From IMG/VR virus record IMGVR_UViG_3300028299_000324, positions 1-50,185 of that record: DNA of 50,185 nt, one strand, 5' to 3'. Below, piece by piece: positions 1 through 50,185 of the stretch. A program made the position numbers and the translations under genes. How positions within the stretch are numbered: the first letter of the stretch is position 1; each line of letters begins with the position of its first letter. The notes beneath the pieces are model-generated. The model saw only the letters and a list, made by a program, of their open reading frames with translations, was not told the origin of the DNA and searched no databases. This DNA is from a virus.

Positions 1-38
1 CCAATAATGAAGACATATTTGTTTTTTTTTTTTTGTGG

Positions 39-707
39 TTAGTATTTGTCCATATATACATATTGGCGAACAATCTGATAAACTTTGTAAGTAGCTTTTA
101 CATCTCGTAGGCAATAGTCTGATATTTCTTTGATGCGTCCATCTAAGTATGCTTTTTCAACATCTTTAGCTTCAATGTCTCCACCCTTTGGAGTTTGTAT
201 TCCAAGTTGATCACAAACTAAATCTAATTTTACTGAATTGGAACTATTCCAATCAGAGACAATTTGCAGTACATCAAAATGCGGATATTTCTGAAACCGT
301 CTTGTATTGGTAAAGTAATTATTAGTTGAAGGCAGTCCATGTATCATTGAACGTTTTAAAATAAAAGGCACATCAAAACTTAAACCGTTGAATGAAATAT
401 ACATGCCATTTTCAAACTTAGACAAAAAATTCCAGAAAGGTTCTAAAATACCTGTTTTTTCATCCCCGATTAAAGAGAAAGCATCAAAAACGTTATTGTT
501 AGTTTGGCGCATTAATCCTATACAAATAATTTGTCCTAAGAACGGATTAGTGCCCATAAGCATTCTTGTAGCTTCTAATTCAGCTTCAGCGGTGCGCTCT
601 TTGTTCCAAAAATAGCGTTCTAATTTTTTGTTAAGTTCGGTTTGTTGGGCGTCTGAAAGGGGTGTTTGCTGTGGTATTGTTTCTATATCAAAAGTTAATG
701 TTTCCAT
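39..707 (-). CDS. DnaQ/PolB-like 3'-5' exonuclease (DEDDy)
   Basis: A 222-residue RNase H-fold exonuclease, probably proofreading or DNA-processing in phage replication. Motif Exo I is FDIET (D7, E9), Exo II is NGLSFD (D112), and Exo III is YCLRD (Y198, D202), the Tyr-x3-Asp spacing of the DEDDy class. It resembles the stand-alone PolB-exonuclease-like family rather than a full polymerase, and no polymerase domain is present. The start is ATG at 705-707, right behind a canonical -35/-10 promoter. All Trp codons are TGG and there is no in-frame TGA. It is the last gene of the minus-strand block inside the window. Family assignment is confident; the exact role is inferred. Confidence 0.85.
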   Translation of the reverse strand: METLTFDIETIPQQTPLSDAQQTELNKKLERYFWNKERTAEAELEATRMLMGTNPFLGQIICIGLMRQTNNNVFDAFSLIGDEKTGILEPFWNFLSKFENGMYISFNGLSFDVPFILKRSMIHGLPSTNNYFTNTRRFQKYPHFDVLQIVSDWNSSNSVKLDLVCDQLGIQTPKGGDIEAKDVEKAYLDGRIKEISDYCLRDVKATYKVYQIVRQYVYMDKY

Positions 708-712
708 AATTT

Positions 713-741
713 AATATAATTGTTTTTCAGTTTAAAGTCAA
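713..741 (-). promoter_or_regulatory. Sigma-70-type promoter of the exonuclease gene
   Basis: On the minus strand, -35 TTGACT (741-736), 17-nt spacer starting TTAAACTGAAAA, and -10 TATATT (718-713). The -10 ends only 6 nt before the ATG, so transcription would start at or near the start codon and the mRNA could be leaderless. The same TTGAC-TTTAAACT arrangement lies before the glycosyltransferase gene, and a TTGCT variant precedes the 38159 gene. Confidence 0.7.
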
Positions 742-750
742 TATATAACA

Positions 751-1506
751 TTAACTTAATAGTAACGGTTTCTCTGTCGGGGCAATAATAAATTTATCCA
801 TTGCCTGTGGAAACCGTTGTTTTAATTGAGTTTGTAGAAGTTCCGGTGAATTTGTACGAGGCGATAAATGCCCCAGAAGAACAAAAACAACGTTTTTTAA
901 GTCAATAAAATTTTCAATAAAATCTAAGACTTGTTGATTGCTCATATGCCCAAAAGGACTGTCTACACGTTCTTTGTGTTCTTGTACATAATCCTCAAAA
1001 GCCCACAAAGATGCTGTGTCATAATCAGCTTCTAAAAAGTAGGCATTACAGTCTTTTAGTGCATTTACCATTACTGGTCCAAAGCTTCCACTGTCTGCCA
1101 TTATACCAAGTTTTTTCTTTGTAGTTTTTTCATAAATAGTAAATCCTATACTTGCCTCTGCGTCATGCCGTGTACTAAAAGCTGTTATCACAAAATTTCC
1201 TATGTCAACCGCTTCGCCGCCTTCAATATGATTAATGATACAATCATTAAATTTTGATTCTTTTACTAAATAGGAAGCTTTTGGCATATAAATTGGACAT
1301 TGCATTTTGCGTCCCAATATTCCAGCTCCAGCAATATGGTCAGAATGTTCATGAGTAATGAAAACTGCATTTGGTTTAAATTTGTTTGGAGCAGCATCTA
1401 CAAGTTTTTTATAACTTACTCCGACATCAATTAATATTGATGTTTTATCATTGTAAATTAAGCACGCATTTCCGCGCGAAGAGCTGAATAAAGAATGTAC
1501 GTACAT
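751..1506 (-). CDS. Metallo-beta-lactamase-fold hydrolase (WalJ/YycJ-like)
   Basis: A 251-residue MBL-fold protein. The metal-binding signature THEHSDH is at residues 51-57 (HxHxDH), preceded by the typical N-terminal strand with LIDVG near residue 26. GIMADSG (about residue 134) and GHLSPR near the C-terminus fit the other metal-ligand regions. It is closest in style to the WalJ/YycJ group of DNA- or RNA-directed MBL proteins, which would suit replication or repair, but the substrate cannot be read from sequence. Its start overlaps the stop of the primase-helicase gene (TAATG), so the two are translationally coupled. It contains no in-frame TGA. Confidence 0.8.
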   Translation of the reverse strand: MYVHSLFSSSRGNACLIYNDKTSILIDVGVSYKKLVDAAPNKFKPNAVFITHEHSDHIAGAGILGRKMQCPIYMPKASYLVKESKFNDCIINHIEGGEAVDIGNFVITAFSTRHDAEASIGFTIYEKTTKKKLGIMADSGSFGPVMVNALKDCNAYFLEADYDTASLWAFEDYVQEHKERVDSPFGHMSNQQVLDFIENFIDLKNVVFVLLGHLSPRTNSPELLQTQLKQRFPQAMDKFIIAPTEKPLLLS

Positions 1507-4241
1507 TATAAAAATTCTGGTTTGATACGTAATACCTTAACGCTTTTACCATTCATTTTTCGAATCACGTTGTCATTATCGTATAATTTATTATTTTCTG
1601 CTAATTCTGAAATAACTGCCTTTCTAGCATGAGATAGTTGGCCTTCTCCGGAAGAGCGTAAAAATTTTTGCACCTCACTAAAAGCCGTAGTAGTTAGAAT
1701 ATGCGGTACTTCTATATCTGGACTTTCTGCAATTTTAGCATAATATCCAACAATAGGAACACGTAATTGATCTTCAAGATCGGTTTTCTGATCTTTTTGA
1801 AGACGTACCATGCCTGTTGTCATTAATTCCTGCAGAACATGAAGAAATCTTTCAGAAGCTAATTCGGAAGATGCTTCAATTACTATTGATAGTAACCTTG
1901 CATTTAACAATACTTCAAAATTTTCTATTTCTTTTTGTGCCTCTCTTGGTGTCCATAAAAATTCAGCAACATATTTAAAACTTGTAGCAAGTAAAGCAAT
2001 ATTTCTAGCTACGCGAACATCGTTAGAAGATCCTTTTACTTTTGGATAAAAAACATGAATATAATCTTCAAGAGTTTTATTTAGCATTATTGGATTAAAA
2101 GATAAGGCTTTATGAATATAACGGGCTGTAAATCCAGAATATAGTTTTTTCATTTGCATTACATGTCGACCACATACAAGGTCTTTTTCAACCATTTGAA
2201 AGGTAACCGGAACCATTCGTGCTAAATTAGATGCTTCTCCGCCCGGCGTATCTTCACCAGTGGCAGCTATCCAACCACGTACTACATATGTTGGGGCCGT
2301 TTCTAGTGTTTGTGTCATACGAGAACGAGCAGTATTATCTGCATAGTTTTGTAATAATGTCAGCGCTGCGCTTTCTGCACTTTGTTTTCCAAACATACGT
2401 TTTTTAAAGTCATCAATTAAAAAAAGTGCATCTTTAAAAAAGTATCCTATTCTTCCAAGTACATTAGATGTTGAACTCCATGAAGCTATTGATTCAAAGT
2501 TTCCATAAAAATTTTGAAATGCTGACATAGTATAAGACTTACCTTTTCCAGATTCACCGCGAACAAAAAACGAAAAACGTGTTTTGTCGCCCTTGAAGAA
2601 AGGAAAAATAATTCCTAAAAAAGTATATGCTAAAGCCATTCGCGTCATTTCATAATTTCCAAGTTTTAATAAATCATCTTTTATGTGCTTTTTTAAGTTT
2701 GCAAATGTGGTATCATCTAAAATTTGTAAATCAAGAGCACTAGCAAATTCTTCTGCCGATAAATCAACTATGATATCATCATTCTTAAAAACACCGTTTT
2801 TATTTATTAGAACTGAAGGTGAACGATACACATCAGGATATTCTAGGTCTGGCTGAGTTTTATCATATCCAAATTGTTTTAATACAACTGTTTCTTTTGT
2901 TTTAGAAAATTTATTAATGGCATGCCTTACTGTTGTGATATTATCAATTAAAAGACCATCAGGTCCGAGGATTTGATAAATATATGCTTTAAGCCTATTA
3001 TCATCTACATAATCTTCATGATTTATTTGAATATCTGCATGAAATTTATGTTTTTGAATTGTCCCTTTATAGAAATCAATATGCTGAATACCATCACTTA
3101 CTTTTAATCTTTCATTTAATTGCATATGAAAAGAAGAAAGCTGCCTAGTTATAGTTTGACCTTTTTGAGTATTTATATGCTCATAGTAGCAATTACCATT
3201 TTTAAATAGAAAGTCTAATTTATTTGTTGCAGAAATATCAGCTTCAGCTTCTGTTGTTTTCCAATGATAAAATGCAATAGGACTTTTAGCTGCTCCTATT
3301 TCTTTACAAGTTTTAAGACAGATCGGACCATACTTCAAGTCTTGCAATTTATTACACGTAATAGGACAATAGCCTGTTTGCTCTCCGCCCTCATCACGAA
3401 TTTTTTGTTTCATGTGATCAAGCTGCTCAAGCGTTTTTTGTGCGTTATAATTTTTCATTTTCTTTAAGAATTGTTCGTGAATAAACTCTTCTCCGCCTTC
3501 AGTATTTAAAAATAAATATCCAAGAACTTCTCTAAAGAAATTCGGAGCTTCTTGTTTGGCAATGCATGTATCCCAAAAAGTTCTCATAGCAACGCATCTA
3601 TTTAATATATCAAGATATGCAGCGTTTACTTGTTTAAATTGTTGAAGACTTGTATATTGAATTGTTTGTAAATTAATAATATCAATAAAATCACTGTTAG
3701 CTTGTGCTTTATGATGATATCCACAAGGACCTTTAACCAAACTTCCCCAGTTATTTTCTGATACCTTGCCTTGTTTTGGAAAAAGTTCCCAAGCAATTCC
3801 TTCATCAACTGCTGTCATGTCTTTAAAAATATCTTCTAAACCTGTTTTTACAACTGTTGCATCTACAGGTTGTTCAAAAAAGATCCATACATGATATCCT
3901 TTAAATCCAGAAAATTCAATATAAGAATGCATACCATATTGTAAAAAATGTTCTTTAACGATATTAGCTTGTTGAAGTAGTCTATCTTTCCAAACATTTA
4001 AATCAAAACCTATTGCCGAGTATACTTCTTTTTTTATATCGATATCTATAACGGCCCATTTAATTGTGTTATCAATGGGTTTTAATTGATATAAACCAAT
4101 TGTTTGACGACCGGCAAGATGGGCAGCAATGATGGCATCATCAATTTGTGCATGCTCCGGATAATAGGTCCCATTGGGGCGCTGTATAGCATATACATCA
4201 GAGCGATGCACAAAAAGTTTTTTGAATATTTTTACGTCCAT
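1506..4241 (-). CDS. Primase-helicase: AEP-type primase fused to SF3/AAA-like ATPase
   Basis: A 911-residue fusion likely to prime and unwind DNA in phage replication. The N-terminal part looks like an archaeo-eukaryotic primase of the TOTE-associated type: HLAGRQTIGLYQL, then AVIDIDI with catalytic D66 and D68, then SGFKGYHVW at 111-119. A Cys cluster around residues 290-315 (CPITC and CLKTC) probably binds zinc. The C-terminal half has a Walker A motif GESGKGKS near residue 561 and a Walker B ALFLIDD near 605-610, followed by a sensor-like region. Start is ATG at 4239-4241. All Trp codons are TGG. It lies among other replication genes. Domain types are recognised by motif only; the helicase activity is inferred from the ATPase and the fusion. 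Confidence 0.8.
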   Translation of the reverse strand: MDVKIFKKLFVHRSDVYAIQRPNGTYYPEHAQIDDAIIAAHLAGRQTIGLYQLKPIDNTIKWAVIDIDIKKEVYSAIGFDLNVWKDRLLQQANIVKEHFLQYGMHSYIEFSGFKGYHVWIFFEQPVDATVVKTGLEDIFKDMTAVDEGIAWELFPKQGKVSENNWGSLVKGPCGYHHKAQANSDFIDIINLQTIQYTSLQQFKQVNAAYLDILNRCVAMRTFWDTCIAKQEAPNFFREVLGYLFLNTEGGEEFIHEQFLKKMKNYNAQKTLEQLDHMKQKIRDEGGEQTGYCPITCNKLQDLKYGPICLKTCKEIGAAKSPIAFYHWKTTEAEADISATNKLDFLFKNGNCYYEHINTQKGQTITRQLSSFHMQLNERLKVSDGIQHIDFYKGTIQKHKFHADIQINHEDYVDDNRLKAYIYQILGPDGLLIDNITTVRHAINKFSKTKETVVLKQFGYDKTQPDLEYPDVYRSPSVLINKNGVFKNDDIIVDLSAEEFASALDLQILDDTTFANLKKHIKDDLLKLGNYEMTRMALAYTFLGIIFPFFKGDKTRFSFFVRGESGKGKSYTMSAFQNFYGNFESIASWSSTSNVLGRIGYFFKDALFLIDDFKKRMFGKQSAESAALTLLQNYADNTARSRMTQTLETAPTYVVRGWIAATGEDTPGGEASNLARMVPVTFQMVEKDLVCGRHVMQMKKLYSGFTARYIHKALSFNPIMLNKTLEDYIHVFYPKVKGSSNDVRVARNIALLATSFKYVAEFLWTPREAQKEIENFEVLLNARLLSIVIEASSELASERFLHVLQELMTTGMVRLQKDQKTDLEDQLRVPIVGYYAKIAESPDIEVPHILTTTAFSEVQKFLRSSGEGQLSHARKAVISELAENNKLYDNDNVIRKMNGKSVKVLRIKPEFL

Positions 4242-4244
4242 ATG

Positions 4245-4622
4245 TTATTTTATATTAATTTCGTGCCAGGCTACTTTCTTATGTTTAACAAGATTTCGTA
4301 TGTCACTTTGTTTTTTAGAAAGCCTGGCATTCCCAGACTTTATTTCTACAAACGTTATTTCTTTATCACCAAAAACTATATAATCGATAGGCATTCCTAA
4401 AAACGTTGACTTTCGCGGGTCATATGGAAATTCTTTTAAAAAAGGTGCTATTTTTTCGGTGACCTGTCCTAGTAAGACTTCACTAGATTTTTTTTGACTT
4501 AATAGTCTGTCATATTTTTCTGTATTTTGTTTTTTAGTTTTTATAAATTTAAAAACAAGTCCTATTAAGCTAAGTAATAAAATAAAACTCAGAACAGTTA
4601 ATTCAATTAAAAGACCGTTCAT
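4245..4622 (-). CDS. Membrane-anchored Holliday-junction-resolvase-like endonuclease
   Basis: A 125-residue protein with one N-terminal membrane segment (about residues 5-27) followed by a small nuclease-like domain. The order KKSSEV-LGQ, FPYDPR, FLGMPIDYIVFG, ITFVEIKSG, and a basic RLSKKQSDIRN matches a family of predicted endonucleases distantly related to archaeal Holliday junction resolvases; the acidic D (FLGMPID) and E-x-K (VEIKSG) fit a restriction-endonuclease-like active site. It sits between the primase-helicase and a Cys-rich gene, and its ATG overlaps the upstream stop (TAATG). A role in recombination or replication is inferred. Confidence 0.75.
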   Translation of the reverse strand: MNGLLIELTVLSFILLLSLIGLVFKFIKTKKQNTEKYDRLLSQKKSSEVLLGQVTEKIAPFLKEFPYDPRKSTFLGMPIDYIVFGDKEITFVEIKSGNARLSKKQSDIRNLVKHKKVAWHEINIK

Positions 4623-5008
4623 TATAAGTCCTCCTCATTTGCAGGAGATCCATCAGCATTAAATATTACCTTTGTCCATTTTGAAACTATACCAATGCTC
4701 TGATATTTTGATTGAAATTTATGCTTTTCACACACATTTGTTGTATGTGTGTGAAGCCAATTTGTTTTAATATCGTGGACATTATATTTTTCACCGGCTT
4801 TGGTATTTAAAGCTTTTTTTTCAGGAAATGGTTGTTTACAGTAGCCGCGTCTAGCTTTACCAGGTTGATACCAAGCATAATTACAATTGCCACAGCATCT
4901 AACTATTCGGAAATTTGGTCTATCTGGTAAGGATTCGTCTACGGCTGTGTGATCGTCTAAAGATTGATTTTTTAGAAAATCAAAGTCATACGCTGGGTTT
5001 TTTGACAT
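4622..5008 (-). CDS. Cys-rich putative zinc-binding protein, unknown function
   Basis: A 128-residue protein I do not recognise. It has a CCGNC cluster near residue 38, a further Cys in GYC at about residue 56, a His/Thr-rich LHTHTT and a CEKH, which together could ligate one zinc ion or an Fe-S centre. The N-terminus (FDFLKNQ) is acidic. It is encoded in the replication block, coupled to the resolvase-like gene downstream, and has no in-frame TGA. A role as a small DNA-replication accessory is possible but unproven. Confidence 0.65.
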   Translation of the reverse strand: MSKNPAYDFDFLKNQSLDDHTAVDESLPDRPNFRIVRCCGNCNYAWYQPGKARRGYCKQPFPEKKALNTKAGEKYNVHDIKTNWLHTHTTNVCEKHKFQSKYQSIGIVSKWTKVIFNADGSPANEEDL

Positions 5009-5066
5009 AATTTATTAATGGTTATACCTTAAATGTAATTCTAAATTTAGTAAATTCCAATTACTT

Positions 5067-5660
5067 TTATACATGTTTTCCGTGTAAATGGTCAAACTCA
5101 TGTTGTGCAATTTGTGCAAATTGTCCTTGAGCTTCTCTTAGATGAAGTGTATATATTATATACTCTTCTTCAGGCTGCCAACGAAACATAATGTTTTTTC
5201 CACGGTTTACTCTTTTCTCTTTATTTGGAAAACTTAAGCACGATTCTACTTTTTTTAACGTCTTACCTGTTGGTTTTACATCAGGATTTAAAAAGGCTTT
5301 CCAGTCCCATTGTCTTGTTTTTGTAGCCTCAGGCCATCTCATTACAAATACGGCAGGGGGTGGGTCTCCAGCAGGCTGTCCATAATTTTCCGGAACCCAT
5401 ATTTGATTTGAAGCAAGTCCTAAACAATTATCTGCTATATTCTCAGCAGTATCTTTTAGGTCTTGTATTAACTCAAGTATGTAAGGAGGCCATGGTATTC
5501 CTGAATAGTCTTTTTCTTTTATATCCTGAATAGGAGTAGCAATTGCACCTGTAAGACTATTATTTTCTTTTATAAGTTCAGGCGTGTCCAATATGGCCAC
5601 ACACGGCACTGCGCGCTGATTTAAAACAGGTTCTTTGTTTTTATGTATTGGTCGTATCAT
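5067..5660 (-). CDS. def: Peptide deformylase
   Basis: A 197-residue peptide deformylase, which removes the formyl group from the initiator Met of nascent proteins. All three motifs are present: GLASNQ (81-86), ESCLSFP (139-145, Cys metal ligand) and QHEFDHLHG (186-194, HExxH). Length is slightly above the usual 150-190 because of an N-terminal extension and an insertion between motifs 1 and 2. Phage deformylases are known in several large phages. Here the enzyme sits in the TGA-free block with replication genes, which would suit support of high translation rates. It starts 8 bases after the helicase stop on the minus strand. Confidence 0.93.
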   Translation of the reverse strand: MIRPIHKNKEPVLNQRAVPCVAILDTPELIKENNSLTGAIATPIQDIKEKDYSGIPWPPYILELIQDLKDTAENIADNCLGLASNQIWVPENYGQPAGDPPPAVFVMRWPEATKTRQWDWKAFLNPDVKPTGKTLKKVESCLSFPNKEKRVNRGKNIMFRWQPEEEYIIYTLHLREAQGQFAQIAQHEFDHLHGKHV

Positions 5661-5668
5661 TTTATTCT

Positions 5669-6360
5669 CTAAAGGTTTTTAAAAATTCGTTTTCGTTGGT
5701 AACTTTGGGTTTTTAACAGCCCAACTTTTGGATCGACAAAGTCTACAATTATTGCAGAATCTTTGCCTTCAGCCATACGCATTAAGCGGCCGGCGGCTTG
5801 TCGAAGTTTAATTTCAGATCTGATTGGTGAGCATAAAAACAAAACTTCTAATTTGGGTAAATCTATACCTGTGCTAAAGAGTCCGTAGGTCGAGACTACA
5901 ATAGTTTTCTTATTTGTTTGAAGGTCCTTCATTGCCGCAAGTCGTTCTTTCTTTTTCATTTTGGAATGAATAAAGACAGCCTGTGGTCCTAGATGTTTTG
6001 TTAGGTATTCAACCTGATTTCGCCTATTACATAAAAAAACTGTATGTTTGCCTTTATAATCTAGTTGAAAAGTTGTTAAGATTAAAGCATTTCTATCTCT
6101 ATCGTCTGATAGATCATTTATTAATGCAATATATTCTTGTGAAGAAATCATTGGGAACGTATATGCAGTTTCTATATATCTAATGGTGGGACGTATTAAT
6201 ACGTCTTTTAATCTTTCCTTTTCTACAGTATGAATCTTGGGACCCGAGGCAAAATGGATAACTTTTGTTAATCCATCTTCACGTTTAGGAGTTGCACTAA
6301 AACCAAACTTATATTTGGCATTTAGTTGTGATAGGGTGTGGTACCAGGTTTTTGCACCGA
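5669..6360 (-). CDS. SF2 DNA helicase, 3' exon (UvsW-like)
   Basis: The C-terminal part of a superfamily 2 helicase interrupted by an intron. The reading frame continues upstream of the first Met (about 6151) to 6360 without stops: GAKTWYH, then motif III FGFSATP, then a RecA-like domain 2 with TVFLCNR, motif V STYGLFSTGIDLP and motif VI QAAGRLMR. The joined protein (7564-8245 plus 5669-6360) is about 457 residues, a normal length for a UvsW-type recombination/branch-migration helicase. The proposed junction creates codon TTC. The 3' exon cannot be read directly from the 5' exon without removal of 6361-7563. No in-frame TGA occurs after the join. Confidence 0.8.
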
Positions 6361-7563
6361 CGATGTGTCAATGTGTTATCTTAAAGGTTTTTTATCCTTT
6401 AATTCTTATGGTTAGCCCATAAGTTCGGCGTAAATCTTTACCATGCGCTATTGCGTTTAGGTATCGGACACTCTTGGGTACGTTATATTTATTCAGTACC
6501 TACGCTCTACATTACTAAATAACCTTTCGTTATTTATTTAGTTAACACGGAATTGGCTCTTAAGAATAATATAAAATCTTCTTGCATTCTCGACAGATAG
6601 TTCCCAGCCCATCGTAAGTTTGCCCATAATGTTTATAATAAAAACTTATAGGTTTTCTTTTTTTACATTTTGTGCAAATTTTACCATGTTTTTTTTCATA
6701 TTTTACTTTTTCAGCTTTTTCCGTTTTTGCCCGATTATTATCTACCAATTTTTGTTGATAGACGACACACGCTTGATCAAATATTTCTTTTTTTCTTGAT
6801 AAATATATAGTAGCATTTTGATATAAAACGTTGTACAGTCTATTAATTTCTGATAAACTGGTTGTTGCAATTCGGTAACAACCATTTTTTCCGAAACGAG
6901 TATCCAAATTAAGTACAACTTTATTATTTATTTTTAAAAACGTTTTTAGCCATTTAATTATATCTTTGCTACCGCATATATCAAAACCAAATCTAATACA
7001 ATTAATAGCATTTCTTTTATGTATACAGCCGTCTCCATCAAATATTCCCCTCATAAAGTGATGTTCTAGTTTTTTAGGGACATTTTTAGGTGGTTGTAAA
7101 ATTAAGGATTTTTTAGGAATACACCCTTGTTTAATAAGATCTGCATGAACTTTTATATCAGAAAATTCTATGCGTTTTGCAGTATTCGTGTTTACATCTT
7201 GTAGTTTATTTATTAGTCCTAAAGCTTCTTTATATTTATATAAATGCTCTACATCTTTTTTCTGCAAAACTAAGCTAATTCCATTATTATGGGAATGAAC
7301 ACAGCCATCTGCATATAAAAACCCAAGCCAATAGGCTTTTTCCTCATTATCAATTTTTGAAAAAAAGTTTGTTTTTCTTTGTAAGGGTTTGTGACAAGCA
7401 TTATAATTTCTTGTTACTCCGGCATTTTTTAAAATTTTATAAACATAATCTTTAGAAGAAATATCTAACATGTTCATTATATTATAAGCCGAATTCCCTT
7501 TTTTATATAATTCTATTATTTTTTGTTTCATATCTTAATGTACACAAAGATATGGACTTTGTC
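6361..7563 (-). other. Self-splicing intron, probably group I, in the helicase gene
   Basis: A 1,203-base interruption between the DEIQ (motif II) region and motif III of the helicase. Boundaries follow the group I rule: last exon base T (7564) and last intron base G (6361), giving an in-frame join. The 200 bases after the internal ORF are dense in hairpins, for example a 7-bp stem with a 5-nt loop at 6405-6423, consistent with a folded ribozyme core. I did not reconstruct P3-P8 pairings, so group I is an inference from boundary rules, the encoded LAGLIDADG enzyme and the RNA-like 3' region. Confidence 0.7.
6560..7531 (-). CDS. Intron-encoded LAGLIDADG homing endonuclease
   Basis: A 323-residue homing endonuclease inside the helicase intron. 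Two LAGLIDADG-type motifs are visible: YWLGFLYADGC (67-77) and RGIFDGDGC (161-169), giving a monomeric two-motif enzyme. An N-terminal helix-turn-helix-like stretch (IIELYKKGNSAYNIMNML) and a C-terminal CxxC...CxxC zinc knuckle (about 284-318) probably help DNA binding. Its job would be to cut intronless alleles and spread the intron. It uses only TGG for Trp. Start ATG at 7529-7531 is 32 bases after the 5' splice site. Confidence 0.88.
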   Translation of the reverse strand: MKQKIIELYKKGNSAYNIMNMLDISSKDYVYKILKNAGVTRNYNACHKPLQRKTNFFSKIDNEEKAYWLGFLYADGCVHSHNNGISLVLQKKDVEHLYKYKEALGLINKLQDVNTNTAKRIEFSDIKVHADLIKQGCIPKKSLILQPPKNVPKKLEHHFMRGIFDGDGCIHKRNAINCIRFGFDICGSKDIIKWLKTFLKINNKVVLNLDTRFGKNGCYRIATTSLSEINRLYNVLYQNATIYLSRKKEIFDQACVVYQQKLVDNNRAKTEKAEKVKYEKKHGKICTKCKKRKPISFYYKHYGQTYDGLGTICRECKKILYYS

Positions 7564-8245
7564 AAGCTATATTTTGTATCTCATCGCCAATAATTTGTCC
7601 AATTACATCATTTAAAAGACTAAATTTATTTTTTTCCAGTTTAGCCATTGTTTGATGTAATCCGACGGTAATGGGTTTAACTTCAAAACGCCCATCTCCA
7701 ATAAAACCAATATCTTCTTTTTTTAAGTTTGTAAATTTCACAAAAGAATCAATTGTTTGATTTGCTAGTTCAAGTGTATGAACTAAGATTAATGTAGGTT
7801 CTTTTCTCAATAATGTTAAAGCAACAAAAGTAATAGTTTTTCCGCTTGCCGTTTGTGCCTCAACAATTCCCATATTTGTCGCCATGCAACTATCAACTAT
7901 TTCTTGTTGATAATCACGTAATTTTCCTTTGAATTTTAATTTAGAAAAATACTCTTGCTGCTTATTTGAAACTCTTTGATCAGCAATATCTTCTTTCGTA
8001 ATTATGTTATTGTATTTATTAAAGATGGCAATAATGTCAGGCATGGCACCCATAGGAACTTCAATAGTTATGTCACTATGTTGCGTATAATATTCGAGAT
8101 CTTGCGTGATATTCCATGTAGAAAGACCTAAGTCCATTTTTTTAAAAAATAAAGGATTACTTATAGTTAAATATGTTTTTATATCTCGCATTTCTTCTGA
8201 ATTGACACCTGTAATTAAAGCACTATTTTTTAATATGATTAGCAT
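7564..8245 (-). CDS. SF2 DNA helicase, 5' exon (UvsW-like)
   Basis: The N-terminal part of the intron-split helicase. After about 110 residues of N-terminal domain comes RDYQQEIVD (Q-motif-like), motif I AQTASGKT, motif Ia ILVHTLELANQ, and motif II GDEIQ, a DExQ variant instead of the usual DExH/DECH. ATG at 8243-8245 is preferred over a TTG one codon upstream. Without splicing, translation would stop at TGA 7562-7564, so here the TGA only arises at the exon-intron border. Together with the 3' exon it makes about 457 residues. The gene is divergent from the tail operon. Confidence 0.8.
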
Positions 8246-8322
8246 CAATTTTTATGATTTATTATTTAAAAAAGTAGGCTTATTAAGCTATTTTCTTATA
8301 CCAAAAAACTAGAAGATTCTCA

Positions 8323-8351
8323 TTGGAAGTCTATTAAAATTATGTTATATT
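8323..8351 (+). promoter_or_regulatory. Promoter of the tail/baseplate operon
   Basis: -35 TTGGAA (8323-8328), a 17-nt spacer, and -10 TATATT (8346-8351), 50 bases upstream of the first structural gene. Unlike the promoters before TGA-free genes, it lacks the TTTAAACT block after the -35 element. It lies in the 156-base divergent region between the helicase and the tail chaperone gene. Confidence 0.55.
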
Positions 8352-8401
8352 AAAGGTAGATACTTATTATAACTAACAATTTAAATAACCAATAAGAAAT
8401 T

Positions 8402-8872
8402 ATGGCTACAAAGACAAAAGACACATCAAAAGATACAGTAAAAAAGCCAGCTCTTTTTAAGATAAAAATTTCTGAAGAAGAAACCGAACGCTTGTTAAAT
8501 CAAATGTTTACAGAAGGTTTTGCTACTATTGATTTTGAAATTATACCTAATAAATTACATGCCACTATAAAAACTTTAAGTGCAGACGATCAATTAATAT
8601 TAGAAAGACGTATGAGTATTATAGAAGGAAGTTCTATTTTTGTTTTACACTCATATACAATCGAAGTTTTAAGTTATACAGTTTTAAAATATGGAGAAAG
8701 CACATTTAAAGATCCAGAAGATGCAAAACAATTTTTAGAAAAATTACCTGGTGTTTTATTAGATAAACTTATAAAAATTCAAAATTCTTTTGAAACCCAA
8801 GTAAAGCATATTCTAAAGTTTGATAAAATAAACGAACATTTTTTCGAAAGCCCCTCAACTCTGAGCGAATAA
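8402..8872 (+). CDS. Tail assembly chaperone (gpG-like)
   Basis: A 156-residue acidic protein directly before the tape measure gene, the standard place for the tail assembly chaperone. It has no Trp. The identification rests on position and on the slippery heptamer T TTT TTC at 8839-8845, near its 3' end, which allows a -1 shift into a long open frame (to 9258) that has no good start of its own. This is the gpG/gpG-T arrangement of long-tailed phages. The protein would bind the tape measure before tail tube assembly. Sequence similarity alone would not have identified it. Confidence 0.75.
   Translation: MATKTKDTSKDTVKKPALFKIKISEEETERLLNQMFTEGFATIDFEIIPNKLHATIKTLSADDQLILERRMSIIEGSSIFVLHSYTIEVLSYTVLKYGESTFKDPEDAKQFLEKLPGVLLDKLIKIQNSFETQVKHILKFDKINEHFFESPSTLSE
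8839..8845 (+). promoter_or_regulatory. Programmed -1 ribosomal frameshift site
   Basis: T TTT TTC in the zero frame of the chaperone gene fits the X XXY YYZ slippery rule. A -1 slip gives codon CGA at 8845 and an open frame to 9258 with no stop in between, whereas the zero frame ends at TAA 8870-8872. No strong downstream hairpin was checked. Confidence 0.75.
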
Positions 8873-9258
8873 GGGCCGCAATATGTGGAGTTGATTTGGG
8901 CTCTGCCGGTAGTTTGAGGGAAGCTGTAATTTTAAAATCTATGGCGTTTGATAGAAAAGCAGATTTTTTAAAAACAATTATGCTTTCTCGCGCGGCTACT
9001 TTAGATACAGCATCGGCCGAACAAATGGAAAGTTATAAGAAATTAGTCCATGAGTATGAAGATATGTTTTATTATCGAATAAAAATTACTAAAGAAAAAA
9101 ATGCAGAAGGTATTTCCGAAGAAATGTTAAAAAATCTTATAGGCACTAAAAAAGGCAAGATGCATAAAATTTCTTTTACTGCTGGTAAAAAAATAGAGAA
9201 GGAATTAGTAAATACTAGTATTGTAGAATTAACAAGAGAAGGTATTAAAAAAGAATAA
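8845..9258 (+). CDS. Tail assembly chaperone frameshift extension (gpT-like)
   Basis: A 137-residue extension read in the -1 frame after slipping at 8839-8845, giving a fusion of about 285 residues with the chaperone. The frame is open back to the slip site and has no ATG near its beginning; the first possible independent starts (TTG at 8896) lack a Shine-Dalgarno site. It is charged and helical and ends with TAA 4 bases before the tape measure ATG. By analogy with lambda gpGT, the extension would contact tail tube subunits while the common part coats the tape measure. No Trp or TGA codons. Confidence 0.72.
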   Translation, partial: RKPLNSERIRAAICGVDLGSAGSLREAVILKSMAFDRKADFLKTIMLSRAATLDTASAEQMESYKKLVHEYEDMFYYRIKITKEKNAEGISEEMLKNLIGTKKGKMHKISFTAGKKIEKELVNTSIVELTREGIKKE

Positions 9259-9261
9259 GAG

Positions 9262-12200
9262 ATGCCAGAAGAAACCTTAAAATATCGTGTAGAGATTGAC
9301 TCTTCGGACGTAGGTGCACAGTTAGATCAAATTCGAGAACAAATCGATACTGCAGTAGGTGCTAACGCTGCCGCGTCTGTCGCACCAGCTGGAATGTCAC
9401 AATTTTTCAATAGTGGATTTACTCCAGCTTTAAATGGAAGCTTTGCCAGTCCCGATCTAACTAATAATATGAATACAGGTTTAGCACGTGTTATGGATAT
9501 GATTGACAGGTCTACGGATCGCGCTCAATTAGGATATTCTCATTTTGTAGACGATGCCAGACGAATCGGTTTAATGTCTTCTTCAAATTTTCCCAGCTAT
9601 TCGCCGCCACTTAGTGCGGCTCAATCACAACTAAATCAAGGTTTTTTTGGATCTGCAGTAGGAATGTTTGGTATGGGGTATGAACCAAGGGGTTCTTTGT
9701 CTGTTGGCGAATTCAGAACAATGTCTTCTGAATCATTCGCCGAGAGTACTGGGTCGTTTGCTGCTAGTTTTCCAGGACTCTCAGCAGGGATAGCTGCGGC
9801 GGCACTAACGCCAGTTGGATGACCTGCCGTAGCTGCTGGCCTTGTTTTTGATATGTCAGTGGGCACTCTAACAGGACCAGCAAGAGAACGTGATAGATTC
9901 GCAACAAGTCTTCGAAATTTTACTGACCCTATTTTGGGAGGGATGTCTCGTGAAAGTTCTAGAGACATTACTGATGTTCTATACTCAAGAGCACATTCTT
10001 ATGAAGGATATCTTGAAGATATAAATATGAAAGATATTCAAGAAATTATGGCTACTTTTGGTAAAGCTGGCGGGTATTCGGGCGTTCATAATCCACAAGA
10101 ATTTCAACAACGCACTACGGAAGTATTAGATAATATTCGCATGGTTGCACATTCATTAAACGTTTTTCAAGAAGAGGCAGCGCAAATTATGGGCGAATTG
10201 CAGCAACGGGGAATACATGGTATGCAGGGCATGGGTGGTTTTGCAGCAGGACAACAAGCAGCAGGTGCTTTAGTTGGAATGACTGGTTTAGATTTTATTC
10301 AAGGTGGATTATATGGCGCGCAAATGGTTCAAGGCTCTCGTATTGGAGCAACAACCGGTTTTAATTTAATGCAGGAATCTCTCTTATCTGTAGGCAACAT
10401 ACAAGAAAATCCTTTTGGCGCGTTCTTAATTCAAGATATGGGCGGACCTCAAGCAGCTGCAGCGGCTGCCATGGAAACGGTATTACGACATAGACAAGGA
10501 GGACTTGGTTTTATACAAGGAGCTAATGTATTAGGCGGCGGAAATTATTTTGATGGAAATGTTACAAATCAACTTATTGGAGCTTCTGAGTTTCTTAGTG
10601 CAGATCCATTAAATTATTTTAAACTTCTGGGTGCACAGGGACAATTAACTGGTTCTTTGGGCAATATGTATGGTATTCAAGGAATGCAAATTCAAATGGT
10701 TAAAACAGCCACTGAACAAATGAAAGCAATGGGTTATGTAGATGAGGGGGGAAAAATTGGAAGTCTGGAATTAACAGGTTTTATGATGCAGGTGTATGGT
10801 ATGTCAGCCAATGATGCTGAAATGCTTGTGTATGGAGCTATGAATGGAGGTTCTTTTTCTGATAGAGATAAAGTTGATAAAAGCGTAGTTGATCAAATTA
10901 TGCAGGAAAATTCATATGGTATATTTAGTCGTGGATCTGCTCGTGTAAAAGAATGAGGCGCTAGTATAAAAGAAGCTTTTACAGAAGATGCGGGAAAAGG
11001 CTGAACAATTATGAAAGATTTTGTAACTGATAAAGTAAATAGCGGATTAAATAACTTACGAGGACGACAAGAAGTTACTTTTGGTGGTATCTCAGATCCA
11101 GCAATTATTGCGTTATTAAAGTCTCCTGGTATGGATCTTATTGCAAATAAAGATAACAACGGTATAAACGAAGTTGCTAATATAGGTAAAAAAATCATAG
11201 AAGAAAGACCTTGATTAAGGGACATGGTTGGATTAGAAGAAGAACTTGCAGAAATGTATGCCGGCGTATCTGATAGTGTAGGGGATAGACGTTCTAGAGG
11301 AGTGTTTCATGAAAGAGATCGTCTTGGTTTAACAAATGAAGAAGTAAAATTACAACTTCGTGCACAAGGTATTGCTTTAACGGCGATTGAAAAAAAAGAG
11401 GCTGACGAGATATATGCAGACGAGATTATATCCTTAGATAGAAACTGACCAGGTATTGGTACTGAAACTAATACTAAAAAACTATTAGATGCCGCTGCCA
11501 ATCAAGTTTTTCAAGAACCCTTTGAAAAACTAACTAAAGTACGACAAGCAACTCTATGAAGAGAGTTTGAAAGACAACAGCCAAAAAAAGTTATGAACAT
11601 TTCTTATGAGACAGCTGCAGTTATCGGCCAACCCGTATTAAAGGACTATGAAGGCACTTCCGATTGAAACGAAAAAAGAAAAGAGCTTGTTGATGCTTAT
11701 ATGCATCAATCAGATTTTGAAGGAAAAAGTCTTCTCAGTCGCTTCAGCGAATTGCATGATATAGGTTGATTTTTAAAAAAACTAGAAAAATCTCGAGACG
11801 GTCTAGAAACGTCTTTAGAATTGTATATAAAACACGGTGAAGGAAAAGAACGCGACATGGCCATATGGCTAGATAATAATTTAAAGGCAACATATACGCC
11901 TTCTTTTGATCAAGAAAAAGCTAATAAAGCTAATATACAGCAAGCTAAAGCTTTTATTGGAGAGATTTCTGAATTACGACAATTAGGCGGCGGGGCAAAG
12001 CTTTCAGAAGAACGTGTAAAAGAAGTACAAGAACGTATAGATAAAGAAGTCTTGAAAGGCGGCACTGAAACTTCTCAACGTTTAACTGCTGGTAATTTAA
12101 AGGAAGCTGCCATAGCTTTTGATGAAGCACATAATTACGTGACTGGTGGCGTATTTTCCAAGGGTGCTTCTAAAGAAGAATATGATAGAATCTACGAAGA

Positions 12201-12393
12201 ATATTCCGGTCTTTTAAATACAGTTCAAATGACAACTCTTTATAATACGGACGGGATAGACAAAGAATTTCAAAAAAGAATAGGAGAAGACCTAAATAAA
12301 ACCTCTCGAGATTTTATAAGATCTATAGCTACAAGGATGGAAACACTTGCTTCAACTATAACTGATGGTAAAATAAATGTACACAACAGTTAA
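9262..12393 (+). CDS. Tail tape measure protein
   Basis: A 1,043-residue protein if TGA is Trp. Eight in-frame TGAs (9820, 10954, 11002, 11212, 11446, 11557, 11665, 11767) would otherwise break it into fragments, yet all fragments lie in one frame and end at TAA 12391. The middle is rich in Gly, Ala, Met and Gln (about residues 300-400), and the C-terminal third is charged and helical. Position after the frameshifting chaperone and before the hub is the usual one for the tape measure, which sets tail length. By the rough 1.5 Angstrom per residue rule the tail would be of moderate length. Identification is positional and compositional. Confidence 0.72.
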
Positions 12394-12398
12394 CACAA

Positions 12399-15300
12399 AT
12401 GAAATCTGAATTTAAAAAACAAACTTTTACTACAGACGCTAATAATTCTTTTGAATTATATTTAGAGGGAATAAAAATACCTTTTTCTGCAATTACAATT
12501 TCAGAATCAGAAGATTCATATCCTTTAGCAAGTATTACATTTCCAGCTACAGCCGGCGCCTTACGTATTTTAGGAGGCACAATTGTACAAATTTTTGGTC
12601 CTGGTTTAGTCGAAGATGAAAAAACAAAAACTAGAAATCAAGGAAAAATAATATTATTTGAAGGTGCTGTTAAAAGTTATAATTATCAAAAAACGGTTGT
12701 TGGTCGGATGGTTGTCTTGAGTTGTGAAAGTTTGTTAAGTAGCTTTGAAAATGCAAAGTTATTGCCTGTCGATTCCTTGCTTACAACGGAGATCTCATCT
12801 TCTATGCATCTAAATAAAATTCATATACATAATCAAGCTTCTTTTGCCCCAGATAATATAACTAACTTAGATGAACTGGTAGCACAAAAAAATCAGGCAA
12901 AAGATTGAACAGGAGAAATGAAAGATATTTCTTTAAAGAATACTTTAGGCGGATTAGCACAAGAAATTCTAAAACTTTTAGAAAAACCTAATGCTGCGGA
13001 AGGAGACTATTTTAATATTTTTCATAAGGTAGAGGCTTATTTTGAAGTATATGACTTGCTTTATGGTGCTACAGCTGGATCTTTTAATATTAGGGCTTCT
13101 TTATTAGCAATGCCAAATCCTAAACAGAAAGAAATGCAAAGTGCTTTTAGGACCAAGTTAACACAAGCGTCTTTAGCAAATTTAAAAGCAACTTACGGAC
13201 AAGTTAATTTAGGAAATACAAATCAAATCACATTGAAATTACTATTTGATGAAATACTCCAAATTTTACACTATACACTTATTAGGCCTGCCGCTTTTCC
13301 GTATGTGCATAGATTTTATACCAATGCTGATAATAAAGGTCCTATACGTGCCATTATTTCTCCTGAATTAGACATGAGCCCTCCTGTTTTATGCAATGTA
13401 TTTTTTCCCGATCAGGTAGAAGAGTTTCAATTTGCAAAAGATTTAAAAAATGAAGTAACGAGGGTAATAACACAAGCGCCATTGGGACAAATAGATAATA
13501 CAATGTTTAAAATGTTTTACCCAGTATATGTGGCGCCTAGTTTGTCTCTAAAACCATCGGGTGGTAGTTATCAATCAGGCCTAACTGTTGAGGAGACATA
13601 TCGCGGCGTGGTTCCCAAGTATGTGGAACTTGATCGCTCTTTCTACGCAGCTTTATTAGCTGATATGAAAGGTGCAAAAGATACAGGACATTTTTTTGAG
13701 TCAAAAAAAGATACTAAAGTTGAAGACGTTGTTCGAGCAATAGCTGCTTTTGAATCAGGAGGAAAATCCGATAGCTTATCAGTAAAAAATAATAATCCTG
13801 GTGCGCATATTTGGCTAGAGGAGTTCGCAGGTAGACCTTATTATGCTAAGAAAGAAGGACCGGGTTTCATAGGCAGTGACAAAAAACGATATTGGATTGC
13901 AAAATATGATACATATGAGCAAGGACGCAAAGTATCTGACATTATAATAAGACGTAAATGAGCAAAAACAGGAGACGATTTAAGTCTGTTTGTGCATTCA
14001 TATGCAGATGTGGAATATGGGTCTGATGAGCATATGAAGTATATGAATGCAATTCTTAAAGCTGCAAAACAAGAACCGGTCACAGTAAATAATTTAAATG
14101 ATGCAGGAACTATCGAAGGTTTAGGAATAAATCCAGAAGAATGGGATATAGCAGAAGGACAACTAGGAAAATTGTTTACCGAATTGACCATGTTAGAATA
14201 CGCAAAAGCAAAGATGCAAAGTAAACTCTTTTCGATGACTTGTGAATGAAGTCCCTATAGAATGATAGGAACACCGGCACTGTTCATTGATAAAAATGGT
14301 CCGTCAATTACAGGGACTATAGAGTCTATAATAACTCAACTGGATTCACAAGGACAAGCAAAAAGTTCTATTACTTTTAGAAATGCTAAGTTAATTTATG
14401 ATAATGAATTTGACTCTGCTTTTTTTAAACTTCCGGACGAAGCTGGTCAAGAAGATATTTCTGTTCATGTGTTAAAAGATTTTGTCACTGAAAATTTTAT
14501 AGGCGCCGCTTCTCTTTTATATGACTCGGCATTATATAGTGCATATACTATAGGACTTGATGCCTACTCTTATATGTTTTATGGAAAAGGTCATAAACGA
14601 AAAGAACTTTTAAACTTTTCAAAAAAATTAAAAACTGATGAAGATACCTCTTCCTGAATAAATGTTGCTGCTTTAAATGATAATTGGCCTTTACGTTATG
14701 ATCAATCTATTTTTTCTTTAATTCGCTCTTCTGAGCCTGGTAAAGAAGATACCTTACTTATTAGTAAAAAATTTAGTGAATATTTTGAATCTTTACAAAA
14801 AGCTGGTATTTCTTATGATAACATTTTGTATAATGTTCAATTATATAATGCTATTCATACTCTTCGTAATCAATATACAAGTTTAATGTTTTCTGGCAAT
14901 AGCCTTGAAACAGAAAAGCAAATACCAAAGAATTTACAAAGCTACATCAATATGATTACATGGAGACCAATTACGTCAAAAGAACAATATTTGGCAGATC
15001 TTGGTGTATCAAATTTGGGAGATCTTGTAGACTATAAAGACACAAAAGCTTTATTTGGTTCTGCGGATGCCGTAGAAAACGCTTTAATAAAGCTTGATTC
15101 AAGTGGAAGCCTTATATTAAAAAAAGATGCAACCACTATAAATACTTTAGAAGAAGAAAAAGCTCGTTTACAAGCATTATATAACTATGTTAAAATGCAA
15201 ACACCAACGTGATTTCAATGATTAAAAGATATTATTGTGATTGACACACGAAAAGGCTTTCTTCGACGAGCCTGAAATCGTGTGGATGGGGATGAGACAA

Positions 15301-15833
15301 CTACTGCATCTAACAAATCTTTCCATGCACAAACACAACAATTTAATTCTTTAACGAGTGCCTATATAAAAGCTGTCCATACGCTTGTTAATAAAGGCCC
15401 TGAACCAGCAAAAAAACTTGTTTCAACTTTACTTACAAGTATAAACAATTATATGAAAATAAATGGTCTCGCTTTAAATAATCCTGCGTTTGACCCTGTA
15501 AATTTTTTAGATGCTTTAAAAAAAGAATCACCCTTTCATTCATTTTTTACAAATAGACAATTTTTTAACCTATTTGATGTAATAACAACAGAAGGTTATA
15601 AATTTACTATGGACGATTTAAAAAAAATAGAGGGTCTTGAAAGTGTAAAGAAAAAAATAGCTGAAGATGCCGCAAAAAAGGGAGCAGCAAAAACTCCGGA
15701 CCAGAAATTAGACGATGCAAAAACAATGTCAGCAATGTTTAAGCCGTATGCTCTGATTAGACGAGCACATGTTATAGAAGGATTAAAAGCTTTTATTATT
15801 CAATCAAACAAAGATACCATGGTGACCACATAA
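12399..15833 (+). CDS. Baseplate hub protein with muralytic domain
   Basis: An 1,144-residue protein with seven in-frame TGAs (12906, 13959, 14247, 14655, 15210, 15219, 15273). The N-terminus (LYLEGIKIPFSAITISE, then PLASITFPAT and IVQIFGP) looks like the beta-rich start of baseplate hub/spike proteins. Around residues 440-530 lies a lysozyme/transglycosylase-like segment: AIAAFESGG with candidate catalytic E452, then NNNPGAH, a pattern common in phage tail lysozymes that cut peptidoglycan during infection. The rest is helical and unassigned. It follows the tape measure by 6 bases, and its stop overlaps the next ATG (TAATG). Confidence 0.65.
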
Positions 15834-17047
15834 TGACATTACGTACTCCACAGCAATTACCGGCCTTACCAAGAAATAATGTATATAATCCTTTTAAATT
15901 AGACGTGTGGCCTTCACAAGATACACTTTTTAATCTACCTAGAACAAACGTAGATAATTTTCCAAGTGAAAGTACTATTGATCCTGTTAATGCTTTTACA
16001 TATAAAAGACCTTTATCTAAAACGGCACCACTAGATTTAAAAGAACATATAAATGCTACCACAGATGCCGGAGCACAGCTATATGTCCAAACAATAGATG
16101 GTGCGGTTGTGGCACAAACAAACAAATTCTTTTTAAATGCTTTCTCTTTTGGTATGAAAGAGCGGACACAATTAATGGAAACTTTTAGTGCTCCGTCGAT
16201 TGCTTTTTTCGGAGAGTCGGTTCGGATTTATAACTTTGCTGGAACCGCTGTTGACTATGCAGGATCAAATGGACCAAGATTTTATCAAAGCAGCCTAATA
16301 AAGATGTATAATGATATGCTACGAGGAACTCTACTTGTTGAACGAAATCAAATAGCCATTATAACTGTATTAAATCACACTATCTATGGATATCCGATCG
16401 CTTTTCAATCTAATTACAGCGCCCAAAACGATAAGATGGCTACTTTTTCTATGAGCTGAGTTGTAACAGAACATGACTTAACACTTCCCGGAGTTATAGG
16501 AGACGACCAGTTAAATTATATGTACACACATAATGTTGCCATACCAAAGGGACTAATAAGAGATTTGCCGCCCTTAATGGGAGCTATTGCAGATTTGGGC
16601 CGTTTCTTTAATTTTAGTGGTTGGCTAGATTTGACTGACGATACTGCTAAATTTGCTTTTTTAGCAAACAGAGAATGGTCATCAGTAACTCCATATGAAA
16701 TCCAATCTGGTTTTGGCTCTGAACCAAAAGTTTTTATTGATGCTCTTGATAGATGTTTAGCCAGACTAAGTGTGACTTTGAATAACATCGCTGATAGCGC
16801 AGAGTATTCACCTATTCTATCTAGTTTATTTTCAGATCCTAATAATGCTGAACAAACTTTAAAAGATTCAATAACAAAAACTTTTAAAGAATGAAGCGAG
16901 TTGGTACCTTTAATGTGGACAACCTCTGGATTTTCTAGTAGTGAATTTATTAATTTCAAAAATGATCTTGCTCCTTTAATAACGTTGTATAATAAACTAT
17001 TAACCATACAAAGAGCTAAATTAGCACAAGCTAGTGTAGATAATTAA
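15833..17047 (+). CDS. Baseplate/tail structural protein, family not identified
   Basis: A 404-residue protein with in-frame TGAs at 16457 and 16892. It starts with a Pro/Asn-rich region. A central beta-rich part (NQIAIITVLNHTIYGYPIAF and NDKMATFSMS) resembles tail-tube-adaptor or baseplate proteins that bind the hub, but I cannot name the family. Its place between the hub and the sigma factor within a continuous operon, with TAATG coupling to the hub gene, supports a structural role. A gp53/LysM-type baseplate protein is a possible alternative. Confidence 0.5.
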
Positions 17048-17048
17048 C

Positions 17049-17765
17049 ATGGCTACTATAAAAGAAAAAGAAATGACTTTATATGATTCCTATAAGCAAG
17101 GAAATACAAAAGCCAAAAAAGAACTTTTAACTTCGTTAAATCCTTTAGTGTATCAACAAGTTAATAAATACAAAGGTTCCGGCTTGCCAAATATGGCTTT
17201 AAGACTTGAAGCACGTAGACTAACAAGCAATGCTATAGATACTTATGATCCATCGCTTTCTCAATTAAACACCCATGTAACAAATTCTTTAAAAAAACTA
17301 AGTCGCTTTGTTATGAATTATCAAAATATTGGGCATATTCCAGAACCACGGATTTTAATGATTGGAAAATATAATACAATATTTGATAATCTTCATGCTG
17401 ATTATGGTCGAGAACCGACTATAACAGAATTAGCAGATGCAATGCAAGTTAATCCAGCTGAAATAGAGAGATTACAACTTGAACTTCGCAAAGATCTTTC
17501 CATGACTGTTCAAGAAGATGATGAAGAGGGAGGTTTTTATTTTTATCAACCTAATAATGATCTGGATCAAAAAACAAAACAAGTTATTGAATTTGTCTAT
17601 TTTGATGCTAACCCAATTGATAAAAAAATTATGGAATATATGTTTGGAATGTCTGGTGTACAAAAATTAAATTCAAAAGACATTGGAACAAGATTAAATT
17701 TAAGTCCTAATCAATTAAAAAAACGTCAATTACATATAGCTGACGAAATAAAACAATTAATTTAA
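17049..17765 (+). CDS. Sigma-70 family RNA polymerase sigma factor
   Basis: A 238-residue sigma-like protein. Residues about 75-150 look like sigma regions 2-3 (YDPSLSQLNTHVTNSLKKL, IGHIPEPR, then GREPTITELADAMQVNPAEI), and the C-terminus has a region 4 helix-turn-helix (LNSKDIGTRLNLSPNQLKKR). The N-terminal part of region 2 is weak. It would direct RNA polymerase to phage promoters, most simply late ones. Unusually it is embedded in the baseplate operon, coupled to the next gene by TAATG. It has no Trp at all, so it is readable under either genetic code. Confidence 0.85.
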   Translation: MATIKEKEMTLYDSYKQGNTKAKKELLTSLNPLVYQQVNKYKGSGLPNMALRLEARRLTSNAIDTYDPSLSQLNTHVTNSLKKLSRFVMNYQNIGHIPEPRILMIGKYNTIFDNLHADYGREPTITELADAMQVNPAEIERLQLELRKDLSMTVQEDDEEGGFYFYQPNNDLDQKTKQVIEFVYFDANPIDKKIMEYMFGMSGVQKLNSKDIGTRLNLSPNQLKKRQLHIADEIKQLI

Positions 17766-19945
17766 TGCCTGATACTAAAGAAATAATGGACGCCTTTGCC
17801 GCGAAAGTTCAAGCAACTTTAGGGCCTTTTGGTATTGCTTTGGATAATCCTTGTGATCTTAGTTTATTAAAAGATAAAATTATTGGAATGACCGAGGAAT
17901 TTTTAAAAGAAGCCGACGAATCTATAAGAGCCTTATCAGCAGAAGCAGTAAGTGCACAATTTTGGCCTATAGTTGCACAGGTATTAATAGAGGTTTTTGA
18001 TATGGCTGAAGGGGCGGCAGCAGCGTACGTTGATAAAATTATTGGAGACCTAATGAGTAAGGGTCTTGGAGTAGTATATTCTGTTGTTGCCTTACTTTTA
18101 ACTTCTTTAGATAGTGCCCGTATCATTCTTGATTATTTAACAGTAGTAGCTTTAAAAAAAGCATTAGAAAAACGTATTGAAATGAATCGTGTTATTGAAA
18201 TTGACATCCGTATCTTGATAGGTTTTGTCAAAAATCTATCAAGAGTTATTGATGTCAAAAAAGCAAAAGCAGGACAAATTGGTTCCCTAATTTTGGCTAA
18301 AAGAAGACTCGAAACTGTTCTTGTGTTACTTGCCATAGAAATTTCTAAATTAAAAAATAAAGAAGGTTATGCAGTTACTAAATCCTCAATTGAAAGTGCT
18401 ATTTCAGGAATTAAAGAAACCGTTTCAGATTTAACACAAGGTTCTTACAAAGTTTCAACTAAATTATTAAATAAAGCTGCTCAAAACGCCAGTCAAAAAC
18501 TATTACAGAATAACACGGGGTTTACTGCTGAATTAGTAGAAATTGCAAATGTAGATGAATTAATAAACATAATAAATAAAAATATCAAAACGATTATTTT
18601 TGAGGATGTCTCTAATAAAAACATTGAAGCACATGATTATGATTCAGCTATAAAAGCACAACTAGGTGTATTTAATTTATACTTATCTGAAGTATTTCCA
18701 TTAATTCCAGACGCCTTACAACTTGTATTAGCGCAAGAATTGGTTGGAAGTTCAGTTAACAGACTAGTTAAACGTATGCCTATTCTTGGAGGATTAACTT
18801 CAGAACTTACTAAAAAAGCAACAGAATGATTAGCGACTCCTGCACAACAATTACAAAAAGTTTTGCCTATTGTTCCTTCAATTTTAAATGAACCACCTAT
18901 ATTAAAGAATGAACCTAAACTAACGTGAAAACGCGCAATGACTGCCGGAAAATTAGCGAAATCTGGAGTATTGCTAACACCAGATTATTTTGCTTTTTTA
19001 CAAACAATGAGTTATCTTACGAATATATATTTAAGACCTGCGCAGACATTAGTAAAAGATGTTCATGAAGACATAAAAGATGCTATTAGTAATATAGAAT
19101 CCAGTACCTATAATCTTGGTGATGTACAGTTACGAAAAGTAAAGTGGATAGGAAGTCTTTTATCTGCTAAAAGTTTATTAGAGAGTACAACTCCTACAAT
19201 CACCTTTGAAAAAGGAAAGTCTATTGATGTTGCCGCCGCACTTAGTTTACAAAAAATGTCAGACGACCTGTTAGCACAAATAAAGAAAAAAATTCAAGAA
19301 TTTAGTTATCTTAAAGGCACATCGCAAGTAACTGTAGAGCCGGGAGACAAAGTTCATCAATTAGCACAAGAATATTTATCGCCATTAATCGCATCACAAG
19401 CTGTTTTATTTAGTCCACAAGTATTACATCGTATGATACCAGGATTAATAGGAATAAAAACTTTATTAGCACAACAACATTATCAAGATTTGGAATTGTT
19501 AAATCTTTGCAATACTTATATTTTAACTGTAGGATCCTCTTCGACATTTAAACTTGCAAAAGCGGAATTTGATGCACTCTTTAATAGTGTAGGTGCAGTT
19601 GATAATTTAATAGACAAAGTGCGAAATGGAGATTTATCGGAACTTGTAGCTGTATTAGATACATCTAAATTATTAAGTGATATTGCAAATATGGCCTTGT
19701 GTTATGAAAAAGATTTTACATTTGATGGGTTACCTTCGTTTGCCAGCGGTATTTGGGATACCTTATCTTTAACTTGGGGTTCAAGAAAAAAATTCTTAGC
19801 ATGGAACAAGGCAAAGGATAAAATGATTGCAGATTTAAAAGATAAACTTATGGACTTAAAAGATTTAATTCACGTAGCGGACGAGATTGTGCATCAATTT
19901 ACTGGTACCATAGCTTTAATAAAAGATTTTAATGGATCAAAATAA
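17765..19945 (+). CDS. Large helical tail/baseplate protein, unknown
   Basis: A 726-residue protein with in-frame TGAs at 18827 and 18926. It is mostly long amphipathic helices, with a hydrophobic stretch around residues 95-120 (VVYSVVALLLTSLD) and many Lys/Leu/Ile heptad-like segments. I do not recognise a family. It lies between the sigma factor and the gp25-like wedge, and both neighbours overlap it by one base (TAATG), so it is very probably part of the baseplate or tail assembly. A membrane-active or ejected virion protein is an alternative. Confidence 0.45.
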
Positions 19946-20469
19946 TGGCAAATATATTTTATAATAAAGATGACGAAGGCAACTATACTGAATTAGGTAC
20001 TATTTATGCTACATTGGGCGGAACAGCTTTTGCAGATATTTCGGCCTTAAATTTTAGCAATTTAGATAACACAGGAAGTGTAGGATATTGTTTTAATAAT
20101 GCGGGAAGTTTTGTAACAGGAACTAACAATTTGCTTCAACGAATAATAAAAAGTATATTAACAATACAAGGCTCAAATGCTTATGAACCTAAATTTGGCA
20201 GTCATTTTTATGGCATTTATCAATCAATTAGTTTAGATGAAATTGAAGACTTAAAAGCTAAATTTCCTTTATTTTTAAAAACTTTAACTGACACATTAAT
20301 TGAAGAAGATTTAATGGCTATGGCAAATGGCTATACTATAAATCCAGCAGAGCGTTTACAAAATTTAATTTTGGAAGATATCGTTTATGATGATACTTTC
20401 AGTGGCTGATTAATAACAATTCGTGTAAAAACTCTTGCTAATACATCCTTAATAATTACATTACCTTAG
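19945..20469 (+). CDS. Baseplate wedge protein, gp25/lysozyme-like family
   Basis: A 174-residue protein with one in-frame TGA at 20407 and a TAG stop. The pattern I-KSILTIQGSNAYEPKFGSHFYG, then a helical region, RLQNLILEDIVYD, and a final pair of strands (LITIRVKT and SLIITLP) is that of the T4 gp25 wedge family. gp25 helps start sheath assembly, which supports a contractile tail. The genuine TAG here also argues that TAG is not recoded. A J-like gene follows, the usual order. Confidence 0.8.
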
Positions 20470-20479
20470 GTAAGTTACT

Positions 20480-23400
20480 ATGATTGACATAAAAAACTTT
20501 ATAATTGAACAAATTAAATCCAATAACCCTAATGCCGACGTTAGGACTGGCTCAGTGTTTAGAGATTTGATTGTAAATCCGTTAAGTTCTATTATTGCTG
20601 GCTATCAGAAAGAACATGAAAATTTTCTAAACAGAAGCGCTGTTACAGATATAGCAACTTTAGCGGAAAATGAATTAGATGCAGTTGGAGCTAATTTTTT
20701 ACTTGAAAGACAAGCAGGTTCTTACTCTGTTGGAAACATAAAAATTTATTTTAGTGACCCAAGAGCTATATCTTTTCCAGCAGGCACTCGTTTTACATCA
20801 AGTAGAGGACTTGAATTTCAAACTTTAGCTACATTTACATTAAGCAAATTTCAAATGGAACAAAATATTGCAGATTTTCCAAATTATGATACCGGATTAA
20901 TTCCTGTAAGAGCAATGCTTCCTGGAATAGATCACAACATCCCTGAAGGAACATCTTTAACATTTGCAAGTAGTATTGATGTGTCACCTATCAGAGTTGT
21001 TGCTGCTACAGGATTTACGGGAGGAACAGCTCACGAATCTAATGATACTTTTTTTAGACGTTTAAAAGATACTGTTCATAACAAATCTCTAGCAAGTGCC
21101 TATGCAATAAAAGCTAAAATTCAAGATAACTATGATGATGTCGTTAATGTAAAAGTTGTTGGTTCCGGACATCCGTTAATGATACGCGATTTAACTACAA
21201 TGGTTTCTGATATAGAAAGTTATAAATCTGAAGATTTTTATTTAGTCTATTCTGGCCAGCACACATCATTATATGATAAAAGACATATGGCTTTGTTAAA
21301 TTTTTTTCATGATCCCCTTCCTGGTGAATTTCCTACAATGCCTGCTATATCAGGCTGAACATCTGAATTAACTACAGCACAATATCAAAGTATTTATAAA
21401 TTAGCTGATGATCAATGGCTTGAAGAAAATGATCAGGCCCTTATTCATGAAACCTTCAATGACCTAATTGATCCTAATAATACACAAACTGCTTTTCAAT
21501 TAATTGTTGCTGATAACAAATGATATGTACACGATGGTGCAAACCCAACTAATGAAGTTTTTTATATAGATGAAATAAATATTGAGGGTGGAAAACTTAG
21601 ATTAGGTAAATATTTAGATCCAGCTGCTGAAGATAAGCTCTTACATATACCTTATTCACAGTTGGCATTATTAAATGATATGGCAACATCACGACTTCCA
21701 GGAACTACTGAACGCCTTGAAGTACAGCTTTCTGGCATGGTTTCTGCACAAGAATATAATAATACTGCTCCAATTTTCCATCGTGAGATAGATGAGCACA
21801 CGGGTATTCAAATAGCCTTTACCTTTTCAACAACAGATAATACTGTAAATGGTGAAATGGCATATGCTACTGTTTTTAGAAATTCAGAATTTTTTCAACC
21901 ACAAGATGGTTACGGACTTGCTTTTAGAAAGCAACCGGACTATTTAATTAGAATGGCACATGAAACACACACTGATGCCGATATAGCAACTTTTACAGAA
22001 CAATATGGGGAAGCTCCTACTAAATTTGGGACAGCTCTTTTAGCTGATAAAAACCTATGAAAATGAAATGTATATATAGTAGATAATGATGTCTTGCAAG
22101 AAGAAGTATGGGTTGGCGGTGAACAACTTTGAGATCAAACATCTGGTAAAAACCAATTTTTAATTGCCGGAAAAGCTTGGATTGAAAATGATAAAACCTA
22201 CAATGTAAAAATAAATATTCATACAACTCTTGCCACAGAGGCGTGGATTTATGAAGAAGGACAATCACAGGGTACTTCTATTGTAATTCGTGGCGCTACT
22301 GTTCCTGCTTATGTACCAATAGCAGATGATGTTCTTGAAACAGAAATAGCGGGGCGAGACACAATTTATAGTAGAAAAAATCATTTTGGTTTGGCAGTAG
22401 CACAAACTCGTAATTGCGAATGACTTTTTGATGACTTAACAATTACGTCTTTTGCTTCAAGGTCACCAAAACATCTATTTAGATTTAAAGCGGCTGATAC
22501 AGAAATTGCTTCGGACTCTGCTTTTGAAATAAATTACTATGGCGTCGGGTATGACCCAGACAATTATGCAGCGGAAGGTGCACACAGTAAGGTTTTGGTG
22601 CAGATTTGAAATGTTGAAGAAGATGGATGAGAAACACTTGGAACGCATACCTATACAATTGGAGATTCCGCTTCTAATAGACATATTACTGAACAATTTA
22701 CGCCACTTAGCAGTTACACCGATATTGAAGGTTTCATAAACATAGCTGCAATGGCTTATAATTTTGGATCGGCTTTTCCGGGAGATATACAGCATGGCCT
22801 AAGAAGCTATTATATTGAAATTAATAATATAAAGCCCGATACAGTACATCGCGGAAATGCAATGGACATATATGTACAAGATCCAGATAACATTATAAAA
22901 GGTTCTACTGCGCAAGTTATGGCTTCTAGTGTCTTGCTTGTGCACAACATGCCAGGAATGCCTGGATACATTCAAGAAATTTTAGAAGTTAGAGAAGGGA
23001 TATCCAAGGTTGCCTATGATCCGAATAGTTATACAATAACTAATTTAGATCCAAGTAATAGTTACTCAGCAGATAATCAATATTCCATTACTTTTGATTT
23101 GGGAGACATGTCCGGAACCCTTATTGAAATTATTTACAGATATTGAGCAATGGGTAATTCATTGTCGACTTTGTTAATGCAAGATGATGTACGATTTCCA
23201 CTAGCTGATAATAAAGTAAAGATCATGGCTCCTACAGTGTTAAATATAACGAGTTTGATCTATTCAGGCGGTTTGCCGGCAGAAGACATGAAACTTGTTA
23301 TTGCTGGCTACATAAATAGTTTAACAACAACTCAATTTGATAAGTCAGACCTAATTAATTTTATGTATGAACAAGGCGCAAATTATGTTGATACAGATAT

Positions 23401-23542
23401 AAAAATAACTATTAGGGAGTATGATACAGAAGCAACTAGAACTACACGTAAAATGACTGATAGCAGATATGTAATACGTACTGATACTGTTAGTCATTAC
23501 TATACTAATACAGACGAACTTTCAGGAGTTGTCCAAATATAA
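20480..23542 (+). CDS. Baseplate J-like wedge protein
   Basis: A 1,020-residue J-like protein with nine in-frame TGAs (21356, 21521, 22058, 22064, 22130, 22421, 22607, 22628, 23144). The N-terminal 290 residues carry baseplate J features: TGSVFRDLIVNPLSS, AVTDIATLAENELD, FPAGTRFTSSRG, then GGTAHESNDTFFRRL and a DDVVNVKVVG strand. The C-terminal 130 residues (after TGA 23144) look like the end of J proteins, VIAGYINSLTTTQFD followed by strands. A large insertion lies between. TGA 23144 followed by GCA ATG could be mistaken for a gene boundary, but the frame stays open on both sides. TAATG couples it to the next gene. Confidence 0.78.
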
Positions 23543-24981
23543 TGTTTAGTCCAAATTCACCGGTAGATGCAAGTTACATATGACAATTGCTTGGTTCTTT
23601 TTATAGGTTAGTTGATGCTGACAGCAAAGCACTTATAGAAGCCTATTGAACTAGTCTATTAAATGGTACAGAAGGTCTTTTTTATAATTTAGCACAAGCA
23701 CACTTATCACTTTATCTTGATAAAACTCCAGGCTATATTGAACACGGCTATGAAATATTTGATTTTAGATTCTCCGGTTTAGATCCGAATTATACACTAA
23801 GAACTCGATATCAGCCGCCAGCAGTTAGTGGATGACCGGTTACACCGAGCGTCGATGACATATTATATAGTTATGTAGTAACTTGTGTACATGATGATGG
23901 AGAGTCTACACCTTCTTTACCAGCTCTTATAACAAGCGGCAGCTCTACTCCTAATAATATACTTAGCTGAGATTCGATATCAGGCGTGGATTCTTATAAT
24001 ATATATGGCAAAACACAAAACAGTTTTTATTATTTAGGAAATACTATAAATAATAGTTTTATTGACGATGATATCACAGCAACAAGCATAATACCGCCTA
24101 CAGTAAATACAGCTATTGAATCATATATATTTGATTTGCCACCAAATAGAAACTATTTGACAATGCCTGTTCTTAGTGGTTTAGACAGTGGACAAATCTT
24201 GACTGAAAATACAGATTTTACTATTGAGCAATTAACAAAAATAACGTTTTTAAATAATTTAACTACTACACAAGAATCTAATAAAATTCAGGTGACGGAA
24301 CCGGTTTCTGGAGAGCTGTCGTTAAAAGTTCTGAACCCCACAAGTTTAACTACTTTGCCATCTTTAACATCAATATATTTCCCAGCATTTGGGCAAGAAG
24401 ATAACCCAGCGTCAATTATAATAGATGAACTTTACACACCACACATAAGTTCTTTCTTTGATCCAAGTACAAGTTATTATAATAAGCGTGCTTTATATGG
24501 AAAACACCTTTCTAGATGAACTCATGCATTAGTATCAGGATTACGAAATGCTCCAACTATGGTAAATATTACAAACACAGTTAGCTTATTATATAATTTA
24601 CCATTTTCATACGAAGCAGGAACCCTAACAGAAGTCATAACAGCAAGTGGTTATAACTACATAACTATAACGGGAGACACAGAAACCGCTTGTTATCGCG
24701 TTCCTGAAGAGTTATATTTAAGGTATAGCATTGGAGATTCTATTGGACAATATAATATTCTTTGTTCCGGAATTCAAGTAGACGATTATTTAAGTGATGA
24801 AACAGTAATATCTGGTTTAATGGACAGAGCAGGATCAATAACAGAAATGGATGTTTTTGCACATCATAAAGGTGGAGCAAATCCTTATTATCATATTGCT
24901 AAATCTATAGAAGAAGGTACAATAGTTGCACCATTAACAGCTCCTATTGTTTTAAATACACAGGGCGGAAAAAATGGCTAA
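23542..24981 (+). CDS. Baseplate protein with FN3-like domain, unknown family
   Basis: A 479-residue protein with five in-frame TGAs (23581, 23647, 23833, 23968, 24517). The N-terminal 75 residues are helical, in the style of proteins that follow J in baseplate operons (tail protein I position). Residues about 105-170 look like a fibronectin III-type fold (SYVVTCVHDDGESTPS ... VDSYNIYGKT). It overlaps the next gene by 8 bases. It probably links the wedge to the fibres, on position only. Confidence 0.5.
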
Positions 24982-25492
24982 TTTCTTAACATTTGTAAAA
25001 GGTACAGAATATACTTTAAATATATATAATCGTATTTTTGCAGAACATCCTTGCATTATAACTTCATCCGCAACAGGAAAATCTTATACAGATATTGTAA
25101 CAACAGGCGTTGTTTATTATTATGTAAACACAGATGGAGAGTCCTACACAGGAGATATTAATTACGATCTTGACACCGGAGATATTTATACAGGCAGTGA
25201 ATATACGATTAATTCCAAGTTGTTAGACATCATAAAAATCGTTTTTACACCAAGTGCAGCTTGAACAGCACCTGCGTATTATATACAGTCCGGAAAAAAT
25301 TTAACAATGGGAAGACAAATTTATATTGTAGATTCCCTGGGCGATATTTTAAATACACAACAGTTTTATTATCTATTAGGTCTTGGGCATCAAGCCGAAA
25401 TAGAAAATTTTAATTATTCAGACACATTTATTGACTTCTATTTAAAACAAGTTCTTCCTGCTAGCGTAGAAGGCAAAACATATACAATTTAA
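24974..25492 (+). CDS. Small baseplate/fibre-adaptor protein, unknown
   Basis: A 172-residue beta-rich protein with one in-frame TGA at 25262 and TAA stop at 25490. It is rich in Tyr, Thr and Asp (TGDINYDLDTGDIYTGSEYT) and resembles short baseplate-to-fibre connector proteins, but no family can be named. It starts inside the end of the preceding gene, indicating coupling. An AGGA site sits before the following gene rather than this one. Confidence 0.45.
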
Positions 25493-25504
25493 TGAGGAAA
25501 CAAA

Positions 25505-27580
25505 ATGGCTCGAATTAAAGTACCTTCAGGAACTAAACAAAATTTAGAAACCGTTTTTGACGATTTACAATCTATTGCAGCAGATAATTTAAAACGACGC
25601 ATACTAAAAGTTTTTGATAGATTTGGTCCTATAGTAGATGTAAAAGCCGGGATATTGACTGGTGGCACTTCATTACAGGTTACAACCGGTTCTAATCTTA
25701 GTGTAAATATAGCAGCTGGAGAAGCACTACTTGAAAATGGTAATTTAATTCGTATAGATAGCGGAGATAGTGAAACACTTTCCGGAGTATCTGCAAGCAC
25801 AGCATATGTTATTATTTTAACCTATGCTGAAGAAGGCACAGTACCGGTTACAGCACAAAACGCATTTCTATATGATGTCTCCGGCGGTACACCATATTCA
25901 ACAAAAAAGACACGTTATATAGATGCTTATACTATTACATATCCAGAGGTTGAAACCTTTGCTGATATTACAACAGAATTATCAGACAATAAAATTGCTT
26001 TGGGTGTGATAAAAATAGCTAGTAATGGAACTAGTTTTCAAAGTTCATTCACTTTTGATGGCGTAGCTGCTATAAGTGGTGTTGTAGAATTAAGACATTT
26101 ATATTCTTTAAAAATAAATTCAAGTCTTTTAAATGAAGACGACATTGTTTTTTCAGATAGAAGTTCAATTATAGATGCAGGATACTCTTTTACTGCACCA
26201 ACATTGCATACTAATAGTACTACCGGAACAAGCGGTTTTGCTGGTAAAATCGAAGCTGCGAGTATTTCTACTCCTATATTACAAGGAACTGCTATAACAG
26301 GATCGTCAGCAACTATTTCTGGAGCCGGAAGTTTTGGTAGTTTAACAGTTGGTGGTGTAGCTGTTCAAACAGATGAAGGCGTTCCTACCATTCCCGCAAA
26401 TCTAAGAATATGAGATATTTGACCTACAAACAATCCATCTGAACCTAAAGGATTCATTTGGTTTCGCTGAAATTGGACACACCTTGTAAAAAGTGGTGCA
26501 CCTGCCCCTGGCGATACTGGATATACTAATGTAAGTATTTCAGCAACAACTTCTCAAGGAGAAGATTTTAGTCCTATAAATGCAGAAGTAGCTGGTAAAA
26601 AACTAAAGATGGCAAATGATGCAGAATATACCATTCATAGTCTGCTTAGTGACAATGGAACAACAATAGTATTAAAAGTAGCAGGAACTGTACCAGACTC
26701 TTTTCCAGTAAAAATTATTGATGCAAATGCTGATGGATATTATATTGCTATGGATGTTGAAGGCGAAGTTGGTTATAAAATGATTTTTAATCTAGATTCT
26801 GATTTTATTACAGATCCCCAATTTAAAACTAAACTAGATTTATCCAAAGAAATTGACCCTGAATTGTATAATTGTAAAATTAAAACATACAATGACACAC
26901 GTAGATCTTCGTATGCTACGTTATTAGCAGGAACATATGATCCTGATCAAGGAGGAAGCGATCAAGATCCTGTAGATTATGAAGTTCCTTTTGCTATGAG
27001 ACTACCTGATATAAAACATGATGGGACTCTTAGTATTGCTACTACCGCAAACGGGGTTCTTTTAACTATAGGCGGTTGAAATTTAGGCGGTCAGCAAACA
27101 CTACATGAATATGAATATGCATATGCTACTGCAGAAGAAGGATACACAGAAACTTTAAGTAGTTTAACTGATGGTGGACTAACACATATTATTTCTCCAT
27201 CAAGAACACTTGCTATTACTGCCAATGCTGCTACTCGTTTTGTATGTGGAGTACGAGGTTTACAAAATAAACAAGTTGTCACAGAAGAAAAATATACAGT
27301 TCCAACAGCGGGTGGTTTTGCTAAAGAAGCTGTACAAGACCAAGTACTCATACAAAAAGTAGGTGCAGAAGTAAAAGTAAGACGAGGAATAATAGGAGGC
27401 CCAGCAAGTACTTCGGGATCTAGCACAGAGTGGACTGCAGTTATTCATGATCCAGTAAACGACGATGTAAACGTGGCGGTTGGTGATGGATATCTGGATG
27501 GAGAATACATAAATATAAATGGTGATGCTACTAAGAACTTTAAAATTGCTAGACAAAGTTTAAGTATAACTGACGTATAA
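25505..27580 (+). CDS. Tail appendage/fibre-like structural protein
   Basis: A 691-residue protein with four in-frame TGAs (26411, 26420, 26468, 27077). It begins with a basic helical head (RIKVPSGTKQNLETVFDDL) and then beta-rich repeats with many Gly, Ser and Thr, a composition typical of tail appendages. The region VNIAAGEALLENGNLIRI resembles phage baseplate/fibre connectors that wrap around a trimer axis. A GAGGAA ribosome-binding site lies 7 bases before the ATG. It precedes the two tandem paralogs and the large fibre. Confidence 0.5.
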
Positions 27581-27581
27581 T

Positions 27582-28118
27582 ATGATAATAACACATCCAC
27601 TTACGTTAAAAGATTCTGAGAGCTATACACCTGGACCAGATAAACCTTTTTCTATAGGTATGCGAGAGGCTGGACGTATAATAATGAAAAAACAACTTGA
27701 TAGAGATTATAAACTCACTCGTATTGAATTTGAACTCGAAAGTGGTCAATTTATAGATGAAGATGTCCCAGCAATAATAAGAGTTTATCAGAAAGATTTT
27801 GATTCAGATGCAAAATATCTAATTATTTCTGGTGCCGTGCAGCATGAATGAGATGAGGATCTTGAAGAATATGATGAAACACGAAACCATTATGAAATGA
27901 CTTTAGATTTAGATATAACAAGTCGAGAATTAACTAGAGAAGTAATTGTTGATGGTTGAGTTCCAGATGAATGAGAAGGATGATCTGAAAATAGCGGAGA
28001 TTATGGATCACGTGCTTTAGATACGGGTACTGCTGCAGTTGGAAGTCATATAAATGCACAACCTTTTAAAGGCAACCTACAAATTTTTGGGCGACCTTTG
28101 CACCAAATACCAACTTAA
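27582..28118 (+). CDS. Tail protein, tandem paralog 1
   Basis: A 178-residue protein with four in-frame TGAs (27849, 27957, 27972, 27981). It aligns with the next gene along its whole length: HPL-L, then YTPG, PFSIGM-E-GR-I, T-IEFE--SG-F, and ends in NAQPFKGNLQIFG. The three C-terminal TGAs are codons 126, 131 and 134; the paralog has TGA, TGA and TGG at codons 114, 119 and 122, with the same 5 and 3 spacing. That is direct internal evidence that TGA means Trp. Function is unknown; position suggests a fibre-attachment part. Confidence 0.6.
28048..28090 (+). repeat. 43-bp perfect direct repeat, copy 1
   Basis: The 43 bases at 28048-28090 are identical to 28551-28593. They encode the shared C-terminal NAQPFKGNLQIFG of the two tandem paralogs. 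The rest of the two genes has diverged at the DNA level, so this stretch either was homogenised recently or is under unusual constraint. Confidence 0.9.
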
Positions 28119-28135
28119 TATAGAGAGAAAAAATT

Positions 28136-28621
28136 ATGGCAATGCTAATAGAACATCCATTAAGTTTACCAGGTTCAGCTCCTTATACACCTGGAATAGG
28201 TACACCCTTTTCAATAGGCATGACAGAAAGAGGTCGAAAAATCTTACATAAAATATTTGAACAAGATCATGTTCTTACTAAAATTGAATTTGAAGTTACT
28301 AGTGGCGTTTTTTTAGCAGCTACTGTTAATAAACAAGCAGTAATTCGTGTATTTCAATCTGGATTTCCTGAAGATGCACGATATTTAACTTTAACTGGTT
28401 TAGGAGTATTTTCAACAGAAATCACTTTAAACATAACATATCGGGCAAATAACAGAACAGTTATTGTAGATGCCTGAGCGCCAACATCCTGACCAGGATG
28501 GGGAGGAAATCCAACCATTGTAAATCCCGCAACAACTGCTGTTGGTGATAATATAAATGCACAACCTTTTAAAGGCAACCTACAAATTTTTGGACACGCC
28601 TTAGTTTCTACACAATCATAA
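28136..28621 (+). CDS. Tail protein, tandem paralog 2
   Basis: A 161-residue duplicate of the preceding gene with two in-frame TGAs (28475, 28490). It shares YTPG, PFSIGMTERGR, TKIEFEVTSG and the C-terminal NAQPFKGNLQIFG. It is a little shorter, mostly between the strand region and the Trp cluster. A GAGAGAAAA site lies before the ATG. The pair may form hetero-oligomers at the fibre base, or one copy may be a variant receptor-adaptor; that is speculation. Confidence 0.6.
28551..28593 (+). repeat. 43-bp perfect direct repeat, copy 2
   Basis: Second copy of the repeat at 28048-28090, 503 bases downstream, in the same coding frame of the second paralog. Confidence 0.9.
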
Positions 28622-28632
28622 AAATTTAATAT

Positions 28633-31062
28633 ATGGCAACATACAGAGGAAGACTAGATCCTGAAAAGAAAAAACCGTATAAAGGTATATTAGCATATAT
28701 TTTTAATACAGACGGCGAACGTGTAGGCATTGACTCTACAGATGGCGACGGTATTTTTCAATTTTATGGGTTAGTAACCGGCTGACACCGTATATCTTTT
28801 CTTGGCGGTAATTATACTGATCTTGATTCAATAGACGTATTTGTTACTGCTGTTGCTGGTGATCCAGATGAACGTGGTATATTTATTAATTATCCTGTTT
28901 TATCTGTGGTGGAAGAAGCATATACATTAAATAGTGAAAGTAATATAGATAATGGCACATCATTAGTAAAAGTAGATATTTCAGGATTAGACTTAGAACG
29001 AGGAAGTTTAAATGAAATTATATTACAATATCGAAATAGTAATTCTACAATTCTCGAACTAAGTGGATTAACAATCGCTTGTGTTGGAGATAGTATTACT
29101 CATGGGGTTGTTGATGAAGAAACGGGTATTTCTGATTACCCCTTCTTACTAGAAAACATGCTTCCAGAAGGATCGGTAGTTTATAATTTTGGATGTCCAG
29201 CCAAAACATTAACTGAAACTATTTCTGGAGCTTCTTACAGAAATACTGATGAATATGCTGCAGCTATTGCTTTAAATGAAACAGGAGTTGTTGATGTTAT
29301 AATAATTGGTTTGGGTATGGCCGATGTTGTAGAATGAGAAACAGTTGGTGGTGATTTTTTAACTGATGCCTGTACATTGTATGAAACTTTTAAAACCACA
29401 GATAATATTGTTTTATTTAATAAAATAACGCCTTCTTTTCTTGATTGAATTCCCAGTATTACTATAAAAACAGCTAATATACTGTTAAGTAAAGCAGCGA
29501 TGCAAGTTGGAGCTCCTTCTCTTATTGACTTAAATAGTAAAATGCAAGATCATAAAGATGATTGATTTATTCAAGACGATTTTCCTCACCCAAATATCAC
29601 AGGCAATACTTTTATCGCTGATAAAGTATATCAAAAACTAACTGATTTAGTTTTAGTTCCTTCGGAAAATTTAGAAACCATTTCTGGCTGAACTACTTGG
29701 TTTACAAAATCATATATTATTAATTCAGATAATGTTGCAGATAATGGAGATTTTTCAATATCTAAACCTTTTAGTTTGACAACTATTCCATATATAGGAG
29801 ACTTTAAAGCAACTTTTGTTGATGGAACAGGACGTTTAATAGAAATTGTAGAAACTGCCGAAATAGTGGCTGCATATGATTATGGTGTGCATCTTGGAGA
29901 TAACTTAGATGATGCTCCACCTATAATTGATGATGATAAATTTTCTATATCTGCTGATAATAATCCGACAACCCCCGATCCGTGACTTTCAAGACCAGAT
30001 GCGTTTTTACTTTCCGAACCAGGTGCTGTAACAGATACAGTTTCGGAAGTAAAAAAACTTTTTGCTCAACCAGCTATTTTTAGTAGAGCGGTAGAACAAG
30101 AAGACATTTCCGAAACCGATACCACATCCAGCTGATCTGATATAAATTTTATAGACTGGGCTGTTGGTTCTTTGGTTAGTTATTATATTTTAGATACTAA
30201 TTATAATACCTGAGAAATTGAATCTTTTGTTTCAGCAACGGGAACTTTTACTGTAAAAGGAACAGATGTTGTTATAAATAGTTGATATGCAATTATACGT
30301 CATTTAGCAGATTCTTATGAATTTATAAAAGATAGATGAGGATATTCTTTTGATTATGTTGATGGCGGTAATTGGGCTATTAATTTAAACGGGCTATCAG
30401 CATCTACCAGACCAACTAATTGAATCACACCTACCTGTATTTCAGCTACATACGGATTTATAATAACTGCTTCAGATAAATATAACAACACTGTTCTTAA
30501 TTTTGAAGATATGGCATATCCAAATATTCTTGTTTCGGCATTTGGACCGGGTGGTGGAACAGAGGCAATTAAATGATATTTTTGAGATGGCAATGATTAC
30601 ACTGATCCTAATTATGTTGGTGGGTGGTTTAATGATACTGATTTATATTTACGCGTAGAAAATCGCACAGGCTATGATCTAGCATATGTAGATTATCGAA
30701 TTTCAGACATAGATCAAGATTTTGCAAATAGTTCTGAAGCTCGAATCACAGCAATCAATAATATTAGTGATATACCAATAATAGAAGGTACACGCACAAT
30801 AGGACTTCGTTATGCACTAAACGCATATAATGATCTTGGCGTATGAGGACCAGTAGAATATTTTACAGTATATGAAATCAGATATAAATGAGATAAAACC
30901 AAACCAGAATGAGATCCAATTTCTCCTTCTTTATCCGCAGGTTTTCAAGCTCTTGGCGCAAGCTGATTAGGAGATGCACCTTCAGATCCTGAACCAAATG
31001 TCGAAAGTTATCACGAAGCTAGTGGTCCTGCATATTCGTGTTTACTACGGACCTGATGATAA
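28633..31062 (+). CDS. Giant tail fibre, N-terminal part with SGNH/GDSL esterase
   Basis: The first about 800 residues of the fibre, with 17 in-frame TGAs. Residues about 1-90 form a beta-sandwich (KPYKGILAYIFNTDG). From about residue 147 there is an SGNH hydrolase: CVGDSITHG (catalytic Ser near 153), an Asn-containing block, and DDFPHPN near residue 319 (catalytic Asp and His). Such domains in fibres deacetylate or de-esterify surface glycans. Two or three FN3-like domains follow. The frame ends at TAA 31060, but sense continues in the +1 frame from about 31022, so this is most simply one gene with a frame break. The ATG at 28633 follows the previous stop by 11 bases. Confidence 0.65.
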
Positions 31063-34000
31063 TATTGATCACGCCCGTCATTTTGATAGCAATATTAATA
31101 CAAGAAGTGTGTCTGTGCCAGGAAATTATACAACTTTAACATATGTATGAATATCTGTAATAGACAACGCCGACAATGAGTCAGATCCAATCTTTTTTGG
31201 ATCAGGCCTGGGAGCGCCTATTGTGCGTGCTGATGTAGATGGTGCACTAAGGATTAAATCAAGTACTTACTTCCGTGACTCTGGCGATTCAACATATCAA
31301 GTTTGACAAGATAGATATGGCATTGCCGTTCCAATTGAAAGTTGTTCTATTGCACTTCCATCCACCATAGTAACATACCCAGAATTAGTTGATATAGAGT
31401 ATGCTGGTAATGCCGGAGATTTATATACCATAAACGGTATAGATTTAAACGAGCTAGAATGAACGTCAATATCAAATGCTCGCACAGACGGAGAAGGAGC
31501 AGGCCATGTTTGAATTTTTAATCCGGCAAAAGGAGAAGATGAAGAGTATAATCTTACTGGAACATCTGGCTTTAATTTTGGTGCATTTACTCCAGAATCG
31601 CATCGTTATATTTTTAGATTTGATCCAATGCAAGATAAGTATTTTTGAAGAGCAGTTTTTAAAAATGCTAATATTGTACTGGATAGTGATGGTAATTCAA
31701 CAGATGCTTCAGATGTTGCTGAAGTTCATTTTGATAGCATTCTTGCTGCAGATTTAATTGTCGGTGGAACCTTAAGATTAGAAACAGGACTTTCTATTTG
31801 AGGTAAAACCGGCGAACAAGGTATGACAATTGATCAGTTTGGGCTCGCTTTTTATGACCATTTAGACTCAAGTGACGGAACTGCGGGAACCAACACAACA
31901 AAAACAGTACATATTAATGGGCAAACCGGTGCTTTCATATTTGGAAAAGATTATGGCGAAAATCCTTCATATGTAAAATGAGAAGATGGTGTCATAAGAA
32001 TTCGAGGTAATCTTGTTCTAGAAAATGGCACCGAAATAACTTCACCAGCTAATTATGTCGGTTACTGAAGTGCAACCTACACTGCAGAACATGATGGTCT
32101 AAACTATTTAGTCAATGATATTGTTTCATATGTATATGAAGAAGTTACCAATTCATATATTTGTATAGTAACACACGCCTCAGACGAAAATATACCACCA
32201 ACTAATACTTCTTACTGAAATCTCTTAACCGGTACTTTACCAGTATATTCATACTATTTAAATCCAACACTTGGTACAGCTATTAAAAATCATAACCCAG
32301 CAAGTGAGTTAGCTGTTTATGCAATGAAAAATATGGCCAGTGGTGGTGCTGTCGTATTGGTTTCAGGAAACTCAGAAGGTTTATCTATTTGAGATGAAAA
32401 CGACGTGGATCATGGGGTTGCTTGAGAAAATATAACTTATATTAATATAAATAATAGCTTAGTTCTTTATTTAGCTACTGGTGAGCCTTCAAATCCCGCA
32501 ACATCTATTTATGATTCTCTTACTTTAGTTGATATTACTGATGGCGACGACGCAACTGTTGGCTCTGTTACAGCAAATCCAACCCTTTGCTATACACGCC
32601 CATCAGTTATAGGAGCTTGAACACCGAGCGACACTACAACTGAATTAACAGGAACTTTTTATAGAAGCGACCTTTTGGTAGGAAGTCATACAACTGTAGT
32701 TACATTAAATGAGTATGATGGAACTTTTTCCGCCACAGCCGGTTCTACTGGATTTGTTTCGGTAACAATCGATGGAAATAATACAGCCGCAATAACATTA
32801 AATTTTACATATAATGATGGTATTCGTGGTGCCATCACCGTTTCCGAAACAGTGTTTTCTTTACAAGGTGGTTTAGATGGAGCGGCTGGATCGGACGGTG
32901 CGGGCGGGATGGACGCAAAAGCAGTACGTTTAACTGTAAATCCACAAGCAATAAGATATCATTTTACCGGAAATAGAATATATAATGAGCCTAATTCATC
33001 ACGAGTGACGGCAACGCCCATAAATCATGCAAGTACAGTTTATTATGATTTTTATGTTGATGATGTTTTTATAGAGCGAAATACTCTTGGATATGTTGAC
33101 CAATCTGTCGGAATTACATTTAATGACATGCCTTTAAAAATGGAAGTTGAAACACGAGATGGCTACACAGACGGAGATCCAACGGCAACTGATATCATAC
33201 ACATATATGGAGTAATTGCAGGTACAAGTGCTGTACAAGTGATGTTTAGCAATCTTGCGCATTCTATACCTGTTGCGGCAGATGGAACTGTCACTTATAC
33301 TTTATCTGACACAGATATTATGGTATATTATGGAGCAAACCAATGTATATATGATGAAGATATGGACACTGTATATACTTTCAAAGTTTCTGTGGATTCC
33401 ACGTCAAATATTACTGCCGGCGCTCCAGAAACTACACCTAACATATATACTAGACATTACGGAGTTGTTTCTGGGTTAACGCCCCAAGTTTTAACAGCCA
33501 GTGTGACTTATTTAGTTACTGTCTGTGACAGAAATGCAGAAACAATGCCACCTATTAAAGTTGTTCAAACTTTCTCTGTTTCGAGAGAAGGAAGCAGCGG
33601 AGACTATGTATCACATATTTTTAAAAGGTCTGCCACTGTTCCAACAACTCCCACAGGAGGGGGCACTTATACAGATCCCGTAACACCTACAGGATGGTCA
33701 GATGGCCCACCCGCTGTAGATGGCAACCCTCTGTATATGTCTAAATGTACCTATAAACAAGCAAGCGGCCCAGGAACTTGAAGTGATGCAATAAGAATTG
33801 ATGGTGCAGCGGGAAATAGTAATGCACATTTAGGATTACAGTATACTACAGGTATTACCATCGATGAGACAGGACACCAAGTTACAAAAGCAACACCAGC
33901 TGTTGCTGGATGAAACACCGAACTAAGATCTACTATTTCATATACAGGCGGTGCTTATGTTACATTTCAACCCTCCGGCACTAATAAAGCTTTTATGATG

Positions 34001-37000
34001 GGATTGAATTCTGATCCAAGCACAGACGCAAATTATACATCAATTGATTATTGTTGGTATTGTGTTGCTGACGGAACCACAAGAATTTATGAAAGCGGCG
34101 TCAATAAAGGAACTTTTGCTACTTACACGGCTGGGTCAGACCTCACAATTAAATATGATAATAACACCATTACATATTATATTAATGGTGTCTGACAAAA
34201 AACAACAGATGTAGATGCAGACTTAAAATTTTATCTTGATTCTTCTTTTAGTACTTTAGGAACAAATATTACTCAGTCTTTGCAATTTGGCCCAATGGGG
34301 GCATTAGGTCCGCAGGGACCAACAGGAGATCCAGGTATAGATGGCGACGGCGGACAATACACCAAATATGTCTTTAAAAGAGCAGAAACCATACCAACTA
34401 AACCTGCCGATGGACAGGGTGGATCTTACAATACTCCTACAGAGCCCACGACGCCCGCTGGTTGGTTTTGATCAATGCCCGCTGATGACGGAACTACCGG
34501 CTGAATGTCATACGCAGTATATACTGACCCGGACGGACCAAGTAATTGATCCACTGCAGTAAAGATTACTGGTGAGGATGGTTTAGACAGTGTAAATGTG
34601 TTTTATCTGCGTCCAGAATCTGGCACAGCTATAAAAAATAGTACTGGAACTTTAGCAGTACGCGCTATCAGAGTCACACCCCAAGGTGAAGTAAATTTAA
34701 TAAATCCAAATGATGAAGGGCTGTACATATATACCCCCACTTCTGTAAATAAAGGAGTGTATTGGTCCGGCATTACGGCAACTGATATAGATAATAGTCT
34801 TGTTCTTACTTTGAGAAATGCAGCAGGAACAGTAATAGCAGACAGCATAACTTTAGTTGATATTACAGACGGCGATGATGTAAATATAGGATACATTGAA
34901 TCTGACCCAGCATTATCTTGGTCTAGATTACCAAATGGTGGGGCATGAACTCCTTCAAATATGACAACAACATTAACATCTTATTTTTATCGCAGCGGAA
35001 CACAAATAGCTTCTTATGCCCGTAATGTTGTGAATAACGGCAGCGGGGTTTTAACATCCACAGCCGGTACTTCCGGAGCTACCTCTTGCACTATTGTGGG
35101 AAATAATACTGCAGCTATAACTTTGAAATTTTTTTATAATGATCCAGATCCTTCACATAACGACGTTTTAATTGCTGAAACCGTAACGTCAGTAGTAGGT
35201 GGAAATGATGGTAGTAATGGTACTAATGGATACGGCGGACCTTTTGTTTCGCACGTATTCGTGCGATCGGCGACGACCCCCGACCCACCAACAAATCCGG
35301 CCGGTACATATGCTGCTCCCGTTGCTCCGCTTACACCTATTACGTGATATGATGCGCCACCAGCAGGCTCAAATCCTTTGTATATGAGTACAAATACTTA
35401 TGTGGACCCAACAGGTCCTGGATCGACATGAAGCACTCCATCATTAATTAGTGGTACAAGTGGTTTAAGTGGAACGAGCGGAACAAATGGTTTAAATGGC
35501 ACATCAGGATCGTCCGGCGCAGCTGGTGTTGCGTCCAGAGGTGTTTCTCTAACATCCACATTTCAAGCATTTTATTATAGATCTAATAACGCCATTGAAC
35601 CGATGGGGAATAATACCGCTACAATAACCGCAACTGCTGTAAATACAGTTGGAACTCTTTACTACCAATTTTATAAGTATATAAATGGTACAAACGGGCA
35701 GTCGATGCAACACACTACTTCCAATACATATTCTTATTCAGCACCTACTACATATACTGAAAACAGTGATATAATTGAAGTGCATCTTAGAGAAGGATCC
35801 ACAACTAATCCTATCTTAGCTCGCGATATTATGTCTCTTAATAAATTGAAACAGGGCGCAAATACGGTTTCGGTCAGCATGAGTAATGAAACACATTCTC
35901 TTCCAGCTGCAAATGATGGCACAGTTTTAAGTTATGCAAATTCCGGAACTGAATTTAAAGCTTGAATAGGTAACCTGCCTGTTCCATTTAGTGCAACTTT
36001 AGCAGCTTCACCTTCTTTTAATGTAACTGCTGCCGGAACATTAATTACTCCAGGAACAAAAGGAAATAGTACCTATATTTGTACTTATGGAACTGCTGGC
36101 GGGGTAGCTGCAGGATCAAATGCTGGTGTATATATTACTTTTACAATAGATGTAAAAGACAATAATGGCGACACACTTTCACCAGCAATTACACGCATAC
36201 AATCTTTTTCTAAATCGCCTCAAGGGACTACCGGTCCTACAGGTATTCAAGGTGTCCCCGGGGATGGAGGACAATATACAAGATATTATTTCCGACGAAG
36301 AGCAACAGCTGGATCTGCCCCCAATGCTGGTGGAGGTACCTACGACGTGCCAGCTGCTCCAACATTGACACCTACTCCTGACGGTACTTGATATTTATCA
36401 ATGCCTACTGATAATGGACTTCCTGGATGAATGACGGCGTGTGTATACTTAGATACTACTCCCGCACAACAAGGTTGAAGCATCCCAGTTCAAATAACTG
36501 GTGAAGACGGAGCAAGCGGAACATCCGGCACTACTGGCGCTGCAGGTACGAGGGGTTCTGTTCGTGTTACAGGAACAACTACTATTACAGGATGGTCTGG
36601 TAATTTTACGGGATCAAATACTCGTGCCGATCAAGTGATGACGGCAGAAGGACTTAGTCCCATAAAACAACATAGAGATTCTGTAGAACTTTCAAAAGAT
36701 AATGTAGGGTCGTGGTTTGGTTTTTGAAATGCAAATCTCGCTACTCCCGCTTGACAAGAATATTATCTATATGTTCCAGGAAGCATGGTTGTTGATGGTA
36801 CAATTACTGCTACAGCGCTGGATGCAGATAGTATTTTTTCTCAGTCATATGCAATGGGCACTACGGGAAATATAAAAACAACGGGAAAAGGCTGGTGAAG
36901 TAGCACTCCTGGTATTATTCTAGGATATGACTCAGGTGGTTGGCGTTTTGAATTAGCATCGAATGGCACTAATTACATGAGATGAGATGGCCAAAACGTT

Positions 37001-38098
37001 TTTATTGTAAAAGATAATAACACTATGCTTGATACCAGTACTAAAATTGTAGATGCAAACAACGTAGGACGAACTGTTTTTTCTTCTGGTAAAATATGAA
37101 CAATTGGAAATGGTGACAGTACAAGATATTTACTAGAAGACACTACCTCAGGTTATAATGCACTGCATCAAGGAAAGATTCCTTTTATGCCCGTAGTCGG
37201 GGAAAAATATTTAGTCACTGTTTTTGCGGCGTTTATAAATGGCTATGGAAATGTATCAACAAACGCGGCAGTTAGCGCGCGCGCTAGATTTGCTACCAGT
37301 TATCGAACCATTGATAATGATGTTTCTTATAATACAGTATATAAAACAGATATAGATCAAAACGGTCTTGGGGGATCCGCTGTTTCAGTATTTGGGCGCG
37401 GCGATTATACCTACAGAGCGGGGTGTTTTATAGGAACGGCTCAAGTCACCCTAAGTAATGGTAAACTACAACTTATTAAAAATTTAAAAGAAGGCGACGA
37501 AGTAAAAACACAATTTGGTACATCAAAAATCGAAGCAATTCTTTTACCTAAATTAGGATTAAGAGCACTTTACTCTTTTAACAACGGTCCATATTTTGTT
37601 ACGGCAGAACATCCTTTCTATACCAAAGATGGCTGAAAATGTTTAGACCCTGTCGGGTTAATAAAGGAAAATGAACAATGGCTGAACAAAATTTCCCTTT
37701 TACAAAAAGGTGACTTTATACAAACCGGTTCAGGACATATTGAATTAAAAACAATACATTCTATAGAAGCATGCCCAGATATGCAGCTATATAATTTATC
37801 ATTGACCTCTAAAACAGATAAAGCTTACTATATTAATGGACTTCTTACTCATAACAAGGGCACCACTGCCCAAGCTTATCCCGCTCTAATGCCCGGTGTG
37901 CATAAAATAGATATTTCATCATATACAAATATGCTATGTCATTTATATTACAGCTTATATTGGGATCCAAACTATCTTCCAGCTACTACTAGTGCCCCGA
38001 CCGTATATAATATATACAGTTACCTGTGTAGGGATCTATCAGCCACTTCATCAGAAACCGGTATTCATGTAAGTGGTCCCGGGCCAACAAACGTATAA
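30974..38098 (+). CDS. Giant tail fibre, C-terminal part with repeated modules and Hint domain
   Basis: About 2,370 residues with 31 in-frame TGAs, continuing the fibre after a single-base frame break near 31020; ATG 30974 is the earliest start if it is a separate gene. VLHIRVYYGPDDN follows on naturally from the end of the first part. The region about 32240-36530 contains at least two copies of a long module (AIKNxxxxELAV ... SLTLVDITDGDD ... NNTAAITL) and four copies of a shorter one (RSAT-P-P-GGTY--P ... PLYMS / GWMS ... ITGEDG), separated by collagen-like Gly-x-y runs such as GPQGPTGDPGIDGDGG. Near the C-terminus a Hint domain (37424-37855) interrupts the tip. The product is the likely host-recognition fibre. 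Confidence 0.65.
37424..37855 (+). other. Intein-like Hint domain (BIL type) in the fibre tip
   Basis: A 144-residue Hint domain without an endonuclease: starts with Cys1 in CFIGTAQVTLSNG, has KNLKEGDEV, block B TAEHPFYTKDGW (T-x-x-H), and ends YYINGLLTHN. The residue after the terminal Asn is Lys, not Cys, Ser or Thr, so standard splicing is not expected; bacterial intein-like domains with this ending cleave at one or both ends or ligate to other nucleophiles. It contains one TGA and one TGG Trp codon, so it is adapted to the recoded gene. Confidence 0.8.
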
Positions 38099-38104
38099 TT
38101 TTTA

Positions 38105-38133
38105 TTGCTTTTAAACTGAAAATTGCTTATATT
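38105..38133 (+). promoter_or_regulatory. Promoter of the TGA-free cassette
   Basis: -35 TTGCTT (38105-38110), 17-nt spacer beginning TTAAACTGAAAA, -10 TATATT (38128-38133). The spacer block matches that of the minus-strand exonuclease and glycosyltransferase promoters. The gene start is 25 bases downstream of the -10. Confidence 0.7.
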
Positions 38134-38158
38134 TAATTAAAACAAACCAGTTTAAAAC

Positions 38159-38410
38159 ATGCCATATATAGAAGATTTAAATTCCAAGATAGCAGAAGCT
38201 ACTACAGAGAATCAGGAACGACTAATTTTAGTTGAAAAGATTTCTAAAACTATAGTTGAAGAAGAGAAAAGCTTACGAGCTGTTCAAGAAGAATTTCTAG
38301 CAGTTCAACAACAAATAGAAGGATTAATTATTGCCCGCAATTTGTATATAGTTGAAAGCAAAAAATTATTAGAAGAAGTAAAAAAACCATCGAAAATAAA
38401 TGACAATTAA
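38159..38410 (+). CDS. Small coiled-coil protein, unknown
   Basis: An 83-residue, highly charged protein that is one long predicted coiled coil (TENQERLILVEKISKTIV to the C-terminus) with no membrane segment and no Trp. It opens a cassette under its own promoter. It overlaps the next gene by 11 bases. Placed just before a membrane-anchored coiled-coil protein and upstream of an amidase, it could be part of lysis control or a fibre chaperone, but nothing in it proves this. Confidence 0.6.
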   Translation: MPYIEDLNSKIAEATTENQERLILVEKISKTIVEEEKSLRAVQEEFLAVQQQIEGLIIARNLYIVESKKLLEEVKKPSKINDN

Positions 38411-38624
38411 TATAGGCCCTTCTTATAGACAGCCAGATGAAACTTACGAAAATTATTGTCCTCGTCGAAGAAAAGATAATAAGCTTTTAAAACATTATTT
38501 AAAAGGAAAGAATGTTTGGAATATGGCTCTTTATAGTACTTTTGCAGATAAAACAAAGCAAGAAAAAAAGAGAGCCAGACAAATTGAAAAGAAAATCAGA
38601 AAAAGTAAACATGGGAAAACTTAA
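38400..38624 (+). CDS. Small basic protein, unknown
   Basis: A 74-residue basic protein (PRRRKDNKLLKHYLKGK and a C-terminal Lys/Arg tail KKIRKSKHGK). Its single Trp is TGG. It overlaps both neighbours (11 bases before, 14 after), which suggests coupled translation. No family recognised; it may bind nucleic acid or membranes through its charge. Confidence 0.5.
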   Translation: MTINIGPSYRQPDETYENYCPRRRKDNKLLKHYLKGKNVWNMALYSTFADKTKQEKKRARQIEKKIRKSKHGKT

Positions 38625-39348
38625 CACATTTATAACAACCCATAAAATGGGATTTGGTGGCAGTATTATTGCTATTCTAGTAGTAGTAATCATAGGATTA
38701 AGTTTTTGGAGCAACTATCAAATTGGTCAACTAAGAAAAGATGTTGCTTTTTTTCAGAATGAAGCTGCTAAACGTGATGAGATTCACCAGATAGATTCAA
38801 CAACCATTAGCCGTTTAAGTCTCAAAGTCAGAGATATATCTTCTAATAATAATGACCTGCAGAACAGAATTAAATTACTGAATGGAACAATTAGAAGTCA
38901 AGCCAGTTTTATAGCAACACTCGCAGATAGCATTGCAAATATTAATACTCATGGAGATACCTTAATTACGGGAGGTCTTGTCCGTAGATTTGATGTAACT
39001 AAAAATGCCTTTACTTTAAAAGGTTGGTTTGAACTTCAAGAACCTTATAGTATTACCTTCGAACAACTTGCAGCTCAAATTGCACTTGAACTTAATATGG
39101 TTCAACTTCCTTCCGGTCAATGGGAAGCCTTCGTAGACACAAAGAACCCAAGTTTGCATGTTACAGACCTGATCACAAAGGTAAATCCGTATAGACCGCC
39201 GTGGTGGAAAAAATTTAATTTATCTGCTGGTATATATTTACAGGGAAATGAATTTGGTTTAGTAGGTGGTGTAGGATATGATAAGTTCATAGGTCTCATT
39301 GGGTATGATCCTAGAGGATATTTACTAGGCGTACAATATGTATTTTAA
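38611..39348 (+). CDS. Membrane-anchored coiled-coil protein, possible spanin-like
   Basis: A 245-residue protein starting at ATG 38611; a further upstream in-frame ATG at 38512 is rejected because it lies deep in the preceding gene. One membrane segment (about residues 16-35, GSIIAILVVVIIGLSFW) is followed by a coiled coil (40-100) and a beta-rich C-terminal domain with PYRPPWWKKFNLSAGIYL and a final GVQYVF. An N-terminal anchor, a long periplasmic coiled coil and an outer-membrane-like ending (alternating residues, terminal Phe) would fit an envelope-spanning lysis protein in a Gram-negative host. All Trp codons are TGG. The lysis role is inferred. Confidence 0.5.
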   Translation: MGKLNTFITTHKMGFGGSIIAILVVVIIGLSFWSNYQIGQLRKDVAFFQNEAAKRDEIHQIDSTTISRLSLKVRDISSNNNDLQNRIKLLNGTIRSQASFIATLADSIANINTHGDTLITGGLVRRFDVTKNAFTLKGWFELQEPYSITFEQLAAQIALELNMVQLPSGQWEAFVDTKNPSLHVTDLITKVNPYRPPWWKKFNLSAGIYLQGNEFGLVGGVGYDKFIGLIGYDPRGYLLGVQYVF

Positions 39349-39351
39349 ATA

Positions 39352-39380
39352 TTGCTTTTTTAATGATTAATCCTTATATT
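39352..39380 (+). promoter_or_regulatory. Promoter before the 39386 gene
   Basis: -35 TTGCTT (39352-39357), 17-nt spacer, -10 TATATT (39375-39380). The hexamers match the promoter at 38105. The GTG start lies 6 bases after the -10, again suggesting a leaderless or nearly leaderless mRNA. Confidence 0.6.
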
Positions 39381-39385
39381 TAGTT

Positions 39386-39562
39386 GTGGCGGATATTTCA
39401 ATACATATAGATCCAGTTTACGAATCCAAAAACTTTTCTGTTCAAGTGGATGACCATAAACAACAAAAAACTAAGATACTGAATGACACATATAGTTCTT
39501 ATGACAGGTGCATAAAAGCAGCCATGATTTATATAAATTTAATAAGGAAAAAAGATGAGTAA
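39386..39562 (+). CDS. Small hypothetical protein, GTG start
   Basis: A 58-residue reading frame: VADISIHIDPVYESKNFSV and onward to RKKDE, ending TAA at 39560. It follows its own promoter and overlaps the next ATG (39555) by 8 bases, an arrangement that supports a real gene although the start is a GTG. No Trp. No recognisable family. Confidence 0.5.
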   Translation: MADISIHIDPVYESKNFSVQVDDHKQQKTKILNDTYSSYDRCIKAAMIYINLIRKKDE

Positions 39563-39932
39563 AGCACAGAAATTAATAAATAAATATGCTTCAGCTATTC
39601 GTATTGATAAAATACGGTCTGGGTTGGCTAATAGAGAAGTACAACTAGCTTTTTTAAAAACTAAAAATAGAGGAATTGCTGCAACTAAATTACGAACGAA
39701 AACACGACAGCAATTAGAAACTATCCGAGAATTAGCAATAAAAAAAGGACCTGATAAACTAAATTTTTCTCTTCCTTTGCCTCTAACACAAAATACAGTT
39801 GCTAATGAAGCCCAAAAAGCACTTATAGACTGGCGAATATTTGCAGATAGAAGAGAATTACGCAAAGTTACTCCAAAACAAGCTTATCATTATTTAGGCG
39901 GTAATCATCATTTTCTTGATAAAAAAATATAG
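39555..39932 (+). CDS. Small basic hypothetical protein
   Basis: A 125-residue basic, helical protein (many Lys/Arg, for example KLRTKTRQQLETIRELAIKK) with a Pro-rich middle (LPLPLTQNT) and C-terminal YHYLGGNHHF. An AAGGA site lies before the ATG. Its single Trp is TGG. It ends 6 bases before the tRNA-like gene. Function unknown; it may bind RNA or DNA. The TGA-free state and the promoter upstream place it in the early-type cassette. Confidence 0.55.
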   Translation: MSKAQKLINKYASAIRIDKIRSGLANREVQLAFLKTKNRGIAATKLRTKTRQQLETIRELAIKKGPDKLNFSLPLPLTQNTVANEAQKALIDWRIFADRRELRKVTPKQAYHYLGGNHHFLDKKI

Positions 39933-39938
39933 TAATTT

Positions 39939-40033
39939 AGGTCCGAGGCCAGTTGGGTGGTAAGTGCTCTTCAAAAGCATCCCCGTTGGGTCCAAACCAA
40001 CGTGCGAGGGTTCAATTCCTTCCGGACCTGCCA
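39939..40033 (+). tRNA. tRNA-like gene, anticodon UCA (reads UGA), likely Trp
   Basis: Seven-bp acceptor stem AGGTCCG/CGGACCT, discriminator G (40030) and encoded CCA; T arm GAGGG-TTCAATT-CCTTC (40006-40022); anticodon arm GTGCT-CTTCAAA-AGCAT (39964-39980) with UCA at 39971-39973. A1-U72, G2-C71, G3-C70 and G73 are the bacterial tRNA-Trp identity elements. The D arm is weak (GCCA/TGGT, 6-nt loop) and a 25-nt variable region forms a 6-bp hairpin whose own loop GTCCAAA contains CCA, a Trp anticodon, at 39992-39994. So it is either a class-II-shaped tRNA(UCA) or a tRNA-Trp with an inserted hairpin. Either way it is unusual. Confidence 0.7.
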
Positions 40034-40055
40034 ACAATATAAACAATAAATAATT

Positions 40056-40664
40056 ATGTGAAAATATATCTCAAATATAATAAATACAGTTTTTGGTAGT
40101 AAAATATCCCCTGTAGTTGCGCCTGTAGAGCCAGTACAGACTTTTCAAATTATAAATATAACTGATCAGCTCCCATGACATCCTACGCGTAAATGAGCTA
40201 AAAGGGGTTTAGTACAAATAAAAAAAATTGTTGTACATCAGGCGTTGTCAACCTATACAAAAACTACAGTTCAAGGAATAAACAAATATCATATTACCCC
40301 TTCCTCTGATAATCATATTTCAGTAAACGGTGCACCGCATATTTGTTATCACTACTGCGTTATAGCTGATGGTACTGTTTATCAAACCAACTACCTCAGT
40401 AACGTTACATGACATGTTGCCGGACATAATACTAATTCTATAGGTATTATGTTATTAGGAGATTTTAATGGTCCAACATGAGTTGGTATTGATAAAAATC
40501 CGACACGAAATCAGCTCATGAGCTTAGAAAAGTTATTAAATCATTTAATAGCAGAGGAACAATTAAATATAACTATTCAGGACATATATGGTCATAAGGA
40601 TTTTGGAAAAGAAAATTGTCCAGGAATAGCAATAACACGATTTCTTGATGAGTATAAAAATTAA
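40056..40664 (+). CDS. N-acetylmuramoyl-L-alanine amidase (endolysin)
   Basis: A 202-residue Amidase_2/PGRP-type endolysin readable only if TGA is Trp. In-frame TGAs are codons 2, 41, 47, 119 and 142 (40059, 40176, 40194, 40410, 40479). Zinc ligands fit H61 (KKIVVHQ), H180 (YGHKD) and C188 (NCPG), with the T7-lysozyme spacing of 7 between the last two. Codon 119 is the W of the conserved W-H-x-x-G-H-N-T-N-S-I-G-I block, a good check that TGA encodes Trp. It cuts the Ala-muramic acid bond at lysis. It starts 23 bases after the tRNA. Because codon 2 is TGA, unsuppressed termination would stop synthesis at once. Confidence 0.88.
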
Positions 40665-40701
40665 TTAACAAACGGAGAGTGTGCTAAACACTATAAAATA
40701 A

Positions 40702-41787
40702 ATGAGAAAAATAACAAATACAGACCTAGATGTCGTGGATTTTGTACTCGAACCAGGTCTAATAAAATTATCAAAACTTATAGAAAATTTATCAGATGAG
40801 GCAAAGATTGCATATGTTCCGTCTTTTGAAGAGCAGCAAGCAGCAAACGAGAAAAATTTTGCTTTGGTATTATGAGACCCTGCCGAAGGGAAATTACATA
40901 AATATGCTCTTTATACACCTGAATTAACAGAACTTAATCTTGCTTTTTTAGCAGATTTAAAAAATGAATTACCGGAAGAAGCAGTAAAAATAGCTGCAAC
41001 TAATTTAACAGTTGCTGCTAAAAATTATAAGCTTCCAATTCCTGAAGCCTTACAAGAATATACTTCTGATAAATATATATACAACGTACTCGATGTGAGA
41101 GATATAAATAAAGTAGCATTTATAACTAAAACAGCTTTTAAAGAAACTGAACCAACCGCATTTGCTTGGGCAAAAGAAAAAAAATATCCTTTACATAATA
41201 AAATTAACATAAAAAAAGCAGCTGCTTATTTTGAAAAAGAACATTATAAGATGCCTATTGCAAAGAAGTCCGAGTTTTGTCAAAATGTAATAGATGCGGC
41301 AAATACTAATAATGTTCCTTTAGATAATACTGCAATACATAAATATGCCTCTTTTGACACCATTATAAATCCTGATTTTGTAGATCATATAAAAGTTCGA
41401 ATAAGTTATTTAAAGGATCACGAATCCGATAAGGGCTTCAAGGATACCTACACTGAGCTTATTAAAAGAGCCAGCACTCAGGGACAACAAGAAGTTGAAC
41501 AGATTATGCGCGATGTAGAAACTGCTGATATAACTTCTGGACTATTTAATAGTTATGGAAAAGGAATCGCAGATCCTTATGAAACTACTTTATCGGTTGT
41601 AAAAGTTGCAGAAAGAACTGTTGATGGAATGACTGTAAGCCTTGAACAACTACGAAATATCCCTGATGGTGAATTAACAGGTTTAGTTGGAAATGCAGGT
41701 ATATCTGAATTAAAAGCTGAAAATGGCTTAGATGTGTTTGCTGCGTTGCCAAGACCTGTACGTAAGGATATACTCGATCTACTATAA
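40702..41787 (+). CDS. Hypothetical protein, probable virion protein
   Basis: A 361-residue helical protein with a single in-frame TGA at 40873 (codon 58, LVLWDPAEG). It has no recognised domain. Charged helices, TAATG coupling to the next gene, and location in a block with portal suggest a virion or head-assembly protein. A short inverted repeat (AGTGT/ACACT) lies 15 bases before the ATG. Confidence 0.45.
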
Positions 41788-42095
41788 TGCTTGAAATGTG
41801 GCTTCTGTTAGGACTACTAGCAGTTTTCGTAATATTATATGGCATTAGGACTTTTAAACAAGAGATATACAATGCTATGAATTGCACTGACAAAGAAACA
41901 CACTTATTTGCCAAAGACCCTTTTAATGGTTATTCTAAAAGTCATTTAAAATGAAATACTTCTGAAATTCCAATAGAAAGTGCAAATTCTTTTACTAAAG
42001 CAAAAGCAACACGTTCTAGTATGACTTCACAAAAAGTAACTAGCAATATAAATGGACAGGCAGAATTAATAAAATTAAGAGAAATCAAAAAATAA
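41787..42095 (+). CDS. Small membrane protein, unknown
   Basis: A 102-residue protein with an N-terminal membrane helix (LLGLLAVFVILYGI) and a short soluble tail. One in-frame TGA at 41952 (codon 56). It is coupled to the upstream gene by TAATG and ends 1 base before the actin-like gene. A holin is conceivable given the nearby amidase, but one membrane segment and a long polar tail do not prove it. Confidence 0.5.
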
Positions 42096-42096
42096 T

Positions 42097-44181
42097 ATGA
42101 AAGGATTAGATATAGGAACAGGAAATTTTGTTTTAGCTGACGACAGTGGCATATACTTACAACGTAATGCATTTCTAACTTTAAAAAAAGGAACAGCTTC
42201 TTTTAGGCAATTAAAAATTCTAGACGTTCCTTATGTAGAAATTGAAGGTCGCGTACATATCGTAGGACAAAAAGCCTATGAATATGCACAAGTATTTAAT
42301 ACAACAGATTTAAGGCGCCCAATGGCAGGAGGATTATTAAACCCTTCAGAGCAAGATGCATTACCAGTGTTAAAAGTTATTATTGAAGAACTTATAAAAC
42401 AAGCAAAAGCTGCTGAACCTGGAGAAAGAATTACTTATAGTATTCCTGGGCATCCTTTAGATCAAGATCGAGAAGTTGACTATCATGAAGATGTTCTTGG
42501 ACAAATTATAACAAGTTTAGGTTTTAAAACTAAGTCTTTAAATGAAGGCGTTGCACTGGGAACTGCTGGTTTAATCAATAATAAGCTAACAGGTATATCG
42601 ATCTCTATGGGTGCAGGAATGTGCTTAAAAGGAGATACAAAAATACCTTTGTTAGATGGTACCATAAAAACTATAAAAGAATTATCTGACTTGGGCAAAC
42701 AACATATTTTTTGGGTGTACTCTTGTAAAGAAGATGGGCAAATTGTTCCAGGAAAGGCTTCTAATGCTCATAAAGTAAAAACTTCAAAAGAACTTTTAAG
42801 AATAACATTCGATAACAATAAATTTTTAGAGTGTACTCCAGACCATAAAATTATGTTAAGAAATGGTTCTTATGAAGAAGCACAAAATTTAAAAAACGGT
42901 ATGTCTATTATGCCTTTATATACTAAAAAATACAATGGTAAATATAGACGAATATGGAATAATAAATATAATAGATGGAACAATGAACATAGGCTAGTTT
43001 GGAAACAGCACAATAATGCTGATATCACAAAGGTTGATTTAGTGCATCATCTAGATTATAATCCAGCTAACAATATTCCAGAAAATTTAAAAGTGATGAC
43101 TAAAAAAGCCCATTTACAGCTGCACAGAACATTAGCAAAGTATAATACTGCCAAAGCAAAAGGAAAAACATACGACGAAATATATGGGAAAAATAAGGCA
43201 TATAAAATAAAAAGTAAACAGCGTACTAGCCATAAAAATTGGTGGAGTGGTTTATCTACAGAAGAACAAAATCAATATAAACTAAAATGGCCCGTTATAA
43301 AGAAAGTTGGGCAAACATTGGAAGAAACTTTTGGGAAAAAGATTGCTGACAAGATCAAAAAAAATTCTTCTGAAACTATGAAAAAAACGTTTTTAGCGGG
43401 TAAATTAGGAACACGTCCCCCAACAAAAGAAACACTTAAAAAATGTCAAGAAAATGGCTTCGGTACTTATAAGCGCACGCCCGAACATTTAAATAAAATT
43501 TCTAACACACTCTTTAAAAAAGAGCAGATTCCTTGGAATAAAGGATTAAAAGGTGATCTTTATAAAACTCACTTTAAACAAGGTTTTTCAAATCAAACAG
43601 GAATTAATTATAATCATAAAATAATAAAAATTGAAAAAATAGAAACTAACGAAGATGTTTATGATATAAGTGTAGAAAAATATCATAACTTTGCAATAGA
43701 TGCCGGAATTTTTGTTCATAATTGTAATATTGCTATTTTATATGCTGGAATGTCTGCTCTACAATTTAGTGTTTCTAAAGGCGGAGATTGGATTGATACA
43801 CAGGTTAGCACTGAAACAAATATTTCTAAAGCACAGGCACAATTTATAAAAGAATCCGGAGACTACACAATTGATCCGGCTTCCAAAGATACACGCAGCA
43901 GAGCACAACAAGCTATTAAGACATATTATGAATCTCTTATCAGATACTTATTAGCTAATATAGAAAAACAATTTACTTCTAATAATATGCCCGCATTTCC
44001 GCAAGCGGTTCCTATTGTAGTAGGCGGAGGGACAGCTATGGTAAAAGGGTTTTTAGAAGTCTTTAAAGATCAATTTACACAAAAAGAATTTCCACTTAAT
44101 ATAAGTGATATAGTACTCGTTGATGAGCCTTTAACGGCAGTAGCTCGGGGGTGTTACTTAGACGCCCAGTTGGGAGATTAG
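42097..44181 (+). CDS. Actin-like ATPase (ParM/Alp family) carrying an intein
   Basis: 694 residues of which 367 are an intein; the spliced protein would be 327 residues, a normal length for a ParM-like phage actin. Phosphate-1 is MKGLDIGTGN (D5), phosphate-2 is SMGAGM|CNIAI (interrupted), and the adenosine motif is VVGGGTAMVKG. Such filaments can segregate or centre phage DNA. The intein starts at Cys176 (42622) and ends VHN at 43722, with Cys following, so splicing should be canonical. Unlike its neighbours, the whole ORF has no in-frame TGA; the extein has one Trp (TGG) and the intein eight, all TGG. It has a TAG stop. Confidence 0.88.
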   Translation: MKGLDIGTGNFVLADDSGIYLQRNAFLTLKKGTASFRQLKILDVPYVEIEGRVHIVGQKAYEYAQVFNTTDLRRPMAGGLLNPSEQDALPVLKVIIEELIKQAKAAEPGERITYSIPGHPLDQDREVDYHEDVLGQIITSLGFKTKSLNEGVALGTAGLINNKLTGISISMGAGMCLKGDTKIPLLDGTIKTIKELSDLGKQHIFWVYSCKEDGQIVPGKASNAHKVKTSKELLRITFDNNKFLECTPDHKIMLRNGSYEEAQNLKNGMSIMPLYTKKYNGKYRRIWNNKYNRWNNEHRLVWKQHNNADITKVDLVHHLDYNPANNIPENLKVMTKKAHLQLHRTLAKYNTAKAKGKTYDEIYGKNKAYKIKSKQRTSHKNWWSGLSTEEQNQYKLKWPVIKKVGQTLEETFGKKIADKIKKNSSETMKKTFLAGKLGTRPPTKETLKKCQENGFGTYKRTPEHLNKISNTLFKKEQIPWNKGLKGDLYKTHFKQGFSNQTGINYNHKIIKIEKIETNEDVYDISVEKYHNFAIDAGIFVHNCNIAILYAGMSALQFSVSKGGDWIDTQVSTETNISKAQAQFIKESGDYTIDPASKDTRSRAQQAIKTYYESLIRYLLANIEKQFTSNNMPAFPQAVPIVVGGGTAMVKGFLEVFKDQFTQKEFPLNISDIVLVDEPLTAVARGCYLDAQLGD
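42622..43722 (+). other. Canonical intein with HNH endonuclease in the actin-like gene
   Basis: A 367-residue intein. Block A CLKGDTKIPLLDG, block B CTPDHKIML, terminal IFVHN followed by Cys. In the middle a HNH domain (VHHLDYNPANNIPENL...HLQLHR) and NUMOD-like repeats (ETFGKKIADKIKK, RTPEHLNKIS, PWNKGLKG) form a homing endonuclease. It splits the ATP-binding phosphate-2 loop (GAGM|CN). All eight Trp codons are TGG, as expected for an element shaped in standard-code genomes. Confidence 0.9.
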
Positions 44182-44182
44182 G

Positions 44183-44563
44183 ATGAGCAAAGCACAAAAC
44201 GTTTTTTATAAAGTAGCTGCAAGCAAAAAAAACAAGTTATCTGATTTAAAAGCAGCAGTTGCAGGAGCGGCGTCTGGTATAGCAGGAACTATGATAATAC
44301 GCCCACTTGATATGATTGTAGATATAAAAGCTCTAGGCGGAGATCTAGCCTGACCAAAGCCAAAAGCAACCTATTGAGGCACAACTAAAAATATTTATAA
44401 AACACATGGCTTAAAAGGTTTTTATGCTGGGTCAGTCGGTAAAGTTTTAAAAATTGCTCCTCAAATGGGTATTACTTTTTTAGTATATAAAAAAGTGTCA
44501 GATTACTTAGATAAAAAAACCTTTAAACCCCGAGTACCGCTTGTTATTAAGAAAAACAAATAA
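44183..44563 (+). CDS. Single-repeat mitochondrial-carrier-like (Solcar) protein
   Basis: A 126-residue protein resembling one repeat of the mitochondrial carrier (SLC25) family. The first helix AAVAGAASGIAGTMIIRPLDMIVDIKA carries the P-x-D signature; after a loop, YWGTTKNIYKTHGLKGFYAGSVGKVLKIAPQMGITFLVYKKV matches the matrix helix, the GFYAG motif and the second membrane helix in order. Real carriers have three repeats and about 300 residues; this one has one. The sixth position of the P-x-D-x-x-[KR] motif is Val. In-frame TGAs at 44351 and 44375. It starts just after the actin-like gene and is TAATG-coupled to the next. It could act as an oligomer, or be a virion/ejection protein. Function unproven. 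Confidence 0.7.
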
Positions 44564-45045
44564 TGGAATTTACAGAAATATTAAGAAGTAAAGAAATTTA
44601 CGAACCAGAAACACTAGAGATGTTATTTCCTGAAATGACCTCTCTGGATCGGCAAAAGATTCAAGTTCTGTGACTGTTGCAAAACACACGTTCAGCTTAT
44701 GAAGATCTTGAAATTTTTGAAAATGTCGTTTTAATTTTAAATGATATAGAGCCTGATCCTACCAAAATGGAAGGATCTACTCCTGAATTTATTTGGAAAG
44801 CACTTGACATAATTGCAAAGATACATAAAGATGTGGAACTAGCAGATGAAGTGAAAGCATATATAAAGTATACTTATGATGATTATGGATATAGTTTTTA
44901 TCCACCTACTTCAGGATTAGAACAAACCCAATGGTATGACAAGATCAAACGGACAGCAGAAACCGGGCCATTTCCTTTAAAAGAAGATGTTTTTGGAATA
45001 CAAGTTATACGCTATTTACGTATAATGAAATACATCAATAAATAA
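44563..45045 (+). CDS. Hypothetical protein upstream of portal
   Basis: A 160-residue acidic, helical protein with one in-frame TGA at 44671 (codon 37). No domain recognised. Position directly before the portal and coupling to the Solcar gene suggest a head-completion or portal-assembly factor. A GGAG site for the portal gene lies after its stop. Confidence 0.5.
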
Positions 45046-45057
45046 TCGGAGATTCAC

Positions 45058-46935
45058 ATGCCTGTTAGACAAGTCACAGAGGCAGATGTAGAACAGTTAA
45101 ACACAAGAAAGTATCCTAATCCATACTTTGATTTAGCTAATAACTTCATCCCAAAAAATATTAAAACGCTTTTTAAGTTTTGTAAAGCCTATTTTTATAC
45201 CAACGGTTTCCTTCGTAATGTTGTTACCAAATTAACCGAATATCCTATTACAGATATTTTATACGCCCGTATAGATCCCGCCACTAAAGAAATATATGAT
45301 ATAGCTTTACATGAAAAATTAAACATACGAAGATTTCTTATTGAAATAGGACTGGATTATTTTACATTTGGCAATGCTTTTATATCTTTTAATTTACAAT
45401 TTAAAAGATTTTTGAAATGTACTGTTTGTAATGATGTTCGACCAATAGATGAAGCAGACTATAAATTTAGAAATTTTAAATTTGAATTAACACTATGTCC
45501 AAATTGTCAAACTCGCAATGCTATAGCTGAAATTGAAGATGAAGAAATTAAATCTATTGACACCTTCAATTTAGTAAAATGAGATCCTATCAATTTAGAT
45601 ATTGATTATAATCAATTAACCGGTAAATCTACCTATTATTATAATATTCCAAGTAGTATTAGAACTAAAATTATTTCCGGAGATAAAATAACTTTAAAAG
45701 AAACACCAAAAGTATTTATTGATGCTATTGAAGCAAAAAAGAAAATTGAACTCAATTCTGATAATATCTATCATTTTAAACGTCCTACTCTTGCAGAAGA
45801 TGATATGGGTTGGGGCAAACCTATAATTTTACCTGCACTAAAAGAATTATATTATTTACAAACATTACGTAGAGGTAACGAAGCAATTGCTAATGAGCAT
45901 ATCGTTCCTAAAAAAGCTATTTTCCCGGCTAATACTACAAGCATGGATCCGTTTAGTATGATGAACCTTGGCAAGTGAAGTGGAGAAATACAAACTCAAA
46001 TTAAAAAATGAAAAGTGGATCCAAACTACATTGGTGTGTTTCCTATACCTATTGGTTATCAGGAGTTAGGTGGTAATGCTCGAACTTTGCTATTAACACC
46101 AGAATTAAAGTTTATTGAAGAATCAGTTATTAACAGTTTAGGCGTGCCTTTAGAATTTATTAAAGGAGGCACCACTTGAACAGGATCAAGCATTTCTCTT
46201 CGTATTGTGGAAAATCATTTTTTAGTTTATAGAGATCTATTATCAGACTTTTTAAATTTCTTTGTTATTAGAAAATTAACAAGAGTGCTTGATTACCCAG
46301 CCGTCAAAGTTCATTTTAAAGATCTAAGAATGACAGATGATACAGAATCAAAACAACTAGCCTTAAATTTAAATGCAGCAAATAAAATTTCTGATGATAC
46401 ATTGCTTGATCAATTAGGCTATAATCCACAGCATGAAGCTGAAGCCAAAAAACAAAGTTTTGCTGATGCACTTGCAGCTGAAATTGAAACGCAAGAAACT
46501 CAAGCTGAGGGACAAGGCCGAGCACAAGTTATTTTAGCACGTTATCAATCTAGAGCAGCAAAAGCTCAAGAAGACGAGATTTTTAAAATAAGAGCGGAAT
46601 TATTTCAAGATGAATTAAATATGGAATTGGGTGCTATTCCAGATGATCCTGTAAAATTAATTGAACAGTACGCCTATCAAATGCTAAGTTTGCCAGAAGC
46701 ACAAGCTAGAAAAGAATTGCAACAAATGGCTATAAAATTACCTGTAACATATAGTTTAGTAACTGAAAGAATTCAGATGATGATGACAACAGCACCGGCA
46801 AATGTAGATGAGGAAATACAAACTGTAAAACAAAATACAGCTCCAAATCAGCAAACACCCGGAACACGAGAAAAAGATAAAGTAGAAATAAAAGGCGAAC
46901 GCCACAAAGCCCCTACTAAGGGACAACCAAACTAG
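45058..46935 (+). CDS. Portal protein
   Basis: A 625-residue portal with four in-frame TGAs (45580, 45976, 46009, 46177) and TAG stop. Portal features: an N-terminal helical part, a beta wing, NIYHFKRPTLAEDDMGWGKPIILPAL, a stem region with NEHIVPKKAIFP, PLEFIKGGTTW before the tunnel-loop region, and a long acidic/Gln-rich helical tail (crown). An inserted zinc ribbon (CTVCNDVR...LCPNCQTR, about residues 121-160) is unusual. It forms the dodecameric DNA gate at the capsid vertex. SD GGAG lies 10 bases before ATG. No terminase or major capsid gene is in the window. Confidence 0.8.
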
Positions 46936-46946
46936 GAGAATAAACT

Positions 46947-47114
46947 ATGGAAAAATATGGAACATATAAAGTCTATAAAAATATAACCACTGGTGAAATT
47001 CTTCGAATTGCATTTAATCCAGAAACGGAAGAGATGTCAGATGATTTTCAAAAAATAGCTGAAGATTTATCACAATGACAAGAATTAACTGAAGACCCAG
47101 AAGATAAAAAATAA
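46947..47114 (+). CDS. Small hypothetical protein
   Basis: A 55-residue protein (MEKYGTYKVYKNITTGEI ...) with one in-frame TGA at 47076 (codon 44). A GGAG site precedes the ATG, and its stop overlaps the next ATG (TAATG). With TGA as stop it would be 43 residues. No family. Confidence 0.55.
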
Positions 47115-47293
47115 TGGATTTTTATGATGGTAAAAAAAAGATAGTTGAGACATTTAACTTAACAGAACAAAGTGAATTAATGCGATATGAAGCAATTTTG
47201 AATGATCCCACTTGTGACATATATCGAGATAATTTTACATATGATCGTGCAGGACGTCCAATTATAACCATATGATATGTTAAAGACGAATAA
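47114..47293 (+). CDS. Small hypothetical protein, end of the plus-strand block
   Basis: A 59-residue protein with in-frame TGA at 47273 (codon 54) and TAA stop at 47291, just before a bidirectional terminator. It is polar and Tyr/Asp rich (FYDGKKKIVETFNL ... TYDRAGRPIITIWYVKDE). If TGA were a stop it would lose only 6 residues. Function unknown. Confidence 0.5.
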
Positions 47294-47294
47294 G

Positions 47295-47322
47295 AAAAAG
47301 GCCAGAATATTCTGGCCTTTTT
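47295..47322. terminator. Bidirectional intrinsic terminator
   Basis: A perfect 28-bp palindrome with GGCCAGAA arms flanked by A5 and T5, between the convergent plus-strand block and the glycosyltransferase gene. Either strand gives a GC-rich hairpin followed by U residues. Confidence 0.9.
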
Positions 47323-49730
47323 TATTTTAATAGTTTAGTTATTTCAGCCCGAAGAATTTTCCGCTTATCATCCCACCTAAAATTTTCCTGAACATTTTTT
47401 ATACATTCAATTCTCAATTCTTTTTCACCATCAGTTTGTTTCCAACGTGCATATTCAATTTCCAATGCTTCTACCATTTTCCAGACATCTACCAATGGGC
47501 GCCAATGTGCGTTATCAAGGGCCTGATTAAAGACGGCTACATTAGGAATTAGGTGTCCCGTATCTCTTAACATTTCTGGAATAGCAGAATTTTTTGGTGC
47601 TATACTAGGAGTACCCACAGCAGCTGCTTCAAGTAAAGATAGGCCACAATTATGTACAGTAGTTTGTGCTATAGTATATGATTCGCCTTCAGGAACTTCT
47701 AAATCATATCCCATGCCACGCGGATTAATTTGAGATATAGATAAAAGATTTAAATAAACAAATTCTTTATTTAATTCAAATTTTGGCATTAGGTATCCTA
47801 AGGATTTCTTAGCTTTTTGATCTTCGTAGTATCGTATAGAATATATACAGCCGTTTCCAAAACCATCTGAATTATCTTCTTTATTCACGCTAGTAACTTT
47901 GTCCAAAGTTAAACACATATCTCTAACTAAATATGCCAATTTTTGTGAAACTGTTTTGTACCTAGTATAATGTCGTAACAAGCTAATATCTCCGTCACCG
48001 ACTATTAGTCCTTCTAACAAAGCTCTTTTTTGGCTTTTTGTCAAAGATAGAAAATATAGTGGGAACTCTTTGGTATGTGCATTTGTCCCAAACATTTTTT
48101 TAAACGTTCTGCTAAGCACGGCTCCCGATAAAATAATATTGCCTGAATTGTCTTTGTTTGATTCTTTAAAAACAGGTTTTTTATAATCTTTAAATATATT
48201 TATATATTTTTGATAAGTATTGATTACGAAATCATGTAAATCTTTTTCTTTGTTATGAAAAGAAAAAGTTAATCCAGTAGGACTTGCAGAACCCTCTGCA
48301 ATATATAATCCAAAAAATTTACAAGTATCTTTATTGATTGGGATATATCTAACCATTCTTTTTTTATCCGCCGTTTTTTTCGAAACTAGTGAGTTTTGTT
48401 CAATTTTATAATTATCAGATACAACATAATTTGCTAAATCTAATTTCTTAGGAGTTTCTATATCAAACTTAGGACGACGAAAGGCAAGAATATCCGTTAG
48501 TTGTAATTTATCTGCTCGTTTATATGTTCCATTTTTTAATAAAAATGGGTGGTCTCTTGAACAAACAATGGGCTCAGTAAATTTACTAAGTCTAATTGAA
48601 TACATAGTTTCTGTAAATTTTGTACTCAATGTTTTTTGCACGTTTACAAAAACACCTTTGTCATTTATTACGTAATCTTCATTCGTAATTTCTTCTATGT
48701 ATTTGTATCCATCTTTTGTGCAAATCAATGTCCCTTCTAACAATTTTCCCTCTCCCAAAGTACTAGTAATATTGATGTTAGATGCATTATAAATTTTATT
48801 TACTTCAGACTGTGGTATTTGTTCATTATAAATTTTATTAGCATTTATAGCTAATATACCATTTTTTATATCTTTATCGTCAAATCCAGAATTTAATGCA
48901 TGATTTTGCAATAGATTTGCTCTTCCAATTCCCATTGAAAATTCTTGAGATAACATATGTAAATATAATGTAACATCTTCTTTTGGCAACATTACTGTTT
49001 CAATAATATCAGAAGGTGAACACATGTTTAGATCACAACGATTTTTATTTAATGGCATTCGATTGCCGCACTTACAAATTTTATATCCTTTAGCAAACAT
49101 ACTCCATGCTCGCAATGTCAATGGTATGGCTTTTCGCGGTTGAAACCTATTTACATTACAAACAACAAAACGTTTATCCCATTTAAATTCTTTCCGTGTT
49201 TCTTTTATTAAATCTGGAGACAGCGGATAAAAAGTATCAAAATTAACACCATGATATAATTTTATCATTTGTTTCGTAAGTCCTGGTAGGGCATCTTGAA
49301 TAACAGTACGTGCCCAATTACTGTAAATAAATATGGTGTCTGCGCGCTCTAAGACATTCTTCCATGCGGCTGAGAAAGGAGCTCCATCAATTGGGAAATA
49401 AACCATTACTTTTGTTTTTTGTGCTGTAAGAGTTTTTTCAATTCTAGGAAGTAATTCAGAAATATGAAAAATATCTTGAAACATTAAAAATATATCAGGC
49501 TTTACATCTTTTAAAATTTTTTCAATACGATGCAATCCAAGCATATCTTCTCGTGTAACGCTATAAACAAAATACTTAGAAGTATCATAACGTTTATCAC
49601 CTGTATAATTAATAGCTAAAATTGAGACATCATAATCTAGATATAAATCAGAAAAAAGGTTTTTAGCGACAACTCCAAATCCAGTATCAATAACAAAATC
49701 GGACCAGATTAGGATTTTAGGTTTTTGCAT
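47322..49730 (-). CDS. Family-4-like glycosyltransferase interrupted by an intein-like element
   Basis: 802 residues including a 366-residue intein-like insert; extein length about 436. The N-terminus SDFVIDTGFGVVAKN and YHGVNFDTFYPL, then VNRFQPRKAI, and CGLSLLEAAAVGTPSIAP after the intein are GT-B (GT4-like) signatures. A small Cys cluster (CKCGNRMPLNKNRCDLNMC, about 226-244) is inserted. The donor and acceptor are unknown; phage GTs often modify DNA or surface glycans. All Trp codons are TGG and no TGA occurs. It lies alone between two terminator-like hairpins behind a consensus promoter. Confidence 0.82.
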   Translation of the reverse strand: MQKPKILIWSDFVIDTGFGVVAKNLFSDLYLDYDVSILAINYTGDKRYDTSKYFVYSVTREDMLGLHRIEKILKDVKPDIFLMFQDIFHISELLPRIEKTLTAQKTKVMVYFPIDGAPFSAAWKNVLERADTIFIYSNWARTVIQDALPGLTKQMIKLYHGVNFDTFYPLSPDLIKETRKEFKWDKRFVVCNVNRFQPRKAIPLTLRAWSMFAKGYKICKCGNRMPLNKNRCDLNMCSPSDIIETVMLPKEDVTLYLHMLSQEFSMGIGRANLLQNHALNSGFDDKDIKNGILAINANKIYNEQIPQSEVNKIYNASNINITSTLGEGKLLEGTLICTKDGYKYIEEITNEDYVINDKGVFVNVQKTLSTKFTETMYSIRLSKFTEPIVCSRDHPFLLKNGTYKRADKLQLTDILAFRRPKFDIETPKKLDLANYVVSDNYKIEQNSLVSKKTADKKRMVRYIPINKDTCKFFGLYIAEGSASPTGLTFSFHNKEKDLHDFVINTYQKYINIFKDYKKPVFKESNKDNSGNIILSGAVLSRTFKKMFGTNAHTKEFPLYFLSLTKSQKRALLEGLIVGDGDISLLRHYTRYKTVSQKLAYLVRDMCLTLDKVTSVNKEDNSDGFGNGCIYSIRYYEDQKAKKSLGYLMPKFELNKEFVYLNLLSISQINPRGMGYDLEVPEGESYTIAQTTVHNCGLSLLEAAAVGTPSIAPKNSAIPEMLRDTGHLIPNVAVFNQALDNAHWRPLVDVWKMVEALEIEYARWKQTDGEKELRIECIKNVQENFRWDDKRKILRAEITKLLK
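47649..48746 (-). other. Intein-like element with LAGLIDADG endonuclease and Lys at position 1
   Basis: Residues 329-694. The start aligns with the actin-gene intein without gaps (KLLEGTLICTKDG against CLKGDTKIPLLDG), but position 1 is Lys, not Cys/Ser/Thr/Ala. Block B is CSRDHPF. The end TTVHN with following Cys695 is intact. The middle has two LAGLIDADG motifs (FFGLYIAEGS and LLEGLIVGDGD). It sits inside the donor-binding GEG|CGLSLLEA motif. C-terminal cleavage could still work; full splicing is doubtful. Confidence 0.8.
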
Positions 49731-49745
49731 TTAATTTTTTGGTTG

Positions 49746-49788
49746 TTAAACTATAGTTTAATATAGATATTTTTTAGTTTAAAGTCAA
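49746..49788 (-). promoter_or_regulatory. Promoter and palindromic operator of the glycosyltransferase gene
   Basis: -35 TTGACT (49788-49783), 17-nt spacer starting TTAAACT, -10 TATATT (49765-49760). A perfect 16-bp palindrome TTAAACTATAGTTTAA (49746-49761) overlaps the end of the -10 and the predicted start of transcription, the usual place for a repressor site. Confidence 0.65.
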
Positions 49789-49800
49789 TTTTTAAGTTAA

Positions 49801-49828
49801 AAAAAAGGAATCTAATTATTCCTTTTTT
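49801..49828. terminator. Bidirectional hairpin terminator
   Basis: An 11-bp stem (A6GGAAT / ATTCCT6) with a 6-nt loop CTAATT, A- and T-flanked. It separates the glycosyltransferase promoter from whatever lies to the right. Confidence 0.75.
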
Positions 49829-49829
49829 C

Positions 49830-49975
49830 TTTGGTAGTTGTGCTTGTCGCACTGTATATATTATAACCTTTTCGATTTAAGTAACGTATTGGTTCTAAGT
49901 TGAAAGGTCCACAATATACCTTCGTTAACTTGGGTTCTATTCCCAGTTACTATCTACTCCGCCTTCTTTTCATCT
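49830..49975. other. Intergenic region with a tRNA T-arm-like hairpin
   Basis: No coding frame. A hairpin with TTGGG-TTCTATT-CCCAG (about 49929-49947) looks like a tRNA T arm, and AGTAAC/GTTACT could form an acceptor about 75 bases apart, but no convincing D or anticodon arm is seen. Another small stem, GTGC/GCAC, lies at 49840-49852. It may be a decayed tRNA. Confidence 0.3.
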
Positions 49976-50185
49976 AGATCTATAGTAAGTGCTGACCCCT
50001 CCGTGCTGTTATCAGTGCGGCTCGAGTCGTGTTGACGCATGCGCGCCCGAGCTCTATGCTGGTGGCACTGCGTCTCCCATCTGGATGATCAGCGATCGGA
50101 GCGTCCCAGGCGTCACACCGGATACGGCGGACTTCGAAGGATGACTGCAGGACCAGGCGGCTTGTCACCAGTTATTCTGAAGTGC
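49976..50185. other. Abrupt GC-rich terminal segment
   Basis: The last about 190-200 bases change from AT-rich to GC-rich and hold many six-base palindromes (CTCGAG, GCATGC, GCGCGC, GAGCTC, TGATCA, CGATCG, TTCGAA, CTGCAG). The only ORF (minus, 49980-50168) has no recognisable protein. This looks like a foreign or chimeric end rather than phage DNA. Confidence 0.5.

Follow-up and report, generated by a model that had tools for sequence, protein, structure and literature searches.

The window, by which we mean the whole stretch of 50,185 bases analysed here (IMGVR_UViG_3300028299_000324), is a virus record classed as linear and is probably a fragment. Its virion and lysis genes, among them a baseplate wedge homologue, an Rz-like spanin, an amidase and the portal, form a block on the plus strand that is flanked by minus-strand replication genes and a glycosyltransferase. 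The protein-coding features are as follows:

39..8248, minus strand: replication block (exonuclease, primase, helicase), coding sequence without TGA
9262..38098, plus strand: virion gene block, 95 in-frame TGA read as Trp
17049-17765, plus strand: sigma factor, inside the virion gene block, without Trp
20480-23542, plus strand: baseplate wedge homologue, inside the virion gene block
30974-38098, plus strand: giant ORF, inside the virion gene block
38159..39932, plus strand: TGA-free cassette with the Rz-like spanin gene and two short genes of unassigned function, 7 TGG
38512-39348, plus strand: Rz-like spanin gene, 0 TGA and 6 TGG
40056..40664, plus strand: amidase/endolysin, 5 TGA and 0 TGG, codon 2 being TGA
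40702..45045, plus strand: genes between endolysin and portal, 5 TGA spread over four genes
42097-44181, plus strand: actin-like gene, interrupted by an HNH intein
45058..46935, plus strand: portal protein, 4 TGA, opposite invariant or frequent Trp in relatives
47322..49730, minus strand: glycosyltransferase with an intein-like insertion, 0 TGA and 9 TGG

Neither the HNH intein of the actin-like gene nor the insertion in the glycosyltransferase contains TGA. The helicase consists of two ORFs around an endonuclease ORF at 6560-7531 (region 5669-8248, minus strand), an arrangement consistent with a group I-type intron, and no Rfam intron match for this insertion was found in the window. The portal protein is 33% identical to that of Vibrio phage D69 and 31% identical to that of Salmonella phage Arash. 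Judged by this protein, the phage is a member of a large family of tailed phages, mostly metagenomic, that is distantly related to these two. An exact-peptide search returned a single portal relative, and an alignment query returned 80 loci. A Shine-Dalgarno-like core precedes only 8 of the 36 genes of the window, and this scarcity suggests a Bacteroidota-type host.

The initial annotation proposed that TGA is recoded to tryptophan in the virion and lysis genes only, and counted about 109 in-frame TGAs in 20 plus-strand reading frames. We recovered the 109 codons, which by the present gene calls lie in 19 genes between positions 9262 and 46935. The recoded frames were said to end at TAA or TAG, and all 36 listed frames do so, none ending at TGA. 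The count per gene also agrees with what had been claimed for the TGA-free regions: the minus-strand genes have 0 TGA and 35 TGG, and the cassette at 38159-39932 has 0 TGA and 7 TGG, against 109 TGA and 43 TGG in the remaining plus-strand genes (Fisher p = 2e-16 for the minus strand and 2e-4 for the cassette). One TGA in the minus-strand ORF 7535-8248 was left uncounted, as it falls at a place where a helicase exon apparently passes into an intron. Two elements of the original picture have to be narrowed. The actin-like gene, offered as a TGA-free contrast, is uninformative because 8 of the 9 Trp in its translation sit inside the intein; its intein-free homologue in the relative L001 reads straight through. 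Recoding in the lysis genes holds for the amidase but not for the Rz-like spanin gene. Hence, recoding in the window is confined to the late (virion and lysis) genes, the spanin cassette excepted, where lateness is deduced from gene content. The sharp operon-level division, presented as the main value of the observation, is real here but was already known from crAss-like phages (PMC7886860). It is looser in G001, a 210-kb relative whose plus strand has 104 TGA and 210 TGG and whose minus strand has 14 and 224. The base that follows the TGAs of the window (+4) shows no clear bias (p = 0.08).

What does TGA encode? We masked the TGA sites as X and aligned the window proteins with those of genomes without recoding. 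Among the 220 residues found opposite TGA sites, 121 are Trp, all of them encoded by TGG, followed by Tyr (20), Phe (17) and Leu (9). The TGG sites of the window, put to the same test, face Trp in 51% of cases, the same share as the TGA sites. The summed BLOSUM62 score at TGA sites is +161.6 for Trp and +40.7 for Tyr, the next best residue, and is negative for Ser (-66) and Cys (-72). In the closest recoded relative, G001, whose portal is 80% identical, the TGA sites of the window are occupied by 33 TGA and 36 TGG, and in L001 (58% identical) every portal Trp is TGG. The alignment to homologs thus bears out the proposed meaning: at the level of sequence, the late genes use UGA for Trp.

The only tRNA that ARAGORN finds in the window lies at 39939-40033, within the late operon, between the spanin cassette and the endolysin, whose start is 22 nt 3' of it. 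The initial annotation was silent on this gene, which ARAGORN labels tRNA-SeC with anticodon TCA. Its parts are:

39939..40033, plus strand: candidate two-headed UGA-decoding tRNA, CCA end encoded (covariance model R1, 75.6 bits, E 4.8e-17)
39939..39945, plus strand: 5' strand of the acceptor stem, AGGTCCG, giving A1-U72, G2-C71 and G3-C70
39964..39980, plus strand: arm 1, GTGCT-CTTCAAA-AGCAT, with anticodon UCA at 39971-39973, predicted to read UGA
39984..40002, plus strand: arm 2, a 6-bp stem with the 7-nt loop GTCCAAA, CCA at 39992-39994
40023..40033, plus strand: 3' strand of the acceptor stem, CGGACCT, with discriminator G73 at 40030, then CCA

Arm 1, with the loop CUUCAAA, has the form of a normal anticodon arm, and its UCA anticodon sits in a complete cloverleaf. 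Arm 2 takes the place of the variable arm, and its loop, GUCCAAA, holds U33, C34, C35, A36, A37 and A38 of the anticodon loop of tRNA-Trp. The acceptor identity elements of bacterial tRNA-Trp are G73, A1-U72, G2-C71 and G3-C70 (PMC9976931), and all four are present. Deleting either arm leaves a near-canonical tRNA, with a body that matches tRNA-Trp or UCA tRNAs with a single anticodon arm, which we call one-headed. The SeC label and the long variable arm raise the question of an ordinary selenocysteine or serine tRNA that would insert Sec or Ser at UGA, and G73 is recognised by SerRS (PMC7609411). This reading is extremely improbable. Ser or Sec at UGA is ruled out by the alignment test, where TGA aligns with Trp. 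The acceptor branch, both in the window tRNA and in alignment A3, has 7 + 5 bp and not the 13 bp of tRNA-Sec (PMC7609411), no Rfam family matches the window at gathering score, and the variable arms of Bacteroidales selC lack the CCA motif. A class II tRNA for Ser, Leu or Tyr is ruled out as well: TGA is not Ser, and TCCA occurs in the arm of none of the 83 distinct Ser/Leu/Tyr long-arm tRNAs from phage contigs of the same sets.

The two-headed architecture is not peculiar to this phage. Portal relatives, which were found without any tRNA criterion, have the same tRNA gene in the same place. A DNA pattern scan with its controls and a genome scan yielded 50 distinct two-headed UCA tRNAs on phage contigs, which have G73 in 50/50 cases, a position outside the scan pattern, and U72 in 48/50. 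The 5-bp stem of arm 2 varies in sequence among them and stays paired: 193 of 210 pairs are formed, against 109 +/- 6 when the 3' strands are shuffled (maximum 136 in 5000). In alignment A3, all five pairs of arm 2 have changed on both sides. On this evidence, the two-headed tRNA is a conserved RNA class. Current tools label its genes SeC or overlook them (L012/L013, L094). Covariance model R1 finds a copy in L012 (E 1.8e-7), a recoded locus, that ARAGORN misses; this tRNA, at 5903-5998, has an unusual T-loop, GGCGGTA. Within the portal clade, the model matches recoded loci only and no unrecoded relative. In the isolate genome of Bacteroides neonati MS4 (L354/L400), a two-headed tRNA adjoins terminase-like genes, and a transposase-like gene follows immediately 3' of the terminase ORF; this locus is apparently a prophage. 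When the window tRNA was compared by BLAST with named phages, the annotated matches that could be placed were ordinary tRNA-Trp only. Among 26 matches in bacterial genome contigs, 8 were genuine selC with a chance TCCAAA, and 6 of these 8 came from mutually related alphaproteobacteria.

The second anticodon goes with the amino acid. A complete scan for long-arm UCA tRNAs, in which CCA was not required, gave 70 distinct tRNAs. TCCA is absent from 17 of them, nearly all genuine selC, the exceptions being L515 and L528. Of the 49 long-arm UCA tRNAs that combine G73 with an acceptor stem of 7 bp, 48 have U-CCA-A in the arm and none has a Gln motif. The one clear exception among these G73 tRNAs is L515, whose acceptor is of the Trp type and whose long arm lacks CCA. 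The equivalent scan for amber (CUA) tRNAs gave 30 long-arm tRNAs with G73, where the picture is reversed: 28 carry the Gln motif (U-CUG or U-UUG, then A or C), and a single one, L499, carries the Trp motif. About two motif carriers would be expected with shuffled arms (Fisher p ~1e-19 per UCA/CUA contrast). A stem of 5-6 bp closes the Gln loop of L440, L451, L480 and L486, and many other amber Gln arms have a short stem or an ambiguous register. Reading the CUA loci in code 15 raises their coding density (median +0.20), as expected if UAG encodes Gln. In sequence terms, the anticodon of arm 2 is therefore cognate to the amino acid of the acceptor, in two codes.

Some members depart from these two patterns. 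L499 combines a CUA anticodon with a Trp-type acceptor and a CCA arm; its coding-density gain is 0.22 with TAG read through, and it is possibly a UAG = Trp phage. In three CUA tRNA-like genes (L439, L458, L462), N73 is U and the arm is very long, with a second hairpin lacking a recognised cognate anticodon. On a Bacteroidales MAG contig (L401/L421, 319-604), tRNA-like genes that have second arms lie in tandem. One, with a UCG anticodon, has Trp-type ends and a TTCCAAC loop. The other, with UCA, has the Gly identity elements G1-C72, C2-G71, G3-C70 and U73, and its arm 2 is GCGTA-CTTCCAG-TACGC, with the Gly anticodon UCC. These could be sense-codon or Gly versions of the two-headed tRNA. The longest genes of the contig (an HsdM-like gene and a secreted repeat protein) have 0 TGA, and no further Gly version (UGA = Gly, arm 2 UCC) was found in viral contigs.

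The presence of two-headed tRNAs is associated with recoding. Under code 4, the median coding-density gain of two-headed loci is +0.128, with 34 of 41 above 0.05, against a median of -0.001 and 2 of 53 above 0.05 among portal relatives (p = 4e-14). The baseplate gene has 5-7 TGA in four genomes with the tRNA and none in six genomes without it. These data bear on the idea that UGA is simply leaky and no special tRNA is needed. An ordinary tRNA-Trp can weakly misread UGA. Such misreading would however leave almost no full-length product of a 2374-codon gene with 31 TGAs, and relatives without the tRNA have no TGAs; we see hardly any chance that it accounts for the data. We also looked for phage-encoded partners. 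A phage TrpRS was found in none of 30 two-headed records and in 4 of 22 one-headed ones (p = 0.03). A strict mutual exclusion between phage TrpRS and two-headed tRNA is suggestive only, as one-headed Trp-like tRNAs without a detected TrpRS exist. A search of 25 records, of which 22 were two-headed, found no phage release factor. In G001, the two-headed tRNA stands alone in the plus-strand virion operon, some 30 kb from the ordinary tRNA cluster, which includes a tRNA-Trp(CCA). A phage tmRNA at 15541-15943 of L429 (G001, ~95.5 kb) adjoins a cluster of about 25 tRNAs.

We propose, with a probability of about 0.7, that UGA is decoded as Trp by a two-headed tRNA of the late operon in which arm 1 decodes and arm 2 serves for charging by the host synthetase. 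Arm 1, in the normal position and with its UCA anticodon, would pair with UGA on the ribosome. The CCA of arm 2 would be the anticodon read by the host tryptophanyl-tRNA synthetase, so that charging is uncoupled from decoding; this could involve a swap of the arm that stacks under the D arm. We infer the charging role from two observations taken together: the second anticodon follows the amino acid and not the codon, and a CCA arm should not be needed for decoding, since wobble should let U34 read UGG as well as UGA. Both GlnRS and TrpRS use the anticodon for identity (PMC9976931). Some evidence speaks against a need for arm 2. According to a structural study (PMC12135181), Escherichia coli TrpRS has no need to tell C34 from U34, so that an ordinary UCA tRNA-Trp lacking arm 2 might already be a substrate. 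Moreover, one-headed UCA tRNAs with Trp-like ends occur in recoded phages without a detected TrpRS, albeit mostly on fragments, and L515 runs against the rule of a cognate arm.

Could arm 2 be something else? It could be a tolerated leftover of a tandem duplication of the tRNA-Trp anticodon arm, after which arm 1 mutated to UCA. The near-canonical tRNA left by removing either arm and the resemblance of the bodies to tRNA-Trp and one-headed UCA tRNAs fit such an origin. We nevertheless think it unlikely, because the loop of a relic should drift: the stems have fully diverged and still pair, and the loop anticodon is kept in 48 of 49 tRNAs and is a different one in the amber class. Alternatively, arm 2 could be a decoy or shield against host anticodon nucleases or tRNA-cleaving toxins. 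Host defences of these kinds are known to attack phage tRNAs. Yet arm 2 is found on suppressor tRNAs only, always matched to the amino acid of the acceptor, and ordinary long-arm tRNAs lack it, which makes this role very improbable. Finally, one arm could be removed during maturation, or the stacking arm could switch, giving UGA- and UGG-reading tRNAs from one gene. Either arm alone completes a normal cloverleaf, and a 2026 survey of jumbo phages reports intron-like calls in the tRNAs of recoded phages (PMC13037316). But wobble by U34 should already cover UGG, and several of these phages have a separate tRNA-Trp(CCA) nearby. To our knowledge, no bacterial or phage enzyme excises such a 20-nt hairpin. 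We regard this third option as improbable, somewhat more so than a leftover.

Under the charging model, the distribution of TGA may have a simple cause. We infer from gene position that the two-headed tRNA is probably transcribed with the late operon. If so, TGA would be lethal in early genes and harmless in late ones, and the division between gene blocks would arise without any further regulator. A regulatory use of the tRNA is also possible.

How does this relate to known systems? Phages of code 4 (UGA = Trp) and code 15 (UAG = Gln), mainly crAss-like, have been described (PMC7886860, PMC11210395), and the recoding of late genes by TGA = Trp or TAG = Gln together with suppressor tRNAs is established (PMC7886860, PMC11210395, PMC10746230). 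Several features are common to these phages and our case: the stop codon used as sense mainly in late genes, a suppressor tRNA, and code switches among close relatives. The window phage differs from the crAss-like ones in its D69/Arash-related family and in its two-armed UCA tRNA. A Sup-TCA tRNA was found in only 11 of 73 (15%) code-4 phages (PMC11210395), and very divergent suppressor tRNAs have been speculated for recoded phages (PMC7886860). The combination of a one-headed phage UCA tRNA with a phage TrpRS is described in PMC10746230, citing Borges. One-headed tRNAs share the UCA anticodon and the reading of UGA as Trp, but have a normal variable loop where the present ones have a second anticodon arm. 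Bacterial selC also has the UCA anticodon, a long variable arm and G73, and even A1-U72 in its Bacteroidales form, but its acceptor branch is longer, its variable arm holds no anticodon and it inserts Sec. The novelty of allo-tRNAs is an 8/4 or 9/3 acceptor branch, unlike that of the two-headed tRNA, which keeps a 7/5 branch and is novel in its second anticodon arm. Allo-tRNAs and other non-canonical tRNAs resemble it in being natural and non-canonical, some being opal or amber suppressors (PMC7609411). We found no earlier account of a tRNA that bears a second anticodon arm in the literature, preprints (bioRxiv) and Borges 2022 lying outside the search. Hence, the new part relative to earlier work is the tRNA, the late-gene division having been published.

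These results suggest that phages may have split decoding from amino acid charging within one tRNA. We consider it fairly probable that the two-headed tRNAs form a phage tRNA class that breaks the rule of one tRNA, one anticodon, and that serves the reassignments of UGA to Trp, of UAG to Gln and possibly, in L499, of UAG to Trp. If arm 2 is a charging element, aminoacylation identity and codon reading would reside in separate anticodon loops in a natural molecule. This would be a natural counterpart of a central aim of genetic-code engineering, and would allow one to test directly how much displacement of the anticodon a synthetase accepts. An unmodified host synthetase would then have been captured by the phage for a foreign codon. 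Two-headed tRNAs may also explain part of the recoded phages that are said to lack a suppressor tRNA. The portal clade, with close relatives that have and do not have the tRNA, makes the order of events in the change of code testable.
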